From the NCBI GenBank assembly GCA_016790165.1, contig JAEUPL010000008.1:62001-126000 (forward strand): a stretch of 64,000 bases of DNA, written 5' to 3'. Origin of the DNA: Burkholderiales bacterium. GTDB taxonomy: Bacteria; Pseudomonadota; Gammaproteobacteria; Burkholderiales; Casimicrobiaceae. The notes beneath the pieces are model-generated. The model was not told the origin of the DNA and searched no databases. It saw only the letters and a list, made by a program, of their open reading frames with translations. Below, piece by piece: positions 1 to 64,000 of this stretch. A program made the translations under genes and the position numbers. The stretch's first letter is position 1; each line of letters begins with the position of its first letter.

Positions 1-1759
1 CGCAACGCGATGCGCACACCCATTCGAGCGCGCTGTCCGTCGCGCGCCACGTTTGCACAAACGCGGGCGCACCCCAGACCGACGCGGCCACACGCAGCGC
101 CGATGTCTTGCCCTCCGTGGTGCCGCCACGAAAGTGAAAGCCCCCGCCCATTTGCTGTGACGGTTCCAGCAGCGCACCCGCGAAGGCGCAACCTATGGCG
201 AACACCAGACGCGAATTGCCGGCAGCGAGTGCGGCCACCTCGTCGCGCCACTTTGCGAGCGTGCCCCGCCGCTTGAATCCGGTATCCGGTTCGCCGTCGT
301 TTGCCAGGTGGTAGGGCTCGCTCGCGTCCGCCTGAATCACACCATGTGGCAGCACGTAGGCGCGGCGGTCATCGTGCCAGCCCATGCGGCGCACGATGCG
401 CGCGAAAGTGTCAATTGGCCGGGTCATGATGTATTCAGTCAACAGGCGGCGCTCGCGGGCCATTTGCGGCGGTTCGAAGCCCAGCGACGCAAGCTGCGCG
501 CGGTACTCGGTGCCGTCCCCGGCGAGCATGCGGGCCGGCAACACCCATTCCTTGCTGTGCCCTTGCGGATCACGGAAGGCGAGCAGATAGCCCCATTCGG
601 TGCCATCGCCGGTGCGGGTGCGGGCGCGCACCCAAAGCGGCGGGCACACGCGCACCGGATAGGCTCGTTTGCTCTTGGCGTCGTAGTCGTTGAAGGTCAC
701 GCCGTTGTCGTCAACGGTGAAGCGGTCACCTTCGATCAAGGCGGGCGCTGCGGTCGTTGCGGGCGGTGGCGCGGGTGGCAGCACGGCGGCCACGCATTCG
801 CGCACACTGTCGAGCCCAGCCGATTGCGCCAGGTCGTTGAAGTCGGTCAAGCCGTCGGGCAAGCCAGCGGGCAACGCGACCACGCCGCCCACGGCCTGCG
901 CGGCCTTCTCTCCTTTGGCCTTGCCGGGGTTGCTGCCGTCGGCGTGCTTGGTCTTGTCGTTCGCGTCATCGTCAGCGCACAGCACAATGCCCGCCTTCGG
1001 GTGCAGCGCCCGCAGTGCCTTCGCCACCGGGAGCAGGTTGCCGCAATCGAACGCGACCGCGCACGGGTAGCCGGTCGCCTCGTGCAAGCTCGCGGCGGTG
1101 GCGTAGCCTTCGGCGATCAGCAGCGGGGCATCGGGCGCGGCGAGTGCCGGGCCGACCCAATGCCACAGGCCGGACTTGCGGCCACCGGGCAAAAACCGCT
1201 TGCTGCCGTCGGGCGCGATGCGCTGCACGTTCCACAGCTCGCCCGCCTGGTCGCGCATTGGCACCAGCAGAGCGCCATCGTCGAATTTCACGCCGTAGGC
1301 GCTGCAACGCTTGCGGGATAGGTATTGGCTCGTCCCGGTGTCGCTCGCGTTGCGTAGGGCGGTTTCCGCCTCGCGGCGGGCGCGTTGCTGTGCGTCCGCC
1401 ATACGCTTCGCTGCATCCTTTTCGCGTTGCTCGCGTTCGGCCCGGCGCCGTGCTTCTTCGGCGGGGTCTGGCGGTGGCGCGTCGCGGTCGAGTGTGTAGC
1501 CGTGGCGCTTCGCTTCCTCGATCAGTGTGGCTATGGTGTAGCCACCGGGCCGATGCTTGAAGCTCTTCCAAGTGCTGCGCGCGGCCCGCTTGTCGTAGTC
1601 GTTGCCGCGCGCGCTCCACTCGTCGAACAGCGCGAAGCCATCGGGGCCGGGGTATTCCGAGTGCAGCGCCATGCCGATGCGCACCCAGGCGTCGCGATCA
1701 AGGTCCGCCGGAATGCATGCCAGCATCGCCCGGCATTGGTTCAGGTCAGGCGGCCGCAT
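1..1759 (-). CDS. Phage/ICE-type primase-helicase (PriCT-2, Toprim, DUF927), 3' part beyond window
   Basis: Open reading frame of at least 586 codons running off the left edge. Residues 1-90 resemble the PriCT-2 primase C-terminal domain. Residues 160-310 are a Toprim fold, with the glutamate at 217 (AEGYATA) and the acidic cluster DDD at 263-265. From about 350 the sequence matches DUF927 helicase-like proteins of satellite phages and integrative elements, with a Walker A-like GGTTEGKTS at 545-553. The family is expected to prime and unwind element DNA during replication. The ATG at 1759 overlaps the end of the upstream gene by 14 nt, so the two are probably translationally coupled. Family assignment is by recall of motifs; the frame is certain. 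Confidence 0.85.
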   Translation of the reverse strand, partial: MRPPDLNQCRAMLACIPADLDRDAWVRIGMALHSEYPGPDGFALFDEWSARGNDYDKRAARSTWKSFKHRPGGYTIATLIEEAKRHGYTLDRDAPPPDPAEEARRRAEREQREKDAAKRMADAQQRARREAETALRNASDTGTSQYLSRKRCSAYGVKFDDGALLVPMRDQAGELWNVQRIAPDGSKRFLPGGRKSGLWHWVGPALAAPDAPLLIAEGYATAASLHEATGYPCAVAFDCGNLLPVAKALRALHPKAGIVLCADDDANDKTKHADGSNPGKAKGEKAAQAVGGVVALPAGLPDGLTDFNDLAQSAGLDSVRECVAAVLPPAPPPATTAAPALIEGDRFTVDDNGVTFNDYDAKSKRAYPVRVCPPLWVRARTRTGDGTEWGYLLAFRDPQGHSKEWVLPARMLAGDGTEYRAQLASLGFEPPQMARERRLLTEYIMTRPIDTFARIVRRMGWHDDRRAYVLPHGVIQADASEPYHLANDGEPDTGFKRRGTLAKWRDEVAALAAGNSRLVFAIGCAFAGALLEPSQQMGGGFHFRGGTTEGKTSALRVAASVWGAPAFVQTWRATDSALEWVCASRC

Positions 1760-2240
1760 CGTTCACGCTCCACGGCATACGCACGATCACGGGCAGAGTC
1801 GGCGTGTAGTCGCCTCGCACTTCCAGCCACAAGCCGGCCGGCTTCGCGCGCTCCACAAGGCGCCATATCCACTGTGCGCCCCGAAAGTCGAAAGGCCCCG
1901 CGTCATGCAGCACGGTTTCGCGAGCACGGATCGGGCCCGTGTGCGCCCAGTGCCGCGCCGGTTTGTTGGAAGCGTGCCACAGTGCCACGTCGTACACCTG
2001 GGCGACTTCGGCAAAGCGGCTCAGGTCCGCCGCGTGGCGAGCAAGAAAGCGAGCCTCCCAGCGGATCAGCCGGGATTGCTCGCGGATCGCGGCCATGAAG
2101 GCGCGGTTCGCGGCTGGGTTGTGTGTTTCGTTCAGCGCGGCGGGGGCGGGGCGCGGGCGCGCAATACCAATGCGCGGCGGATGCCGGTCTGAGACAGCAG
2201 CGACCGGGGAACTGTGAACCAACGAGAGAGTGCTAGTCAT
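1746..2240 (-). CDS. Hypothetical element-encoded protein, 164 aa
   Basis: Not a family I recognise. It is a soluble protein with a proline/arginine-rich first 40 residues, then a Trp- and Arg-rich, predicted helical body (about 45-140). No signal peptide or membrane segment is visible. I chose the ATG at 2240 because AGAGAG lies 8 nt upstream; a GTG at 2249 would add three residues. It sits in a minus-strand run alpA, 51-aa ORF, this gene, primase. Its stop overlaps the primase start, so it is part of the same transcript. A role in element replication or its control is inferred only from position. Confidence 0.7.
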   Translation of the reverse strand: MTSTLSLVHSSPVAAVSDRHPPRIGIARPRPAPAALNETHNPAANRAFMAAIREQSRLIRWEARFLARHAADLSRFAEVAQVYDVALWHASNKPARHWAHTGPIRARETVLHDAGPFDFRGAQWIWRLVERAKPAGLWLEVRGDYTPTLPVIVRMPWSVNDAAA

Positions 2241-2254
2241 GAAAATCACTCTCT
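2225..2254 (-). promoter_or_regulatory. Inverted repeat covering the ribosome-binding site and start of the 164-aa gene
   Basis: AGAGAGTG (2225-2232) and CACTCTCT (2247-2254) form a perfect 8-bp inverted repeat. In the minus-strand mRNA the AGAGAG ribosome-binding site is in one arm and the ATG at 2240 is in the 14-nt loop. Translation of the upstream 51-aa ORF, which ends at 2246, would melt the hairpin. This suggests coupling, by inference. Confidence 0.45.
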
Positions 2255-2401
2255 GTTAGCAGTGCTGTTAGCGGTATTCCCCGTTTGTTGGCGGTTGTGT
2301 TGGCGGTCGCTGTTGCCCGCAAACCCGCTTGCTGCCTCGATTTCTTGCTTTTGTTGGCGTGTTGGCAGCGTGTGCGACGTGTCGCCAGCTTTCGCGATCA
2401 T
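2246..2401 (-). CDS. Small Gln/Asn-rich ORF (51 aa) coupled to alpA
   Basis: A 51-codon ORF whose ATG overlaps the stop of the AlpA gene in an ATGA junction and which ends 5 nt before the next start. The product begins MIAKAGDTSHTLPTRQQ and is rich in Gln, Asn and Thr, with no hydrophobic core. The coding strand carries recurring GCCAACA/GCTAACA heptamers at irregular spacing (six copies between about 2250 and 2365), which produce the CQQ/NRQ-like peptide texture. The tight junctions on both sides support translation. The composition leaves open that this is a leader or spacer rather than a functional protein. No homologue is recognised. Confidence 0.45.
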   Translation of the reverse strand: MIAKAGDTSHTLPTRQQKQEIEAASGFAGNSDRQHNRQQTGNTANSTANRE

Positions 2402-2649
2402 TGCGCGCCCGCCTTACCCGCGTTCGGCGCATCGTTCGCGGCCTCGATCCGGGCCGCGATCCAAGCCCGGACAGACTCCACAGGCCAGGCGACAGCACGG
2501 TCGCCCAGCTTTACCGGGGCCGGGAACTCGCCCAGCTTGATGCGAGCGTACAGGGTGGAACGGGAAAGGCCCGTCGCCGACATGACGGCGGGCAGTTTGG
2601 CGAGCCCTTCACTGGGCAGCGAGTTGGAAGAGTTGACACTGTGTTGCAT
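2398..2649 (-). CDS. AlpA-family transcriptional regulator (helix-turn-helix)
   Basis: 83 aa. Residues 18-65 (LPAVMSATGLSRSTLYARIK, then a Pro-rich wing and AWPVESVRAWI) are the standard AlpA/excisionase-like winged helix. Such proteins activate integrase or excision genes, or control replication genes, in P4-like satellites and genomic islands. GAGGA lies 7 nt before the ATG. It heads the minus-strand operon that leads to the primase. The direct repeats and palindromes at 2681-2830, immediately upstream, are likely binding sites for it or for a co-regulator (inference). Confidence 0.88.
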   Translation of the reverse strand: MQHSVNSSNSLPSEGLAKLPAVMSATGLSRSTLYARIKLGEFPAPVKLGDRAVAWPVESVRAWIAARIEAANDAPNAGKAGAQ

Positions 2650-2680
2650 GGTTTGTCCTCATAGGTGTAGGCGTGCTCTA

Positions 2681-2830
2681 ACGGACGCACCCGGACAGTG
2701 TCGGAATTGGGTTGTCTCAAGTTAAGGCAAAGCTGAGACTATTCGCAACGACGTACGCTGTCGGACGCGTGCGGACAGTGTCGGAATGGGCTTGTCTCAA
2801 AAATAGGGGAAAAATGAGACTATTTGCGCG
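2681..2830. repeat. Two tandem 80-bp units, each with two palindromes, upstream of alpA
   Basis: Unit 1 starts at about 2682 and unit 2 at about 2762. Each contains GGACGC, then GGACAGTGTCGGAA (palindrome GACA-G-TGTC), then GTCTCA, 14-15 nt, TGAGAC followed by TATT. The GTCTCA/TGAGAC arms are at 2714-2719/2734-2739 and 2794-2799/2815-2820. The spacer inside the second palindrome has diverged while the arms are conserved, which argues for selection on protein-binding sites. Candidate roles are operator of the alpA operon or origin iterons of the element. Confidence 0.7.
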
Positions 2831-2940
2831 ATGCGCACCAGCCGGGAAGGGTTGCCCGGTTTTCGCCCCGTCGGGCTAGGTGCGGAGAAAACTACGGGCG
2901 CAATGCGACCGACCAATGCATGCAATGCGCCTGCAGCAAG

Positions 2941-3228
2941 TCAGGCCCCGCCACTCGCCGGAGCGTTTGGCGGTGCACCTTTCAGCGTGTAGGTGTACGA
3001 CTTCTCGTCCAGTCGCAGCGCGATCCCATGTAGCTCAGCAGATGCGATCCGCAACACGCGATCAACGTCGACAAGTTCATCTGTATCGCAGTGCTCGAAC
3101 ATATCAAGGCGACTCCTCGCAGCTTCGACCAGCGCCCTGACGTCGTACACCTTGTCCATCACGGAGCACGCGTATTCGAGATACGACCGCTCGGGGGAGT
3201 GAGCACCGGCAGCAGCAGGCGCGTTCAC
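2941..3228 (-). CDS. Hypothetical small protein, 95 aa, paralogue of the upstream gene
   Basis: A GTG start overlaps the preceding stop in a GTGA junction, so translation is coupled. Residues 24-75 (VYDVRALVEAARSRLDMF, then DVDRVLRIASAELHGIALRL) align with the central part of the 77-aa upstream protein. The two genes therefore look like an ancient tandem duplication. The product is predicted helical with no catalytic motif. Similar helical small proteins of unknown function are common next to P4-type integrases. The C-terminal tail is Ala/Pro/Gly-rich. Function is unknown. Confidence 0.65.
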   Translation of the reverse strand: MNAPAAAGAHSPERSYLEYACSVMDKVYDVRALVEAARSRLDMFEHCDTDELVDVDRVLRIASAELHGIALRLDEKSYTYTLKGAPPNAPASGGA

Positions 3229-3458
3229 TGTGCGCCCCCTGTCGGTTCAGCGATAGCGATCAGGCGGCCTTCGGCCACGTCCAACACCCGGCTAATTTTG
3301 TCGAAGTCACGCGACGGCGCTGCCGAGTTTTCTTCTTCGAACAATTGCGAGCGCGCCGCCGCGATCAAGGCTGCGACTGTGTAGATTTCGTGTGTCAGCT
3401 CATCCGTGAGGCGTGGCAAGGCGCCCCCTTCGTTCTTGGTATCCTGTGCTGTAGCCAT
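3225..3458 (-). CDS. Hypothetical small protein, 77 aa
   Basis: The ATG is preceded by AAGGA. The helical core VAALIAAARSQLFEEEN, followed by DKISRVLDVAEGRLIAI, matches the downstream 95-aa protein in spacing and key residues (AARSRL/AARSQL and RVL..A...L). It lies about 100 nt beyond the 3' end of the integrase gene, on the same strand. No known function; an accessory gene of the element. Confidence 0.65.
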   Translation of the reverse strand: MATAQDTKNEGGALPRLTDELTHEIYTVAALIAAARSQLFEEENSAAPSRDFDKISRVLDVAEGRLIAIAEPTGGAQ

Positions 3459-3485
3459 GTTGCAAGGTCCTTTGCAGTGTGGTCA

Positions 3486-3518
3486 GACGGGTGCAGCGGT
3501 TCGAGCGCCGCACCCGTC
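3486..3518 (-). terminator. Hairpin after the integrase gene
   Basis: GACGGGTGC (3486-3494) and GCACCCGTC (3510-3518) form a perfect 9-bp stem in the short gap between the integrase stop and the next minus-strand gene. There is no T-run, so it is either a weak or Rho-assisted terminator or a processing site. Confidence 0.35.
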
Positions 3519-3560
3519 GCCTTGTGCCCTGAATGATCCGCGTCAGGGCTTCGCGGTGTT

Positions 3561-4793
3561 CTACGCCGCCTTGACCGGGAAGGCGATCACTTCACACCCG
3601 GCCGCGAGCTTGTCGAGATAGTCCGCCCAGCGCTGCATCATGCCGCGCCGTTGCTCAATGTGGCTGGTGCGGTTGTAGGCGTTGCCCAGCGCGTCGCGGA
3701 CCTTGTGCGCGAGCTGCGCCTCGATCACGGCCACCGGTTCTTCCAGCACTTCATCCAACAGCGTGCGCGCCATCGCCCGGAAGCCGTGGGCGACCATCTG
3801 GTCGCGGGCGTAGCCCATTGACCGCAACGCCGTCGTGACGGTGTTCTCGCTGATTGGCCGATCATGCGAGCGCTCGCCGGGGAACACCAGGCGACCATGC
3901 CCGGTGACGGCATGCAGCGCCCGCAGCGCGGCGACCGCCTGGGCGGACAGGGGCACCAAGTGCGGGGCGCCGTTCTCTTTCTCCGTCTTGACCCGCTTCA
4001 TCTTCGCAGCCGGGATCGTCCACAGGCCCGCGTCGAGATTGACCTCGCTCCACTCCATCGCCCGCACGTTGCCGGGGCGTTGAAAGGTCAGGGCGGACAC
4101 CAGCAGGGCAGTGCGCACAATCGGCCCGCCGTTGTAGTCGGCAATCGCCCGCATCAAGGCGCCCACGTCGCGCGGATCGGTCAGCGCGGCCATGTGCGCG
4201 GCCTTGTTCGCCTGAATGGCGCCCCGTAGCGCGGGTGTCGGATCGTTCGCAGCACGACCCGTGGCCACGGCGTAGCGGCAGACCTGCCCGACCACCACGC
4301 GGACGCCGTGCGCGGTGTCGAGCTCGCCCCGCTCTTCGGGCTTGCGCAGCAAGGGCAGCACGTCGGCGGCGGTCAGTTCGGCCACCGGCTTGCGGCCGAT
4401 GGACGGGAACACATGCAGTTCAAGGCGCCGGATCAGTTTGTTGGCATGCGTGGCGGACCACTGCGGGGCGAATTTGGTGTGCCACTCGCGGGCGACCGCC
4501 TCGAACGAGTCAACACCAGCGGCGCGCTGCTTTTCTGTCTTGCGGGATTCGCTGGGGTCAGTGCCGGCCGCGATCAGCTCGCGGGCGGCGAGGGTGTCGG
4601 CGCGGGCCTTCGCCAGCGTGACGGCGGGATACACCCCCAGCGCCAGCCGCTTTTCCTTGCCGCCGAAGCGGTACTTCATGCGCCAGTAGCGCCCGCCAGC
4701 GGGGGTGACTTCCAGGTAGAGGCCGTGGGCGTCGAACAGCCGTGCGGTCTTGTCGGTGGGCTTCAGCTTGCGAAGGGCGGTATCGGTCAGCAT
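3561..4793 (-). CDS. P4-type tyrosine site-specific integrase (DUF4102 N-terminus)
   Basis: 410 aa from the ATG at 4793 (MLTDTALRKLKP), the usual start of this family; a longer frame to 4874 would translate the repeat cluster upstream. Residues 1-90 are the DUF4102 arm-binding domain (GGKEKRLALGVYPAVTLAKAR). The core-binding domain follows, then the catalytic domain with Arg239 (QRPGN), His336-x-x-Arg339 (HGFR), His363 and nucleophile Tyr373 (NAYNRT). All catalytic positions are present, so the enzyme is probably active. It lies 3' of tRNA-Leu(UAA), so the element most likely integrated into the 3' end of that tRNA. The distal attachment site is outside the window. Confidence 0.95.
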   Translation of the reverse strand: MLTDTALRKLKPTDKTARLFDAHGLYLEVTPAGGRYWRMKYRFGGKEKRLALGVYPAVTLAKARADTLAARELIAAGTDPSESRKTEKQRAAGVDSFEAVAREWHTKFAPQWSATHANKLIRRLELHVFPSIGRKPVAELTAADVLPLLRKPEERGELDTAHGVRVVVGQVCRYAVATGRAANDPTPALRGAIQANKAAHMAALTDPRDVGALMRAIADYNGGPIVRTALLVSALTFQRPGNVRAMEWSEVNLDAGLWTIPAAKMKRVKTEKENGAPHLVPLSAQAVAALRALHAVTGHGRLVFPGERSHDRPISENTVTTALRSMGYARDQMVAHGFRAMARTLLDEVLEEPVAVIEAQLAHKVRDALGNAYNRTSHIEQRRGMMQRWADYLDKLAAGCEVIAFPVKAA

Positions 4794-4794
4794 C

Positions 4795-4854
4795 TGGGGG
4801 CACATTTCTGGGGGCACTTGCCCGATGCCCCCAATTGTGCCCCCATGTGCCCCC
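4795..4854. repeat. Five copies of TGGGGGCA directly upstream of the integrase start
   Basis: Two copies read on the plus strand (4795-4802, 4809-4816) and three on the minus strand as TGCCCCC (4826-4832, 4838-4844, 4848-4854). In the integrase mRNA the two inverted copies occupy the positions of the ribosome-binding site. The 3+2 inverted layout suits arm-type integrase sites or an autoregulatory operator. It could also fold into competing hairpins. Confidence 0.6.
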
Positions 4855-4882
4855 GGCTTCAAGCGGACGCCCAAAGACGACT

Positions 4883-4902
4883 AAGGACGCCGAAGCGTCC
4901 TT
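4883..4902. terminator. 8-bp hairpin with CGAA loop between tRNA-Leu and integrase
   Basis: AAGGACGC, loop CGAA, GCGTCCTT: a perfect stem-loop in the gap between the tRNA 3' end and the integrase. Its position suits termination of the tRNA transcript on the minus strand. No clear T-run follows, so the call is tentative. Confidence 0.4.
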
Positions 4903-4958
4903 AAACCTTTGATTTACTTGGTTAATTAGACGTTGCTGGAAGTCTTTAAACGTCTATA

Positions 4959-5052
4959 TGGTGCCCGGAACGGGGATCGAACCCGTACGCCCCTTATTCA
5001 GGAAAGCGGCGGATTTTAAGTCCGCTGTGTCTACCAGTTTCACCACCCGGGC
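4959..5052 (-). tRNA. tRNA-Leu (UAA)
   Basis: The minus strand starts GCCCGGGTGG and ends CCGGGC-A-CCA with the CCA encoded. The acceptor stem has 7 pairs, and the anticodon stem GCGGA/TCCGC holds the loop CTTAAAA, giving anticodon UAA. A long variable arm (CGCTTTCCTGAATAAGGGGCG region) is typical of Leu tRNA. The T-arm contains GGTTCGATCC. The 3' end faces the integrase, which fits a tRNA used as integration target. Confidence 0.95.
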
Positions 5053-5124
5053 GGCAGTGCAGCGAGCGATTCTATCGGCGACGCACCTGTGGGAAATGCT
5101 GCACGAGCCCGCGGCGATGGTGCT

Positions 5125-8100
5125 TCAGGGCAATCCGAGGTTGCAGGTGGTGTTGAGGTAGTTCCTGATTTCGGCCCATTCGCTTCGTGTGCGGGGCGGC
5201 GTGCCGATCGCGTTCTCGGTCACCGCGGTCCCGGTGAATCCGAGCAGGGCCCGCAGCAGCAGCAGTCCGTCGGTGGCGGTGTCGCGTGTGCCATTGCCGT
5301 CGAGGTCGAGCCAGCCGTTGCTGTTCAGCACACCCAGTCGATCGCTGATGTCCGCCAGGTTGCCGTACGTGCCGGCGGGGTTGTAGGCGCTGCCAAGGAG
5401 CGCGTCGCCACTCAGTTGCAACAGATTGCGCAGGATCAGCAGGCCATCGGTTGTGGCCATCACCGCGCCGTCGCCGTCGATGTCCAGGCTACAGGTCGGT
5501 GCAACGTTGAACAGGATGACGCCCGTGGCGGTGACATTGCTGTCCGTTGTGGAGGTCGCTCGCACCGTGACGCTGGCGGGTGCGCTGCCGTTGATGGATG
5601 CGATCACCTGCAGGGCAAGGCTGCTGAAGGCCGACGCGGAGAGCGGACCGATGGCGCCGACGTTGTTGCCTGCGGCGTTCACGAGTTGCGCCGTGACCGG
5701 GCCGGTCGTGCCCGAAATGCTGACATTGAACGAATCGGTGACGTTGCCCAGGTTGGTGATCACGGCCCGCACGGTGCGGGTGGCAGGTAACGTCGCCGGC
5801 GCCGCGTTGCTGGCTGGCTGGCCGGTGATTGACACCGCGAGTCGCTGCGGCACGTTCACGGTTGCACTCGCTGTGGCGTTCGCGCCGGCCTCTGTGCGCG
5901 ACGTCGCGCGCAGGTCGAAGCGGTTGTTGCCCGGTCGGGAAAACGCTGCCGCGTCGCCCACCGCCAGGTTCACCGTGGTCGAGGCGCCCGCCGCGAGCGT
6001 GACGCTGCTCGCGCCCGCGGCGACGGTAGGCCCAAGCGGTCCGAGCGGCGCCAGGTCAAACGTGTCGCTGCTCGGGCCGAGGTTGGTCACCGTCGCGACA
6101 TAGGGCGTACTTGACGTGCCAATCGACGGGCTGATTGCCACCGTGACGCCGTTGCCGACGACGTTGACGGGAAGGGTGATCGCGCCGCGGTTGGAGAATG
6201 CGTTGGCAAACAGGTTGACGACCACGTTCTGACTTCCGAGGCTCGCGTTCGCGGGCAGCGAAACGGCCACGATGAAGTCTGTCGCCTGGCCTGGCGCAAC
6301 GTCGACCTGTGCCGGGTCGACCGTGATTGCCCAGCTATTCGGGTAGCTGGTGGGCACGAGCCCGTAGCGCTCGATGACCGTGCCGGTGTTGGCAACACGC
6401 ACGCGGATCGCCGTCGTACCGCCCCGCGCAGCCGTTGCCGGGCTCGGCGTCACCGTCACCAGCGAACTGGTGACGATCGCTGTGGTTTCAGTGCCTGTGT
6501 TGGCCGGGTAGTAGCTATTGATGGCGCCGTAGGCCGAATCGCTCGTCGCCCCGGTGCTCGCCACGACGCGGAACGGGAATCGACCGCTGCCTGCCGCGAT
6601 TGGGGTCTGAACGGTCAAGCTTGTGGTGGCGGACGATCCCGCGGGCACATTCACCGCCGACGGCAGCGCTTTGACCCAGCTCGCGGGCACGCCTTCCACG
6701 GACAACGTGTAGTTGACGGCGACATGGGGTGACGGATTGTTGACGGTAATCGTGAAGCTGGTCGGTGTGCCCACCTGGATGAGTGGTGACTCTGTCGGTG
6801 CCAGCGAGATCACGTGACCCGAGGTGACGACCGCCGGAGGCAGCGGCAGGGTGCCTGAACCCAGCGCCGGCAACGTGAAGGCCACGTTGCCGCCATCCAC
6901 GATGTTGCGGCTGCTGCCCGGTTGCATGGTCGTCACGTTGGCCTGCCAGGTCAGCGGCGACACGGCGGGTTGCTGCCAGGTGTAGGTATCACTGCTGGGC
7001 GTGGAGGTAACGGTGGTGGGCGCGACATTGAAGGAACCCGGCACCAGCGCCACGCCCGTGCCCTTCGGCACGATCACCGACGCGGTGACAGCCGGGCCGA
7101 TGATGCTGGTGTAGTCAAACACCAGCACCGAGCTGGCAGTGACGGCGTAGAGCAGGTTGCCATCGAGCACAAAATCGCGGATGCTGTCTGGCACGTCATA
7201 CGGAATCACGCGCAGCTGCGAGGGCGTGTTCGCGTCGATCAGGGCCAGCACCCAGCTGCATGCCGCCGCGTTGTAGGCCCCGATCGCGTAGTAGTTGTTG
7301 GTCAGGGTGACCATCCGGGTGATTCCCTTGCGCGCGGCAGCGTTGCAACTGGACGGTTCGTTATGGACCAACGTGCTCACGAGCGTGCTGACGAGCGAGG
7401 GCGCGGCAGGATTGCTGAGGTCAAATGCAGTCAGCGTCAGGTTGCCAGTGAGCCCGCTAAACGCGTCGTAGAAACCCTGCGTATCGCCGGTAGCAACGGC
7501 TGATGCGCCTTGCACGCCGACCCCGATCAGCAGCCTGGCTTGCGGCACATCGACGGACGCCAGGATGCACGGGTTGCTGGCGCCAGGGCAGTTGTTGTCA
7601 AGACCACTCAGGTCGACGGCATTCAGGCGGCCCACCCCGGCTGCGAAGTTGCCGTCGGTAGACGTTGTTGTAGCCAGCACGCCACGCGTTGTCGACGCTA
7701 GCGCGAAGCCATAGGCGAGATGCGGTCCACCGGCATCCGGCTGATTGTCGAGCGGCGTTGCGGGCGGGGTGAAGGCATGGAACAACTCCCCGGCAATCAC
7801 GGGATTGGCTGCGTTGCTGAAATCGAATTTCAGCAGGTTGCCATGCTGTTCAAAAATGAACTGGGAGAACGGGTTGTAGTAGTAGATCGACGTCGGCATG
7901 TAAGCGAACGATCCGGCGAACGTGAACTTGTTGCCAAAGCGCTTGCCGGTGTCGAGCGGCGTCGCTGTCAACAGCGCCGGATTGGTTGCGTTGGCGCCGC
8001 CGACATCGTAGATCGCGATCTTGCGGGTGGCGCTGGTGTCAACGGTGATTCCGCGGTCGTAACCCACATAGAGTTTGTCGTTGAGCGTCGAACATTGAAC

Positions 8101-11100
8101 GTTTTGGTAGCCGTTGCCGAGGAAGCCGCTGGCAAAACTCCCGGAGAGCGTCGGCGCCGACGGGTTGCTGACATTGATGATGCTGACCTTGTCGTTCTGG
8201 CAGGCGAAGAGGTGGTTGCCATGCTTGGCGACCGTGGTGGCGCCGTTGGTCAGCGCCAGCGTGCTGCGCAATTGCAGGTTGGGTTGTGCGATCAGGCTGC
8301 GGTCCAGCGCCAGCGACACATTCACCATGCTGTCGCCGGGTGGCAATGTGTTCGGGCTGACAGTGAGCGTTGCCGAGAACGGCTGACCGACGACGATGTT
8401 GCCACTGCCGGCGGCACCCGGGATCAGCGAGTCAGTGGCGTCGTACGCGGCGACGTCGATGCGGTAGACGCCATCGCTGTAGCCCGTGGTGGGGAAGCTG
8501 CCAAGCGTCACGTCCTTGATGCTGTCACCACTCGCGAACGTGACGTCAAGGCGCGGCGAGCTGTACGTGAGCACGTTGTTGCGATTGCGAACCCTGTAGC
8601 GCAGGCCGATCGTCTTGGCTTCATTGACAGCAAGCAGTACTCGTGTGCCCGGTGTGAAACTGGCGCCGGCGCTGGCGTAGGCGGGGGCCGGTGTGACCGA
8701 CACGATGCGAACAATTTCCGGACGCACGGTGAGCTGCCCGCTGAAACTGCGAGCACTGGCTGGATCGTCCTCGGGGGTGACGGTAATCTGATACTGGAAC
8801 GGTTGCGCCGTACCGTTGTTGGCGAACGTCACGAAACTGAGCGGTGACAGGTGGCCGTTGGTGCGGTAGTTGGCGGGCACCGTGACGCGGGTTGCGTTAA
8901 ACGTTGCAGTGTTGCCAGGCGCAACGCCGGTCACGCCGAGCAGCATCACGCGCGGCCAGGCCGTGTCGTTGTAAATCGTGATGTCCACTTGCGTGCTGCT
9001 GTTCGGCAGCGCCGTGGTGACCGCGGGTGTGAGCGCGACGCGAAACGCCCCGTTGTACGCAGCATTCAGCGCATCGCGAAGCAGGCAGAACTGCCCGTCG
9101 AGGGCGGTGAGCGCGGCCCCCATCGCGCCGGCGTTGGCACTTGCGACGGTCGCTTGCGCGCTGGCGAAGCCGGTGGCGAGCGGCGCGACGAACGGCGCAT
9201 TGAGCTGCGTTTGCAGGTTGTCGAGGCTCGCGACGACCGCCTGCCGCAATTCCGCGGATCCCGGCTGGGCAGCGAGTTGGCCGATTTGCGAAGTCAAGGA
9301 CGCGAGCAGGGCAGCGAGAGATTGCCGACCGATGCGAGCCGCTGCAAGGCTGGCCGGTGCGACACACTGCGCGACAGCCGCCGTGATCGTGGTTGTCCAG
9401 TTCGCGCGCACCGGCTGCGCGGCACCGAAGTCACCTTGGATCATCAGTGACAGGTCGCTGCCCGGCGCCGCGCTGGCGCTGACGGACGCGACCAGCGGCA
9501 GCGAACGGCTCTCGCCGGCGGCGAGCGTGACCGAGGCCGGCAGTCCGGTGACCGAGAGGCCGGGGGTGGTCGTCATGGACAACGTCACGTGCGTCGTTGC
9601 GTTGCCGAGCGAATCCAGGGTCAAGGTCAGATTTCGGGATGCGCCGGGCAATGCGGTGTCCGGTCCCGGCGCGACGCGCATCGCAAGCGCGGTGGTGGCG
9701 GACACGGCGAAGATGCCGCTGGTCGATGCGGTCACCGCGGGTGCGGTGGTGCTCGCGCCGCTGATGGTGAAGGGGACACCGGCACCGCTCGCACCGATTC
9801 CGGTTTGCGGTTTCATGCAGGCATGGAACTCGAATGCGGCACCGGGACCAATTTTCACGGCGGGCAGAACGTAGTAGGGATCCTGCATGTTCATGCCAGC
9901 GGCGCTGCCGCCAGCGGAGAAGCGGAAGGTATCGGTCAACGGGCCGGTGTTGACCGCACGAACGAGATAAACCGACGCGAATTCGGCGCCGGCATAAGGC
10001 ACCGAGAAGCGCGCATCCAGCGCGGCGGAAAGCGACAGGCCGGGAATGACGCCGGGCGTCTGGCTGGGCGGCAGCGGCGGAATGGCTGACGAGAACAGCG
10101 TCGAGGGCAGCGGTGGGTCGCCACCTTCGCCGGCAAACGCCTTCTGCATGTCTTCCAACCCGGCAAGCAGGCCGCTCACCATGTTCTTGACCACGCCGCC
10201 ACCCCCCTCAAACTTGATTTGCAGTAGCTCGGCCAGCTCCAGTTCGGCCATGATCGCAGTCAGCGCGCCTTTGATGCTCGAGCGCAGGGTGGCATTCACG
10301 TTGCTGCCGATGTTGGCGAAGGCGTCACCATTGGCGACCGATTGCAGGGTCGCGCTCATCAGTGCCACACCAAACACGCCAATGGCACTGACGCGACCAA
10401 TGAACTGTGCCTGCAGGTCCTCGAACGACGAGAACGAAACGCCCATCAGTGCAAACAGGTATTCGACGAACGCACCGTGCGAACCGTCCTCCATGCTGCT
10501 GATGGTGTAGCCAGTGGCCGGGATCGTCTCGATCCACGCGTGCACCGGTGTGCCTGCCACGATGACCGGATCCAGCGGTGCGAGCACCGTGCGGCCGGCC
10601 CGCACAGCGTCCTGAATGCGCAGCCTTGCTTCGGCCGACAGATTCAGCGAATGGGTCGCGCCGACGTTTTCGCCGGTGATCGGCAGGTAGCGTGAACCGT
10701 CGGTGATGGCAGCAAAGACCGCCGAGATGGAGCGATTCGGTTCACCCGTGAGTTGACTGAGCACCTCGCCTTCGGCCATGGATTCCGCCATGCCGCGAAC
10801 ATTCTCGAACGTCCGGGTGTTGGCCGCAGCGATGCCGGGTAGCGACAGCACGCGCAGGTCGTTTTTGCGGATGTCTAACGACAGGGCAAGTGCATTCGAC
10901 TTCACCTTTGACTGCGCGATCGTGATTCGTGGCGAGGCGATGTAGGCCCGGGTCAGCGTGCGTAGTGCGTGTTCGTCGGTACTGCGATCGGCCGAGCCGA
11001 GGAAACTCGCCGCTGCGATTTCGTTCGCAGCGATGAGTGCATAGCGATTGAGGTTGATGGCGTTGCGTGCAATCGCATTCTGGGCGGCGTCGCGCAGGTT

Positions 11101-12297
11101 GACCGGTGGCAGCGCGGTCACCATCGGCTGCAGCGCGGCGAGTTGAGTCTGCAGCGTCTGCATGCGGGTCTTGCGCGCGGCAAAGTCATCGAGCGCCTGT
11201 CGCGACGGGCTCACCGCCAACGTCATGACGTCAAGCTCGCCGAGTACCGGCCGGGTGAAACTTTGGGGGTCGACGCTGACTGCGCCGCCTTGCGCGCGCG
11301 TTACGAAGCCGATGCGATCGTACATCGTGCGCCGAAACGACTGCGTCTGGCCGTTGGCATCGGTGATGTCGATGGTGACGAATACACCGGTAACGAAAAT
11401 GCTGCCCAGCGGAAAGTTGGTCTGCATCTCGAAATAGTCACTGCCCCGGATCACCTCATACGATGCCACGTCGGCACGACTATCGCCGACGGTGAGGTAC
11501 GGGGTGTACGTGTTCTGTGTAGCGCCGATAGCGAGCGACGGCGGTGAGAACGCATTGACAAAGTGGCTGATCGAGATGGGTTTGTCGACCAGATCGGCGC
11601 TGTCGAATGAGCGGTCGAGGACAGTCGTGGTACCCAGGCCAAAACCAAACATGGCACTGGCCTGGGAGTAGGTTTCCGCCTCGACGCGAATGCGTGTCTG
11701 ATGCCGCAGGTTGCTTGCGATGCTGGTGAACACCTGGGCGCTGGGGGCGAATGTTTGCCCGGCGACCGCGGTGGGGAACGCGGTATCCAGCGCCGTGAAC
11801 GATCCCGCGCTTCCGATGCGGTACTCAACCCAGTAGTGCTGCGACACCTCGGCGAACACGTCGCTGTAGTTGGATCCGGGCGCCGGGTTGTCGCAGCCCA
11901 GAATGCGACGCGGCGAGCCGAACATTTGGTCCAGCAGGGTGTTGGCGTCGGTCGCGGCCAGGGTGCCCTGCACGTAGCGCGCTTCGATGGCAGGATTGGC
12001 CGCTTTCAGCAGCGCGATCAACAGGCTGGCACGGTCCAGGGAGTTGCCGGCCTTGCTCGCGAGCACGCCGCGCGCACCGCGCAGGCTGCCGGCGTAGACC
12101 TCGATGCCGATGTGGTCGCGGACGTGCTGGAAAAGCGCCGAGGGGTTGTTCCCGAGGCTGCTGGCGAGGGCAATAACGCGCGGATCGGCGGCGTCGGCTG
12201 GATCTGCCTGGGCCGGTGACAGAAGCGCCAGCTGCCCCGCCAAGGCCAGCAGAAGACCGCCCATCCAGCGAATTGCCGTCGCGATACCCATAGTCAT
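5125..12297 (-). CDS. Giant exported protein: transglutaminase-like N-terminus, Ig-like and propeller repeats, dockerin-like C-terminus
   Basis: 2,390 aa. A signal peptide is visible at 1-32 (hydrophobic LLLALAGQLALL, then AQA). Residues 45-180 resemble the transglutaminase core: AGNSLDRASLLIALL, then HYW at 154-156 and ALD at 169-171, but the usual catalytic Cys position holds Ser86. Residues 870-990 and about 1830-2260 contain NEW3/CARDB-like beta-sandwich modules (phrases such as LPASVTLAAGES). Residues about 1350-1680 look like LVIVD/beta-propeller repeats (VSIINVSNPSAP). The end (2269-2390) has two calcium-binding dockerin-like loops, DIDGDG at 2272 and DLDGNG at 2331. Probably a surface or secreted adhesion/structural protein. 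An ATG at 12291 has better spacing to GGGA than the one used here. Confidence 0.85.
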   Translation of the reverse strand: MTMGIATAIRWMGGLLLALAGQLALLSPAQADPADAADPRVIALASSLGNNPSALFQHVRDHIGIEVYAGSLRGARGVLASKAGNSLDRASLLIALLKAANPAIEARYVQGTLAATDANTLLDQMFGSPRRILGCDNPAPGSNYSDVFAEVSQHYWVEYRIGSAGSFTALDTAFPTAVAGQTFAPSAQVFTSIASNLRHQTRIRVEAETYSQASAMFGFGLGTTTVLDRSFDSADLVDKPISISHFVNAFSPPSLAIGATQNTYTPYLTVGDSRADVASYEVIRGSDYFEMQTNFPLGSIFVTGVFVTIDITDANGQTQSFRRTMYDRIGFVTRAQGGAVSVDPQSFTRPVLGELDVMTLAVSPSRQALDDFAARKTRMQTLQTQLAALQPMVTALPPVNLRDAAQNAIARNAINLNRYALIAANEIAAASFLGSADRSTDEHALRTLTRAYIASPRITIAQSKVKSNALALSLDIRKNDLRVLSLPGIAAANTRTFENVRGMAESMAEGEVLSQLTGEPNRSISAVFAAITDGSRYLPITGENVGATHSLNLSAEARLRIQDAVRAGRTVLAPLDPVIVAGTPVHAWIETIPATGYTISSMEDGSHGAFVEYLFALMGVSFSSFEDLQAQFIGRVSAIGVFGVALMSATLQSVANGDAFANIGSNVNATLRSSIKGALTAIMAELELAELLQIKFEGGGGVVKNMVSGLLAGLEDMQKAFAGEGGDPPLPSTLFSSAIPPLPPSQTPGVIPGLSLSAALDARFSVPYAGAEFASVYLVRAVNTGPLTDTFRFSAGGSAAGMNMQDPYYVLPAVKIGPGAAFEFHACMKPQTGIGASGAGVPFTISGASTTAPAVTASTSGIFAVSATTALAMRVAPGPDTALPGASRNLTLTLDSLGNATTHVTLSMTTTPGLSVTGLPASVTLAAGESRSLPLVASVSASAAPGSDLSLMIQGDFGAAQPVRANWTTTITAAVAQCVAPASLAAARIGRQSLAALLASLTSQIGQLAAQPGSAELRQAVVASLDNLQTQLNAPFVAPLATGFASAQATVASANAGAMGAALTALDGQFCLLRDALNAAYNGAFRVALTPAVTTALPNSSTQVDITIYNDTAWPRVMLLGVTGVAPGNTATFNATRVTVPANYRTNGHLSPLSFVTFANNGTAQPFQYQITVTPEDDPASARSFSGQLTVRPEIVRIVSVTPAPAYASAGASFTPGTRVLLAVNEAKTIGLRYRVRNRNNVLTYSSPRLDVTFASGDSIKDVTLGSFPTTGYSDGVYRIDVAAYDATDSLIPGAAGSGNIVVGQPFSATLTVSPNTLPPGDSMVNVSLALDRSLIAQPNLQLRSTLALTNGATTVAKHGNHLFACQNDKVSIINVSNPSAPTLSGSFASGFLGNGYQNVQCSTLNDKLYVGYDRGITVDTSATRKIAIYDVGGANATNPALLTATPLDTGKRFGNKFTFAGSFAYMPTSIYYYNPFSQFIFEQHGNLLKFDFSNAANPVIAGELFHAFTPPATPLDNQPDAGGPHLAYGFALASTTRGVLATTTSTDGNFAAGVGRLNAVDLSGLDNNCPGASNPCILASVDVPQARLLIGVGVQGASAVATGDTQGFYDAFSGLTGNLTLTAFDLSNPAAPSLVSTLVSTLVHNEPSSCNAAARKGITRMVTLTNNYYAIGAYNAAACSWVLALIDANTPSQLRVIPYDVPDSIRDFVLDGNLLYAVTASSVLVFDYTSIIGPAVTASVIVPKGTGVALVPGSFNVAPTTVTSTPSSDTYTWQQPAVSPLTWQANVTTMQPGSSRNIVDGGNVAFTLPALGSGTLPLPPAVVTSGHVISLAPTESPLIQVGTPTSFTITVNNPSPHVAVNYTLSVEGVPASWVKALPSAVNVPAGSSATTSLTVQTPIAAGSGRFPFRVVASTGATSDSAYGAINSYYPANTGTETTAIVTSSLVTVTPSPATAARGGTTAIRVRVANTGTVIERYGLVPTSYPNSWAITVDPAQVDVAPGQATDFIVAVSLPANASLGSQNVVVNLFANAFSNRGAITLPVNVVGNGVTVAISPSIGTSSTPYVATVTNLGPSSDTFDLAPLGPLGPTVAAGASSVTLAAGASTTVNLAVGDAAAFSRPGNNRFDLRATSRTEAGANATASATVNVPQRLAVSITGQPASNAAPATLPATRTVRAVITNLGNVTDSFNVSISGTTGPVTAQLVNAAGNNVGAIGPLSASAFSSLALQVIASINGSAPASVTVRATSTTDSNVTATGVILFNVAPTCSLDIDGDGAVMATTDGLLILRNLLQLSGDALLGSAYNPAGTYGNLADISDRLGVLNSNGWLDLDGNGTRDTATDGLLLLRALLGFTGTAVTENAIGTPPRTRSEWAEIRNYLNTTCNLGLP

Positions 12298-12412
12298 TCC
12301 CGTGTTGCAGCGACGCGTGGCGCATCGTCAACCCATTATGGGCGGTGCAAAATGCTGCGACAATGGAAACGAGGTGACAAAACAGTGACATCTCGCCAGT
12401 GGATCAACGCCA

Positions 12413-14161
12413 ATGACGCAGCAGGCTCGGTCATCAACGGAAGTCGTGGACGCCCGCGCGGTGCGGGTAGCGCTCGCCGAGATTGAAGGCAGTGCAGCGT
12501 TTGCCCACTCGGCACGCCACCGTCGCTTCCTGCGTCATCTGGTTGAGCAGCAGCTGAGCGGCAAAGCGCACGAGTTGCGCGAGATTACGCTTGGGGTGAC
12601 CGTCTTTGGTCGCCCGCCGGATCGCTTTGACCCGGCCCTGGACAGCATTGTGCGCGTCGAGGCGCGTCGGCTACGGCAGCGCCTGCGGCATTACTATGCG
12701 GAGGAGGGGCGGCATGCTGTGCTGCGAATCTCGCTGCCGGCGGGCCGCTATGTGCCGGCCCTCACATGGGCCGCATCACCCGCATCACCCGCGTCGCTGG
12801 CCGGCCCGCCGCGCGTTGGCGTGCACGTTGCCGACGTATCGTCCGTTTCCGTCGACGAACCCAGGCGCCGATTTCTGAGCGCGTTTCGCGCCGCGATTGA
12901 TTCGATTTCAGGATTGCAGCTGGTCGACGCCACAGCGCGTGGTCGCGCCGAAGCGCAGGTTCATGTTGCGACCGAGCCGGACGGTTCGACGATCGCCCTG
13001 CGACTGGGATCGGGCGATTCAACGGCCGGTGGCGAGCGCCACGTGTTGTGCAATCGATTCGACGGGCACACAGACGCGCTTCAGCAGCACGTCGCGCACG
13101 CGACGTTGCTGCTCCTGCGATTTGGCGTCGTCGCTGGCTGGCCGCTACTTCAGGCGTCGGCCGTGGACGGGCGACGATTCGTCAACACCGCGTCGCGCGA
13201 TTTGTTTGACCGCGCGCGGCTGGCGTTCCGGCAACGCTCGCTTGATGGCTACCGTACCGCGCTTACCCTGTTCGAATCCCTGGCGGAGCGCGAGCCGCAG
13301 GCCGTCGAGGCGCATACGGGCATTGCGCGGTCACTGCTGGCGCTGGCAGGCATGATCGCGCTGCCGGTGCGCGAGGCATTGCCGAGAGCGCGTGTAGCCG
13401 CTGAACTGGGGGTGAGTCTGGCGCCGGACGATGGCGATGCGCGCTGTGTACTGGCGCAAGTCGCATTTCTTTTCGATCATGACTGGCCTGCTGCGCGGAC
13501 GCACTTTGTCCTGGGTTTGCAGCGCGCTCCCAATCATTCCGGGCTGTACCACGCATACGCCTTCGCGCTGATGCTGCGAGCTGAGTTTGACAGCGCCGCC
13601 GTGGCCTATGACCTCGCTGCGTTGCTTGACCCACTCGACGTGCAAGTGCGTGTGCAGACTGGCCTTCTGCATTATTACCGCCGTGACTACGCGACCGCCA
13701 TCGGGCACTGGAAGCGTCTGCTCGAGGCGAGCCCCGGCAATCTCATCGCGGTGACCCTGATTGGCGCAGCGCACCTGGCGGCGGGCAGCCCCGCCGCTGC
13801 CGTTGCGTCTTACGAGGAGGCGTTGCAGCGAGCGCCGGCGCATCCCATTGGCTGGGCGGGGCTGGCACAGGCGCGCTCGCTGCTGGGCGAGCACGAGCGG
13901 GCCGATGCAGCGCTCGCGGAACTGCAGCGCATGGCGACGAACTGCTACGTGTCGCCCTACCTCTTTGCCATGGTGCATGCGCGTCGCGGCGAAATCGACC
14001 TCGCGTTCGACTGGCTGGAACGCAGCGCCACCGAGCCCGATTTCAATTTCGTGTGCGCCGGTGTCGACCCAACGTTCGACGCCCTGCGCCGCGACGCCCG
14101 CTGGTCAAAGCGATGTCGTCAACACGGATTGCCAATCGTCAATGCACCGTCAGCGCGCTGA
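12413..14161 (+). CDS. DNA-binding TPR protein, putative regulator
   Basis: 582 aa. Residues 15-120 match the winged-helix-like region found before TPR or cyclase domains in many environmental bacteria (RHRRFLRHLVEQQLSG, ITLGVTVFGR, DSIVRVEARRLRQRLRHYY, LPAGRYVP). A middle segment (about 140-250) may be a sensor. Residues 280-560 contain TPR-like repeats (LYHAYAFALMLRAEFDSAAV; VASYEEALQRAPAHPIGWAG). No signal peptide, so it is cytoplasmic. It is divergent from the giant exported protein with only 115 bp between starts, which suggests it controls that gene (inference). No strong ribosome-binding site precedes the ATG. Confidence 0.75.
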   Translation: MTQQARSSTEVVDARAVRVALAEIEGSAAFAHSARHRRFLRHLVEQQLSGKAHELREITLGVTVFGRPPDRFDPALDSIVRVEARRLRQRLRHYYAEEGRHAVLRISLPAGRYVPALTWAASPASPASLAGPPRVGVHVADVSSVSVDEPRRRFLSAFRAAIDSISGLQLVDATARGRAEAQVHVATEPDGSTIALRLGSGDSTAGGERHVLCNRFDGHTDALQQHVAHATLLLLRFGVVAGWPLLQASAVDGRRFVNTASRDLFDRARLAFRQRSLDGYRTALTLFESLAEREPQAVEAHTGIARSLLALAGMIALPVREALPRARVAAELGVSLAPDDGDARCVLAQVAFLFDHDWPAARTHFVLGLQRAPNHSGLYHAYAFALMLRAEFDSAAVAYDLAALLDPLDVQVRVQTGLLHYYRRDYATAIGHWKRLLEASPGNLIAVTLIGAAHLAAGSPAAAVASYEEALQRAPAHPIGWAGLAQARSLLGEHERADAALAELQRMATNCYVSPYLFAMVHARRGEIDLAFDWLERSATEPDFNFVCAGVDPTFDALRRDARWSKRCRQHGLPIVNAPSAR

Positions 14162-14184
14162 CGCGGACAGGCAGGCCGGTGGCG

Positions 14185-14922
14185 TCACTGTGCTTTGCCG
14201 AGCAGGAACAACGTGGGTTGCTTCACCGCCAGGCGGGCTCGGTCATCCGGCGTCCACTGCCCGCGCGGCTTGCTGATCACGCACTCATCGGCAGTCGAAA
14301 GCGCTTGCGCAGCGCAAACGACGGTACGCGCGCTGGCGACGGCAAGAATTGCATTGAGCAGGGCGTCGTTGCGGTACGGCGTCTCGATGAACATCTGCGT
14401 CGCGCCAGACGTTTGCACCCGGCGATCCAGTTCGCGTAGCGCCGCCTCCCGGGCGTCCGGCTTGGCCGGCAAGTAACCATGAAAGGTGAAATGCTGCCCG
14501 TCGAGGCCACTGGCCATGAGTCCGAGCAGGAGCGACGACGGCCCCACCAGCGGAACGACCGGCGCCGACAGTGCGTGCGCGAGCGACACAAAATGGGCGC
14601 CGGGGTCCGCCATGCCGGGGCAGCCGGCGTCCGACAGCACGCCAACGTCGATGCCGGCGGCAAGCCAGCTGCGGCACTGCGCGTCCGCCGCGTCGACCGG
14701 ATCGGCGGCGACCAGTTCCAGGCTGGACACGGCGCGGTCCGGCGCGACCGTCTTGAGAAACGCGCGCGCCGCCTTGGGTGTCTCCACGACAAAATGGCTG
14801 AGCTGACGTGCCACGGTCAGGGTTCGTGTCGGGAGCACGTCATCCGGCGCCGACAGGCCGAGCAGATTGGGCACCAGATAGAGCGTGCCCGGCGCGGGTC
14901 GTGGCATCGCCGCCTCGCTCAT
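14185..14922 (-). CDS. RsmI-like SAM-dependent methyltransferase (tetrapyrrole methylase fold)
   Basis: 245 aa of the SAM-dependent methyltransferase group related to RsmI (16S rRNA C1402 2'-O-methylation). Visible motifs are LYLVPNLLG at the N-terminus, GVLSDAGCPGMADPG around residue 94, PLVGPSSLLLGLMASGL, FHGYLP, and IETPYRN near 180. This short paralogue usually occurs beside maf in betaproteobacteria, as here. The true rsmI is usually elsewhere, so the exact substrate is not known. It overlaps maf by 4 nt (ATGA), forming a two-gene minus-strand operon. Confidence 0.85.
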   Translation of the reverse strand: MSEAAMPRPAPGTLYLVPNLLGLSAPDDVLPTRTLTVARQLSHFVVETPKAARAFLKTVAPDRAVSSLELVAADPVDAADAQCRSWLAAGIDVGVLSDAGCPGMADPGAHFVSLAHALSAPVVPLVGPSSLLLGLMASGLDGQHFTFHGYLPAKPDAREAALRELDRRVQTSGATQMFIETPYRNDALLNAILAVASARTVVCAAQALSTADECVISKPRGQWTPDDRARLAVKQPTLFLLGKAQ

Positions 14923-15494
14923 GGCAGCACCGCCGCGTCGCGCAGAAAATCGACGAGACGGATCAGCGGCAGACCGATGATGGCTGTCGGGTCATCGCTG
15001 CGTACCGCCCGCAGCAGGGCGATGCCGGCGGTTTCCACTTTCACCGCTCCCGCCGCATCGAACGGCTGCTCGCGCTCCAGATAAGCCATCAGTTCGCTGC
15101 GCGGCAAGCTGCGATAGACGATTTCGGTCGGCACCACGTCCGTACGCGCGGGCTGGTTCGGCGCAAGCACGCACAGCGCCGTGTAGCAAATGAGGGTCCG
15201 ACCCTGACAGCGCTCGAGCTGCGCGAGCGCGGTGGCAAAGTCGCCCGGCTTCGACAGTGCCTCGCCATCGAGATCGAGCACCTGGTCTGAGCCGATCACC
15301 ACGGCCAAGGGATGACGGCTCGCGACCGCCGCGGCTTTCTCCTGCGCCAGGCGGCGGCAGTTCGCGAGTGGCGATTCGCCAGCGAGTTGCATTTCTTCGA
15401 CCTCGGGGCTCGCTACGGCGAACGGTAACCCAAGCCGGTTCAGTAGCTCGCGGCGGTAGCGGGAAGTGGAGGCGAGGATCAGTGAGGCGGGCAT
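14919..15494 (-). CDS. Maf-family nucleotide pyrophosphatase, YceF-type
   Basis: 191 aa from the ATG at 15494 (MPASLILASTSRYRRELL); an in-frame start 11 codons upstream lacks conserved residues. Family motifs are SxSRYRRELLNRLG (phosphate loop), EMQLAGESP, GSDQVLDLDG and KPG. The sequence ESxLANCRRLAQEKA is typical of the YceF subgroup, which hydrolyses 7-methyl-GTP. The role is house-cleaning of modified nucleotides. It is coupled to the downstream methyltransferase and divergent from yceD, a common arrangement in betaproteobacteria. Confidence 0.9.
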   Translation of the reverse strand: MPASLILASTSRYRRELLNRLGLPFAVASPEVEEMQLAGESPLANCRRLAQEKAAAVASRHPLAVVIGSDQVLDLDGEALSKPGDFATALAQLERCQGRTLICYTALCVLAPNQPARTDVVPTEIVYRSLPRSELMAYLEREQPFDAAGAVKVETAGIALLRAVRSDDPTAIIGLPLIRLVDFLRDAAVLP

Positions 15495-15594
15495 CGGGGA
15501 GGGGATGGGTTGCGTTGAGCGAAGCAAACGGCCGCGCGAACACCGGGAAAGCAGGAGTTTTCATCAGAAGTCCCCCGACGGCGCGCCGAAGATG

Positions 15595-15623
15595 TGGTCA
15601 GACGGTCCGAAACTGGCTATAAT
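15595..15623 (+). promoter_or_regulatory. Sigma-70 promoter of yceD-rpmF-plsX-fab
   Basis: TGGTCA (15595-15600), a 17-bp spacer, then a perfect TATAAT (15618-15623). It lies about 85 bp before yceD in the divergent maf-yceD gap and is the only good promoter ahead of the ribosomal and lipid genes. Confidence 0.7.
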
Positions 15624-15707
15624 TATGGGCTTTCGTCCTTCTGGACGCGACGTTCCTGACCTCGATAGGCCAGCGACGGCGTGCTTTGGACGGGCTGGGG
15701 GCGTTGT

Positions 15708-16184
15708 GTGGCTGCGTTGGCCGACTGGAATTTTCGGCAAATGGCCGGGCAGTTTGCGCGTCCGGGGTACCGGATCGAGGGCGAACTGACGGCTGAGCAG
15801 TTGCCGCGTGTGGCCGGCGAAGACGTACGAGTCGGCGCCGTTCGTGCGTGGGTCGCAGCGACGCCGCGGAGTGCGACGCGGCGACCGGGCCTGATCGTTG
15901 CTGTGCAGGGCGTTCTTGGGCTGACCTGTCAGTCCTGCGGCGCGGCGTTTGACCTGCCAGTGCAGAGCGAAACCACCATTTGCGTGGCGCGCGACACTGC
16001 GGAGTTGGAGGCCTGGGAAGACCAGCAGTTGCAAGGGGAAGCGTCGTTCGAGAGCATTGAGGCTGCGGAGAAGACCTCGGCGCTCGAACTGGTGGAAGAC
16101 GAGTTATTGCTCTCGGTGCCGTATGTACCGAGATGCGCGGAATGTGCGGCCAACCCGGCGCCCCGCGTTCACGAATTTGCGTAG
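15708..16184 (+). CDS. yceD: YceD/DUF177 family protein (23S rRNA accumulation)
   Basis: About 158 aa. The gene always precedes rpmF in proteobacteria. The family is needed for normal 23S rRNA levels and has a zinc-type CxxC (CQSC in LGLTCQSCGAAFDLPV), with a second pair CAEC near the C-terminus. The acidic stretch SALELVEDELLLSVPYVP is characteristic. Start choice is uncertain: GTG at 15708 has GGGGG upstream and gives VAALADWNF; GTG at 15681 and ATG at 15741 are alternatives. Cotranscribed with rpmF (39 nt gap). Confidence 0.85.
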   Translation: MAALADWNFRQMAGQFARPGYRIEGELTAEQLPRVAGEDVRVGAVRAWVAATPRSATRRPGLIVAVQGVLGLTCQSCGAAFDLPVQSETTICVARDTAELEAWEDQQLQGEASFESIEAAEKTSALELVEDELLLSVPYVPRCAECAANPAPRVHEFA

Positions 16185-16222
16185 TAGGCAAACCAATTTA
16201 GCCTTAGTTTCAGGAGAACATC

Positions 16223-16405
16223 ATGGCCGTTCAACAAAACAAGAAGTCCCCGTCCAAGCGCGGCATGCACCGCGCACACGATTTCCTCACCGCGCCGCAT
16301 CTCGCGGTGGAGCCGGTGACGGGAGAAGTGCATCGTCGCCACCACATCAGCCCGAACGGTTTTTACCGCGGCCAGAAAGTCGTTCAGACCAAAGCTGACG
16401 AATAA
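16223..16405 (+). CDS. rpmF: 50S ribosomal protein L32
   Basis: 60 aa, standard length, starting [20 protein letters not shown], the invariant L32 N-terminus. The C-terminal cysteine pairs of zinc-binding L32 are absent, as in other C-minus forms ([17 protein letters not shown]). CAGGAG lies 8 nt before the ATG. It lies between yceD and plsX, linking ribosome and membrane-lipid synthesis in one transcript. Confidence 0.97.
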
Positions 16406-16422
16406 CACGTCCTTCGACGTTG

Positions 16423-17490
16423 ATGGCGAACATCGCGCAGCGAGCGCGCATAGCGATTGACGTCGACGGCGGCGATCACGGTGCGGTAGTCACGCTGCCC
16501 GCCGCCGCCCGATTTCTGGAGCGACGTCCCGACGCCGAGCTGTTGCTGGTCGGCACGGATGCCTCGCTCGCCCAGGTCGACAAGTTCCTCGCCCCCGCGC
16601 TGCGCCGTCGGGTGTCCACCACGCTCGCCACCGAAGTGGTGGGCATGGATGAGTCGCCCGCGCTGTCGCTCAAAAACAAGAAAAACTCAACGCTGCGCCT
16701 CGCTCTCAATGCGGTGAAAGAGGGGGATGCCGACGCGTGTGTGAGTGCAGGCAACACCGGCGCGCTCATGGCGACGGCGCGTTTCGTGCTGAAAACGCTG
16801 CCTGGCATCGACCGCCCCGCGATCGCCTTCGTGATGCCGGCGTTCGATGCCACGTCGGCTAGCGAAGGCCAGCAGCGGCGCGGCACCATCATGCTTGATC
16901 TGGGTGCGAACGTCGATTGCACTGCGGAACATCTGCGCCAATTTGCCGTGATGGGTTCGGCGCTCGCCTCAGCGCTCACCGACAACCCGCGCCCGAGCGT
17001 GGCGCTGCTCAACATCGGCGAAGAAGACATCAAGGGCAATGAGCAAGTCAAGGCCGCTGCCGACCTGTTGCGCGCGACCGACCTTAACTTCGTCGGCAAC
17101 ATCGAGGGCAACGACGTCTATCGTGGCAAGGTCGATGTGATCGTTTGCGATGGCTTCGTCGGCAACGTGGCGCTCAAGATTTCTGAGGGGATGGCCAGCG
17201 CAATCACGCAGATCATTCGCGACGAATTTTCGCGGGACCTTCGCTCCCGCCTGATCGCGGCGATCGCGATGCCGGTGCTGAAACGTTTCAAGGCACGGCT
17301 CGACCCCTCCGAGCACAACGGCGCCACCTTGCTGGGCCTGCGCGGCATTGTGGTCAAGAGCCATGGGGGCGCCGACGTCGCCGGCTTCACCAGCGCCATT
17401 GAGCGGGCCTATCAGGAAATCCGGCACGACCTGATTGCCGGCCTCACCGAGCGCGTCGCCCATCTGGGTGCCTCTGCGTCCGCGTCGTAG
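16423..17490 (+). CDS. plsX: Phosphate acyltransferase PlsX
   Basis: 355 aa. It makes acyl-phosphate from acyl-ACP for phosphatidic acid synthesis. Landmarks are IAIDVDGGDHGAVV at the N-terminus (the usual second residue pair is MGGD; here DGGD), SCVSAGNTGALMA near 110, GANVDC, NIGEEDIKGNE, NFVGNIEGNDV and CDGFVGNVALK. The ATG at 16423 is chosen over the adjacent TTG. It is 17 nt after rpmF and followed by fabH after about 195 nt of unassigned sequence. Confidence 0.96.
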   Translation: MANIAQRARIAIDVDGGDHGAVVTLPAAARFLERRPDAELLLVGTDASLAQVDKFLAPALRRRVSTTLATEVVGMDESPALSLKNKKNSTLRLALNAVKEGDADACVSAGNTGALMATARFVLKTLPGIDRPAIAFVMPAFDATSASEGQQRRGTIMLDLGANVDCTAEHLRQFAVMGSALASALTDNPRPSVALLNIGEEDIKGNEQVKAAADLLRATDLNFVGNIEGNDVYRGKVDVIVCDGFVGNVALKISEGMASAITQIIRDEFSRDLRSRLIAAIAMPVLKRFKARLDPSEHNGATLLGLRGIVVKSHGGADVAGFTSAIERAYQEIRHDLIAGLTERVAHLGASASAS

Positions 17491-17685
17491 TCACACCCTC
17501 CACGCGCCTGCGACGGGGCTACAGGCGAGCGCGTCGGGCTGATTTTTCCGGCAGTTGACCCGCGATGGCGCCGTGTTGGCGTGCGTTTCCGCAAATTCGT
17601 GGTCGCTGATACAGTGTCTGCATTGTGCGCTGCGGCATGGGCTGCAGCGCTTGCCGGGCCTCGCGGGGCCGCGGGCAAGGCGTTG

Positions 17686-18669
17686 ATGGCGCACGCTTCC
17701 GGCAACGCCCCTGTGTTCAGCAAAATTGTCGCCACGGGCAGTTATCTGCCCGCCAAGGTTCTCACCAACCACGATCTCGCCCAATTCGTTGATACGTCCG
17801 ACGAATGGATCCGCTCGCGCTCGGGCATCGAGTCGCGGCATATCGCTGCGGACGACGAGCAGACCAGCGATCTCGCGGTGCAGGCGGCGCGTCGCGCGCT
17901 GGATGCGGCGGGCCTGAGCGCGGCAGACATCGATTTGATCGTCGTGGCAACGACGACGCCAGACATGATATTTCCGAGCACGGCCTGCATCGTGCAGGAC
18001 AAGCTCGGGGCCAGCAATGCCGCCGCGTTCGACATTCAGGCCGTGTGCTCCGGTTTTGTGTACGCGCTGTCGATCGTCGACAAGATGGTGGCCAGCGGGC
18101 AATACCGCAACGCCCTGGTGATTGGCGCTGAAATCTACTCGCGCATCCTGAACTGGAAGGACCGCACCACCTGCGTGCTGTTCGGTGACGGTGCGGGCGC
18201 GGTGGTTCTGAGCGCGTCGCAGACGCCGGGCATTCTGGCCACCAAGCTGCACGCCGATGGCACGCGCCGCGCGATCCTCAATGTGCCCGGCCACGTGCGT
18301 GGCGGCCAAGTGTGGGGCGATCCGTACGTGCACATGGACGGCCCGGCGGTGTTCAAGATGGCGGTGCAGGTGATGGCCGACGTGTGCAATGAAACACTGG
18401 CGACGGCCGGTATGACGCCCACCGACATCGACTGGCTGGTGCCGCATCAGGCCAACGTGCGCATCATCGATGCCACCGGCAAGCGCCTCGGTGTGGCGGC
18501 GGAAAAAACCATCGTCACCGTGCAGGGGCAGGGCAACACGTCCGCCGCGTCGATTCCATTGGCGCTGGACACCGCCGTGCGCGACGGTCGTATCCGTCCC
18601 GGGCACATGGTGCAAACCGTCGGCGTCGGCGGTGGCTTTACGTGGGGCAGCGCGCTGATTCGCTGGTAG
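17686..18669 (+). CDS. fabH: 3-oxoacyl-ACP synthase III FabH
   Basis: 327 aa from ATG 17686, which has AAGG at good spacing; a longer frame back to 17581 adds a non-conserved leader. It starts fatty-acid synthesis by condensing acetyl-CoA with malonyl-ACP. The catalytic triad is Cys121 (AVCSGF), His254 (PHQAN) and Asn284 (GQGNTSAAS). The C-terminal [13 protein letters not shown] is complete. Followed by the 118-bp inverted-repeat element and then fabD. Confidence 0.96.
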
Positions 18670-18679
18670 TCGCAGTGAT

Positions 18680-18797
18680 CAGCTTTTGTGGCGTAACGAC
18701 CAGCCAGCGGTCGTTACCGGCGAAAAAATTTAGAAGTCGACTCGTTGTAATAATCGCCCAGAACGACCGCCGGCTGGTCGTTGGCGGGGTAGAGCTG
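18680..18797. repeat. 118-bp inverted-repeat element, copy 1
   Basis: It runs from CAGCTTTTGTGGCG to TAGAGCTG and is centred exactly on GTC|GAC at 18738/18739. Each half contains an inner palindrome, AACGACC-N7-GGTCGTT. The halves match each other when one is reverse complemented (AACGACCAGCCAGCGGTCGT against AACGACCAGCCGGCGGTCGT). It fills the fabH-fabD gap and ends 41 nt before fabD. Confidence 0.85.
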
Positions 18798-18838
18798 AAA
18801 CACGAACCCGTGGCGATCACGGAGGACAGGACATCACT

Positions 18839-19774
18839 ATGAAACTCGCATTCGTATTTCCGGGGCAGGGCTCGCAGTCGGTGGGCATGATGGCAGGCTA
18901 CGCCGGTCTCGCGCAGATCGACGACACGATGGCAGCCGCCGACGCCGCGCTCGGCGCGCCGATCACTGCCCTGATTGCCAATGGCCCCGCGGACGACTTG
19001 AACGTCACGACCAACACGCAACCCGCGATGCTCGCGGCCGACGTTGCCGTGTGGAACGCCTGGGTCGCCGCCGGTGGCCCGAAGCCGGTCATGGTGGCCG
19101 GGCACAGTCTCGGCGAATATGCGGCGCTGGTGGCTGCCGGGGCGCTGGATTTCGCGTCCGCCATGAAACTGGTCAAAGCGCGCTCGCGGGCGATGCAGGA
19201 CGCCGTGCCCGCCGGCGTGGGCGGCATGGCGGCGGTGCTGGGGATCGACCCGGGCCCGCTCGCCGAGGTGTGCGACAAAGCGGCGCAGGGCGAAGTGGTC
19301 GCCTGCTGCAACCTCAACGCGCCCGGCCAGATCGTGATCGGCGGGCACAAAACGGCGGTCGAGCGGGCCATCGTGCTGGCGAAGGAAGCCGGTGCCAAGC
19401 GTGCGTTGCTACTGCCGATGAGCGTGCCGAGCCACTGCGAACTGATGCGGCCGGCCGCCGAGGCGCTCGCCAGCGCGCTCAACGCCGCGCAGTTGGCGCC
19501 ACCCCAAATCGCCGTGATTCACAACGCCACGGTGGACGTAGCCGGCGACGCCCCGGCGATTCGCGCGGTGCTGGCGGATCAGCTGTTCAAGCCGGTTCGC
19601 TGGATCGAAACCATCGAAAAGATGGCCGCGCAAGGTGTCACCCACATCATCGAATGCGGCCCCGGCAAAGTGCTCGCGGGCATGGTCAAGCGCATCGCCC
19701 CTGACGTCAAATGCCTGAGCCTGGCGGACAAGGCGAGTGTTGAGGCGGCGTTGGCGGAGTTGCAAAGTGTTTAG
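18839..19774 (+). CDS. fabD: Malonyl-CoA:ACP transacylase FabD
   Basis: 311 aa. It transfers malonyl from CoA to ACP. The nucleophile is Ser90 in GHSLGEY, with His199 (VPSHCELM) as partner and GQGSQ at 9-13. GGAGGACAGG precedes the ATG. In most betaproteobacteria fabG follows directly; here the next fab gene is 9.7 kb away. The stop overlaps the start of a lipoprotein gene. Confidence 0.96.
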   Translation: MKLAFVFPGQGSQSVGMMAGYAGLAQIDDTMAAADAALGAPITALIANGPADDLNVTTNTQPAMLAADVAVWNAWVAAGGPKPVMVAGHSLGEYAALVAAGALDFASAMKLVKARSRAMQDAVPAGVGGMAAVLGIDPGPLAEVCDKAAQGEVVACCNLNAPGQIVIGGHKTAVERAIVLAKEAGAKRALLLPMSVPSHCELMRPAAEALASALNAAQLAPPQIAVIHNATVDVAGDAPAIRAVLADQLFKPVRWIETIEKMAAQGVTHIIECGPGKVLAGMVKRIAPDVKCLSLADKASVEAALAELQSV

Positions 19775-20960
19775 TCGGAAACGCATCCCGCCGTCGGTGT
19801 TGATGATGATCCTCGCGGTGATGCTTTCGGCATGCGCCAGCGGGACGCGCAGCGATGGCGTTGCGACGGCCCGCGCGCCATCGCCTCAGCGCGTGAAGAT
19901 CGGCGTGGGTGCGCCGACGTCCGGCCAGATCGCCGAGCTCGGCGCGGGCATCGTGAACGGCGCGCGTATGGCCATCGACGAGGCCAACGCCGATGGCATA
20001 AAACTCGACGGCGCCGACGTCGTGTTTGAGCTGGTCGTCGAAGATGATCGCGCCGACCCCCGGACTGGCCCGGACGCAGCGCGCCGCCTCATCGAACGAG
20101 GCGTTGTCGCCGTGGTGGGGCACCTCAATTCGGGAATTTCGATTCCAGCATCAGCGCTGTATGACCGCGCGCGCATTCCCATGGTGACGCCGGCATCGTC
20201 CAATCCTCGACTTACGCAGCAAGGCCTCTCCAGCGTTTTCCGGATCGTCGGGCATGACGGCACGCAGGGCGAAGGTATCGCGGAATTCATTGCCCTCGGA
20301 TTGAAGCGCACGTCGTTCGCCGTTGTTGAGGACGGAACAACCTATGGAAGGGTGGTGTGCGAACCCGTCGTGGACTCGGCCAAACGCCGCTACGCGCTGT
20401 CACCGCGTTTGACGACGACTTATTCTGCCCTTGAAACGTCGCCGAAGTCCGTTGCTGATCGCATCGTGCAATCTGGAGCTGACGCAGTTGTTTACTGCGG
20501 GATGGGCGACGACGCGGTTCATCTGTTTGCTGCATTGCGGGCTCAGGGGAGCAAGGCAGTCTTTATCGGCTCTGACGGCCTGATGTCGACGGAAGTCGTA
20601 AGCGCGATGCGGGAGCTTGGTGAGGTGTATGCATCGAGCTCGGATCCGGTTTGGGATCGAAGCGACGCGGCGCAGGACTTTGAGCAGCGCTACCGCCGGC
20701 GCTTTGGCTTGGATGTCAGTGCCTATTCAGCGACGAGCTATGACGCCACACGCGTGCTCATCGCGGCGATGCGGGCAGGCAACAGCACAAATTCTGCCGG
20801 TCTTGCGGACAAAATTCATTCCATTGCATTCAAGGGCGTGACGGGGAGCATCGAGTTTTCGGCGTCGGGGGAACGCCTAGCCACTCCAGTAACGCTGCTC
20901 AAACTGACTGACGGCAAGTGGGCGCCAGCGTGGCGGAGCGGCGCCGCGCTCATGCGCTAG
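19767..20960 (+). CDS. Lipoprotein, branched-chain amino-acid type substrate-binding protein
   Basis: 397 aa from GTG 19767, overlapping the fabD stop by 8 nt; ATG 19803 is an alternative. A lipoprotein signal ends in LSAC (VMLSACASG), so the protein is probably membrane-anchored. The body is the type I periplasmic binding fold of LivJ/LivK and AmiC (KIGVGAPTSGQIAELGAGIVNGARMAIDEAN; VVGHLNSGISIPAS; TPASSNPRLT; YSATSYDATRVLIAAM). No permease or ATPase genes adjoin it. A sensory or scavenging role, or sharing of another transporter, is possible. It is the first gene of the block inserted between fabD and fabG. Confidence 0.85.
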   Translation: MFSRKRIPPSVLMMILAVMLSACASGTRSDGVATARAPSPQRVKIGVGAPTSGQIAELGAGIVNGARMAIDEANADGIKLDGADVVFELVVEDDRADPRTGPDAARRLIERGVVAVVGHLNSGISIPASALYDRARIPMVTPASSNPRLTQQGLSSVFRIVGHDGTQGEGIAEFIALGLKRTSFAVVEDGTTYGRVVCEPVVDSAKRRYALSPRLTTTYSALETSPKSVADRIVQSGADAVVYCGMGDDAVHLFAALRAQGSKAVFIGSDGLMSTEVVSAMRELGEVYASSSDPVWDRSDAAQDFEQRYRRRFGLDVSAYSATSYDATRVLIAAMRAGNSTNSAGLADKIHSIAFKGVTGSIEFSASGERLATPVTLLKLTDGKWAPAWRSGAALMR

Positions 20961-20978
20961 AGCACGTCCTGCCCGCGG

Positions 20979-21443
20979 CTAGCGCAGCGAACTCGCCCCC
21001 CACACGACCACGGCCATCAGCAACGCCGCGAGTGCCAGCCGGTAGTTGCGGTTGCTCATGGTGAATCGCATGTCGCGTTGCGCGGGGTCGTCGAGGAAGG
21101 CGTTGATGGCCTTGACGTGGGTACGGATCGTGTCGCGATCGCCGTCGGACGAGGTGATCTTGCCGCCGTTGGCGAGGCGCAGCTCCAGGTAGTACTTCTC
21201 GTCCGTCGTGCCGTCGACCGTGTTGTAGATGGACTGTTCGCCGAGCGCGGCGCGGCGCAGCAGCGTGTCGTCGAGTTGATGCAGCTGGGTCGCGCCGCGC
21301 TTACTGCTTTCAAATGTGCACTCGAACTGGCTCGCGCTGCTGCGACGGCAATCCATGTGCACGGTTTCGGACAACCAGAGCGCGAGCGGGAACACGATCG
21401 CGGCGGCGGTTACGATGATCAACAGGCGGGGCAGCAGGGTCAT
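20979..21443 (-). CDS. Membrane protein of unknown function, 154 aa
   Basis: The ATG at 21443 has GGGAGA 4 nt upstream. There is one N-terminal membrane segment (LLPRLLIIVTAAAIVFPLAL) and one near the C-terminus (LALAALLMAVVVWGA). The roughly 100-residue part between them carries two cysteines (MDCRR, FECTF) and probably lies in the periplasm. I do not recognise the family. It is convergent with the lipoprotein gene and upstream of nothing obviously related. Confidence 0.65.
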   Translation of the reverse strand: MTLLPRLLIIVTAAAIVFPLALWLSETVHMDCRRSSASQFECTFESSKRGATQLHQLDDTLLRRAALGEQSIYNTVDGTTDEKYYLELRLANGGKITSSDGDRDTIRTHVKAINAFLDDPAQRDMRFTMSNRNYRLALAALLMAVVVWGASSLR

Positions 21444-21529
21444 GTCATCTCCCGGTGAGGGCGCGACGACCACGCCGCAAGGGCGCGGATGGGGGGTGAG
21501 CAAGCCCGCTCAGCGACGGCGACCGGCCA

Positions 21530-22387
21530 CTACGACGGGTGCGTTTGCAGGTGATCATAGAGTCGCGCGAGGTTGTCGGCCGGAGAAAACCAGCCGGGAC
21601 CACCGAAGTTGAAGTGCAGCCGTTCGACGGGTGTCGGGAAACGACCGCGCCGCGAGCACTCAAGCACCGTGGCCACGTCGAGCGACCCGACGACGGCGGC
21701 CGGCGTTGCCGCATCGGGCGGTCCGGCGAGTTGGTTGATGTCGATGAAGCGCTCCGCGCGTCTCGCATCGGTGAACAGAAAGCCTGACAAACGCCGCTCG
21801 TTGTCGTGGCGGGTCAGCAGCGTGTTGGCGGGCTGCGTGTGGAGGACGGCAAACCACGCCGGCAGCGCATAGGTCGCTCGCCACAGTCGATCCACGTTGC
21901 GGCGATCGCCGGGTTGTTGGTTGGGGTACGCGTCGGCGGCCATGGCATCAAAGTCAATGCGCTCGGCGTCGGTGATCGGGCGCGCGTCACGGGGTTCATC
22001 ACACAACGGCTGCGCGCGCTCGAGCAACGCCATGATGAATGCCAGCGGCGGGTCGGGGCCGGCGCAGTTGAACACCACGCCGACGTAGGAACGCTCGCGC
22101 AACGTGGCAAACAACGCACGACCATCCAGGCGGCGAAGGCTCACGTCGGCTGGCGCGATGTGTTCGTCGCGCAGAAACGCGTCGCGCGCCTCAGTCGACG
22201 TGAACACCGCTGCCAGCCGCCGCGCGCGCTCATCGTCGGGTGCGAGCATCGGTTCTCCGTCGCGCAGCACGAGCCAGTAGCCCTCGTGAGCCACGATGTG
22301 CCGCAGCAGCGATTCCTCAAAAAAGTCATCGGGTCGCCAGCGCAACTGGGCCAGCGCGCGTTCGACGCTGACGCGAGGGAGTTTCAT
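21530..22387 (-). CDS. Hypothetical protein with SseB-like region, 285 aa
   Basis: The start ATG at 22387 (MKLPRVSVERALAQL) overlaps the upstream stop by 4 nt (ATGA). Residues 35-85 (GYWLVLRDGEPMLAPDDERA, then VFTSTEARDAFL) recall the SseB/EspG-like domain. The C-terminal third contains a second similar phrase (LSGFLFTDARRAERFIDI). No signal peptide, so it is cytosolic. It is cotranscribed with the secreted protein upstream. Function unknown. Confidence 0.6.
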   Translation of the reverse strand: MKLPRVSVERALAQLRWRPDDFFEESLLRHIVAHEGYWLVLRDGEPMLAPDDERARRLAAVFTSTEARDAFLRDEHIAPADVSLRRLDGRALFATLRERSYVGVVFNCAGPDPPLAFIMALLERAQPLCDEPRDARPITDAERIDFDAMAADAYPNQQPGDRRNVDRLWRATYALPAWFAVLHTQPANTLLTRHDNERRLSGFLFTDARRAERFIDINQLAGPPDAATPAAVVGSLDVATVLECSRRGRFPTPVERLHFNFGGPGWFSPADNLARLYDHLQTHPS

Positions 22388-23319
22388 CGGTCGGCCGCCT
22401 TGGGTGATGCGGCGGTCAGGCAGCGCGCTGGCCGTGGTGAGTGCAGGGCGCGGCCGTCGTGCGACGGACCGGGCGTCCGCGCTTGCCAGTCGCAACGCTC
22501 GAACAGTGAATAGCCCCCGGTGACGTAGGGCGCCCAGTCGTCAGCGAATACCGGCGCGGCAAACGGGGGCACTAGCCCCACCGCGCGTGCCGCCTCGGTG
22601 CGCACCCAGCCAACCGCGGCCGCGGCGGTGGACTCGCGGCTCCTGGTGTAGATCATGCGGTAGCGCGCAACGCGGCCGTAGTAGGGGTGACCGAAGCGCA
22701 GCTCGATACTCGACGCGTCCGGATACTGCCGGTGGAGCGCCTGGAAGTGCCGCGCGAGCAACGCGGTTGCCGGGGCGGCGCCATCAAAACTGGCCGCGGT
22801 ACGCGCCACGTGATAGCCCTCACCTGCGCGATGTGACAGCGGGCCGGGCAACCACCCCAGGTCGGCTGTCACGCGCACGCGCCCTGGCTGCGTCGTCATG
22901 TCAAGCTGTGTGAGGGGATGCGCAAAGCGCTGCGCGACTCGCGCCTCGAGCGCGCGCAGGCCGGCGCCTTCGCCCAGCGCGAGCCGGTAGTAGGTGACGG
23001 CATTCTGCGCCGCTTTGTGCCGGGTCGCGGCGGACATCGGCGGCGAGAGGTCAAGGTAGCGCAATGCACGGTGCAGCACGTCATCAATGACCGCCTGCTC
23101 GGTCACGACGAACGCCGCCCGTCCTTCGGGCGACCACTTCGGGTCGCGCAGATGCTCGCGCAGCGCTTCGCGCAGACTGCTCAGGTCATCTGGCGTGGTC
23201 GGCGTCGCCGTCGCCGTCGCCACCGACATCGCGGCGACGGCGAGCGCGAGGCACACAGGCACGGCGATCCGCACATCGAATCGTTGGTAGCAGCTTTTTG
23301 CTCTGAACGGCAGCTGCAT
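22384..23319 (-). CDS. Exported protein of unknown function, about 311 aa
   Basis: The signal peptide IAVPVCLALAVAAMSVATATA is followed by a mature part rich in Arg/Ala, with YYRLALGEGAGLRALEARVAQRF and a Cys near the end. The ATG at 23319 lies inside the 118-bp inverted repeat, so the first nine codons come from that element. A GTG at 23274, outside it, would still give a complete signal peptide and may be the original start. The 3' end overlaps the SseB-like gene. No family recognised. Confidence 0.6.
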   Translation of the reverse strand: MQLPFRAKSCYQRFDVRIAVPVCLALAVAAMSVATATATPTTPDDLSSLREALREHLRDPKWSPEGRAAFVVTEQAVIDDVLHRALRYLDLSPPMSAATRHKAAQNAVTYYRLALGEGAGLRALEARVAQRFAHPLTQLDMTTQPGRVRVTADLGWLPGPLSHRAGEGYHVARTAASFDGAAPATALLARHFQALHRQYPDASSIELRFGHPYYGRVARYRMIYTRSRESTAAAAVGWVRTEAARAVGLVPPFAAPVFADDWAPYVTGGYSLFERCDWQARTPGPSHDGRALHSPRPARCLTAASPKAADR

Positions 23320-23408
23320 GGTTATTTCAGCCCCATTATCTGCAAAGTCGAGTTTACGAAAAAGAGCGATCAAACGACCGACGAGCTGTCACCAAAGCCA
23401 AAAAGCTG
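23291..23408. repeat. 118-bp inverted-repeat element, copy 3 (overlaps a gene start)
   Basis: It begins CAGCTTTTTGCTC, ends CCAAAAAGCTG, and the centre is GTC|GAG at 23349/23350. It has the same length and end sequences as the copies at 18680, 28559 and 50382. It lies between two minus-strand genes and covers the presumed start codon of the 311-aa exported protein. Confidence 0.8.
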
Positions 23409-23423
23409 TACCTCGCTGCGGCG

Positions 23424-23882
23424 CTATCCCTTGGTGGTGCCGACCTTGTTGCCCTTCATGTCGCGATGCGTCGTGGTGTTGCCATTGATGGTGGATTTAC
23501 CGACCTGCTTGCCGGAAGCATCAAAGTGTTTCACCGTGTTACCGCTCTGCACCGACTTCCCGGTGCTCTTGCCCGAGGCGTTGACGTGGCGGGTGGTGTT
23601 GCCCGACGTGGTCGACTTGCCAAGCGAGCGGCCCGTGGTCGCGGTGTGCCGCGTCACGTTACCGCTCCGCGTGGATTTTGAGACCTGCTTGCCTGAGCTC
23701 GAGTAGGTGCGACTCGATGAACTGCTTGACTTGCTCGAGCTTGCGCTGCTGGAGCTCGAGCTGCTGCGCGACGAGCTCCTGCTGGCGGCTTGTGCGAGGT
23801 CGGCGCCGATCAGCGCCAGCGCGGCGACGGCTGCGGTGGCGAGGGAGAGCAGGGCAGGACGGGACGAACTGACGAAAGGCAT
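23424..23882 (-). CDS. Exported Ser-rich protein with 20-residue repeats
   Basis: 152 aa from ATG 23882, with GAGGAG upstream. The signal peptide ends near AQAA. A Ser-rich linker (about 35-60) follows. Then come four and a half repeats of about 20 residues, of the form SGKxxGKSxxSGNTxxHxxA, each with conserved Gly-Lys, Asn-Thr and His. This MORN/antigen-like pattern resembles short cell-surface or periplasmic repeat proteins; no known family name can be given. The regular His and Lys spacing might bind anions or nucleic acid (speculation). Confidence 0.65.
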   Translation of the reverse strand: MPFVSSSRPALLSLATAAVAALALIGADLAQAASRSSSRSSSSSSSASSSKSSSSSSRTYSSSGKQVSKSTRSGNVTRHTATTGRSLGKSTTSGNTTRHVNASGKSTGKSVQSGNTVKHFDASGKQVGKSTINGNTTTHRDMKGNKVGTTKG

Positions 23883-23976
23883 GACGACTCCTCGATTTGG
23901 TTGGGTGCGGTTGAACGGTGCATTGTCGGCCGGTGAAGCCGACCTGTCCATCGCATTTGTGGCAGGGGCTACCGTG

Positions 23977-24426
23977 CTACTGAACCGGTTTGTGCTGGCG
24001 CTTGCCCGTCGCCTGGCCGCTGGCGACGTCGCGAGGCGACTGGACACGTCGCTCGTGCGTGGCGGTGTCGCCAGGGTTCGACGCCGCGCGCTTGACGCCC
24101 TGTTTGGGAGCAGCGTCAGATTTCAGGTTCCCGGTCTGCGTGGCACCGAACGAGTACGACTGGCTTTGCCGCGGACCGCTCGTACGCGCCGTCGACGCGG
24201 TGCTGGTTGGGCCGCCAACGGCTGTCGCCGTGCCGCGCGGTGTGGCCGTCGCACCGGCACCCGGCCCGCCCTTGAACCGTGAGTGCGGCGAAGCGCAGTA
24301 GAAGCTGCCGTTGTTGTATCGGCACACATCCGGGCTGACGCAGGCGGGACTGCAATCGGCGGCCGCGATGGTCGGCGAGCCGGCAATGACGAGCGCGGCG
24401 ATGACGAGAATGCGATGGACTTTCAT
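23977..24426 (-). CDS. Small exported Cys-containing protein, 149 aa
   Basis: ATG 24426 is preceded by GAAAGG. The signal peptide ends ...AAA before DCSPAC. The first 25 mature residues carry four cysteines (CSPACVSPDVCRYNNGSFYC), suggesting two disulfides. The remainder is a low-complexity Thr/Ala/Gly/Ser/Arg tail with no predicted fold. A cell-envelope location is likely; function unknown. Same strand as the Ser-rich repeat protein, about 95 nt upstream of it. Confidence 0.6.
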   Translation of the reverse strand: MKVHRILVIAALVIAGSPTIAAADCSPACVSPDVCRYNNGSFYCASPHSRFKGGPGAGATATPRGTATAVGGPTSTASTARTSGPRQSQSYSFGATQTGNLKSDAAPKQGVKRAASNPGDTATHERRVQSPRDVASGQATGKRQHKPVQ

Positions 24427-24779
24427 GTTCGAACCTTTCAGGATGTCGCAACGGTTAAAGCGGGCGCCGATGACGTCGGCAACGTGCTCAACCGGGTTTA
24501 CGTGAACCGACGAGCGGTTCAGACATTGGCAATGGTTTGTTACAAACGCGATGCAGGCGCGCGACAGCACGGTGAGTTGCGGCGAAAAGGCCGCCCTCCG
24601 CATAATGAGCGAAAAGCGAAAGCAGACGGCCTCATGTGCGTTACGGCAAACACCCGCGACGCCGGACACGCTGTCGCGCTTTCGGGTGCGCTCGCGTCTC
24701 TTCACGCGGAACGACACCGACGTGCCAGCCAGCGGTCACGACGTGTTGGCCCGCCCTGGCTGAGTGAGGATCAAGCGAC
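24427..24779. other. Intergenic region, no gene recognised
   Basis: A divergent gap between the Cys-containing exported protein and the kinase gene. No ORF with coding character, RNA gene or clear promoter was found. It includes the short match CCAGCCAGCGGTC to the 118-bp element core, without its ends. Confidence 0.5.
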
Positions 24780-27700
24780 GTGGAACTGACGCTGCAATCG
24801 ATGAAAACGCTGTCCGAGCTGATGGACCGCGCGCTGGAGCTCGACGGTGCCGAGCGCACGCGGTGGTTACATGAACTCGCCACCGGACCGCACGCCGCGC
24901 TGCATCCCGTCATCGCCGACCTGCTGGCGCGTGGTGTCGACATGCGGACCGCCTTCATGCAGCGACCGTCGCTGTCGTTGCCGGCGAGTGCCGCTGCGGC
25001 GCCCTCCCCCCTCGCCGAAGGCTCGCGAGTTGGTCCGTACGTGCTCAAGCGGGAACTGGGGCGGGGCGGCATGGGCGCCGTCTGGCTCGCCGCGAGAGAC
25101 GACGGCGTGTTGACGCGCGAGGTGGCGCTGAAGCTGCCCGCGCTCCTGGTGAGCGAGGCGCTGGGGCAGCGATTCGACCGCGAACGCGACATCCTGGCCG
25201 GTCTGGTGCATCCACACATCGCCCGGCTCTACGATGCGGGCGTCAGTGCCGAGGGGCGTCCGTACCTCGCGCTGGAGTACGTTGCAGGTGCTGCCATCAC
25301 CGCGTACGCCGATGCCACGCGGCTGGATGTCCGGCAACGCCTCGCGCTCTTCCAGCAAGTGGCTGCCGCGGTGCAGTACGCCCACGCCCGCCTCGTGGTG
25401 CACCGGGACCTGAAGCCCGCCAATATCCTCGTGAGCGCGGATGGGCAAGTCCATTTGCTCGACTTCGGTATCGCCAAACTGCTCGACGACCCCGGCGAAC
25501 GTGCCGCCGAGACCGAACTCACGATGCTCGCGGGCCGCGCGTTGACGCTTGATTTCGCGAGCCCGGAGCAGGTTGCTGGCGAGCCGATCGGTACCGCCAG
25601 TGATGTGTACGCGCTGGGCGTCGTGTTGTACCTGCTCCTCTGCGGCAGCAAACCGCATCGCCCGACGCGTGACACCCGCGCCGCGCTCGAAGAGGCCATC
25701 CTGACCCTGGACGCGCCGCGCATGAGCGAGGTGGCCGCGCAGGCTGACTCCCCGACCCTGAGTGCGCGCAGCACATCGGCGCGCGTGCTGGCGCGCACGC
25801 TGGCGGGCGACCTCGACACCATCGTTGGCAAGTGCCTCAAGAAGTCGCCGGATGACCGCTACGGTACCGTCGCGGAACTGTCCGCCGACATCCAGCGTTA
25901 CCTTGAGGGCCAGCCGGTGAGTGCTCGACCCGATTCGTTCGGCTACCGTGCCAGCAAGTTTGTCCTGCGCAACCGTGGGGCGGTCGCGGCGGGCGGCACC
26001 ATCGCCGCAGCCATTCTGATCGGTTTCGCCGTGGCGCTTTGGCAAACCCAGGTTGCTCGACGCGAAGCGGCGCGTGCCGATGCAGCGGCGCAGATCGCCC
26101 GGGTCGAGAAGGAGCGCGCCGATGCGCAAGCGCTCGCCGCGACAACGCAGCGCGAACGCGCCGACCGCGAGGCAACGCTGGCGCGCGACGCCGCACAGCG
26201 CGCTGATCAGCAGGCCAGTGCCGCAGCACGCGAGGCGGTGCGGGCGGATCGCGAGTCCGTTTTCGCGCGACAGGCGGCGACGCGTGCCGACCACGAAGCG
26301 ACCGTCGCGCGACGTGAACGGGATCGCGGCAACGCCGTGCAGACCTTCCTGATGGATTTATTCGCGGCGAACAGCAATGACCAGAAGAACGCGATCGAGG
26401 TGCGCAATCTCACGGCCAAGCAGTTGCTTGATCGCGGCGCCGACCGGCTGGAGGCGCGCAACGAATTCAGCGACGACGTCAGCGCTGCCTTGTACCGCTT
26501 CTTCGGTGAGCTCTACGAGACGGTGTATGACTACGACCGCGCCGTTCAGATGCACGAACGCGGTGTCAAGACGGCGGCTGCGGCGCATGGCAAGCAATCA
26601 CGCGAATACGCTTTGGCGCTGATGGAATTGGCGTGGGTGCGGCGGGAAAGAAACGGCAACGATCTGGCGCTTGACCTGGTGATGGAGGCCAAGCAGGTGC
26701 TGGCTCGGGTGGCGCCGGGGACCGACGCCTATGCCCAGGCGCTGTATTTCGAAGCAGACTTCGTGCTGTTCAAGGAGCCGCGCCGGGCGGCAGACACAGC
26801 GACCGAGGCGGTGCGCATCCTGCGCCGCTCCGGCGAGACCACACGCCGGCTCGCGTTCGCGCAACGCACGGTCGCCTTTGCCGAGCGCGCACTCGGAGAC
26901 TACGACCGCGCGATCGCGGCGTTTGAAAGCGCCGCGTCGATGTTTGCCACGCTCTATGGTCCGGATGGCAGGGAGGTCGGCTTCACCATGACCATCTTGG
27001 CGGAGTGCTACCGCCAGCAGCTCAAGTTGACCAAGGCGCATGAGCTGGCGACAACAAGTGTCGCCATCATGCGCCCCTATCGCGGTGACCAGATCGATCG
27101 TGAGGTCTCCGGTCAACGCGTGCTGCGCCTGCGCGCCGATCTCGGTGAGACGCACGCTGCGATGGCAGCGGCGGAGGCGGTGGCCGCACGCATCACCGGC
27201 AGTGACGTCGCCGCGACCCGCGCGCGCACCAGCCTTGCTGTGTTGATGGCCGAGATTGCGTCTGCGCAAGGCGACAACGCGCGCGCCGAATCGCTGGCGC
27301 AGCCGCAGCTCGCAACACTGGCCAGCTCGCCGCCACTAACCCGCGCTGCAGTGCTGCTGCGCGTGGCGCGACTTGCGTTGCAACGTGGCGCGGTGGAGGA
27401 GGCCCGGCAGCGGCTTGGCGAGATCGATGACCTTCGTCGCAACAGCGGCTTTCCGTTCGAGTATGTGTTTGCCCAGGCCATCCTCGTCGCGGAGATTGCG
27501 GCCGCGTCAGGCCAGGCGGAGGCGGCGGAGGCGAGCTATCGTGGTTTCGAATCACAGTACGCCACAGCGCCAATCGCATCGGCCATTCGTTTCGGTCTGG
27601 ACATGAGCAAGGTGCGGGCAGCCGCTGCGCTGAAGGCCTGGCCGCGTGTGGTGACACTGGCGCAACCGTGGTTGCAACGCGCCAGCGCCGGTGAGGTGGA

Positions 27701-27869
27701 AATTCCGCAGTCGGCGCGGGGTGAATTGCTGCTGCGTGCCGGCGAAGCGGGGCGGCAGATCGGGCACCCGCAAGCCAGCGCGTGGCTGCGCGATGCGGAG
27801 GCGGTTTTCCAGCGCACCGACGTGGCAAGCAGTCGCCGCTGGCAAGCGGTGCGCTCGCTGCTTCCCTGA
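24780..27869 (+). CDS. Transmembrane Ser/Thr protein kinase with coiled coil and TPR-like C-terminus
   Basis: 1,029 aa from a GTG start (ATG 24801 is possible). The kinase domain is about 86-378: GRGGMG at 94-99, Lys118, HRDLKPAN at 208-215, DFG at 228-230, SPEQ at 261. All catalytic residues are present. One membrane segment (401-421) is followed by about 100 residues of Ala/Arg/Glu heptads (425-525), then helical TPR-like repeats to the end. The topology puts the kinase inside and the repeats outside. Such kinases are commonly paired with the ECF sigma family that follows 48 nt downstream, so it probably controls or senses for that sigma factor. Confidence 0.9.
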   Translation: MELTLQSMKTLSELMDRALELDGAERTRWLHELATGPHAALHPVIADLLARGVDMRTAFMQRPSLSLPASAAAAPSPLAEGSRVGPYVLKRELGRGGMGAVWLAARDDGVLTREVALKLPALLVSEALGQRFDRERDILAGLVHPHIARLYDAGVSAEGRPYLALEYVAGAAITAYADATRLDVRQRLALFQQVAAAVQYAHARLVVHRDLKPANILVSADGQVHLLDFGIAKLLDDPGERAAETELTMLAGRALTLDFASPEQVAGEPIGTASDVYALGVVLYLLLCGSKPHRPTRDTRAALEEAILTLDAPRMSEVAAQADSPTLSARSTSARVLARTLAGDLDTIVGKCLKKSPDDRYGTVAELSADIQRYLEGQPVSARPDSFGYRASKFVLRNRGAVAAGGTIAAAILIGFAVALWQTQVARREAARADAAAQIARVEKERADAQALAATTQRERADREATLARDAAQRADQQASAAAREAVRADRESVFARQAATRADHEATVARRERDRGNAVQTFLMDLFAANSNDQKNAIEVRNLTAKQLLDRGADRLEARNEFSDDVSAALYRFFGELYETVYDYDRAVQMHERGVKTAAAAHGKQSREYALALMELAWVRRERNGNDLALDLVMEAKQVLARVAPGTDAYAQALYFEADFVLFKEPRRAADTATEAVRILRRSGETTRRLAFAQRTVAFAERALGDYDRAIAAFESAASMFATLYGPDGREVGFTMTILAECYRQQLKLTKAHELATTSVAIMRPYRGDQIDREVSGQRVLRLRADLGETHAAMAAAEAVAARITGSDVAATRARTSLAVLMAEIASAQGDNARAESLAQPQLATLASSPPLTRAAVLLRVARLALQRGAVEEARQRLGEIDDLRRNSGFPFEYVFAQAILVAEIAAASGQAEAAEASYRGFESQYATAPIASAIRFGLDMSKVRAAAALKAWPRVVTLAQPWLQRASAGEVEIPQSARGELLLRAGEAGRQIGHPQASAWLRDAEAVFQRTDVASSRRWQAVRSLLP

Positions 27870-27917
27870 GTCTGGAGGCAGTACGACGCGCGCCGCTTTC
27901 GTCGTAGCATCACCATC

Positions 27918-28541
27918 ATGAACCAGTCTTCGAACGATGCCGGCGCTGCCGCGGTGGTGACCGCAAGCGACATCACCGCGCTGCTGGGGCGAGTGCAGGC
28001 GGGCGACCGTGACGCCGCCGACATCGCGTTTTCTGCGCTGTACCCGGAGCTGCGTCGCATCGCACACAGCCGCTTGCGGCATGGCGGCGACCGGGTTTCG
28101 CTCGACACCACAGCGCTGGTGCACGACAGCTACCTCCGCTTCGTCCAGGCGAAATCGCTCGATGTGAGCTGTCGCGGTCACTTCCTTGCCTACGCTTCGA
28201 AAGTGATGCGCTCGGTCATTGTCGACATGATCCGCGAAGTGAATGCCGAACGACGCGGCGGTGGGCGCTTCGATCTCACGCTGAACACGGCCATCGCCGA
28301 GGGCGCCGCTGCCGACACCGGCAGCGAAGCGCTGCACGTGCACGACGCGCTGGCCCGACTCGAAGCCGCCGATCCGCGCATGGCGACGGTCGTTGAAATG
28401 CGCTACTTCGGCGGATTCAGCGATCCGGAGATCGCCGACGCGCTCGGGGTGACGGTGCGCACGGTGGGGCGCGACTGGGAAAAGGCGCGGCTCTTTTTGC
28501 ATGCCATGCTGAGCGAAACGGGCCGCCCGCTCGCCGGGTGA
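27918..28541 (+). CDS. ECF sigma factor, kinase-associated (TIGR02999-type)
   Basis: 207 aa. Sigma region 2 is at 18-95 (LLGRVQAGDRDAADIAFSALYPELRRIA; ALVHDSYLRFVQ) and region 4 at 140-195 (MATVVEMRYFGGFSDPEIADALGVTVRTVGRDW, a helix-turn-helix). The phrases match the Acidobacteria-type ECF family, commonly encoded next to TPR-bearing Ser/Thr kinases. No anti-sigma gene is present, which suggests regulation by the upstream kinase. Targets are unknown; neighbouring exported proteins are candidates. Confidence 0.9.
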   Translation: MNQSSNDAGAAAVVTASDITALLGRVQAGDRDAADIAFSALYPELRRIAHSRLRHGGDRVSLDTTALVHDSYLRFVQAKSLDVSCRGHFLAYASKVMRSVIVDMIREVNAERRGGGRFDLTLNTAIAEGAAADTGSEALHVHDALARLEAADPRMATVVEMRYFGGFSDPEIADALGVTVRTVGRDWEKARLFLHAMLSETGRPLAG

Positions 28542-28558
28542 CGCGCCCACCCCGAAAA

Positions 28559-28676
28559 CAGCTTTGCGCCTGAGGCGACCAGCGGGTGGGCTTTGTGCGC
28601 TGTTTTGTCAAGAAGTCGATGGGTGAGTTTTTTCGTCTGAAACGATTGCACAACGGTCTTTCAGCCCAGAAAGCTG
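28559..28676. repeat. 118-bp inverted-repeat element, copy 4
   Basis: It begins CAGCTTTGCGCC, ends CCCAGAAAGCTG, and the centre is GTC|GAT at 28617/28618. The left half carries CGACCAGCGGGTGG and the right half AAACGATTGCACAACGGTCT. More diverged than copy 1, but the same length, ends and centre. It sits between the sigma-factor gene and the convergent acetyltransferase gene. Confidence 0.8.
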
Positions 28677-28693
28677 ATGCTGCCCGCTTGCCA

Positions 28694-29299
28694 TCAGACG
28701 TCTGCGCAAAGACGCAGCGCTGCCACATCGCCGGATACGATCACGGCCAGGTGTCGGGAAATTTTCTCGATCGGCCAGTCCCACCAGCGTATCTCCGCCA
28801 GCGACGCAACGGTTTCCGGCGCGAAACGCTGCTTGAGGACTTTCGCGGGATTGCCCCCCACCACGGCGTACGGCGGCACATCGCCGACCACCACGGATCG
28901 CGACGAGATGATCGCACCGTTGCCCACGGTCACGCCCGGCATGATCAGACTGTCGTAGCCGATCCACACGTCGTGACCGATGACGGTGTCGCCTTTGTAC
29001 GGAAGCTCGCCAGGGAGCGGCGTGACCTGCTCCCAGCCGTTGCCGAATATCTGGAATGGGTAGGTCGAAATGCCGGAAATCTTGTGATTGGCGCCGTTCA
29101 TGATGAACTTCACGCCACGGGCGATCGCGCAAAATTTTCCGATGACCAGCCGGTCGCCGATGAACGGGAAGTGGTAGAGCACATTGCGCTCAAAGTTCTC
29201 CGAGTCCTCGGGGTCGTCGTAGTACGTGTAGTCGCCAATCACGATGTTGGGATTGCTGACCGTGTTCTTGATGAAGCAAATCTGCGGGAAGCCCTTCAT
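28694..29299 (-). CDS. Vat/CatB-type xenobiotic O-acetyltransferase (hexapeptide repeat)
   Basis: 201 aa from ATG 29299, with AGGAGA upstream. Left-handed beta-helix family: YTYYDDPEDSENFERNVLYHF, GKFCAIARGVKFIMNGANH (catalytic His72), STYPFQIFGNGWE, GHDVWIGYDSLIMPGV, VVGGNPAKVLKQRF, WWDWPIEKI. The match to streptogramin A (Vat) and CatB chloramphenicol acetyltransferases is good over the full length. In environmental bacteria such genes are often chromosomal with unknown natural substrate. It is divergent from fabG, with 174 bp between starts. Confidence 0.88.
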   Translation of the reverse strand: MKGFPQICFIKNTVSNPNIVIGDYTYYDDPEDSENFERNVLYHFPFIGDRLVIGKFCAIARGVKFIMNGANHKISGISTYPFQIFGNGWEQVTPLPGELPYKGDTVIGHDVWIGYDSLIMPGVTVGNGAIISSRSVVVGDVPPYAVVGGNPAKVLKQRFAPETVASLAEIRWWDWPIEKISRHLAVIVSGDVAALRLCADV

Positions 29300-29473
29300 C
29301 GGGTGCTTCTCCTGCGGGCTGGGGCCGTTCAAGTGGACTCCTGTCGGTGTGGGTGATGCTGGGCGAGCGGGGCGCGCCGCGCTCATGGTCTAATTCCGGG
29401 ACATTGTGGTCGGACGTTCAACAGCGTAAGCGAGCCTGTGCCGACCCACCTATTCAACACCAAGGAAGCACAC

Positions 29474-30205
29474 ATGCAGGGGAAAGTTGCGTTAGTCACC
29501 GGCGCCACGCGCGGCATCGGCGCCGCGATTGCGCGGACGCTGGCCGAGGCGGGGGCCAAAGTGGTGGGCACTGCCACCACGGCCGACGGTGCGGCACGCA
29601 TCACGGCGGCGCTGGCCGGGCTTGGCGGACGCGGCATCGTGCTCAACGTGACTGACGCGGCGGCCATTGATGCCGCCCTCAAGGACATCGAGGCGAACGA
29701 AGGCGCGGTCGCGCTGCTGGTCAACAACGCCGGCATCACGCGCGACACGCTGCTCATGCGAATGAAGGACGAAGACTGGGACGCCGTGCTCGACACCAAT
29801 CTCAAGAGCGTATTCCGGCTGTCGCGCGCCGTGAGCCGCGCCATGATGAAGGCGCGCTTCGGACGCATCGTCAACATTGGCTCGGTCGTGGGCTCGATGG
29901 GCAATGCCGGGCAGGTGAACTACGCCGCCGCGAAGGCCGGGCTGATTGGCATGACCAAGTCGCTCGCGGCGGAACTGGGCTCGCGCGGCATCACCGTGAA
30001 TCTCGTCGCACCCGGCTTCATTGACACCGATATGACGCAAGCGCTGCCCGAAGCGCAGCGTACGAAACTCATCGAAATGATTCCGGCCGGGCGACTGGGC
30101 ACGCCTGACGACATCGCGCACGCGGTGCAATTTCTCTGCAGTGACCAGGCCGGTTATGTGACCGGCACGACCCTGCATGTCAATGGCGGGATGTACTTCT
30201 CGTAA
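29474..30205 (+). CDS. fabG: 3-oxoacyl-ACP reductase FabG
   Basis: 243 aa from ATG 29474, with AAGGA upstream. NADPH-dependent SDR of fatty-acid elongation: TGATRGIG at 9-16, NNAG at 84-87, catalytic Ser137, Tyr150 and Lys154 (NYAAAKAG), with the C-terminal GGMYFS. It resumes the fab operon after the inserted block and is followed by acpP after 138 nt, which contain a TAAAAT -10-like box near 30280. Confidence 0.96.
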   Translation: MQGKVALVTGATRGIGAAIARTLAEAGAKVVGTATTADGAARITAALAGLGGRGIVLNVTDAAAIDAALKDIEANEGAVALLVNNAGITRDTLLMRMKDEDWDAVLDTNLKSVFRLSRAVSRAMMKARFGRIVNIGSVVGSMGNAGQVNYAAAKAGLIGMTKSLAAELGSRGITVNLVAPGFIDTDMTQALPEAQRTKLIEMIPAGRLGTPDDIAHAVQFLCSDQAGYVTGTTLHVNGGMYFS

Positions 30206-30343
30206 ATTCGCAGCAGATCGCGCGATTTGGGCGCCGATGTCGGACTAGAGCGCGGTGTCAAAATGAGGCGATTCCTTTGCTAAAATGCTTGCCACAGCGG
30301 TGTTCCGCCGCGTTAAATTTGAAGGATCCATCAAGGATTTGCC

Positions 30344-30580
30344 ATGAGTGATATCGAAGCCCGCGTTAAGAAAATCGTTGCCGACCAATTGGGCGTGGCG
30401 GAAGCGGACATCAAGAACGAATCGTCTTTTGTGGATGACCTCGGCGCCGACTCGCTCGACACCGTTGAGCTCGTGATGGCGCTCGAAGAGGAATTCGGTA
30501 CCGAGATTCCGGACGAAGAGGCCGAGAAGATTACGACCGTGCAAGCTGCGATTGATTACATCAACACGCACAAGAAGTAA
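30344..30580 (+). CDS. acpP: Acyl carrier protein
   Basis: 78 aa, acidic. The phosphopantetheine serine is Ser37 in GADSLDTVE. Starts [18 protein letters not shown] as in other proteobacterial ACPs. It carries acyl chains for FabD, FabF, FabG, FabH and PlsX. AAGGATTTGCC precedes the ATG. A strong terminator follows at 30636, so acpP may be expressed more than fabF. Confidence 0.98.
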
Positions 30581-30635
30581 GCCTCTGGTCACCGCCCGAG
30601 AGCGCAGCGAACGGCAGCCGAATGGCTGCCCACCC

Positions 30636-30662
30636 AAAGGCGGCCCGCGTGCCGCCTTTTTT
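30636..30662 (+). terminator. Intrinsic terminator after acpP
   Basis: AAAGGCGGC, loop CCGCGT, GCCGCCTTT followed by TTT. A 9-bp stem with a T-run, between acpP and fabF, so it probably attenuates fabF relative to acpP. Confidence 0.85.
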
Positions 30663-30782
30663 GTGTCGCGCACCGGTTCGCTCGACGGCTCCGCGCCACG
30701 GCAACGTGGGCAATTGCGTTCGCGGCGTGCCGGGCGCAACGCCTCCCGGACGGACAGGAATTTTTGAAAGAACCTTTCATCC

Positions 30783-32027
30783 ATGACAGCTAGATCGCGT
30801 CGCGTCGTTGTTACCGGGCTGGGCATCGTCAGCCCCGTCGGCATTGGCGTCGCCACCGCCTGGGATTCGATCGTCAACGGCCGCTCCGGAATTGGCCCGA
30901 TCACGCGTTTTGACGCGACGGCGTTCAACACACGCATTGCTGGCGAGGTCAAGGGGTTTGAGGCAGGCCAGTACATGTCGCCCAAAGAAGTGCGTCGGTA
31001 CGATGCCTTCATCCATTACGGCATCGCGGCGGCCAAGGAGGCGATGGCCGATGCGGGGTTGACGCCCAATCCGGCCAACCCCGAGCGCTACGGCTTTTCG
31101 ATCGGTTCAGGCATCGGCGGCTTGCCGCTGATCCAGGAGACCGCGAACGCCTACGCTGCGGGCGGTCCGCGCAAGATTTCGCCGTTCTTCATTCCGGGAT
31201 CGATCATCAACATGATCTCGGGCCTGCTGTCGATTGAATATGGCTTTCAGGGGCCGAATCTCGCCGTGGTGACGGCCTGCAGCACCGCGAACCATTCGAT
31301 TGGCGAGAGCATGCGCAAGATCGAATACGGTGACGCCGACGTGATGGTGGTGGGCGGCTCCGAAGGTGCCGTGTGCGAACTGGCGATCGGAGGCTTCAAT
31401 GCCGCACGGGCGATCTCCACGCGCAATGACGACCCCACGGCGGCGAGTCGCCCCTGGGACGTCGACCGCGACGGATTTGTGCTCGGCGAAGGCTCGGGCG
31501 TGCTGGTGATCGAAGAGCTGGAGCACGCCCGCGCGCGCGGCGCGAAAATTTACTGCGAGCTGGTCGGTTACGGCGTGTCGGGGGACGCGTATCACGTGAC
31601 GGCACCCCGCGAAGACGGTGACGGCGCGCGGCGCTGCATGCTGAACGCGCTGCGCAATGCCGCGCTCAACGCCGACGCGGTGCAATACGTGAACGCGCAC
31701 GGTACGTCAACGCCACTGGGCGACGTGGCCGAGGCGACCGCCGTCAAAGCGGCATTTGGCGATCACACCAAGAAGCTCATGGTCAGCTCGACCAAATCGA
31801 TGACGGGTCACCTGCTGGGCGCTGCGGCAGGTATCGAGGCGGTGTTCACCATTCTTGCGATGCATCATGGCGTGATCCCCCCGACGATCAACCTGCACAA
31901 GCAGGACCCGGCGGTCGACCTCGATCTGGTGCCGAATACGGCACGTCAGGCGAACGTCAATGTGGTGATGTCGAATAGCTTCGGTTTCGGCGGCACCAAC
32001 AGCACGCTGGTGTTCAAGCGCCTGTAG
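30783..32027 (+). CDS. fabF: 3-oxoacyl-ACP synthase II FabF
   Basis: 414 aa. Chain-elongating condensing enzyme with Cys166 (TACSTANH), His in NAHGTSTPLGD and His in KSMTGHLLGA, the KAS II triad. The C-terminal NSFGFGGTN is intact. TGAAAG-AAC-CTTTCA, a 6-bp inverted repeat, lies just before the ATG and could sequester the weak ribosome-binding site. Separated from acpP by a terminator, so an own promoter or readthrough is needed. Confidence 0.97.
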   Translation: MTARSRRVVVTGLGIVSPVGIGVATAWDSIVNGRSGIGPITRFDATAFNTRIAGEVKGFEAGQYMSPKEVRRYDAFIHYGIAAAKEAMADAGLTPNPANPERYGFSIGSGIGGLPLIQETANAYAAGGPRKISPFFIPGSIINMISGLLSIEYGFQGPNLAVVTACSTANHSIGESMRKIEYGDADVMVVGGSEGAVCELAIGGFNAARAISTRNDDPTAASRPWDVDRDGFVLGEGSGVLVIEELEHARARGAKIYCELVGYGVSGDAYHVTAPREDGDGARRCMLNALRNAALNADAVQYVNAHGTSTPLGDVAEATAVKAAFGDHTKKLMVSSTKSMTGHLLGAAAGIEAVFTILAMHHGVIPPTINLHKQDPAVDLDLVPNTARQANVNVVMSNSFGFGGTNSTLVFKRL

Positions 32028-32056
32028 TTTGCAGTTGCTCTTGCGCCTGCGGCGCA

Positions 32057-32157
32057 GGACGAAAGACGAAGGACGAATGACGGAAACCAGCATCGCTGCC
32101 CGTCGACCTTCCTCTGTCATCGTCCGTATTTCGTCACTCGTCCTTCGTCTCTCGTCC
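32057..32157. repeat. Long inverted repeat of GACGAAGGACGAATGACG type upstream of lysC
   Basis: The left arm 32057-32082 (GGACGAAAGACGAAGGACGA and on) and the right arm 32132-32157 (CGTCACTCGTCCTTCGTCTC and on) pair over 26 bp with two mismatches. The right arm ends 8 nt before the lysC ATG. A related copy lies upstream of the thiolase gene at 48522. Confidence 0.75.
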
Positions 32158-32165
32158 TCTAAAAA

Positions 32166-33422
32166 ATGTCTCTAGTCGTTCATAAATACGGCGGCACGTC
32201 GATGGGCTCGGTTGAGCGCATCAAGAGCGTCGCCAAACGCGTTGCCAAGTGGCACCGAGCCGGCTATCAGATGGTGGTCGTGCCGTCCGCCATGTCGGGG
32301 GAAACCAACCGTCTGCTGGCCCTGGCCAAAGAAGTCAGCGGCAGCGCCAGCCTGCGCGAGCTCGACATGATTGCCTCGACCGGCGAGCAGGTCTCGGTGG
32401 GACTGCTCGTGATCGCGCTGCAGGCCGAAGGCGTCGATGCCATCAGCTTCTGCGGCTGGCAGGTGCCCATCCGCACCGACGACTCCTACACCAAAGCACG
32501 CATCACCAGCATCGAGGACCAGCGGGTGCGCGACGAGCTGGCCAAAGGCAAGGTCGTGGTGATCACCGGTTTTCAGGGCGTGACGGACGACGGGCATATC
32601 ACCACGCTCGGCCGGGGTGGCTCGGACACCCAGGCGGTCGCCGTCGCGGCGGCACTGAAAGCCGACGAATGCCTGATTTACACCGATGTGGACGCGGTCT
32701 ACACCACCGACCCGCGCGTGGAACCCGATGCCCGCCCGCTGAAGACGGTGACCTTCGAAGAGATGCTCGAAATGGCATCGCTCGGCTCCAAGATTTTGCA
32801 GATTCGTTCTGTCGAATTTGCTGGCAAATACAAAGTCCCTACCCGTGTGCTCACCAGCTTCAGCGATCCGATGATCCCGATCGCCGAAGAAGCGAGCTCG
32901 GGCACGCTGATCAGTTTTGAGGAAGACGAAAACGTGGAACAAGCAGTCATCTCCGGTATTGCCTTCAATCGCGACGAAGCGAAGGTGTCAGTGCTCGGTG
33001 TGCCCGACAAGCCCGGCATCGCCTACGCGATTCTTGGGCCGGTGGCCAAGGCCAACATCGACGTCGACATGATCATCCAGAACGCGGGCGTTGGCGGCAC
33101 CACGGATTTCTCCTTCACGGTGCACCGCAACGAGCTGCAGAAAACACTCGACGTGCTCAAGAACGACGTACAGCCGTCGATTCACGCCAAGGAAGTGACA
33201 GGTGACCCGAAAGTCGCGAAAGTCTCCGTCGTCGGCATTGGCATGCGCTCGCACGTCGGCATCGCCGCGCTGATGTTCGAAACGTTGTCGAAAGAGGGCA
33301 TCAACATCCAGATGATCTCGACGAGCGAAATCAAGATTTCAGTGGTCATCGACGACAAATACATGGAGCTTGCGGTGCGTGCACTGCACCGCGCGTTCGA
33401 ACTGGACAAGGCGGCCGCCTAG
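32166..33422 (+). CDS. lysC: Aspartokinase
   Basis: 418 aa. It phosphorylates aspartate at the entry to Lys/Thr/Met synthesis. The kinase domain starts LVVHKYGGTSMGS, with TRGGSDTQA-like GRGGSDTQAVA near 160 and the C-terminal tandem ACT domains (VSVLGVPDKPGIAYAILGPV; VSVVGIGMRSHVGIAALMFETL). Lys-sensitive class II size. The ATG is preceded by AAAAA with no clear Shine-Dalgarno; an internal start for a beta subunit is conceivable. Regulation may involve the inverted repeat covering the leader. Confidence 0.96.
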   Translation: MSLVVHKYGGTSMGSVERIKSVAKRVAKWHRAGYQMVVVPSAMSGETNRLLALAKEVSGSASLRELDMIASTGEQVSVGLLVIALQAEGVDAISFCGWQVPIRTDDSYTKARITSIEDQRVRDELAKGKVVVITGFQGVTDDGHITTLGRGGSDTQAVAVAAALKADECLIYTDVDAVYTTDPRVEPDARPLKTVTFEEMLEMASLGSKILQIRSVEFAGKYKVPTRVLTSFSDPMIPIAEEASSGTLISFEEDENVEQAVISGIAFNRDEAKVSVLGVPDKPGIAYAILGPVAKANIDVDMIIQNAGVGGTTDFSFTVHRNELQKTLDVLKNDVQPSIHAKEVTGDPKVAKVSVVGIGMRSHVGIAALMFETLSKEGINIQMISTSEIKISVVIDDKYMELAVRALHRAFELDKAAA

Positions 33423-33451
33423 CCCAAAACCGGCTACAATCGATAGCTTAC

Positions 33452-33544
33452 GGAGACGTGACCGAGAGGCCGAAGGTGCTCCCCTGCTAAGGGAGTATGC
33501 GGTGATGAGCTGCATCGAGGGTTCGAATCCCTCCGTCTCCGCCA
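33452..33544 (+). tRNA. tRNA-Ser (GCU)
   Basis: Starts GGAGACG, ends CGTCTCC-G-CCA with encoded CCA. The anticodon arm CTCCC-CTGCTAA-GGGAG gives anticodon GCU. A long variable arm is present, as in Ser tRNAs. TACAAT at 33435-33440 is a plausible -10 box. Confidence 0.96.
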
Positions 33545-33555
33545 GGACAGTAGCA

Positions 33556-33586
33556 AAAACGGGCCTCTCGGGCCCGTTTTCGTTTT
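33556..33586 (+). terminator. Intrinsic terminator after tRNA-Ser
   Basis: AAAACGGGCC, loop TCTCG, GGCCCGTTTT, then CGTTTTC. A 10-bp stem with a T-rich tail 12 nt after the tRNA. Confidence 0.85.
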
Positions 33587-33811
33587 CTACCTTCAAGCAG
33601 TCCGACTGCCAGAGCGTGCGGTGAGGGCAGTGGAGCGGGCAGTTTCACAACTTGCCTGCGACGCGGGCGTGATGCGCGCTGATGATTGATCGTTTTCCCG
33701 GACCGTTGCAGCGGGGAGACCATGCGCCGACATTGCGGCGCGGTCTTGAACGATTATCTTGATACGTTCACAGGCAAACGGCGACATGGCGGAGGCGCGC
33801 CGTCCTGCGGT

Positions 33812-33950
33812 TGCTATGTTGCAAGACCTGACCGCAATGTTGCCGGTTGCCATATAGCAAGACCTCGACGCTTTTGTTCATCCGGGTGTCTGCTATATTG
33901 CAAGACCTGACCCCGATGCTTGCTGACCCCGATGCTTGCCGCCGATGCTT
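33812..33950 (-). repeat. Three REP motifs (reverse orientation) with tandem TGACCCCGATGCTTG
   Basis: TGCTATnTTGCAAGACCTGA followed by CC occurs at 33812-33835, 33848-33871 (degenerate) and 33891-33914. After the third, TGACCCCGATGCTTG is repeated in tandem (33908-33937), then a partial copy runs to the start codon of the 51-aa gene at 33952. The stretch from the tRNA-Ser terminator to here holds no gene. These are the left-hand REPs of the RAYT island. Confidence 0.8.
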
Positions 33951-33951
33951 G

Positions 33952-34107
33952 ATGATCGATCTAACGAAGGTAACGTCTCCCTTCACGGAAGTCTGGGCAA
34001 ATATTCCTCGATCCGCTGGGTTTCCGTATCAAGCATCTATTTGGCAACAAGAGGTCTCGGTGTTCCGCACTATTAATCCAGAGAGTATCTTGGGGTTCGT
34101 TAAGTGA
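33952..34107 (+). CDS. Small hypothetical protein (51 aa), REP-bracketed cargo
   Basis: MIDLTKVTSPFTEVWANIPR, then a Gln/Trp-containing stretch and a hydrophobic end. Base composition is clearly more AT-rich than the surrounding chromosome, suggesting transfer. Its stop overlaps the next GTG in a GTGA junction, supporting expression of a two-gene unit. The start lies directly against the tandem REP-derived repeat; the frame extends upstream into the repeat but that part is not protein-like. No family recognised; two small coupled genes could be a toxin-antitoxin pair, which is untested. Confidence 0.45.
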   Translation: MIDLTKVTSPFTEVWANIPRSAGFPYQASIWQQEVSVFRTINPESILGFVK

Positions 34108-34409
34108 CTTTCTCTATTGACGCGTTTGAGGCTTCAGTTGGCGCATTGGTGCTGAGCGTTCGGGCTGAAAAAGTTATTGTTAATACACAACTTAGTGCCG
34201 TGCTTTCGCTCCTCCAAATTGCTGCCGACGAATTCAATACGGCCCCTTTTTTGCCTCGCCGTTTCGCAGCGTTGGCGCACTTTGCATTTTCAGGTCTGCT
34301 AGCTGAAGCGGGGCACGCGCGCGACGAACGCCAGCGACAGGAGATTGTTGATGCGGCGTGGCAAATTGATGAGGCCATTGTGCGAGTTGTCGGTCTCGGC
34401 GACATGTAA
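34104..34409 (+). CDS. Small hypothetical protein (101 aa), REP-bracketed cargo
   Basis: A GTG start overlaps the previous stop by 4 nt, with GGGG upstream. Predicted helical and acidic/hydrophobic: SVGALVLSVRAEKVIVNTQL, FAALAHFAFSGLLAEAGHAR, IVDAAWQIDEAIVRVVG. No signal peptide. AT-richer than the chromosome. Followed after 125 nt by oppositely oriented REP motifs. No known homologue comes to mind; partner of the 51-aa gene. Confidence 0.55.
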   Translation: MTFSIDAFEASVGALVLSVRAEKVIVNTQLSAVLSLLQIAADEFNTAPFLPRRFAALAHFAFSGLLAEAGHARDERQRQEIVDAAWQIDEAIVRVVGLGDM

Positions 34410-34534
34410 GCCCGCGTACAAGAGACAACGGGTAAAAAAGGGGCCTGGTTGATTTATGGCGCCACCAGTGCACCACCACGCCGCCCACCCGTCCCCGCAA
34501 CGTGCCCGCCGCCCGCTCTTTAATAACCCGCACG

Positions 34535-34621
34535 CCAAGAAACGGGGTCACGCGCCAAGAAACGGGGTCACCAAGAAACGGGGTCACACCAAGAAACGGG
34601 GTCAGGTCTTGCAAAATAGCA
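34535..34621 (+). repeat. Four tandem CCAAGAAACGGGGTCA units leading into a REP motif
   Basis: CCAAGAAACGGGGTCA is repeated four times with 0-4 nt spacers (34535-34604). The last copy continues into GGGGTCAGGTCTTGCAAAAT and AGCA (34598-34621), a forward REP. The half-motif GGGGTCA is shared with the other REP loci but the CCAAGAAAC spacer is unique to this place. Confidence 0.75.
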
Positions 34622-34672
34622 CCCACCCCGATAGCATCAAGCCATGTCCCGACCGTTAAGACTTGAGTTTGT
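34622..34672 (+). pseudogene. RAYT 5' fragment A (leader and first nine codons)
   Basis: After the forward REP at 34598, the sequence matches the leader and start of the intact transposase gene at 35415-35465, including the ATG at 34644 and codons for MSRPLRLEF, with two base changes. It then breaks off into unrelated sequence (GTACAAAGTA). A truncated duplicate of the transposase 5' end. Confidence 0.75.
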
Positions 34673-34682
34673 ACAAAGTATT

Positions 34683-34780
34683 GGGGTCAGGTCTTGCAAT
34701 ATAGCAACGACACGCATAGACTCAAGCCATGTCCTGACCGTTGAGACTTGAGTTTGCCGGTGCACTGTATCAAGCAGGTA
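34683..34780 (+). pseudogene. REP plus RAYT 5' fragment B (leader and about 16 codons, early stop)
   Basis: A forward REP (34683-34706) is followed by a diverged copy of the transposase leader and start. ATG at 34729 is followed by TCC TGA, so the frame is closed at codon 3. Similarity continues through the GAGACTTGAGTTTGCCGGTG region, then stops. A second truncated 5' copy, older than fragment A. Confidence 0.75.
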
Positions 34781-34782
34781 AC

Positions 34783-34954
34783 AGGGTCGGGTCCCGCAAT
34801 ATCGCATTCAAACGTGGTGTGATGTTTGCAAAGTTCATCTTGATGCGTGCTATTTTGCAAGACCTGACCCCGTTGCGTTCTGACCCCGTTGCGTTCCCCG
34901 TGTTTTGCAAGACCTGACCCCGTTGCGTTCCCCGTGACCCCGTTGCGTTCCCCG
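34783..34954. repeat. Degenerate forward REP, two reverse REPs, and tandem TGACCCCGTTGCGTTC
   Basis: A degenerate forward REP at 34783-34806, reverse REPs at 34848-34871 and about 34900-34921. TGACCCCGTTGCGTTC occurs four times (from 34866, 34881, 34916 and 34937), the last ending at the start codon of the exported protein at 34955. Apart from REP material and the two transposase fragments, 34410-34954 contains no gene. Confidence 0.75.
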
Positions 34955-35338
34955 ATGAAAGTGCTTCTGCTGTTGCTGCAATCGTTGTTACTGTTGTCCA
35001 GCGCATTTGCGGCTGGTGAGCGCGAGGGTTTCGTTGCCGCGCTCGCCAACGAATTTCGTGTATCTGATCGTCGACTGCCTGCCGGTCGATATTCGTTTGA
35101 AATTTTTTCCTTTGTCGATTGCAAAATCATCGCTACAAATATCACTGATCCTACGATCAGCGTTGAAGTACCAGCTGCTTCCGTGATGTGTCGCGAACTA
35201 AAAGCAACTAGTGAAACTGCGACTCTTGTCGAAGTACACAGCGGAATACCGCGCGTGTCTGTAGTGTGGTTTGAGACCTATAACCACAATAGAAAGGTTA
35301 TCCGGACCGTCGCAGTGAGGCTGCAAGGATCGAAATGA
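34955..35338 (+). CDS. Small exported protein (127 aa), REP-bracketed cargo
   Basis: Clear signal peptide MKVLLLLLQSLLLLSSAFA, cleaved before AGERE. The mature part is about 108 aa, predicted beta-rich with two cysteines (FVDCKII, SVMCREL), which could form a disulfide. AT-richer than flanking DNA. The start codon directly follows the tandem REP-derived repeat. Downstream is the forward REP that precedes the transposase gene. No family recognised; probable cargo acquired with the REP island. Confidence 0.7.
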   Translation: MKVLLLLLQSLLLLSSAFAAGEREGFVAALANEFRVSDRRLPAGRYSFEIFSFVDCKIIATNITDPTISVEVPAASVMCRELKATSETATLVEVHSGIPRVSVVWFETYNHNRKVIRTVAVRLQGSK

Positions 35339-35366
35339 AATTGGTGCCTGGTCGATTTACGAAGAC

Positions 35367-35414
35367 TGCACAACGGGGTCACTGCACAACGGGGTCAGGT
35401 CTTGCAATATAGCA
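35367..35414 (+). repeat. Two tandem TGCACAACGGGGTCA units and a forward REP before the transposase
   Basis: TGCACAACGGGGTCA occurs at 35367-35381 and 35383-35397; the second copy runs into the REP GGGGTCAGGTCTTGCAATAT and AGCA (35391-35414). The REP lies 22 nt before the transposase ATG. Confidence 0.8.
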
Positions 35415-35436
35415 CCCACCCCGATAGCATCAAGCC

Positions 35437-36276
35437 ATGTCCCGACCACTAAGACTTGAGTTTGCCGGTGCGATCTATCACGTGACGTCGCGTGGCGATC
35501 GGCGTGAGGACATTTATCACGACGACGACGATCGAAAGTTGTGGCTGGACACGCTGGCGCAGTGTTGCGAGCGTTTCAACTGGGCAATTCATGCATGGTG
35601 CCAGATGTCGAATCACTACCATTTGGTGATCGAGACGGCGGAGGGCAACCTGTCGGCCGGCATGCGCCAGCTGAACGGCGTGTACACGCAGGCGCACAAT
35701 CGTCGGCACCACCGCGTGGGTCACGTGTTTCAAGGGCGATACAAAGGCATACTGGTTGATCGCGACAGCTACCTGCTTGAGCTACTGCGCTATGTCGTGC
35801 TCAACCCCGTGCGTGCCCGCATGGTGAAACGTCCCGAGGACTGGCATTGGAGCTCCTATCACGCGATGATAGGCAAGGAGCCGTGCCCAAAGTGGCTCAA
35901 TTGCCACTGGTCGCTGAGCCAGTTCGGTTCGCAGCGAACACGGCAGATCGCGCGCTACGTCGAATTCGTGCAGCAAGGCATCGACGGGCCGAGTGTGTGG
36001 CGCGGGCTCAAAGGTCAGGTGTTTCTCGGTACCGACGCATTCGCAGAGGCGATGCAGCGACGGCTTGAGCAGACGGCGCAATCGGCCAGTGCGGAAATAC
36101 CGCGCCTTCAGCGCCGCGCGCTGGCCAAGTCGCTGACCTACTACCGCGATACGTTCGACGACAAAAAGCTCGGCATGGCTGCGGCGTATGCGACTGGTGA
36201 CTACACGCTGCAACAGGTCGCCGATGCGTTCGATGTGCACTACGCAACGGTCAGTCGCGCAGTCAGTGGGAAGTGA
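35437..36276 (+). CDS. REP-associated tyrosine transposase (RAYT, Y1 family)
   Basis: 279 aa. The Y1/HUH nuclease domain occupies about 1-140: YHVTSRGDRREDIYHDD, HUH pair His60/His62 in MSNHYHLVIET, GHVFQGRYKGILVD, and tyrosines 112 and 119 in SYLLELLRYVVLNPVRA, one of which is the nucleophile. A C-terminal helix-turn-helix (YTLQQVADAFDVHYATVSRAV) is intact. RAYTs cleave REP sequences in single-stranded DNA and are thought to spread them. The immediate upstream REP and leader are duplicated, in truncated form, twice within 0.8 kb. Confidence 0.93.
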   Translation: MSRPLRLEFAGAIYHVTSRGDRREDIYHDDDDRKLWLDTLAQCCERFNWAIHAWCQMSNHYHLVIETAEGNLSAGMRQLNGVYTQAHNRRHHRVGHVFQGRYKGILVDRDSYLLELLRYVVLNPVRARMVKRPEDWHWSSYHAMIGKEPCPKWLNCHWSLSQFGSQRTRQIARYVEFVQQGIDGPSVWRGLKGQVFLGTDAFAEAMQRRLEQTAQSASAEIPRLQRRALAKSLTYYRDTFDDKKLGMAAAYATGDYTLQQVADAFDVHYATVSRAVSGK

Positions 36277-36329
36277 GCGCCGCAGGTGACGCCGCGCGGG
36301 GCGGCTCAGCGATTTGCAGATGAAGGGGT

Positions 36330-36403
36330 TGGAGGCGGGTAGCGGAGTCGAACCGCTCTAAACGGATTTGCAATCCGCTGCATAACCGATTTGCTAACCC
36401 GCC
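36330..36403 (-). tRNA. tRNA-Cys (GCA)
   Basis: The minus strand starts GGCGGGT, ends ACCCGCC-T-CCA with encoded CCA; anticodon stem GCGGA/TCCGT, loop TTGCAAA, anticodon GCA. The D-arm GCAAATCGGTTATGC and T-arm GCGGTTCGACTCCGC are regular. Confidence 0.95.
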
Positions 36404-36431
36404 CTGGATGTTTGTGCCGCACCCTGGCCGC

Positions 36432-36463
36432 ACAAACAAAAACGGAACCGTTGCGGTTCCGTT
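36432..36463 (-). terminator. Intrinsic terminator between tRNA-Gly and tRNA-Cys
   Basis: On the minus strand AACGGAACC, 5-nt loop, GGTTCCGTT, followed by TTTGTTTG. It lies after tRNA-Gly, so it either ends that transcript or partially attenuates tRNA-Cys. Confidence 0.75.
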
Positions 36464-36473
36464 CTTCCAAACT

Positions 36474-36549
36474 TGGAGCGGGAGACGAGTCTCGAACTCG
36501 CGACCTCAACCTTGGCAAGGTTGCGCTCTACCAACTGAGCTACTCCCGC
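36474..36549 (-). tRNA. tRNA-Gly (GCC)
   Basis: The minus strand starts GCGGGAGTAGCTCAGTTGG, ends CTCCCGC-T-CCA. The anticodon loop TTGCCAA gives anticodon GCC. All arms regular. Confidence 0.96.
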
Positions 36550-36559
36550 AACGAAAGAA

Positions 36560-36587
36560 ATTATAGCGCATTTATTGAATCGTGCAA
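36560..36587 (-). promoter_or_regulatory. Sigma-70 promoter of tRNA-Gly
   Basis: On the minus strand TTGCAC, 16-bp spacer, perfect TATAAT (36565-36560), 10 nt before the tRNA 5' end. Confidence 0.75.
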
Positions 36588-36612
36588 ACGCGCTTCACGG
36601 CGTGGCGAACCG

Positions 36613-37833
36613 TCAGAGCACTTTCGCGATGCACTCGGCAACGTAGTTCACGTTCTTCTGGTTCAACGCCGCCACACAAATGCGGCCCGAGTCGACGGCG
36701 TACACGCCGAACTCGTTGCGGAGGCGATGCACCTGATCTTTACTGAGGCCGGAATAGGAGAACATCCCGCGCTGCGTGAGGATGTTTTCAAAATTGGCAC
36801 TCGGTGCGAGGCGCTTGAGCGCACCATGCAACGCGACGCGCATTGCCTTGATGCGATCGCGCATGACGCCGAGCTCCTTTTCCCAGAGCGCACGCGCTTC
36901 GGGGTCGCTGAGCGCGGAGGCGATGATGGCGCCACCATGCGTGGGCGGGTTGGAGTAGTTGGTCCGAATCACTCGCTTGAGTTGCGACAGCACGCGGGCG
37001 GCTTCGTCCTTGTCGGACGCGACGACCGACAGCGCACCGATACGCTCGCCATACAGTGAGAACGATTTGGAGAACGAACTGGAGACGAAGATCGGGCCGG
37101 GCGTGGCGGAGAACAGTTTGACGACGGCGCCATCCTGTTCGACGCCGTCACCGAAACCCTGGTAGGCCATGTCGAGGAATGGCACGAGGTTGCCAGCGCG
37201 CACGGCGGTGGCGATGTCTTTCCACTGATCAAGCGTTGGGTCAACGCCCGTGGGGTTGTGGCAGCAGGCGTGCAGCACCACGATGCTGCCCGCCGGCATG
37301 GCTTTGACCGAGGCGAGGAAGCCGGAAAAATCCAGACTGCGCGTGGCCGCGTCGTAATAGGTGTATTCGCGGACTTCGAAGCCCGCGCTTTCAAACAGCG
37401 CGCGATGGTTCTCCCAGCTCGGATTCGAGATGTAAACCACTGCGTTGGGGGACACGCGCTTTAGGAAATCGGCGCCCACTTTGAGCGCGCCCGTGCCACC
37501 GAGCGCTTGCACCGTGACGGCGCGGCTGGCTTGCACGATGTCGGAGTCGGCGCCGAACACCAGCGCTTGCGTCGCCTTGTCATACGCGGCGATGCCGTCA
37601 ATGGGCAGGTAGCCGCGCGGCGCGGATTTGTCGGCCATGACGCGTTCGGCGTGCTTCACGCACTCCAGCACCGGAATCTTGCCGTTTTCGTCGGTATAGA
37701 CGCCCACGCCGAGGTTGACCTTGTTCGGGTTTTGATCGGCGGCAAAGGCTTCGTTTACGCCGAGGATCGGGTCGCGGGGCGCCATTTCGACACGGGAGAA
37801 CAGGGCAGCGGCGGGAGAAAGCGGGGCGTTCAC
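36613..37833 (-). CDS. Aspartate/aromatic amino-acid aminotransferase (class I)
   Basis: 406 aa from a GTG start. PLP-dependent family Ia: LFSRVEMAPRDPILGVNEAF, NLGVGVYTDENGKIPVL, SNPSWENHRALFESAG, HACCHNPTGVDPT, and the Schiff-base lysine in SSSFSKSFSLYGERIG, with IRTNYSNPP following. AspC and TyrB cannot be separated by eye; in betaproteobacteria the member with this N-terminus is usually annotated as aromatic aminotransferase. The gene stands alone, with the two tRNAs downstream on the same strand. Confidence 0.93.
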   Translation of the reverse strand: MNAPLSPAAALFSRVEMAPRDPILGVNEAFAADQNPNKVNLGVGVYTDENGKIPVLECVKHAERVMADKSAPRGYLPIDGIAAYDKATQALVFGADSDIVQASRAVTVQALGGTGALKVGADFLKRVSPNAVVYISNPSWENHRALFESAGFEVREYTYYDAATRSLDFSGFLASVKAMPAGSIVVLHACCHNPTGVDPTLDQWKDIATAVRAGNLVPFLDMAYQGFGDGVEQDGAVVKLFSATPGPIFVSSSFSKSFSLYGERIGALSVVASDKDEAARVLSQLKRVIRTNYSNPPTHGGAIIASALSDPEARALWEKELGVMRDRIKAMRVALHGALKRLAPSANFENILTQRGMFSYSGLSKDQVHRLRNEFGVYAVDSGRICVAALNQKNVNYVAECIAKVL

Positions 37834-38143
37834 GATGGGGAGAAAGAAATTGAAACGACCCGGTATTTTAGCGAGGCGACGTCATCGTGGTGCGGCGCAG
37901 CATTGACGCATGCGCATACTGCTGCCTTGTGCCGCCCGATTGGCGAAATCACAGATCTTGATGATCAGTGGGTTTTCCTTAACATCGAGAGGCGCCGCGT
38001 TCATAGAATGGGGACTCGTAAATCACCGGTTACGGTTACGGTTGCGGTTGCGGATGAGAGTTGCGGTCGTGCCTCGCTGCGCCGCATCGGCGTGACCGTG
38101 CTGTAATAGACAACTGCTTTTTTTGGTTCATAAGGAGGATCGA
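37834..38143. other. Intergenic region with hexamer repeat, upstream of livK
   Basis: The 310-bp divergent gap holds no gene. A short tandem array, CGGTTA twice then CGGTTG twice and CGG, lies at 38027-38053. TGCTGTAAT near 38100 is a possible extended -10 for livK. AAGGAGG at 38131 is the livK ribosome-binding site. Confidence 0.55.
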
Positions 38144-39385
38144 GTGAAAGTGAAATTCAAATCGGTAACGGTGGCAGTGGCCGCGGCTTTGCTTGGCGTC
38201 GCGAGTGCGCAGGCGCAAAACGTCAAGATCGCAATGATTGAAGGCCTGTCCGGGCCATTTGGTGGTGTCGGTCAGAACCAGCTCAAGCACTTTCAGTACG
38301 CGGCAGAGCGGTTTAGTGGCAAAGGCGCCAATAGTGGCGTGACGGTTGAAATCGTGCCCATGGATTCCAAGGGCAGCCCGCAGGAGGCGCTGGCGCTGCT
38401 CAAGAAGGCGACGGACGACGGCATTCGCTTCATCACTCAAGGCAATGGCTCGAACGTGGCTGGTGTACTGATCGATGCGGTCAACAAGCACAACGAGCGC
38501 AATCCTGGCAAGGAAGTGGTCTTCCTTAATTACGCGGCGATCGACCCGGACTTCACCAACAGCAAATGCTCGCCGTGGCATTTCCGCTTCGACGCGGGCG
38601 TGGACATGAAGCTCGAAGGCCTCACCAACTACATGAAGGATGAGAAGAGCATCAAGAACGTTTACATCATTGGCCAGAACTATTCGTTCGGACAACAGGT
38701 GTCGAAGTTCACCAGGGAGTTTCTCGCCAAGAAACGCCCGGACGTGAAGATCGTGGGGGACGAGCTGCATCCGCTCGGGCAGGTCAAGGATTTCGCGCCG
38801 TACATCGCGAAAATGCAGGCGGCCAACGCCGACGCCGTGGTCACGGGCAACTGGGGCAACGATCTCGCACTCTTGATCAAGGCGGCGAACGCGGCCGGCT
38901 TCAAGGGGCGTTTCTACACGTTCTACGCCGGCGTGATTGGCGCGCCGACGGCCATTGGCGCCGCTGGCGCGGACCGCGTATCGATGGTGTCGTATTGGCA
39001 CCCGAACTCGGATCAGAGTCAGTTCGAAAGTATCTACACCGGCTTCAAGCAGAAGTTCAACGAAGAGTTCTACACCGTCGCCGCGGTGAACGCGGTTCGT
39101 TACCTCGTCGCGGGTGTGGAGAAAGCGAAGAGCACCGATGCCGCGAAAGTGGCGAAGGCCATCGCCGGCATGAAAATGAGCGGCGCATCCGGCGAGACCA
39201 TTGAACTGCGTGCGGCCGATGGCGCCATGCAGCAGGCGCTGTACGTGGTCAACTGGACCAAGGCGGGCGGCCCCGGCGTGAAGTTTGACGCCGAGAACAC
39301 CGGCTACGGCTTCAAGACGGTGCGCTACATGATGCCAAACGAGGCCTCGGCCCCGACCACCTGCAAGATGCCGAAACGCCCGTAA
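38144..39385 (+). CDS. livK: Branched-chain amino-acid ABC transporter substrate-binding protein
   Basis: 413 aa from GTG 38144, chosen because AAGGAGG lies 6 nt upstream. Signal peptide VKVKFKSVTVAVAAALLGV then AQAQ. Type I periplasmic binding fold: NVKIAMIEGLSGPFGGVGQ, GRFYTFYAGVIGAPTAIG, YWHPNSDQSQFESIYTGF. It belongs to the LivK-like subgroup that also binds amides or aromatic compounds, so the ligand is not certain. First gene of the five-gene liv operon. Confidence 0.93.
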   Translation: MKVKFKSVTVAVAAALLGVASAQAQNVKIAMIEGLSGPFGGVGQNQLKHFQYAAERFSGKGANSGVTVEIVPMDSKGSPQEALALLKKATDDGIRFITQGNGSNVAGVLIDAVNKHNERNPGKEVVFLNYAAIDPDFTNSKCSPWHFRFDAGVDMKLEGLTNYMKDEKSIKNVYIIGQNYSFGQQVSKFTREFLAKKRPDVKIVGDELHPLGQVKDFAPYIAKMQAANADAVVTGNWGNDLALLIKAANAAGFKGRFYTFYAGVIGAPTAIGAAGADRVSMVSYWHPNSDQSQFESIYTGFKQKFNEEFYTVAAVNAVRYLVAGVEKAKSTDAAKVAKAIAGMKMSGASGETIELRAADGAMQQALYVVNWTKAGGPGVKFDAENTGYGFKTVRYMMPNEASAPTTCKMPKRP

Positions 39386-39512
39386 GCGGGGGGTGCCAAT
39401 AGCACGACGGTAGGATCAGCGCAGGCCGCGATGGGCGCCCGAAGTTCATCGTGGTCTGCGCGGTGGTTTGCCGCAGGCGGCGCCGCGCCTGCAGTGGTCA
39501 GAGAGGGCTGAT

Positions 39513-40460
39513 TTGGAATTTGTTGTGATGTCGCTGTTGAATGGCGTGAGCTACGGCTTGCTGCTGTTCATGCTGTCAGCCGGGCTGACCCTGATCTTCT
39601 CGATGATGGGTGTGTTGAATTTCGCTCACGCGAGCTTCTACATGCTTGGCGCGTATTTCGCGTATCAATTGTCTGGCTGGACCAACTTCTGGGTCGCCTT
39701 TCTGGTCGCGCCGCTCCTGGTGGCAGCGCTCGGCGGCGTGTTTGAGCGTTTTGTGCTGCGCAAGACGCATAAGTTCGGCCACGTGGCCGAACTGTTGGTG
39801 ACGTTTGGCCTCTCGTTCGTGATCCTTGAGCTGGTACAACTGGTGTGGGGGCGGACGGCAGTGGACTACAAAGTGCCTGCGGCGCTCGATGGCACGTTGT
39901 TCAAGGTGTTCAATTCCAGCTTTCCGCAGTATCGCGCGTTCATGATGCTGGTCGCGGTGGGCATGCTGCTGGCGCTGTACGTGGTGCTGAAGAAGACACG
40001 CATCGGCCTGGTGATTCAGGCCGCACTGACACACCCGGACACGACCGAAGCGCTCGGCCACAACGTGCCGCGCGTGTTTGCTCTGGTTTTCGCCGCCGGC
40101 ACGGCGCTGGCCGGTCTGGCCGGGGTGATCGGGGGCAACGCGTTCGTCACTGAGCCGGGGATGGCGCAGGCCGTCGGGGCCATCATCTTCGTTGTGGTGG
40201 TCGTCGGCGGGATGGGGTCACTCGCGGGCGCACTCGTTGCATCTCTTCTAATTGGCCTGTTGCAGACATTCGCTGTCGGGCTGGACTGGTCGTTCTCGGG
40301 CGCGCTGACGTCGTTGGGGCTAACGGTGACGCCGGAGACTTTCGGCTACCCGGTGTGGAAGCTCAAACTTTCGCAGGTGGCCCCGATCTTGCCGTATCTG
40401 TTGTTGGTCGTGATGCTCATTGTTCGGCCGAAGGGACTCATGGGGACACGTGATGAGTAG
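39513..40460 (+). CDS. livH: Branched-chain amino-acid ABC permease LivH
   Basis: 315 aa. I chose the TTG at 39513 because it gives MEFVVMSLLNGVSYGLLLF, the conserved N-terminus of this subgroup, with GAGAGGG upstream. About eight membrane segments; signature GLTLIFSMMGVLNFAHASFYMLGAY, and the conserved GMGSLAGALVASLLIGLLQTF near 240. Forms the membrane channel with LivM. The stop overlaps the livM start by 8 nt. Confidence 0.92.
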   Translation: MEFVVMSLLNGVSYGLLLFMLSAGLTLIFSMMGVLNFAHASFYMLGAYFAYQLSGWTNFWVAFLVAPLLVAALGGVFERFVLRKTHKFGHVAELLVTFGLSFVILELVQLVWGRTAVDYKVPAALDGTLFKVFNSSFPQYRAFMMLVAVGMLLALYVVLKKTRIGLVIQAALTHPDTTEALGHNVPRVFALVFAAGTALAGLAGVIGGNAFVTEPGMAQAVGAIIFVVVVVGGMGSLAGALVASLLIGLLQTFAVGLDWSFSGALTSLGLTVTPETFGYPVWKLKLSQVAPILPYLLLVVMLIVRPKGLMGTRDE

Positions 40461-41787
40461 CCCGGTATTGTCCCCGTCGCGCAGTGCGCTCCGGCCGATG
40501 CATTTCCGGCCGAAGAACGGCGTGCGCATCGTCGTTTGGTCTGCGTTTGCGGTCATTCTGCTGGTGTTGCCCGTTGTGGCGCAGTCGAGCTTCGCGCTGA
40601 CGTTGCTCTGCTTGACCGGTATCGCGGCGATCGCCTGCATGAGCTACAACATGTTGCTTGGGCAGGCCGGCATGCTCTCGTTTGGTCACGCGGTCTACAC
40701 CGGCCTCGGCACGTTCGTCGCAGTGCACGCCATGAATCGCATTGCCGGAGGCTGGTGGCTGCCGATGTGGTTGATCCCGCTCGTGGGTGGCATTGCCGGG
40801 CTAGCGTTTGGTGCGATTCTTGGATTTGTCACGACACGCAAGGCGGGCACGCCATTCTCGATGATCACGCTCGGTGTGGGCGAGCTGGTATTCGCGGCCG
40901 CGTTGATGTTCCCCGAATTCTTTGGTGGCGAAGCAGGCATCAACGCCAATCGCACGGCCTCGGAGGGGTGGCTCAAGGATATCGGTATCACCTTCGGCCC
41001 GCAGATCCAGGTGTACTACCTGATTGCTTTGTACTTGCTGATTTGCACGGCAGCGATGTACGCCTTCACACAAACGCCGTTGGGGCGGATCGCCAACGCG
41101 GTGCGAGACAACCCCGAGCGTGCCGAGTTTGTGGGCTATGACACGCGATGGGTGCGCTACCTGGTGCTGATGGCATCCGCATTTTTTGCTGGCGTCGCCG
41201 GTGGGCTGACCGCTGTGAACGTTGAGGCGGCCACGTCGGACCTGTTGCATGGCGTGCGCTCGGGTGGCTATTTGCTGTTCACGTTTCTCGGCGGCGTTGG
41301 CTTCTTTTTTGGTCCGATCGTCGGGTCCATTCTGCTCGTGTTTTCATTGGTGGTTCTCTCGGAGTTCACCAAGGCGTGGCAGCTCTATGTCGGCATCGTT
41401 TTTCTGATCATGGTCGTCTTCGCGCCGGGTGGATTCTCTGCACTGATCATGCTGAATCTGCGTCGTGTGAAGTATGGGGAATGGCGCAAGATGCGCTGGC
41501 CGTACGCGGGCATGTTCTTTTTCGGATTGGTGGCCCTGTGGGGCTTCGCGGCGCTGGTCGAAATGGCCTATCAGGTTCAGGTGGCCGCCGGCTCGGGCAG
41601 TGCACTGACGGTGGCGAAGATCCCGCTCGACGCTGCGTCGATGTCGTCGTGGCTCGTTGCTACGGCGGTCTTGGCAGTAGGGGGCGTGGGTTTCGAGGTC
41701 TGGCGGCGCAAGTTCTGTAAGGTGTGGGACGATGGCGAGGAACGCATTGCCGAAGCGATCAAGAAGGCCGAGGCGGCGATCGTATGA
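40453..41787 (+). CDS. livM: Branched-chain amino-acid ABC permease LivM
   Basis: 444 aa from ATG 40453 inside the end of livH. Multi-spanning permease with SYNMLLGQAGMLSFGHAVYTGLGTF and GRIANAVRDNPERAEFVGYDTRWVRYLVLMASAFFAG, the family signatures. It is longer than E. coli LivM at the C-terminus: about 100 extra residues with two more membrane helices (MFFFGLVALWGFAALVEM; WLVATAVLAVGGVGFEVW). Coupled to livG by ATGA. Confidence 0.92.
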   Translation: MSSPVLSPSRSALRPMHFRPKNGVRIVVWSAFAVILLVLPVVAQSSFALTLLCLTGIAAIACMSYNMLLGQAGMLSFGHAVYTGLGTFVAVHAMNRIAGGWWLPMWLIPLVGGIAGLAFGAILGFVTTRKAGTPFSMITLGVGELVFAAALMFPEFFGGEAGINANRTASEGWLKDIGITFGPQIQVYYLIALYLLICTAAMYAFTQTPLGRIANAVRDNPERAEFVGYDTRWVRYLVLMASAFFAGVAGGLTAVNVEAATSDLLHGVRSGGYLLFTFLGGVGFFFGPIVGSILLVFSLVVLSEFTKAWQLYVGIVFLIMVVFAPGGFSALIMLNLRRVKYGEWRKMRWPYAGMFFFGLVALWGFAALVEMAYQVQVAAGSGSALTVAKIPLDAASMSSWLVATAVLAVGGVGFEVWRRKFCKVWDDGEERIAEAIKKAEAAIV

Positions 41788-42629
41788 GTACCCCCGCTAG
41801 CCGTGACGCAAGCACTCCGGCGCTCGAGCTGATCGACGTGCGCAAGCGCTTTGGCAAGACTGAAATTATTCGTGGGGTCAATCTGTCGGTAAAGCGTGGA
41901 GAACGCGTCGCCGTGATTGGCCCAAATGGCGCTGGCAAGAGCACGCTGTTCAATCTCGTGAGCGGTCGTTTTGCACCCACCTCGGGCAGCATCCGTCTGC
42001 ACGGCGAGAGCATCCTTGGCAAAGCGCCCTACGAAATCAGTCGCAGAGGTTTGGCACGCAGTTTTCAGATCACAAACATCTTCCCGCGTCTGTCGGTATT
42101 TGAAAACCTCCGCTGCGCTGCGCTCTACGCGAGTGGGCAGAAATACAGCTTCTGGAAACCGCTGTCCCGTCTGGACGACCTGAATGACCGCACGGAGGCG
42201 CTGATGGCCTCCATTGAGTTGAAGCGTCGTCGAGACGTTCCCGCCTCCTTGTTGACGTACTCCGAGCAGCGGGCACTTGAAGTTGGAATCACCATCGCCG
42301 GGGGCGGCGATGTGATTCTGCTGGACGAACCCACGGCCGGCATGAGTCACTCCGAGACGGATCGTTTCGTCCATCTGATTCGCACGGTGACCACCGGCAA
42401 GACGCTGCTGACGGTGGAACACGACATGGGGGTGGTCTTCGGTCTGGCCGACCGCATTGCCGTGCTGGTGTACGGCGAGGTGATCGCCTTCGATACGCCC
42501 GAGCGTGTGCGCGCCGACCCGAAGGTGCAGGAAGCCTACCTTGGCGCGGTGCTCGCGGCCGACGCGTCGAGCCAGACGCCGGCCGACGGTGACGGCAGCG
42601 GAGCTGCCCCGAGGGCAGGAGTGCATTGA
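41784..42629 (+). CDS. livG: Branched-chain amino-acid ABC ATPase LivG
   Basis: 281 aa from ATG 41784 (ATGA overlap with livM). Walker A GPNGAGKST at 46-53, LTYSEQRALEVGI as the C-motif region, Walker B VILLDEPTAGMSHSE, H-loop VEHDMGVVF. The N-terminal LELIDVRKRFGKTEIIRGVNLSV is typical. Energises uptake together with LivF; operon position fourth. Confidence 0.93.
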   Translation: MSTPASRDASTPALELIDVRKRFGKTEIIRGVNLSVKRGERVAVIGPNGAGKSTLFNLVSGRFAPTSGSIRLHGESILGKAPYEISRRGLARSFQITNIFPRLSVFENLRCAALYASGQKYSFWKPLSRLDDLNDRTEALMASIELKRRRDVPASLLTYSEQRALEVGITIAGGGDVILLDEPTAGMSHSETDRFVHLIRTVTTGKTLLTVEHDMGVVFGLADRIAVLVYGEVIAFDTPERVRADPKVQEAYLGAVLAADASSQTPADGDGSGAAPRAGVH

Positions 42630-43372
42630 TGAACACGACGTCAATGACATCCGCGTCGTCGGTACCGGGTGAAGTGGTGTTGGACGTGCGTGACTTGCAC
42701 GCGTTCTACGGCAAGAGCCATATCCTGCAGGGCGTGAACCTGAATGTTCGCGCAGGTGAGATCGTCGCTTTGCTCGGACGCAACGGCGCGGGGCGTTCGA
42801 CCACCGTCAAGGCGATCATGGGCATGGTCGACAACCGCGGCGAGGTGCTCTGGCGAGGGCGCAATCTCATCGGGCTGAAAGCCTACGAGGTGGCGCATCT
42901 CGGCTTGGGCTACGTGCCGGAAAGCCGCGACATCTTCCCAAAACTCACCGTACACCAGAACCTCATGCTCGGTGAAAAATCCGGCAAGGCCGGCAGCCGG
43001 TGGTCGTTTGACGACATGTACCGGATGTTCCCGCGGCTGCGCGAGCGTCAGCACGTCGAGGCGGGTGTGCTCTCCGGGGGCGAGCAGCAAATGCTGACAC
43101 TGTGCCGCACACTGATGGGCGACCCCGATCTGATCATGATCGACGAACCGACCGAAGGGCTCGCTCCGGCGATCGTTCAGCTTGTGGCGGAATATCTGAA
43201 AGAGCTCAAACGGCGCGGCATCAGCGTGGTGCTCGTCGAGCAGAAGCTGGCCATCGCGCTTGAAATTTCTGACCGCGTCTACGTGATGGGTGACCGCCGC
43301 ATCGTGTTCGAGGGCACCCCGGCAGAACTCAAGGCGGATGCCAGTATTCGCAAGGAGTGGCTGGAGGTCTGA
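42629..43372 (+). CDS. livF: Branched-chain amino-acid ABC ATPase LivF (Walker A Arg variant)
   Basis: 247 aa from ATG 42629 (TGATG junction). The phosphate loop reads GRNGAGRST at 50-58, so the normally invariant lysine is Arg56. The rest is normal: VPESRDIFPKLTVHQNLMLG, LSGGEQQML, LIMIDEPTEGLAP, LVEQKLAIAL. Arg at this position is, to my recall, found in some LivF-like proteins of betaproteobacteria; whether it hydrolyses ATP normally is unclear, and LivG could supply the active site. Ends the operon, convergent with the DUF1631 gene. Confidence 0.92.
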   Translation: MNTTSMTSASSVPGEVVLDVRDLHAFYGKSHILQGVNLNVRAGEIVALLGRNGAGRSTTVKAIMGMVDNRGEVLWRGRNLIGLKAYEVAHLGLGYVPESRDIFPKLTVHQNLMLGEKSGKAGSRWSFDDMYRMFPRLRERQHVEAGVLSGGEQQMLTLCRTLMGDPDLIMIDEPTEGLAPAIVQLVAEYLKELKRRGISVVLVEQKLAIALEISDRVYVMGDRRIVFEGTPAELKADASIRKEWLEV

Positions 43373-43414
43373 GGCGCTCGCCGTTGGCCTCGCCGCAGCG
43401 TTGGGCGTAGCGTT

Positions 43415-45676
43415 CTACCCGGGCGAGGGCGAGGTCGGAACGGCGCGTGCGCCGCCCGTCTGCGCGGCCTTCAGCAATTTGGCCACCATGTACTCCAGCT
43501 TGTTCGAAGCTGAAGTATTGGCAAACGCGCAGTACTTTCGATTGTGGCTCAGCCAGATGAGTTGAACCAGGGCCCGCCGCTGCTCAACGGTGATCTCCCA
43601 CCAGTCGCCGACACGCAACGCATTGGCGGCGGCCAGATCGCCCGGCGGGATGTCGGCGCCATCACCGGCGAATTGCGGCACGACGAACAACTCGGGCAGG
43701 GTTGTGCTGCCGTGCACGGACGTCAGCAGGCACTGCCGCACTGGCGCCATCAGGCTGTGCAGTTCTTCGTTGTCGAGCACGGTGCCGTCGAGTGTGCGCG
43801 CCATATCCGCGAGCAGGGTCTCCGCCGCGGCTGGGGTGCGAGATGGCGATGCCGCCAGCGCTGGATCGAACCATGCCGTCAAACGATCAAGCAGCGTCAG
43901 GCTTTGTTGCCAGGCGGTGCCACCAGGCTCGGTGCGAACTGCTGTCACAATCAATGCGTGACGTAGCGCCATGTCGAGGGCACGCAGGACGGGACGGGGC
44001 AATTTTCGTCCGGACAGCTTCGTGCGGAGGGCATCTGCGACACGCTCGCGTGCATCACGAATGCGCTGGCGGCCTTCAAGCGCTTCCTGATAGCGCTGCA
44101 CCCGTTGGCGACGTAAATGTCGCAAGCCGTCCACGTCCCGTTCGAGTGTGGCGAGGATGGTGTCGACGGCGGCGGGCTCACGCTCTACGGCGTCGTCCAG
44201 ACGATCCAGTAGCCCCGACACCGCATTGGCAGTTTTTGGTTCTATGAACCGACCCTGATCGTCGCAGCCGCTGGCGTATTCCCCCAGCAGCGAAACCAGT
44301 CTGGACGCAACGCCGGTGCTGCCGCCGCGCAGACCGTCACGCTGTGCGGTGACCAGCTTCAAGAGCGGTCGTTCCGCGCGCGCGAGCAGGGCGTCAACCT
44401 CGGCGCTCGCGGCGTGACGGGCACGCGCGGTGGCCGTCAGGTCGCCGACCGTGGCGAGGCGTGCGGCAATGTCGGCGGGGATGTGCGCCGCTCGACCAGC
44501 CGTCCGGGTTGCCAACGCGCGCTGCACGACAACGGTGATTGGCTCGAGCGCACCGTTGACGCGCTGCCGTGACGTTCCTGCGGGCGCGAGTGACCGTATC
44601 GCCGCCAGTACCTCGGCAGGGGAGGCATCGGTGGCTGCGGAGTGCGGAGGCGCAGAGGCGGTAGCCGCGACCGAGGTGGCGGGCGGTGGCGTACCCGTGC
44701 TGAACGCAAGCGGTGCGAAGTCAAGCGAGGGGAGCGCAGCGCCGGTGGGCGATGGCGCGGCAGCGGCGGTGGATGGTATCGGTCGAGTTGCCGCGGGCGT
44801 CGAAATTGGCGGCACGTCGATCAGCTCGAGCGACAAGCCCCCGCTAGGTAACCCCGGCGTAGCGGCAGCAATGTGCGGCGCGGGCGCCCGCGCCATCGCA
44901 GGCCGAGGCGTACCGGGCACCAAGGACGGGGCGGCTGGCGGCAGGACCGCGCGCGTCATCGGAATCGTGGCTAGCGTCCGCTTCAGTGTGGCGAGATATC
45001 CGGGGCCGTTGCCCATCAACGACTGCAGTAGCACGCGGTCCATCGCCTGCCGCGCGGAGTCGGCAAGCTTGATCTGCTGGAAGCTTTCGCGAAAGCCGTG
45101 GCAGATGATTTCCAGCCCGTAGGGGTTGTTGGCTCGCGTCACCGGTGCGCCAACCAGCGCGCCGAAGAGCCGACCGACCTCGTCGAGCACGCCGGCCACC
45201 GGCGTCTCTACGGTGCTGAACCCGTTAGGCAGCGGCATCGTCTCGTTTTCCTCGCCTTCGGCCATCAGCGACAGCCCGCGGCGTGCGCCGTCGGAGGCGC
45301 CTGGCGGTGCTGGAAAGTCCTGCGCGCGTTGCAGCATGCGGCGAACGAGTGCGTCTCCGGCGGGTGCCTTTGCCGCGCTGAGCGCTTCCCAGCTATCGCC
45401 CAAGGCGGAGCGCTCGACAAAATCCTTGGTCGTTGCCAGCACCTCGCGCACGGACACTTGTCCACGGTCGATCACTTCGCTCCAGGTTGCGCGTAAGAAT
45501 TGCTCAAGCGCGCGCTCGCAGTCGCGGCGTACCGTCTGCGCCTGCTCCGGTGAAACCTGAGCAACCAGCAGTGAATCGGCGGTGGTGCCCTGCGCCAAAG
45601 ACCCGTCCAACGCGAGGGGGCTGCTCGCCGCAGGGGGGCCGATCTTGCTCGGCGTAAATTCGAGGCTGTCAGTCAT
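43415..45676 (-). CDS. DUF1631 family protein
   Basis: 753 aa. A long helical protein with Ala/Pro-rich linkers (about 240-380) and a conserved C-terminal domain: ANALRVGDWWEITVEQRRALVQLIWLSHNRKYCAFANTSASNKLEYMVAKLL, diagnostic of DUF1631 (PilZ-like beta barrel). The N-terminal third (about 20-230) is the other conserved block (RDCERALEQFL; NPYGLEIICHGFRESFQ). Often misannotated as thymidine phosphorylase. Cytosolic, role unknown, possibly c-di-GMP-related. Monocistronic between the liv operon and a thioesterase. Confidence 0.85.
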   Translation of the reverse strand: MTDSLEFTPSKIGPPAASSPLALDGSLAQGTTADSLLVAQVSPEQAQTVRRDCERALEQFLRATWSEVIDRGQVSVREVLATTKDFVERSALGDSWEALSAAKAPAGDALVRRMLQRAQDFPAPPGASDGARRGLSLMAEGEENETMPLPNGFSTVETPVAGVLDEVGRLFGALVGAPVTRANNPYGLEIICHGFRESFQQIKLADSARQAMDRVLLQSLMGNGPGYLATLKRTLATIPMTRAVLPPAAPSLVPGTPRPAMARAPAPHIAAATPGLPSGGLSLELIDVPPISTPAATRPIPSTAAAAPSPTGAALPSLDFAPLAFSTGTPPPATSVAATASAPPHSAATDASPAEVLAAIRSLAPAGTSRQRVNGALEPITVVVQRALATRTAGRAAHIPADIAARLATVGDLTATARARHAASAEVDALLARAERPLLKLVTAQRDGLRGGSTGVASRLVSLLGEYASGCDDQGRFIEPKTANAVSGLLDRLDDAVEREPAAVDTILATLERDVDGLRHLRRQRVQRYQEALEGRQRIRDARERVADALRTKLSGRKLPRPVLRALDMALRHALIVTAVRTEPGGTAWQQSLTLLDRLTAWFDPALAASPSRTPAAAETLLADMARTLDGTVLDNEELHSLMAPVRQCLLTSVHGSTTLPELFVVPQFAGDGADIPPGDLAAANALRVGDWWEITVEQRRALVQLIWLSHNRKYCAFANTSASNKLEYMVAKLLKAAQTGGARAVPTSPSPG

Positions 45677-45724
45677 GCGTGCGTGGGGAGCGGGATAAAA
45701 ACATCATCGGGTGGCTGGGCCAGG

Positions 45725-46171
45725 CTAACCGCCGCAGTCGGGCGACGCGACGTTGGGTGTCAGAAAAGTCTCACATTTTGCACGGATGTCAATTGGAATG
45801 GGCACGGCGTACAGCTTTTCTCCATCGCGCTTGCAGAACGCCCTGATCTCTGTGCCCTCGCAGAGTAACGTTTCACCGCGCATGACCGTGTGTTGCATCA
45901 CGAAGGTCTTGCTGCGCCACTCCGTGACGTCGGTGTGGATCTGCAACGACTCGCCGTAGGTCGCCGGTCGCAGGAAGCGGGTATTGATCTCCAGTAGCGG
46001 CGTACCGATGATCCCCGTCGTCTTGACCAGCTCCCGCCACGGCAACACACCCTGAGTCACAAAGTAGTGCAGCGACGCGCAATCCATCCAGCGCGAAAAA
46101 TTGGGAAAAAAGACGATCCCGGCCGGGTCGCAATCGCCAAAGTGAACGTCGACGTTGAAAACGGTTTTCAT
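45725..46171 (-). CDS. Acyl-CoA thioesterase, 4-hydroxybenzoyl-CoA thioesterase-like
   Basis: 148 aa hotdog-fold protein. The catalytic aspartate is in GDCDPAGIVFFPNFSRWMD (position 15), the signature of the 4HBT group. INTRFLRPATYGESLQIHTDV and MQHTVMRGETLLCEGTEIRAF are typical strands. It hydrolyses an acyl- or aroyl-CoA. Divergent from the beta-oxidation cluster, 240 bp apart. The exact substrate is unknown. Confidence 0.88.
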   Translation of the reverse strand: MKTVFNVDVHFGDCDPAGIVFFPNFSRWMDCASLHYFVTQGVLPWRELVKTTGIIGTPLLEINTRFLRPATYGESLQIHTDVTEWRSKTFVMQHTVMRGETLLCEGTEIRAFCKRDGEKLYAVPIPIDIRAKCETFLTPNVASPDCGG

Positions 46172-46315
46172 AAAGGCAAACGATAGCGGAAAGCGGTGTC
46201 AGGCGGCGTCGGCGATTGACTGTCCGCGCCCCGCGTCGCCAGCTTGAGTGGTCGCTCCAAACCGTAACCGACCGATGGTGCGGCGTGGCAACGGACGTAA
46301 ACTCGCTGTCCAAGA

Positions 46316-46384
46316 GGTCAGGTGACGACGTGCGCCACAGGCGCGTGATCGCTCAGTCACCCGAAGCGGGTGTCCGACCTGACC
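46316..46384 (+). promoter_or_regulatory. Long nested hairpin in the leader of the FadJ-like gene
   Basis: GGTCAGGT (46316-46323) pairs with ACCTGACC (46377-46384), enclosing GTGAC/GTCAC and a perfect GCGCC-ACA-GGCGC (46332-46344). It ends 8 nt before GGAGG. Could be an attenuator or operator; it could also be a repeat element. Confidence 0.45.
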
Positions 46385-46410
46385 GCAATTTCCTGGAGGC
46401 TCTTTCCCAA

Positions 46411-48504
46411 ATGACTACCCGCTACGAAGTACGCGATGGCGTTGCCATCCTCACGCTCGACAATCCGCCGATGAATGGCCTGTCCTACGCCCTGCGTGTG
46501 GCGTTTGCGGACGGTCTCGACAAAGCCAACGCGGATGCGACTGTCAAGGCGATCGTTGTGACGGGCGCCGGCAAGGCGTTCTCCAGCGGCGCCGACATCA
46601 AGGAATTCGGCACACCGAAAGCCATCGCCGAGCCGAATTTGCTGTCGCTGATCCGCGCCTGTGAGCTGTCGAACAAACCAATAGTCGCTGCAGTGCATAG
46701 CGTGGCGATGGGGGGCGGTCTTGAGCTCGCGCTGGGCTGCCACTACCGCGTCACGGCGCCGGGGGCGAGCATCGCGTTGCCGGAAGTCAAGCTGGGCCTG
46801 ATCCCCGGCGCGGGGGGCACACAACGCCTGCCGCGTGTTTTGGGCGTGGAAGCGGCGCTCAACATCATCGTGTCGGGCGAACCCGTCAAGAGCGAGTTCA
46901 TCGCGAGCTTCCCCGGCCAGAAACTGTTTGACAAGGTCATCGAGGGCGATTTGCTGGCCGGGGCGATTGCCTACGCCAAGGAAAAGGCCGACGTGCGGCC
47001 CTTGCCGCTGGTACGCGACCTGAAAGTAGGGCACCCGGAAGCGGATGCCTACTTCAAGTTTGCGCTGAACACCGTCGCCGCGATGGCCAAGAATTTCCCG
47101 GCGCCGAAGAAGTGCGTTGAGGCGGTGCAGAACGCAACGCGGATGAAGTTCGATGACGGCATGAAAGCCGAGCGCGAAATCTTCATGAACCTCATGTTTA
47201 CGCCGGAATGCGTCTCGTTGCGGCACCTGTTCATTGCCGAGCGCGCGGCGTCGAAGATCCCCGATGTGCCAGAAGACACCAAAGTTCGTGATGTCAAGAA
47301 AGTCGGCGTCATCGGTGCGGGGACCATGGGCGGTGGCATTGCGATGAATTTCCTCAACGCCGGGGTTCCGGTCGTCGTGCTCGAAATGAAGCAGGAAGCT
47401 ATTGAAAAAGGCTTCGGCGTCATCCGCAAGAACTACGAGGCACAAGTCGCGAAGAAGAAGCTCAAGCAGGAAAAGCTCGATGAGCGCATGGGCCTGCTTT
47501 CCAGCACGCTCGACTACGCTGACCTGAAGGACTGCGACCTCATCATCGAGGCTGTATTCGAGGAAATTGGCGTCAAGGAGAAAGTCTTCCAGGCGCTCGA
47601 CGCCGTGGCGAAGCCGGGTGCAATCCTTGCGTCGAACACCTCTACGCTGGATGTGAACAAGATCGCGAACTTCACCCAGCGTCCGCAGGACGTGGTTGGC
47701 ATGCACTTCTTTTCGCCGGCCAACGTGATGAAGCTGCTCGAAGTGGTGCGTGGTGAGAAGACGGCCAAGGACGTGCTGGCCACGGTCATGGCAATCTCGA
47801 AGAAGATCAAGAAAGTGGCCGTGGTGTCCGGTGTGTGCGACGGCTTTATCGGCAACCGCATGATCGAGCAGTACGGCCGTCAGGGCGGCTTCCTGCTGGA
47901 AGAGGGCTGCACGCCGCAGCAGGTGGACAAGGCTGTCGAGAAATTCGGTTTCGCGATGGGCCCATTCCGCATGGGTGATCTCGCGGGCAACGACATCGGC
48001 TGGGCGATCCGCAAACGCCGCTATGTCGAAAAGCCGAATCTTCGTTACAGCAAGACGGCCGACCTGCTCTGCGAGATGGGGCGCTTCGGCCAAAAAGTCG
48101 GCAAGGGGTGGTACGACTATCAGCCCGGCAAGCGCGATGCGATCCCGAACGCCGAAGTCGAGGCGATGATTGCCAAACACCGCGAATCGCTGGGCATCAC
48201 GCCGCGCAAGATTTCTGACGACGAGATCGTGCACCGTCTGGTGTTCTCGCTGGTGAATGAGGCTGCGCACATCCTTGAAGAAGGTATCGCCAACAAGGCC
48301 AGCGATATCGACATCGTCTACATCTATGGCTACGGCTTCCCTGTGTATCGCGGTGGTCCGATGAACTACGCCAATCAGGTCGGCCTGTTCAACGTGGCGC
48401 AGATGATGAAGAAGTTCCAGCAGAACCCGCTCGACGACGCCAAGTTCTGGGAGCCGGCACCGCTGATCAAGAAGCTCGTGGCCGAAGGCAAGAGCTTTAG
48501 CTGA
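46411..48504 (+). CDS. Fused enoyl-CoA hydratase / 3-hydroxyacyl-CoA dehydrogenase
   Basis: 697 aa from ATG 46411, with GGAGG 11 nt upstream; the frame extends to 46216 but that leader includes the hairpin and is not conserved. Crotonase domain 1-190: [10 protein letters not shown] oxyanion-hole region, Glu105 and Glu125 ([18 protein letters not shown]). NAD-binding GAGTMG at 302-307, then [33 protein letters not shown] and [10 protein letters not shown]. FadB/FadJ-type trifunctional size; does two successive beta-oxidation steps. Heads the fatty-acid cluster with the thiolase next. Confidence 0.95.
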
Positions 48505-48521
48505 TTGCTGCGCAATCAGCA

Positions 48522-48611
48522 GGACGGAAGACGAAGGACGAATGACGAAGTAGGGTGATTGACGAGCCGGTTCGGCGCTGCTTTGCGTCAATCGTCATTC
48601 GTCTCTCCGCC
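48522..48611. repeat. Long inverted repeat of GACGAAGGACGAATGACG type upstream of the thiolase
   Basis: The left arm 48522-48547 shares the 19-mer AGACGAAGGACGAATGACG with the element before lysC. The right arm contains CGTCAATCGTCATTCGTCTC. GATTGACG/CGTCAATC extends the pairing. A separate hairpin, GCTGATTG-CTG-CGCAATCAGC, covers the end of the preceding gene at 48500. Confidence 0.7.
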
Positions 48612-48650
48612 TTGCCCGCCAAGCCGACAAAAGAATTCAGGAGAAATCAC

Positions 48651-49826
48651 ATGACCGATGCAGTAATCGTAAGCACCGCCCGCACCCCGCTTTGCAAGAG
48701 CTGGAAGGGCGCCATGAACATGACGCACGGCGCGACCTTGGGCGGCCACGCCATCGAGCATGCCGTCAAGCGCGCGGGCATTGACCCGGCCGAGGTGTAC
48801 GACGTGATCATGGGCTGCGCCAATCCAGAGGGTGCGACCGGCTGGAACATCGCGCGCCAAGCGGCGCTGCGCGCTGGATTGCCCGATAGCGTCTCAGCGA
48901 TGACCGTGAATCGCTTTTGTTCGTCGGGTTTGCAGACGATCGCGATGGCGTCGCAACGCGTGATTGCCGGCGAGGCCGACGTTTTCGTCGCCGGCGGCGT
49001 CGAGTCCATCTCCTGCGTGCAGCAAGAAATGAATCTGCACATGTTCAAGGACTCGTGGCTCGACAAGAACAAGCCCACGATCTACTGGAACATGATGCAG
49101 ACCGCGGAGAACGTCGCCAAGCGCTACAACATGCCGAAAGAGCGCATGGATCGCTTCGGTGCCGAGAGCCAGCAAAAGGCCGCCGCCGCACGCGCTGCGG
49201 GCAAGTTTGCCGATGAGATTGCACCGATCACCGTCACCGCAGGCGTGGCCGATCCGAAGACCGGCATGACGACCAAGCAAGTGACCGTCGAGCACGACGA
49301 AGGCATTCGCGAAGGCACTACCTACGAGGCGGTTGCCGGCATCCGCACGGCAGTCCCCGGCGGTGTGGTCAGCGCAGGCAACGCCTCGCAGTTCAGCGAC
49401 GGCGCGGGCGCCGTCGTTGTGATGAACGGCAAGCTCGCGGAGCAACGCGGCCTCAAGCCGCTCGGCATCTTCCGCGGCTTCGCCGTCGCCGGCTGCAACC
49501 CCGACGAAATGGGTATCGGCCCGGTGTTCGCCATCCCGAAAGTGCTCAAGCAATTGGGCCTCAAGATGGAAGACATTGACCTCTGGGAACTCAACGAGGC
49601 GTTCGCGGTGCAAGTGCTTTACTGCGCCGACACGCTGGGCATCCCGATGGACAAATTGAATGTCAACGGCGGGGCGATTGCGGTGGGCCACCCGTACGGC
49701 ATGAGTGGACAGCGCCTGGTCGGCCACGCCCTGATCGAAGGCAAGCGCCGCGGCGCCAAGCTCGTTTGCGCGACGATGTGTATCGGCGGCGGGATGGGGG
49801 CGGCCGGCATCTTCGAAGTCGCGTAG
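48651..49826 (+). CDS. Acetyl-CoA C-acyltransferase (3-ketoacyl-CoA thiolase)
   Basis: 391 aa from ATG 48651, with AGGAG upstream. Thiolase II family: catalytic Cys90 ([14 protein letters not shown]), His347 in VGHPYGMSG, Cys377 ([14 protein letters not shown]). FadA-like rather than biosynthetic PhaA by the phrase [15 protein letters not shown]. Releases acetyl-CoA in the last step of the pathway started by the fusion protein upstream. Confidence 0.94.
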
Positions 49827-49857
49827 GCCGGCCTTCGCCAGAGGAGGCGGAAAATCC

Positions 49858-50310
49858 ATGGCAGAACCCGCGCCGGTGACCGTGTCGGCTGACGAGTTTC
49901 TGGCGATGGGGCGCAAGGTTCTTGCCGATCAGCCGTTCAGCGTGCTGCTCGGCGCGGAGCTCAGTGCCCTGGCGCCGGGCCGCGTCACGCTTGAGCTGCC
50001 GCTGCGCGACGCACTGAAGCAGCAGCACGGTTTTGCCCACGGCGGTGTTGTGAGTTATCTCGCCGACAACGCGTTGACCTATGCGGGCGGCACAGCGATG
50101 CGCGTGCCGGTGGTCACGTCCGAGTTCAAGATCAATTACACACGGCCTGCCGTGGGTACGCGCCTCATCGCCCGCGCTGAGGCCATCGCGGTGGGGAGCT
50201 CGCAGGCCGTATGCCGTTGCGACGTCGTTGCTCTCACCGCTGATGGATCGGAGAAGCTGGTCGCAACGGCGCAGGGCACGGTTGCGAAGCTTGGGGAGAG
50301 CAAGGCGTGA
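49858..50310 (+). CDS. PaaI-type acyl-CoA thioesterase
   Basis: 150 aa hotdog-fold protein, with GAGGAGG 10 nt upstream. The motif QQHGFAHGGVVSYLADNALTYAGG carries the conserved HGG and catalytic Asp, and SEFKINYTRPAVGTRLIARA is the next strand. Probably releases CoA from dead-end or medium-chain intermediates. Lies 31 nt after the thiolase. Confidence 0.9.
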   Translation: MAEPAPVTVSADEFLAMGRKVLADQPFSVLLGAELSALAPGRVTLELPLRDALKQQHGFAHGGVVSYLADNALTYAGGTAMRVPVVTSEFKINYTRPAVGTRLIARAEAIAVGSSQAVCRCDVVALTADGSEKLVATAQGTVAKLGESKA

Positions 50311-50381
50311 CGCGATGTCGACCGCGCCGGTTGCGACCGGGTGCGTCACCCGGATCATGGCGCCCGCGGAGTGGCCAGAAA

Positions 50382-50499
50382 CAGCTTTTTGGCGCGAACG
50401 ACTTCCCAGTGGTCGTTTCAAGCCGATTTCTTTACGAGTCGACTTGGCGAAAATTGATTCGGTAACGACGGTGGAAGCGTCGCTGTAGGCAGAAAGCCA
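50382..50499. repeat. 118-bp inverted-repeat element, copy 2
   Basis: It begins CAGCTTTTTGGCGCG; the centre is GTC|GAC at 50440/50441; the right end reads AGAAAGCCA in place of AGAAAGCTG. AACGACTTCCCAGTGGTCGT is the left inner palindrome. It fills the gap up to ATG 50500 of the acyl-CoA dehydrogenase gene. Confidence 0.8.
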
Positions 50500-50535
50500 A
50501 TGCACAAACCGAATTTCGCAGAACGGAGGCTTCGA

Positions 50536-52374
50536 GTGCGTTCGACGCTGGATTTGTTCCTGACCGATTGGCTCAAGATCGGCGATTTGTGCGCTCGTGC
50601 ACGCTTTGCTGACCACAGCGCGGAGACCTTTGGCGCGGTGCTCGACACCGCCGAGAAGATTGCCAGGGCGAAGTACGCGCCGTTTAACCGGCTGGTGGAT
50701 ACCGAGGAGCCGCGCGCGGAGGTCGACGCCGATGGCGCACTCCGCGTGGTGTTGCCTCAGGCGACCCACGACGCCTGGGCGGCTTACGCCGAGTCCGGCA
50801 TGCTCGCCGCTGCGCAGGATTACGACTGGGGCGGGATGCAATTGCCCTATGTTGTAGAGGCATCTGCGAACGCCATTTTCAGCATGGCGTCGGTGAGCAT
50901 CAGCTGGGCGATGTTGACGACGGGCAACGCCAATTTGTTGATGGCGCATGGCACGGACGTGCAAAAGCAAGTCTTCGCAGCGAACGAATTCGCTGGGCGC
51001 TGGATGGGCACGATGTGCCTCTCCGAGCCGCAGGCGGGCTCATCGCTTTCGGACATCGCGACGCGGGCCGAACTGGAAAACGGGAGCGACCCCCTCGGCC
51101 CGCGGTATCGCCTGACTGGCAACAAGATGTGGATTTCCGGCGGCGAACATGAGATTACCGAGAACATCGTACATCTGGTGCTCGCGAAAATTCCCGACGT
51201 GGACGGCAAGCTGGTGCCGGGCACCCGTGGCATTTCGCTGTTCATCGTGCCGAAGAGACTGGTCGACACCAACGGCAAGTTGTCTGGCGAACGCAACGAC
51301 GTCACGCTGGCCGGCCTCAACCACAAATGCGGCTGGCGTGGGACGACGAACACGCTGCTCAACTTCGGCGAGGGCAAGTTCACGCCGGGCGGACGCGCAG
51401 GTGCCATTGGTTATCTGGTGGGCAAACCAGGGCAGGGCCTCGCCTGCATGTTCCACATGATGAACGAGGCGCGCATCGGTGTGGGCCTGGCCGCGACCAT
51501 GCTCGGTATGGCCGGGTACGAAGCCTCGCTGGACTATGCCAAGCAGCGCGTGCAGGGCCGCCCCATCGGCGTCGGCGGCAAAAACGTGGAGCAGAAGCCG
51601 GTGCCCATCATCGAGCATGCCGATGTGAAACGCATGCTGCTCGCGCAGAAGGCATATGCCGAAGGCGCGCTGGCGCTGGAGCTCTACTGCGCGCGGCTGG
51701 TGGACGAATCGCATACCGGCGAGGGTGACGCCGTGGCCGAGGCAAAGCTGCTGCTCGAAGTGCTCACTCCCATCGCCAAGAGTTGGCCCAGCGAATGGTG
51801 CCTGGAGGCGAATTCGCTGGCGATCCAGATTCACGGCGGCTATGGCTACACGCGCGATTTCCCGGTGGAGCAATACTGGCGCGACAACCGCCTCAACATG
51901 ATTCACGAAGGCGCGCACGGCATTCAGGCACTCGATCTGCTCGGTCGCAAGGTGGTGATGGACGGCGGCAAGGGGCTCGCGGTGCTCGCCACTCGCATTG
52001 ATGACACGATCCGCCGCGCGCTGCATACCCCCGACGAGTCATTGCAAACGGCGGCACAGGCGTTGGCGCGCGCGCTGCAGCGCGTGGGCGCGGCAACCAA
52101 AGCGGCGTGGGCTACCGGCAACCCGAGCGAAGCGCTGGCGAACGCGACGCCCTATTTGCAGGCGTTTGGCCACACCGTACTCGCGTGGATCTGGCTGGAC
52201 GTGGCGCTCGCGCTGCCCACCGCTGGCGACGAAGGCCACGCACCGTTCATTGAAGGCAAGCGTGCCGCGATGCGCTACTTCTTTCGCTACGAATTGCCCA
52301 AAATCGAGGCTTGGCTTGGCGTCGTCAGCAATCGTGATATGACTTGCGCCAATCTATCAGTGGAGGCGTTTTGA
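50536..52374 (+). CDS. Acyl-CoA dehydrogenase, DmdC-like, with extended C-terminus
   Basis: 612 aa from GTG 50536, chosen because GGAGG lies 6 nt before it; ATG 50500 would add 12 residues and has no ribosome-binding site beyond the repeat element. FAD-binding acyl-CoA dehydrogenase core: GTMCLSEPQAGSSLSDI, ISGGEHEITENIVHLVLA, NEARIGVGLAAT, IQIHGGYGYTRDFPVEQYWRDNRLNMIHEGAHGIQALDLLG (catalytic-loop region). The C-terminal 120 residues are the extra domain of the 3-methylmercaptopropionyl-CoA dehydrogenase subgroup. Introduces the 2,3 double bond; the preferred chain is uncertain. Confidence 0.92.
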   Translation: MRSTLDLFLTDWLKIGDLCARARFADHSAETFGAVLDTAEKIARAKYAPFNRLVDTEEPRAEVDADGALRVVLPQATHDAWAAYAESGMLAAAQDYDWGGMQLPYVVEASANAIFSMASVSISWAMLTTGNANLLMAHGTDVQKQVFAANEFAGRWMGTMCLSEPQAGSSLSDIATRAELENGSDPLGPRYRLTGNKMWISGGEHEITENIVHLVLAKIPDVDGKLVPGTRGISLFIVPKRLVDTNGKLSGERNDVTLAGLNHKCGWRGTTNTLLNFGEGKFTPGGRAGAIGYLVGKPGQGLACMFHMMNEARIGVGLAATMLGMAGYEASLDYAKQRVQGRPIGVGGKNVEQKPVPIIEHADVKRMLLAQKAYAEGALALELYCARLVDESHTGEGDAVAEAKLLLEVLTPIAKSWPSEWCLEANSLAIQIHGGYGYTRDFPVEQYWRDNRLNMIHEGAHGIQALDLLGRKVVMDGGKGLAVLATRIDDTIRRALHTPDESLQTAAQALARALQRVGAATKAAWATGNPSEALANATPYLQAFGHTVLAWIWLDVALALPTAGDEGHAPFIEGKRAAMRYFFRYELPKIEAWLGVVSNRDMTCANLSVEAF

Positions 52375-52529
52375 TGAAACGGGATGATGTGTTGCGCATG
52401 ATTGGCGCTGTGTTGATGTTTGGTGGCGGTTTTCTCGGTGCGCAGGGCACGGCCTGGGGCTGGACAACGGCCATTCTCGGCTGCGGACTGATGTTGCTGG
52501 TGATCTGGCTGCAAAACCGCGACAAGTAA
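52374..52529 (+). CDS. Small membrane protein, 51 aa
   Basis: The ATG shares its A with the acyl-CoA dehydrogenase stop (TGATG), and GTGGAGG lies upstream. Two membrane helices (MIGAVLMFGGGFLGAQG; TTAILGCGLMLLVIWL) with short charged ends (KRDDVLR, QNRDK). Unrecognised family. The coupling suggests it is expressed with the dehydrogenase; it could anchor or chaperone it, or be unrelated. Confidence 0.7.
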   Translation: MKRDDVLRMIGAVLMFGGGFLGAQGTAWGWTTAILGCGLMLLVIWLQNRDK

Positions 52530-52556
52530 CGAATTCAGATATTTCGGGAGAATTTG

Positions 52557-53354
52557 ATGTCTGCACGCAACGTCAAGGCGCTGTTTGATTTAAGCGGCAA
52601 GCGCGCGCTGATTACGGGTGGTTCCCGTGGTCTCGGCCTGCAAATTGCCCATTCGCTCGGTGAGGCGGGTGCCAGCGTGGTGCTCTCGTCGCGCAAGCAG
52701 GCGGAGCTGGACGAGGCGGTGGCCGAATTGAAGGCCGCGGGCATTGATGCCTCGTCCATCGCTGCCGACTGCGGCACCACGGAGGGTGCGCTGGCGCTGG
52801 CCGGCGAAGCGCTGAACCGTCTGGGCGACGTGGATATCCTCGTCAACAACGCCGGTGCGACCTGGGGCGCCCCCGCCGAAGATCACCCGCTGGAAGCCTG
52901 GGACAAGGTGATGAACCTCAACGTGCGCGGCATCTTTGTGCTGACGCAGGCCATCGGCAAGGCAAGCATGATCCCGCGCAAGGCGGGCAGTGTGATCAAC
53001 GTCGCGTCGATCGCCGGGCTTGGCGGCAACCCACCGTTCATGAAGACCATCGCCTACAACACGTCAAAGGCGGCAGTGATCAACTTCACTCGCACGCTGG
53101 CGGCCGAGTGGGGCCGCTACGGCATCCGTGTCAACGCGCTGGCGCCGGGCTTCTTCCCGAGCAAGATGACCAAAGGCCTCCTGCAGCAGGCAGGGGGTGC
53201 CGACGAGGTGGCGAAGCACGCACCATTGAATCGTATCGGCGACGACGAGGATCTGAAGGGCGCCGCGCTGCTGTTCGCCTCCGATGCTGGCAAGCACATT
53301 ACCGGGCAAACGCTGGCAGTGGACGGCGGCGTATCGGTCGTCACGGGAGGGTGA
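52557..53354 (+). CDS. SDR family oxidoreductase (RhlG/gluconate-dehydrogenase-like)
   Basis: 265 aa from ATG 52557. TGGSRGLG at 20-27, NNAG around 97, Tyr-x-x-x-Lys in AYNTSKAAVINFTRTLA, and the GG C-terminus. The classical NAD(P)H fold; resembles 3-oxoacyl-ACP reductase-like SDRs of fatty-acid clusters. Lies 27 nt after the small membrane protein and 4 nt before the CurA-like gene, so it is probably cotranscribed. The real substrate is unknown. Confidence 0.88.
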   Translation: MSARNVKALFDLSGKRALITGGSRGLGLQIAHSLGEAGASVVLSSRKQAELDEAVAELKAAGIDASSIAADCGTTEGALALAGEALNRLGDVDILVNNAGATWGAPAEDHPLEAWDKVMNLNVRGIFVLTQAIGKASMIPRKAGSVINVASIAGLGGNPPFMKTIAYNTSKAAVINFTRTLAAEWGRYGIRVNALAPGFFPSKMTKGLLQQAGGADEVAKHAPLNRIGDDEDLKGAALLFASDAGKHITGQTLAVDGGVSVVTGG

Positions 53355-53358
53355 TTCA

Positions 53359-54366
53359 ATGATGAATCAACGCATCGTCCTCGCCTCGCGCCCGACGACG
53401 GCCCCTTCTGCGGAGAACTTCCGGCTCGAAGCGGTGGCGCTTGCGCCGTTGAATGACGGCGAGGTGCGCATCCGCAACCACTTCCTGTCGCTTGACCCGT
53501 ACATGCGTGGCCGCATGAATGATGCCAAGAGCTACGCGCAGCCGCAGCCGCTGAACGAGACGATGATTGGCGGCACCGTTGGCGAAGTCGTCGAATCGCG
53601 CAATGCGGCGTTTGCCGTCGGCGACAAGGTGGTTGGCATGGGGGGCTGGCAGCTTTATTGCACGGCGAGCGGTCGCGGCGATATCCGCAAGGTCGATACC
53701 ACACACATTCCGCTGTCGGCCTACCTTGGCGCGGTCGGGATGCCGGGCATGACGGCATGGTACGGGTTGAACAAAATTTGCGAACCCAAAGCCGGCGAGA
53801 CCCTATGCGTGGATGCTGCGTCCGGTGCCGTCGGCTCGGTCGTGGGGCAACTGGCGAAACTCAAGGGCTGCACGGTGATCGGTGTCGCCGGTGGCAAGGA
53901 CAAGTGCGACTACGTGACCGGCGAACTTGGGTTCGACGCGTGCATCGACTACAAGGCGTACCCCGAGCCAAAAGACTTTTACGGCGCGCTGAAGGCCGCG
54001 ACGCCGAAGGGCATCGACGGGCACTTTGAAAACGTGGGCGGGAGCATTCTGGATGCGGTGATGCTGCGCATGAACGCATTCGGACGCATCGCGATGTGCG
54101 GGATGATCTCCGGCTACAACGGTGCGCCGATTCCATTGGCTGCGCCGCAACTCATCCTTCAGTCGCGCCTGAAAGTGCAGGGCTTCATCGTCAGCGAGCA
54201 CATGGAACATTGGCCAGCGGGGCTCACCGAGCTCGGCACGCTGGTGGCGACGGGAAAACTCAAGTATCGTGAGACCGTCGCGGAAGGTCTGGCGAGCGCA
54301 CCGCAGGCATTCTTTGACCTGCTGAAGGGCAAGAATTTCGGCAAGCAACTGGTGAAACTGGCATGA
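53359..54366 (+). CDS. NADP-dependent oxidoreductase, CurA/PTGR-like (zinc-independent MDR)
   Basis: 335 aa from ATG 53359. FLSLDPYMRGRMNDAKSYAQP, GGTVGEVVESRN, GMPGMTAWYGLNKICEPKAGETLCVDAASGAVGSVVGQLAKLKG and FENVGGSILDAVMLRMNAFGRIAMCGMISGYN are hallmarks of curcumin/prostaglandin reductase-like enzymes. Reduces activated double bonds of 2-enoyl or ketone substrates. ATGA overlap with the next SDR. Confidence 0.92.
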   Translation: MMNQRIVLASRPTTAPSAENFRLEAVALAPLNDGEVRIRNHFLSLDPYMRGRMNDAKSYAQPQPLNETMIGGTVGEVVESRNAAFAVGDKVVGMGGWQLYCTASGRGDIRKVDTTHIPLSAYLGAVGMPGMTAWYGLNKICEPKAGETLCVDAASGAVGSVVGQLAKLKGCTVIGVAGGKDKCDYVTGELGFDACIDYKAYPEPKDFYGALKAATPKGIDGHFENVGGSILDAVMLRMNAFGRIAMCGMISGYNGAPIPLAAPQLILQSRLKVQGFIVSEHMEHWPAGLTELGTLVATGKLKYRETVAEGLASAPQAFFDLLKGKNFGKQLVKLA

Positions 54367-55268
54367 GTACGGCAACCGGCTGCAAAACTCTCGTCATCAC
54401 CGGTGCGGCATCGGGCTTCGGCCTCGAGTTTGTTCGTCTCGGTGCGGCGCGTGGCTACAACATCGTCATGGCCGATGTTGAGCAGGCGGCACTGGACAAA
54501 GCCGCTGCGGAGATTCGCGCTACGGGCGTTCAGGTGCTCGCGCAGCGGGTAGATGTTTCGAAGCACGAGCAGGTTGAAGCCCTCGCGACTGCGACCAAAG
54601 CCCGTTTCGGCGCACCACACTGGGTGTTCAACAACGCGGGCGTCGGCTCCGGTGGGCTGATCTGGGAAAACACGCTCAAGGACTGGGATTGGGTGATGGG
54701 TGTCAACGTGATGGGCGTCGTCTACGGCGTCAAGGCGTTTACGCCGATGATGCTGGAGCGGGCGAAGGCCGAGCCGGACTATCGCGGCTGCATCATCAAC
54801 ACGGCGTCGATGGCCGGCCTGCTCAACGCGCCGACCATGGGGGTGTACAACGTGTCGAAGCACGCGGTGGTGTCGCTGACCGAAACGCTGTATCAGGACC
54901 TGAAACTGGTCAGCGATCAGGTGACCGCCTCGGTATTGTGCCCCTACTTCATTGCCACGGGTATCGCGCAGTCACATCGTAACCGTCCGGCGGAACTGAA
55001 GAACGACGAGGGCCCGACGCTCTCGCAACTGGTCGCCCAGGCACAAACCAGCAAGGCCGTCACGTCGGGCAAGGTCACCGCCGCGATGATGGCGGCGATG
55101 GTGTTCGATGCCGTGGACAAGGGGCAGTTCTACATCTTCAGCCACCCGCACGCGCTGGGCAACGTGGCCACGCGCATGAGCGACATCACCGCCGTGCGCA
55201 ACCCGACCGATCCGTTCGCGGAGCGACCGGAAATCAGCGCGGCACTGAAGGCCAAGCTTCGCGACTGA
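54363..55268 (+). CDS. SDR family oxidoreductase
   Basis: 301 aa. TGAASGFG near 14-21, NNAGVGSGG near 92, catalytic Ser, Tyr and Lys in NTASMAGLLNAPTMGVYNVSKHAVV. The C-terminal third (about 215-301) is longer than usual for SDRs. The 4-nt overlap with the CurA-like gene indicates joint translation. A lipid or alcohol dehydrogenase role in the same cluster is likely; no specific substrate can be read from the sequence. Confidence 0.9.
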   Translation: MSTATGCKTLVITGAASGFGLEFVRLGAARGYNIVMADVEQAALDKAAAEIRATGVQVLAQRVDVSKHEQVEALATATKARFGAPHWVFNNAGVGSGGLIWENTLKDWDWVMGVNVMGVVYGVKAFTPMMLERAKAEPDYRGCIINTASMAGLLNAPTMGVYNVSKHAVVSLTETLYQDLKLVSDQVTASVLCPYFIATGIAQSHRNRPAELKNDEGPTLSQLVAQAQTSKAVTSGKVTAAMMAAMVFDAVDKGQFYIFSHPHALGNVATRMSDITAVRNPTDPFAERPEISAALKAKLRD

Positions 55269-55281
55269 ACGGCGCTCGCGC

Positions 55282-55680
55282 ATGACCACCTGTCCCTGCG
55301 GCATCTCCCGCGACTATGCGCAGTGCTGCGGTCGCTTTCACGGTGGGATGCACTACCTGCTTGCGCCGACGCCAGAAGCGCTGATGCGGTCGCGCTACAG
55401 CGCGTACGTACTCGGCCTGCGCCACTACCTGATTGACACCTGGCACCCATCGACGCGGCCAGTGCAGCTGGAGCGCTTCGATTCTGGCGTCAAGTGGCTT
55501 GGGTTGACGGTCAAGCGCGCGTGGGTCAGCTCCGCGAGCGAGGGCTTCGTGGAGTTCGTCGCCCGCAGCCGTCCACCTGGCGGTGGGCCGGCGGATCGAA
55601 TGCACGAGCTGAGCCGATTTGTGCGTGACGGCTGCACGGAAGGTCGGTGGCAGTACGTGTCTGCGGTGGATGAAGGTTGA
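55282..55680 (+). CDS. ychJ: YchJ family protein
   Basis: 132 aa. The N-terminal CPCGISRDYAQCCGRFHGG is the SEC-C-like zinc motif (CxC...CC). LMRSRYSAYVLGLRHYLIDTWHPSTRP is the family core and YVSAVDEG ends it. UPF0225/YchJ; function unknown. Convergent with the FAD oxidoreductase gene and probably the last gene of the beta-oxidation transcript. Confidence 0.9.
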   Translation: MTTCPCGISRDYAQCCGRFHGGMHYLLAPTPEALMRSRYSAYVLGLRHYLIDTWHPSTRPVQLERFDSGVKWLGLTVKRAWVSSASEGFVEFVARSRPPGGGPADRMHELSRFVRDGCTEGRWQYVSAVDEG

Positions 55681-55740
55681 GGCTGGTGGGCCGAGGCGGT
55701 GAATCGCTTTGATCGGCGCGGCGCCTCGCGTACGATCATC

Positions 55741-56838
55741 CTAGGAGACGGCGTACTTCTGCATCCACGAGCGGTCGATGGAGTCTTTCCACCGCCACAC
55801 CCACGCGCCCTCAAGCGATAAGCCATTACGTACTGCGATGGCGCGCTGTACGCCCAGCGAGATCAGGTTCAACGACTGGGGATTGTGCTCGTAGCGTTGA
55901 AGCGGTCGCCCCTGACAGGCCGCGATGAGATTGGCCGCCAAAACCGGGCCTTGGCGGACTGCAAAAACGCCCGACTTTGGCACGGCGAGGCCCTTGATCG
56001 TGGCGCAATCGCCAGCGGCAAACACTTCCGGGTTGGCGGTGCACTGCAAAGCCTCGTTGACCGACACGCTACCATCAGGCGCCAATCCGATTTGCGCTTT
56101 TGCCAGCAGGGGCGCGGGGGCGTAGCCGGTGGCGAGCACGGTGAGCTGCGTATCCAGCGTTTCGCCGCTATCCATGCGCAGGCGCGTAGGCTCGATTCCG
56201 CGCACCTGCGCCTTTTCGATGACCTCGACATTGAGGCGACGGCATGCCGCCAGCGCCAGCCGTCGTGCGCGAGCAGGGTGCCGGTTCAGCAGGGTGTTTG
56301 CGCAGACGAGCGAGACGCGCCGGCGGCTTGATTCGCGCCATCGCCAGGCGAGGGCCAGTGCGGTCTCGACCGCCGCCGCCCCGCCGCCGATTACGCGCAC
56401 GATCAGCGAGCTGGTGCGCACGCTATCGAATTCTGCGATGGCTGTGAGCAGCGGTTCAATGGGTTTGACCGCGACGACGTAGGCACCCGAGGACGCTGGA
56501 ATCGGGCGTGCGACGCTTCCGATATCGATTGACAGCACGTCGTAGCGATGGCGTTCGCCAAACCCACTTTCGATTCGGCTGCCTTCGCCGTTGATCGATA
56601 CGATGGGCGTTTCGAAAAAGCGCACGCGGGCTCGCTGGCATAGCGCCCACAGATTCAGCTTGGCTGCGGCGCTGTCGTAGTGCCCTGCGATCACCCCGGG
56701 CAGCATGCCGGAGTACCACGCGGTCGGGCTTGGATCAAACAGCGCGATGTCCAGGTCAGGCGCCGGGTTGACCGACAGCTGCCGGAGCACCTCGATGTGC
56801 GCGTGTCCGCCGCCAACGAGTGCCAGCGTCTTCTTCAC
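55741..56838 (-). CDS. FAD-dependent pyridine nucleotide-disulfide oxidoreductase, SelD-partner type
   Basis: 365 aa. GGGHAHIEVLRQL is the FAD loop at 8-20; YSGMLPGVIAGHY, VIGGGAAAVETALALAWRWR (second dinucleotide site) and GDCATIKGLAVPKSGVFAVRQGP follow. These match the family that occurs as the N-terminal fusion of selenophosphate synthetase (TIGR03169 by recall). Here no selD is in the window. It overlaps prmB by 4 nt (ATGA), so the two are coupled. The role may be NADH oxidation or selenium reduction; unproven. Confidence 0.85.
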   Translation of the reverse strand: MKKTLALVGGGHAHIEVLRQLSVNPAPDLDIALFDPSPTAWYSGMLPGVIAGHYDSAAAKLNLWALCQRARVRFFETPIVSINGEGSRIESGFGERHRYDVLSIDIGSVARPIPASSGAYVVAVKPIEPLLTAIAEFDSVRTSSLIVRVIGGGAAAVETALALAWRWRESSRRRVSLVCANTLLNRHPARARRLALAACRRLNVEVIEKAQVRGIEPTRLRMDSGETLDTQLTVLATGYAPAPLLAKAQIGLAPDGSVSVNEALQCTANPEVFAAGDCATIKGLAVPKSGVFAVRQGPVLAANLIAACQGRPLQRYEHNPQSLNLISLGVQRAIAVRNGLSLEGAWVWRWKDSIDRSWMQKYAVS

Positions 56839-57746
56839 GGAAGGTCGCCTGCGCGCAGCGCGAATACGCCACCGTCATGCGCCGCCGTAGATAGCCAGAG
56901 AAACGGCAACGTCGGGAACGCAGCTTCCACCAGATCGCGGTTGTGGCCCATGTCGACGACAAGCACCCCGTACGGCGTGAGGTGACGACGCGCATCCTTC
57001 AGAATGCGGCGCAGGATATCGTTGCCATCGTCACCTGCGGCTAGCGCGAGCGATGGCTCATGCTGATATTCCAGCGGGAGTGCCGCCATGCTGTCGGTGG
57101 TGACGTAAGGCGGGTTGCTCAGGATGACGTCGAAGCGCTGCCCCTTCAGCGGTACGAAAAGGTCGCCCTGCTTCAGCGTCACTACCGCGTCCAATTGATG
57201 CCGCAGAACGTTGGCTCGGGCAACATCCAGTGCCGCTGCCGAGATGTCTGTGCCGACCACCTGGGCGTAGGGAAAGGCATGTGCGGCGAGGATGGCAAGG
57301 CATCCCGAGCCCGTGCACAAGTCCAGCACTGACGCCACCGCATCGGCGTCATCCAGACAATCCACGAGGCCATCCTGCAGCAACTCACCAATGAAAGAGC
57401 GCGGAATCAGCACGTTTTCGTTCACCACAAAGCGTAGCCCCATCTGCTCGGCAAACCCAAGCACGTAGGCGGTCGGCACCCGCTCAACCACACGGCGGCG
57501 CAGCGCGCTGTAAAGCCGCTGCGATTCAGCGGCAGTCACCGCGCAGGTTCTGACCTCGGCAAAGCTATCGAGCGGCAACGCCAGCGCGCCGAGCACGAGG
57601 AACACTGCATCCTGACCCGCATCGATGCTGCTTTGACCAAATGACGCATCGGTGCTGTGCAGCAAGCTCACGGCGAAGCGCCACCAGTCCTCGATACGGT
57701 TCAGTTCGGGTGGTGGAGTGTCGGGAAACGGCAGCGCAGGCAGCAT
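56835..57746 (-). CDS. prmB: Ribosomal protein L3 N5-glutamine methyltransferase PrmB
   Basis: 303 aa from ATG 57746; a GTG at 57773 would overlap pilU. HemK-family fold: VLDLCTGSGCLAILAAHAFP (SAM site), catalytic NPPY in ILSNPPYVTTDSM, YQHEPSLALAAGDDGNDI. ERVPTAYVLGFAEQMGLRFVV and LIPRSFIGELL are PrmB-specific. Methylates the conserved Gln of L3. Located between pilU and the FAD oxidoreductase on the minus strand. Confidence 0.93.
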   Translation of the reverse strand: MLPALPFPDTPPPELNRIEDWWRFAVSLLHSTDASFGQSSIDAGQDAVFLVLGALALPLDSFAEVRTCAVTAAESQRLYSALRRRVVERVPTAYVLGFAEQMGLRFVVNENVLIPRSFIGELLQDGLVDCLDDADAVASVLDLCTGSGCLAILAAHAFPYAQVVGTDISAAALDVARANVLRHQLDAVVTLKQGDLFVPLKGQRFDVILSNPPYVTTDSMAALPLEYQHEPSLALAAGDDGNDILRRILKDARRHLTPYGVLVVDMGHNRDLVEAAFPTLPFLWLSTAAHDGGVFALRAGDLP

Positions 57747-57762
57747 GCGTGCGGAGTGGGCG

Positions 57763-58917
57763 CTACCGGGCACGAGTCAACGGTTTACTGTTGAGCTCAA
57801 ACTCGTCAAAGGACGCGTCGGCACTTGCCCGCGTACGCGCGCCACTGGCTTGTACCGACTGCTGAGACTGGTTGATTAGCCAGGCAAGGTTGGTGGGCGA
57901 ATCCGCCGCAGCGAGCGCTGATTCGTAGTCCAGCGTGCCGCCCAGGTACATCTTGGCGAGGGCTTGCTCGAACGTGCATGAGCCCGGCGTCAAGCTTTGT
58001 TCCATCGCTTCCTTGACTTTGTGCATTTCGCCGGTCGCGATCATCTCGGACACCAGTTTGGTGTTGATCAGCACCTCAACAGCCGGTTGCAGGCTGCCGT
58101 TGCGATTGCGCACCAGGCGCTGGCCAATGATGGCCTTGAGACCGTACGACAGATCGGCAAGCAAGCCGGAGCGCGCCTCAAGTGGGTACATGTTCACAAT
58201 GCGCGACAGGGCGTGATAGCTGTTGGTGGCGTGCAGCGTAGTGAGGCAGAGATTGCCGGTCAATGCGTGTGTCAACGCGTGCTGCATGGTGGGGCGATCG
58301 CGAACTTCGCCAATGAGCAACAGGTCGGGGGCTTCGCGCAGCGCGTTCTGCAGAGCATTGTCGTAGCTGCGCGTGTCGTGTCCTACTTCGCGCTGATTGA
58401 CGACGCAGCGCTTGTGGCGAATCAGATATTCGATCGGGTCCTCGATGGTGAGGATGTGGCCGCTCGCGCTGGAGTTGCGATGATCGATCATCGAGGCCAG
58501 CGTAGTGGACTTGCCGGACCCGGTAGACCCCACCACAAGAATCAACCCTCGCTTCTCGAGAGCAAGGTCCAGCAGCACCGGAGGCAGGTTCAACGACGTG
58601 AAGGAAGGAATCGTGCTGCGGATGTAACGCACCACCATGGATACGCTGCCGCGTTGCCTCATCACGTTGATCCGGAAGTTGCCAAACTCCGGCTCGATGT
58701 GCGAGAGGTTCATCTCCCAATCACGCTCGAAGCGTTCGATTTCGTCCTCGCTCATCACCTCGTACGCGATCTTCTTCGCGGTTTCAGCATCGATGATCTG
58801 CGTGCTGACGGGCAGCGTGTCGTTGTTGATTTTCAGGTGAATCGGCGCGCCGGCCGAGATGAAAAGATCCGATGCCGCGCGCTCCGACATCAATTGCAAC
58901 AACCGCGTGAGATACAT
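57763..58917 (-). CDS. pilU: Type IV pilus retraction ATPase, PilU/PilT-like
   Basis: 384 aa. LLQLMSERAASDLFISAGAPIHLKIN is the PilT/PilU N-terminus; Walker A GSTGSGKST at 130-138; EDPIEYLIRHKRCVVNQREVGHDT; LIGEVRDRPTMQHALTHALTGNLCLTTLHA. The C-terminal length (after 340) and the phrase EYLIRHKRC fit PilU better than PilT. Depolymerises pilus fibres. No pilT or other pilus gene is in the window. It overlaps a possible prmB start and has a 216-bp divergent gap to the phosphorylase gene. Confidence 0.9.
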   Translation of the reverse strand: MYLTRLLQLMSERAASDLFISAGAPIHLKINNDTLPVSTQIIDAETAKKIAYEVMSEDEIERFERDWEMNLSHIEPEFGNFRINVMRQRGSVSMVVRYIRSTIPSFTSLNLPPVLLDLALEKRGLILVVGSTGSGKSTTLASMIDHRNSSASGHILTIEDPIEYLIRHKRCVVNQREVGHDTRSYDNALQNALREAPDLLLIGEVRDRPTMQHALTHALTGNLCLTTLHATNSYHALSRIVNMYPLEARSGLLADLSYGLKAIIGQRLVRNRNGSLQPAVEVLINTKLVSEMIATGEMHKVKEAMEQSLTPGSCTFEQALAKMYLGGTLDYESALAAADSPTNLAWLINQSQQSVQASGARTRASADASFDEFELNSKPLTRAR

Positions 58918-59133
58918 CGACGATTCAGTCCTTGGTGAGCGATGATGCAGGGCTCACGCTGTGCGCGCGCCAACGAGCATCATCAATACTGCGAGAATAG
59001 CGTTTTAGCCTGTACGCCTCAAGCGCCGTGCGGTCGCGCGAATACGACGGCGGGTGGCCGCATTCTCCTGGAATGGAATTGCAGCATCGACGGCGTACAT
59101 TGGCGTTTGTTGACAACTGTGAATTGATTCTCC

Positions 59134-59889
59134 ATGACTCGACTGGCGGTGATTGGCGGCAGCGGCTTTGCTGGCCTCGGACAAATGAAGGTCGTGCGCC
59201 GTGAAATCGTGCGTACACCCTATGGCGAGCCATCCGGCCCGCTGGTGATCGGCGATATCCACGGTGTCGCGATGCTGTTTTTGCCGCGGCATGGACCGGG
59301 CCATGTGTTGCCGCCGCATCGTGTGAACTATCGCGCAAATCTCTGGGCATTGAAGGAATCGGGTGCGACAGGCATCGTTGCGGTGGCCGCGGTGGGCGGC
59401 ATCGGCAGCAACTGCGGCCCAGGGACGATTGCGCTGCCCGAGCAGATCATCGACTACACATATGGGCGCGAGCACACCTACTGCGACGGCAGCGACCGTC
59501 AAGTCACGCATGTCGACTTTACGCAACCCTATGACCCCGATTTGCGACGGAAATTGTTGCTGGCTGCAGCGCGGGCCGGGGAGCCCGTGCTCGATACCGG
59601 CGTCTACGCCGCGACGCAGGGCCCGCGTTTGGAGACCGCTGCCGAGATTGTGCGTTTGCAGCGGGACGGTGCAACACTGGTCGGCATGACAGGGATGCCC
59701 GAGGCGGGCCTGGCCCGGGAGTTGGGCATACCGTACGCGCATCTGTGCGTGGTGTCGAATTGGGCTGCTGGCTGTGGCGACAGTCGCGAACGCATCTCGC
59801 ATGCCGACTTGCAGTCCACCCTGGACCATTCGATCGGTCGCGTCCAACGTGTCATCGTTGCGCTGGCTGAGGCGTTGGGGCGCGCGTAG
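59134..59889 (+). CDS. S-methyl-5'-thioinosine/thioadenosine phosphorylase
   Basis: 251 aa. MTAP/PNP family: LAVIGGSGF, FLPRHGPGHVLPPHRVNYRANLWALKESG, AVAAVGGIG, ATQGPRLETAAEI and GMTGMPEAGLARELGIPYAHLCVVSNWAAG. The pattern TGMPE is closer to Pseudomonas MTIP (methylthioinosine phosphorylase) than to human MTAP. Acts in purine and methionine salvage. TTGACA lies at 59109 upstream. Followed by def after 15 nt. Confidence 0.88.
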   Translation: MTRLAVIGGSGFAGLGQMKVVRREIVRTPYGEPSGPLVIGDIHGVAMLFLPRHGPGHVLPPHRVNYRANLWALKESGATGIVAVAAVGGIGSNCGPGTIALPEQIIDYTYGREHTYCDGSDRQVTHVDFTQPYDPDLRRKLLLAAARAGEPVLDTGVYAATQGPRLETAAEIVRLQRDGATLVGMTGMPEAGLARELGIPYAHLCVVSNWAAGCGDSRERISHADLQSTLDHSIGRVQRVIVALAEALGRA

Positions 59890-59904
59890 CGAAGGGGGCT
59901 GTCG

Positions 59905-60438
59905 ATGTCGATTCGAGAAATTTTGCGTATGGGCGATGAGCGGTTGTTGCGCGTGGCCGAGCCGGTGCCGACTTCCCTGTTTGCCAGCGAGGCGCTGCGT
60001 GCCCTGATCGCCGATCTGCGCGATACGATGGCAGCCGCCAGCGGGGCAGGCATTGCCGCGCCGCAGATCGGCGTGAACCTTCGCGTCGTCATTTTTGGCG
60101 GTACTGGCCCGAATCCGCGTTATCCGGACGCACCCGGGATTCCGTTTACCGTGCTCTGTAATCCCGTGCTCGAGCCGCTGAGCGATGCGAGGCAGGCGGG
60201 CTGGGAGGGCTGCCTCTCGGTCCCGGGTTTACGCGGCGAGGTTCCGCGCTTTACGCACTTGCGCTACGGCGGCCAGGATGCCGACGGCGCCGCATTTGAG
60301 CGAACGGTCGAAGGCTTTCATGCGCGCGTCGTGCAGCACGAGTGTGATCACCTGGACGGAATTCTCTATCCGCGGCGGATCGAGGATCTGACTAACTTTG
60401 GCTTTACGGACGTGCTGTTCCCCGCGCTCGTCGCGTGA
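59905..60438 (+). CDS. def: Peptide deformylase
   Basis: 177 aa. Motif 1 [10 protein letters not shown] at 47-56, motif 2 EGCLSVPG with metal-binding Cys103, motif 3 QHECDHLDG with His145, Glu146, His149. Removes formyl from new proteins and works with the methionine aminopeptidase encoded 3 kb downstream. Second gene of the plus-strand pair with the phosphorylase; convergent with glnD. Confidence 0.95.
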
Positions 60439-60554
60439 AGTACTTCGGAAGCCGGCAAGCTCCGGCGCAGCAGCCTCTCCGCTGCCGATTCAAAGTGGGT
60501 GCCCAATCGGCGGTGTCGCCGCGTGGTCTTCCGTGCACCGTGGTTCGTAGCCGT

Positions 60555-63101
60555 TCAGGCGATCGCTTCCGCCAATTCGGTTTCGAGTTCGATCCGCGTC
60601 GACTCCTCGGCCAGGCGACCACCCGACACGACAAACACGTCTTCTGCGCGAGCGCCGAGCGTGTTGATGCGAGCAGTTTGAATCGACACGCCGCGTCGCG
60701 ATAGGACCTCGGCGATTCGTGCCAGCAGGCCGGTACGGTCAGCGGCGACAATCTCAAGTACAAATCGCTGCGCCTGCTCGTCCGGCGTTACCTCGATCAC
60801 TGGCGCCATCGGGAAGTGGCGTTGTTGCCGAGTGGCTTTGCCCAGCGGCGGCGTGACCCACGGTTTGTCCTCGCCGAGTGACTCCAGCAGGGCATGCTCA
60901 ACCAATTGCGTCACGTCGCGATAGGCGACGGACGCAGAATCGGGATTGACCACCGTAAACGTATCGAGCGCGTAGCCCGTGCGTGACGTGTGTACGCGCG
61001 CGTCGAGCACCGAGAAATTGAGCCGGGCAAACACGCTCATCACGCGCGCGAACAACTCTGCACGATCCTTCAGGTACACCATGATCTGCAAGCCGTCGCC
61101 GGAGGGCATCAGGCGTGTTCGAACCACGGGCGATTCTGTGTCGGCGCGGAAAAAGAGGTTGCGCGCATGCCACGCAATTTCGTCGGCGCTATGCCGTTGC
61201 AGGTACACGGAGTCGAGGGTTCGCCAGAAAGTTTCGGCGCGTGCCACGTCGACAGCGTAGAGCGCGAGCAGACGACGGGCCTCAATAAGGCGGTCAGCAA
61301 GCACATCGAATACCGAAGCGTCGCCGGAGGCGTTGAGGACGGTTCGCGTGGCACGGAACAATTGCTCCAGTAGTCGCGCCTTCCAGTTGTTCCACACCTT
61401 GGGACTGGTGCCGCGCACGTCAGCCACGGTCAGCAAGTACAGCGCGAGCAGGTGCTTTTCGCTGCCGACGATTCTTGCGAACTCCTGCACCACCGCGGGG
61501 TCGGTGATGTCCCGCTTCTGGGCGAACGCCGACATCGTCAAATGATGCTGCACCAGCCACGCGACGAGCTCGACGTGTGCCTTGGGCAGGCCGAGGCCGG
61601 CGCAGAAGCCGCGCGCGTCGTCGGTGCCGAGTACCGAATGGTCGCCGCCGCGCCCCTTTGCGATGTCATGAAACACGCAGGCCAGATACAGCACTTCGCG
61701 CTCCGGAAACTCCTGTATCAGCTGGCTGCAAAGCGGGTACTCGTGCGAGTGTGCGGGATCCGCGAAGCGCCGCATGTTGCGCAGCACCATCAGGATGTGC
61801 TGGTCCACGGTATAGACGTGAAAGAGGTCATGCTGCATCTGACCAACGATACGTCGCCACGGCGGAATCAGTTTGCTCAGCACACCGAGTTCGTTCATCG
61901 TCTTCAGAGCGTGGTACACGCCGTGCCCACCTCGCAGAAAACTCAGACAGAGCTCCCGGCACGTCGGCGTGGCGAAGCCGTCGTCGTCCAGCGCTTCGGC
62001 AGACCGGACAATCGCCCGCCGCAATTCCGGGGTAAATCCGCCGTACGCGCGGTCGCCGTAGCGCAGGCGGAACGCGGAGAGGATTTCTGCACCCGACAGG
62101 GTGAGCGCGGGGGCAAGGAGATCGAGCTTGTTGTCGCAGGCCGCAAAACGACCATCCGCAAGCGGCTGCCGGATGGCGTTGCCGTCAGCCGTGAGGGCAT
62201 CGATCAGGATGTCGTTGTAAAGCCTAAGCTGCCGGGCCGACTGGTAGTAGCGCTTCATGAGCACTTCACTGGCGCGGAGTTCGGCCGACGGGCGGATTCC
62301 GAGCCGCTCAGCCAGGCCGTTCTGCAGCTCGAAAGCGAGTCTGTCCTCGCGCCGCCGCGCGAGCAGGTGCAGGTGCGCGCGCAGGAACTTGGTTTGGCAA
62401 TACGCGCCTTCCAGAACAGCGCATTCGTGGCGGCTCAACAGGCCCCGATCGACCAGCGCCTCCAGTGTGCACACGCCTCGCAGCGCGCGGGACAGCCACA
62501 GCACCATTTGCAGATCGCGCAGGCCACCCGGGCTTTCCTTGATATTGGGTTCGAGGTTGTACGCCGTATCCTCGAAGCGTGCGTAGCGCTGCTGCTGCTC
62601 GAAACGCTTGGCTTTCACGAAATGTGCCACATCGAAGCCAGTTTGCCACTCCCCATCGAGCGCGACCGGATTGCCGTTGTTGCCCACAATGACCCGTCGC
62701 TCGAGCAGTGACGTGGCCACCGTCACGTCGCCGCGCGCCTCATCGATGCATTCGTCCACGCTGCGCACGCTGTGACCGATCTCGAAGCCGAGATCCCATG
62801 CTTCCGAAAGAAAGCGCTCAATGCCGGCGATTGACCGGACATCGGCGCCGTTGTGCAGAATGAGGATGTCTACGTCGGAGTGCGGGAAGAGCTCGAAGCG
62901 CGCGTAGCCGCCGACCGCCAGCAGCGTGAGCGGTGTTTCGTGCAGGCCGTGCTTGTGCCATTGCTGGATGAGCACGTCGTCCACCGAGAGGGCGTGTGCG
63001 CGCAGAGCGGCGTCGATTTGCTCCGGCGTTTCGAGCGCGTCGAAAATCAGGTCGCGATGCGCTCGATACGCGGTGCGCAAGTCATTCAGCGACGCAGACA
63101 C
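60555..63101 (-). CDS. glnD: Bifunctional uridylyltransferase / uridylyl-removing enzyme GlnD
   Basis: 848 aa from the GTG at 63101 (VSASLNDLRTAYRAHRD), 5 nt after the map stop; earlier in-frame starts lie inside map. Nucleotidyltransferase domain with GGYARFELFPHSDVDILIL, HD domain with CVFHDIAKGRGGDHSVLG, and two C-terminal ACT domains (LFARVMSVFARLNFSVLDARV; LLARIAEVLSRRGVSIQTARI). Modifies PII in response to glutamine and so controls nitrogen metabolism. The map-glnD order is common in betaproteobacteria. Confidence 0.94.
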   Translation of the reverse strand: MSASLNDLRTAYRAHRDLIFDALETPEQIDAALRAHALSVDDVLIQQWHKHGLHETPLTLLAVGGYARFELFPHSDVDILILHNGADVRSIAGIERFLSEAWDLGFEIGHSVRSVDECIDEARGDVTVATSLLERRVIVGNNGNPVALDGEWQTGFDVAHFVKAKRFEQQQRYARFEDTAYNLEPNIKESPGGLRDLQMVLWLSRALRGVCTLEALVDRGLLSRHECAVLEGAYCQTKFLRAHLHLLARRREDRLAFELQNGLAERLGIRPSAELRASEVLMKRYYQSARQLRLYNDILIDALTADGNAIRQPLADGRFAACDNKLDLLAPALTLSGAEILSAFRLRYGDRAYGGFTPELRRAIVRSAEALDDDGFATPTCRELCLSFLRGGHGVYHALKTMNELGVLSKLIPPWRRIVGQMQHDLFHVYTVDQHILMVLRNMRRFADPAHSHEYPLCSQLIQEFPEREVLYLACVFHDIAKGRGGDHSVLGTDDARGFCAGLGLPKAHVELVAWLVQHHLTMSAFAQKRDITDPAVVQEFARIVGSEKHLLALYLLTVADVRGTSPKVWNNWKARLLEQLFRATRTVLNASGDASVFDVLADRLIEARRLLALYAVDVARAETFWRTLDSVYLQRHSADEIAWHARNLFFRADTESPVVRTRLMPSGDGLQIMVYLKDRAELFARVMSVFARLNFSVLDARVHTSRTGYALDTFTVVNPDSASVAYRDVTQLVEHALLESLGEDKPWVTPPLGKATRQQRHFPMAPVIEVTPDEQAQRFVLEIVAADRTGLLARIAEVLSRRGVSIQTARINTLGARAEDVFVVSGGRLAEESTRIELETELAEAIA

Positions 63102-63106
63102 AGCAA

Positions 63107-63901
63107 TCAGAGCGGGGGTGGTGGGGGGCTGCCGGCGGAGAGTGTCGTAACCTCGAAACCGCTGTCGGTGACGAGCACGGTGTGCTCCCATTGCGCCGAC
63201 AGGCTGTGGTCAGCGGTGACCGCCGTCCAACCATCGGCCAGTGTGCGGATGCCGGGCCGTCCGGCATTGATCATGGGTTCGATGGTGAACATCATTCCGG
63301 GCAGCAATCGCATCCCGGTGCCCGGCTTGCCGTAGTGCAGGATTTGAGGCTCTTCGTGGTACTTCTTGCCGATGCCATGGCCGCAGAACTCACGTACCAC
63401 CGAGTAACCCATCGGCTCGACGTAGCTTTGAATGGCGTGGCCAATGTCGCCGAGTGTCGCGCCGGGTTTGACCACACGGATGCCCCGCCACATCGCTTCG
63501 TAGGTGGCCTCGGTCAGACGTTTGCCAGCGATCGACGGTTTACCCACGTAGTACATCCGGCTGGTGTCACCGAAATAACCATCGACAATCATCGCGACGT
63601 CGATGTTGATGATGTCGCCATCCTTAAGTTTTTTGTCACCCGGGATGCCATGGCACACTACGTGATTGACCGAGGTGCAGATCGACTTCGGGAACGGAAT
63701 GTGACCGGGCGGCGTGTAGTTGACGTTCGCCGCGATGCCCTTTTGCACGTCGATCATGAAACGATGGCAAAGCGCGTCAAGCTCGTTAGTCGTTACTCCC
63801 GGTTTGACGAACGGGCCAATGTAATCAAGGATCTCCGCCGTCATGCGCCCAGTGCGGCGCATGCCCTCGATATCCTCTGGCGTTTTGATGGAAACAGACA
63901 T
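63107..63901 (-). CDS. map: Methionine aminopeptidase type I
   Basis: 264 aa. Family phrases KTPEDIEGMRRTGRMTAEIL, NYTPPGHIPFPKSICTSVNHVVCHGIP, KDGDIINIDVAMIVDGYFGDTSRM (metal Asp pair), VREFCGHGIGKKYHEEPQI (metal His) and MFTIEPMINAG (metal Glu). The start codon overlaps the dapD stop by one base (TGATG). The C-terminus ends in an unusual proline run (SPPPPPL), which extends slightly past the usual end. Confidence 0.95.
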   Translation of the reverse strand: MSVSIKTPEDIEGMRRTGRMTAEILDYIGPFVKPGVTTNELDALCHRFMIDVQKGIAANVNYTPPGHIPFPKSICTSVNHVVCHGIPGDKKLKDGDIINIDVAMIVDGYFGDTSRMYYVGKPSIAGKRLTEATYEAMWRGIRVVKPGATLGDIGHAIQSYVEPMGYSVVREFCGHGIGKKYHEEPQILHYGKPGTGMRLLPGMMFTIEPMINAGRPGIRTLADGWTAVTADHSLSAQWEHTVLVTDSGFEVTTLSAGSPPPPPL

Positions 63902-64000
63902 CAGTCGCCGCGCAGCAAATCGTTGATGCTCGTTTTCGAGCGGGTTTGCGCGTCGACCTGCTTGACGATCACGGCGCAGTAAAGGTTGTATTTGCCGTCA
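63901..64000 (-). CDS. dapD: 2,3,4,5-tetrahydropyridine-2,6-dicarboxylate N-succinyltransferase, C-terminal end
   Basis: The last 32 codons read [20 protein letters not shown], then [12 protein letters not shown] and TGA. The [27 protein letters not shown] pattern is the C-terminus of DapD, the lysine/diaminopimelate pathway enzyme. The 5' part lies beyond the window. The stop overlaps the map start. Confidence 0.9.

Follow-up and report, generated by a model that had tools for sequence, protein, structure and literature searches.

A genus-specific family of two-fold-symmetric intergenic DNA elements in Burkholderiales as candidate chromosome-organising sites

Introduction

The parS, matS, SlmA and Noc sites of bacterial chromosomes are dispersed, symmetric protein sites, each short and single. 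The elements described here resemble them as dispersed, symmetric, putative protein sites, which makes this a plausible functional class, but they form composites of about 120 bp whose inner part changes between lineages. Strong gyrase sites and the gyrase-binding BIMEs share wrap-length DNA and intergenic placement with them, whereas the base-specific motifs of the present elements are much stricter.

REPIN/REP-BIME repeats with RAYT are similar in comprising hundreds of dispersed intergenic inverted repeats of preferred length with conserved ends and a drifting middle, and RAYT genes occur in genomes of the genus studied here. In SBW25, REPIN doublets are reported to be distributed at random and frequently to carry compensatory changes (PMC3116915), whereas the present elements nearly lack such changes and are over-dispersed. 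The present unit is, moreover, a double-stranded DNA composite with a specific motif on its axis, unlike REPINs. ERIC/IRU and YPAL are likewise intergenic palindromic repeats, of about 120-170 bp, for which target-site duplication is reported, with TA termini and 7-bp terminal repeats in ERIC (PMC2229807). The present elements differ in lacking 3-9 bp duplications above expectation and in having multiple internal modules set a constant helical distance apart.

Four copies in the window

The window, meaning the whole stretch of 64,000 nt that was analysed, had been reported in a sequence-only reading to carry four repeats of exactly 118 bp, all starting with CAGCTTT, three ending with AGCTG and the fourth with AGCCA, and centred on GTC followed by GAC, GAG, GAT and GAC in copies 1-4. 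The positions, lengths, termini and centres were all verified, as follows.

18680..18797, unstranded: copy 1 (type A), 118-bp palindromic element between fabH and fabD; half scores 56.0 and 42.9
18678..18687, plus strand: outer end of copy 1, an A/T pair then CAGCTTTT (element positions -2 to 8), the family end motif from base frequencies
18695..18715, plus strand: left inner dyad of copy 1, AACGACC...GGTCGTT (positions 16-36)
18724..18727, unstranded: left A/T tract of copy 1 (positions 45-48)
18736..18741, unstranded: GTCGAC at the centre of copy 1, lying on its axis of symmetry (positions 57-62)
18762..18782, minus strand: right inner dyad of copy 1 (positions 83-103)
18790..18799, minus strand: right outer end of copy 1 with the outside A/T pair
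23291..23408, unstranded: copy 2, 118-bp element flanked by two minus-strand genes; half scores 54.4 and 50.0
28559..28676, unstranded: copy 3, 118-bp element in a convergent-gene gap, 17 bp from the called stop codon on either side; half scores 39.1 and 30.4
50382..50499, unstranded: copy 4, 118-bp element flanked by two plus-strand genes, its right end degenerate (AGCCA); half scores 59.8 and 29.2

A half-element weight matrix, trained in part on own-genome copies, recovered exactly eight halves in the window, all from the four elements and scoring 29-60; no score above 12 was obtained in the rest of the window, and one shuffled window gave no halves. The locus of copy 1 is also occupied by an element in several relatives, and at L082 an element copy adjoins the same genes as copy 4.

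Family size and architecture

Searching the genome of origin with CAGCTTT-N49-GTCGA-N50-AAAGCTG at up to three mismatches returned 189 forward and 186 reverse matches, while the pattern read backwards as a control returned 0 and 0, so the repeats are not confined to the four copies of the window. By the pattern search, 15 of the 17 genomes from one Burkholderiales genus carry the family (one match in G009, none in G016 or G002), as against none of 19 sampled genomes from sister genera. The family numbers some hundreds of intergenic DNA sites with two-fold symmetry. The earlier proposal of a real family constrained in length and centre is upheld genome-wide and in relatives, with the apparent conservation of ends and centre being partly imposed by search patterns that required both. 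Literature searches on palindromes of 118 bp, or with even, conserved or immunity-set spacing, yielded nothing recognised as the present family.

Base frequencies at positions -1 and -2 show that the element reaches about 2 bp beyond the proposed 118 bp on each side, with A or T occupying these positions in 95-96% of the arms in type A and 78-88% in type B. Types A and B are lineage types with a common frame, ends and centre and a different inner dyad; a single FabD tree with moderate support suggests that type A may be polyphyletic, which is not claimed firmly. The A/T tract is AAA or TTT family-wide, with G or C almost never found at positions 46-47. By raw score, the strongest A/T periodicity in type A is at 10 bp, but in type B 8 bp outscores 10 bp.

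The length of 118 bp stood as the commonest in the genome of origin but not as the sole one, lengths of 117, 119 and 128 also being present there and the relative G001 being centred on 116. Across relatives the length is retained within 1-3 bp, plus a class longer by one turn. In variable-gap searches of five genomes permitting lengths of 88-148, 250 of the 264 places listed measured 115-119 bp, 13 measured 126-129 bp, and the remaining one was a nested alternative end. In 11 of the 13 long copies one arm is exactly 10 bp longer, corresponding to one helical turn, with the gain lying outside the inner dyad and the distance from dyad to axis unchanged. The constraint is imperfect: among 89 elements, 30 have a poorly scoring second outer end and 13 yielded no second dyad.

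Placement and spacing

None of 89 elements in a set found without selecting for ends lies inside a called gene. Convergent gene pairs are moderately enriched (21/88 elements vs 153/1007 adjacent gene pairs; Fisher p 0.028), and in tandem pairs the elements lie closer to the upstream stop (median 24.5 bp) than to the downstream start (median 108.5 bp). The case for a strong 3-prime preference, suggested by 24 convergent placements among 60 classifiable ones in an own-genome set selected for good ends, is weakened by the 21/88 of the unselected set.

Elements occur about once every 12-16 kb. Over-dispersion was first seen in 380 kb of the relative G005 (CV 0.588 vs 0.924, P 0.0034), and the own-genome test, whose direction was fixed in writing before analysis, gave a pooled CV of 0.587 vs 0.915 over 860 kb (P 2e-4). 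With four stretches pooled, 85 intervals had a CV of 0.583 vs 0.917, reached in 0 of 5000 null draws; stretch C18 on its own was not significantly even (CV 0.759, P 0.14). Insertion immunity or the loss of close pairs could also produce spacing this even. An apparent hole in G005 at 1.89-2.68 Mb, of the kind that depletion near the replication terminus would give for nucleoid-occlusion sites (Noc, SlmA), arose because near-exact ends were required: the half-element matrix gave 28 elements at 1.90-2.28 Mb, where GC skew is positive throughout and marks no terminus, and exact elements extend up to 4.24 Mb.

Retention at shared places

The fabH-fabD position is shared by several species, in several of which the element ends a few bp upstream of the fabD start codon. 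For seven same-type pairs at the same genes, spacer identity was 0.476 vs 0.417 expected (P 0.005), or 0.448 vs 0.397 under a stricter spacer definition (P 0.03). For 19 pairs between the genome of origin and relatives it was at background (0.349 vs 0.337), so re-insertion at the same place is possible there. Sampled copies at shared places are a minority: leaving fabD aside, a counterpart among the 61 sampled own copies was seen for 5 of the 40 copies sampled in G005, and neither sample is complete. At least some elements are held in place while the sequence between their modules drifts.

Alternative explanations

The sequence-only reading had raised a folded RNA unit. Transcription of the palindrome into such a structured RNA, or into an attenuator or a bidirectional terminator, is hardly credible. 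Against shuffles, folding is very strong in copy 1 (z -7.2 and -8.7) and moderate in copies 2 and 4 (z -1.9 to -3.4), whereas copy 3 folds no better than its shuffles. Real copies also fold better than column-shuffled ones, but controls preserving neighbour dependence removed most of that energy gap. Little or no folding energy is lost when halves are swapped between copies, and type A dyads alone keep a clear but small excess (-7.98 kcal/mol vs -7.33, sd 0.11). Compensatory change at facing positions is almost absent across 110 copies of type A and 78 of type B, the observed/expected Watson-Crick ratio being 1.009 (A) and 1.002 (B) in the inner dyads and 0.989 (A) and 1.032 (B) across the palindrome; the highest ratio, 1.053, came from type B in a register two positions off, and the type B facing pairs 32-87 and 34-85 pair slightly above expectation. 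The strongest dependences join adjacent bases (33-34 and 46-47-48), which points to protein-bound double-stranded DNA. An Rfam scan of the window at the gathering threshold gave four tRNAs and int-alpA, all elsewhere, with no match at the elements, and terminator-like sites at 18500-29500 stand at shuffle level (8 vs 8.5), one of the eight lying inside copy 2. Operators of a large regulon, through which a putative protein would regulate neighbouring genes, would suit the discrete half-sites of transcription-factor type and the closeness to the fabD start codon, yet this reading is very improbable in view of the share of elements in convergent gaps, the tandem medians favouring the upstream stop and an even spacing unexpected for operators. 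A strong wrapping site for gyrase or another topoisomerase, BIME-like and positioned to absorb supercoils, is improbable: a two-fold-symmetric length of about 120 bp, A/T tracts of near-10-bp period in type A, intergenic placement with moderate convergent enrichment and a spacing near 13 kb are consistent with it, whereas gyrase has a sequence preference far less stringent than these ends and dyads, and a dyad varying among related species is unexpected for an essential enzyme.

The mobile-element reading, of a non-autonomous REPIN/MITE-type element that a transposase dispersed in an ancestor and that has since fallen largely silent, is rather unlikely. It would explain the retained length and ends, because mobilisation requires both, and the even spacing through target immunity or close-pair loss, and hundreds of dispersed intergenic palindromes are REPIN-like. 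Among the 17 genus genomes, 15 have Y1_Tnp/RAYT genes; the two that lack them, G009 and G016, have one and zero pattern matches, but G002 has a Y1_Tnp match and no pattern match. A related RAYT group of about 175 aa (best-match identity 47-86%) occurs in 7 of 10 sampled genomes, the comparison covering 21 transposase frames from 22 of 44 Y1_Tnp matches; the gene of the window in the RAYT test is NF047646. RAYT as a partner co-occurs across genomes, but the local context of the examined loci gives no support: 9 of the 22 transposase loci examined (of 44 Y1_Tnp matches in all) have an element within 3.2 kb, near the roughly 8 expected from a density-based estimate, a cognate RAYT flanked by the present repeat was not found at these 22 of 44 loci, and three RAYT loci (L282, L283 and L284) have GTAG-type palindromes of their own, separate from the present elements, in contrast to REPIN systems. 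A RAYT-driven origin is unsupported, though possible. One JAGNQL pair is 87% identical, whereas identity stays at or below 69% in every pair of the 61 sampled own copies, a further difference from REPINs, and of 41 G005 copies, and at or below 68% among 28 JAPUER copies. Over 226 copies, target duplications of 3-9 bp were within about 1.6 sd of the null, and 2-bp flanks matched slightly above it (0.416 vs 0.368, sd 0.019). With 3-9 bp duplications at expectation, identities of at most 69% among sampled own copies and none of 89 copies within a gene, the suggestion of a MITE-like element was not borne out, and the REPIN doublets of SBW25 differ in their reported random positions and common compensatory changes (PMC3116915).

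Proposed explanation

The reading preferred here, put at close to an even chance, is that of a genus-specific chromosome-organising nucleoprotein site bound by a putative dedicated protein complex. Each element would be a two-fold-symmetric double-stranded DNA site of about 120 bp on which this complex assembles, and the complex would bend or wrap the element DNA. The modules of an element, from the outside to the axis, are WW-CAGCTTTT, two half-sites that make up the inner dyad (16-36), an A/T tract (45-48) that may be read by shape, and GTCGAC. Most likely, such sites would anchor loops, bound supercoil domains or serve a related nucleoid function. Direct support exists for this architecture, for the quantised length and even spacing, for retention at some shared places and for RNA-type covariation being nearly absent; we infer that there is one cognate protein, that the DNA is bent and that the sites organise the chromosome. 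It is possible, though rather doubtful, that the elements represent a previously undescribed organising system, in which a dedicated protein wraps palindromic sites of about 120 bp tiled at about 12-16 kb through the chromosome and kept in place by selection, and in which a change of its specificity from one species to another was followed by hundreds of dispersed half-sites.

If true, the elements would provide hundreds of defined, evenly spaced and sequence-readable anchors, allowing a direct test of the division of the bacterial chromosome into domains of about 10 kb, which is an open question. The co-change of specificity in a protein and in its few hundred sites would then be observable between sister species.

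Copies in the window and across genomes

The four 118-bp palindromic elements described in the sequence-only reading are confirmed in the window sequence. Their eight halves are the sole strong matches in the 64 kb (scores 29-60) to a weight matrix for half-elements, whose training set was type A copies of three genomes, the present one included; no further window position scored above 12, and one shuffled window gave zero matches. Elements and other features of the window are:

2818-2886 (-): int-alpA RNA, Rfam RF02996
5125-12297 (-): very long open frame, 2390 aa
18680-18797: first element
23291-23408: second element
27918-28541 (+): ECF-type sigma factor gene (PF07638), immediately adjoining the third element
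28559-28676: third element
35437-36276 (+): REP-associated tyrosine transposase gene (NF047646), with GGGGTCAGGTCTTGCAA repeats upstream in both orientations at 34598-35480; no 118-bp element lies within 3.2 kb
50382-50499: fourth element

The scan of the complete genome and its relatives that had been proposed found elements genome-wide and in genus relatives. When three mismatches at most were allowed, the pattern CAGCTTT-N49-GTCGA-N50-AAAGCTG gave 189 forward and 186 reverse matches in the own genome (3.76 Mb in 41 contigs, 92% complete), and the backwards control pattern 0 and 0. Fully scanned stretches hold 61 elements in 860 kb of the own genome and 28 in 380 kb of the relative G005, which by extrapolation amounts to ~270-330 per genome. 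With no more than two mismatches allowed, it is present in 15 of 17 genus genomes, with zero matches in G002 and G016, and in 0 of 19 genomes from other genera of the family; 24 genomes from other families of the order gave one match, on a single strand, as did the backwards control. The matches listed come, where the carrier is named, from metagenome-assembled genomes with the labels Burkholderiales, Betaproteobacteria or Pseudomonadota, plus one contig labelled Deltaproteobacteria; this contig bears two elements as well as a gene with 99% identity to a gene of the genus genome JAGNQL, and is probably misbinned. Coinciding sequences and coordinates tie the records JAGNQL, JAPUER and JANXUB to the scanned genus genomes G008, G012 and G001, respectively. 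The exact pattern found no match in IMG/VR.

Architecture and lineage types

The type A consensus (own genome, JAGNQL, JAKPSO) runs from an outer end, WW-CAGCTTTT, through a dyad AACGAC...GTCGTT at positions 16-36 and an A/T tract at 45-48, with AAA as well as TTT represented, to the axis (A/T)(A/T)GTCGAC, and the second half mirrors the first. Type B (G005, JAPUER, JANXNO) shares ends, A/T tract, axis and frame, and carries the dyad GCCC...GGGC. Sorting with matrices trained on the same genomes that were sorted assigned the 122 own-genome arms to 105 AA, 4 hybrid, 1 BB and 12 undecided, G005 to BB in 77 of 82, and JAPUER to BB in 41 of 56 with 5 hybrids and 10 undecided; the sole own-genome BB call is, by eye, an A-like dyad with a one-base shift. 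In a FabD tree with moderate support, the own genome (A) groups with G005 and JAPUER (B), away from JAGNQL and G003 (A), so that the simplest reading, on the thin basis of one gene, is a switch of the inner half-sites that occurred more than once or with reversal. In raw scores over periods of 8-14.5 only, the A/T periodicity of the arm is strongest at 9.5-10 bp for type A (0.23), and in type B period 8 (0.245) outscores period 10 (0.196).

The fixed length of 118 bp proposed earlier holds in part: it is commonest in the own genome, where the matches listed comprise 48 copies of 118 bp, 5 of 117, 1 of 119 and 5 of 128, whereas 43 of the 73 listed for the genus genome JANXUB have 116 bp. Searches allowing 88-148 bp in five genomes listed at least 264 places, among them 250 of 115-119 bp, 13 of 126-129 bp and one nested alternative end. 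Eleven of the 13 long copies have exactly 10 bp extra in one arm with the usual dyad-to-axis distance, which places the addition between outer end and dyad; in the other two (L351, L354) the extra bases could not be positioned. The outer spacer thus tolerates a full helical turn, with no intermediate lengths among the matches listed, a step expected of a protein complex on one helix face. By eye, the lengthened arms (L342-L353) often show an A/T-rich block ~13-17 bp from the end.

Genomic place and spacing

None of 89 half-matrix elements in 1.24 Mb has its middle inside a gene called by our own script. By the same calls, 88 classified contexts comprise 50 tandem, 21 convergent and 17 divergent pairs, vs 702, 153 and 152 for the full set of adjacent gene pairs, a moderate enrichment of convergent pairs (Fisher p 0.028); in tandem pairs the element lies closer to the upstream stop in 32 of 50 (p 0.065). 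The dyad of the weaker arm (n=89) sits at the usual distance or at most 2 bp off in 75, is displaced by 10 in one and was not found in 13, and the outer end scored poorly in 30; some copies are therefore incomplete. Half-elements without the other half lie in G005 contig C1 near 2029199, 2151069 and 2247737, and at the first two the absent half would lie within the next called gene.

Elements are spaced more evenly than chance predicts. In 380 contiguous kb of G005 (28 elements), the interval CV was 0.588, where randomly drawn intergenic gaps gave 0.924 (P 0.0034), with 11 of 27 intervals in a band of 9-13 kb chosen post hoc. With the direction fixed before analysis, three own-genome stretches, the window included, gave a pooled CV of 0.587 vs 0.915 expected (P 2e-4), 2 intervals below 3 kb vs 10.2 expected, and 16 of 9-13 kb vs 8.1 expected (P 0.005). 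Singly, contigs C15 (0 of 5000) and C7 (P 0.013) are even, and C18 is not significantly so (P 0.14). C18 contains 44 kb without elements (~9138-53098), of lower GC (0.596) and low coding density (0.67), resembling an acquired island, together with two further gaps near 40 kb of unremarkable coding density.

Elements at shared places

Six of 17 genus genomes have an element between fabH and fabD by the scan; by eye, diverged or off-length forms, mostly terminating shortly before the fabD start, occur in at least four more (JAPUER, G015, G004, G011), and among the loci inspected none was seen by eye in G009 and G016. In samples incomplete for own genome and relatives alike, copies sharing gene neighbours with one of the 61 own copies number 5 of 40 in G005, 5 of 28 in JAPUER and 6 of 34 in JAGNQL. 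Spacer identity in 19 own-relative pairs is at background (0.349 vs 0.337), so spacers are saturated or elements were replaced. In seven same-type G005-JAPUER pairs it exceeds background (0.476 vs 0.417, P 0.005; stricter spacers 0.448 vs 0.397, P 0.03), and two closer pairs kept 0.81 and 0.87. Conservation of ends and axis in same-place pairs is partly imposed by the search. No two of the 61 sampled own copies exceed 69% identity, which gives no hint that copying was recent; a single JAGNQL pair reaches 87%.

Folding and pairing

The folded RNA suggested earlier, and compensatory changes within it, were not supported by comparison of 110 type A and 78 type B copies, as Watson-Crick matches at facing positions were near expectation (observed/expected 1.009 and 1.002 in the inner dyad, 0.989 and 1.032 over the whole palindrome, respectively). 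No register tried gave a ratio above 1.053 (type B, shifted by two positions), and type B pairs 32-87 (75 vs 71.2) and 34-85 (65 vs 58.2) lay slightly above expected; the strongest dependences were between adjacent positions (33-34, 46-47-48). Real copies folded 3-4 kcal/mol better than column-shuffled ones, an advantage that shrank to 0-1.2 kcal/mol when intact halves or parts were swapped between copies. The excess after swaps was ~4.5 sd where the cut fell within a type A dyad (dyad alone 6 sd), ~2 sd at two other type A cuts and at most 1.5 sd in type B. With the fold excess mostly lost on swaps and no Rfam match at the four window elements, the RNA reading is very unlikely.

Interpretation

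The chief alternative is that the elements are an old mobile family whose insertions were spaced by immunity. In its favour, Y1_Tnp genes and elements co-occur (15 of 17 genomes), and 7 of the 10 genomes sampled share a group of related RAYTs. Against it, RAYT loci bear other palindromes, three such genes (L282, L283, L284) being surrounded by GTAG-type palindromes of three different sequences; length is quantised; and recent copies and target duplication are lacking, two points that likewise tell against the MITE-like origin first considered. REPINs, as described in PMC3116915, are also dispersed doublets that favour certain spacings; they are reported there to be randomly distributed with compensatory changes common, unlike these evenly spaced elements with pairing near expectation. 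ERIC and YPAL duplicate their target according to PMC2229807, and in the present elements duplications of 3-9 bp do not exceed chance. Literature searches on evenly spaced or conserved-spacing palindromes returned nothing recognised as this 118-bp family.

The anatomy of the element and its statistics are results; the protein, the bending and the chromosome-organising role are what we infer from them. Taken together, exact symmetry, modules with fixed helical positions, lineage-specific half-sites, tolerance of one extra turn, shape-read A/T tracts, dependence between neighbouring bases, and an intergenic, evenly tiled placement are best explained if each element is a site where a dedicated complex would bend or wrap the DNA and help organise the chromosome.
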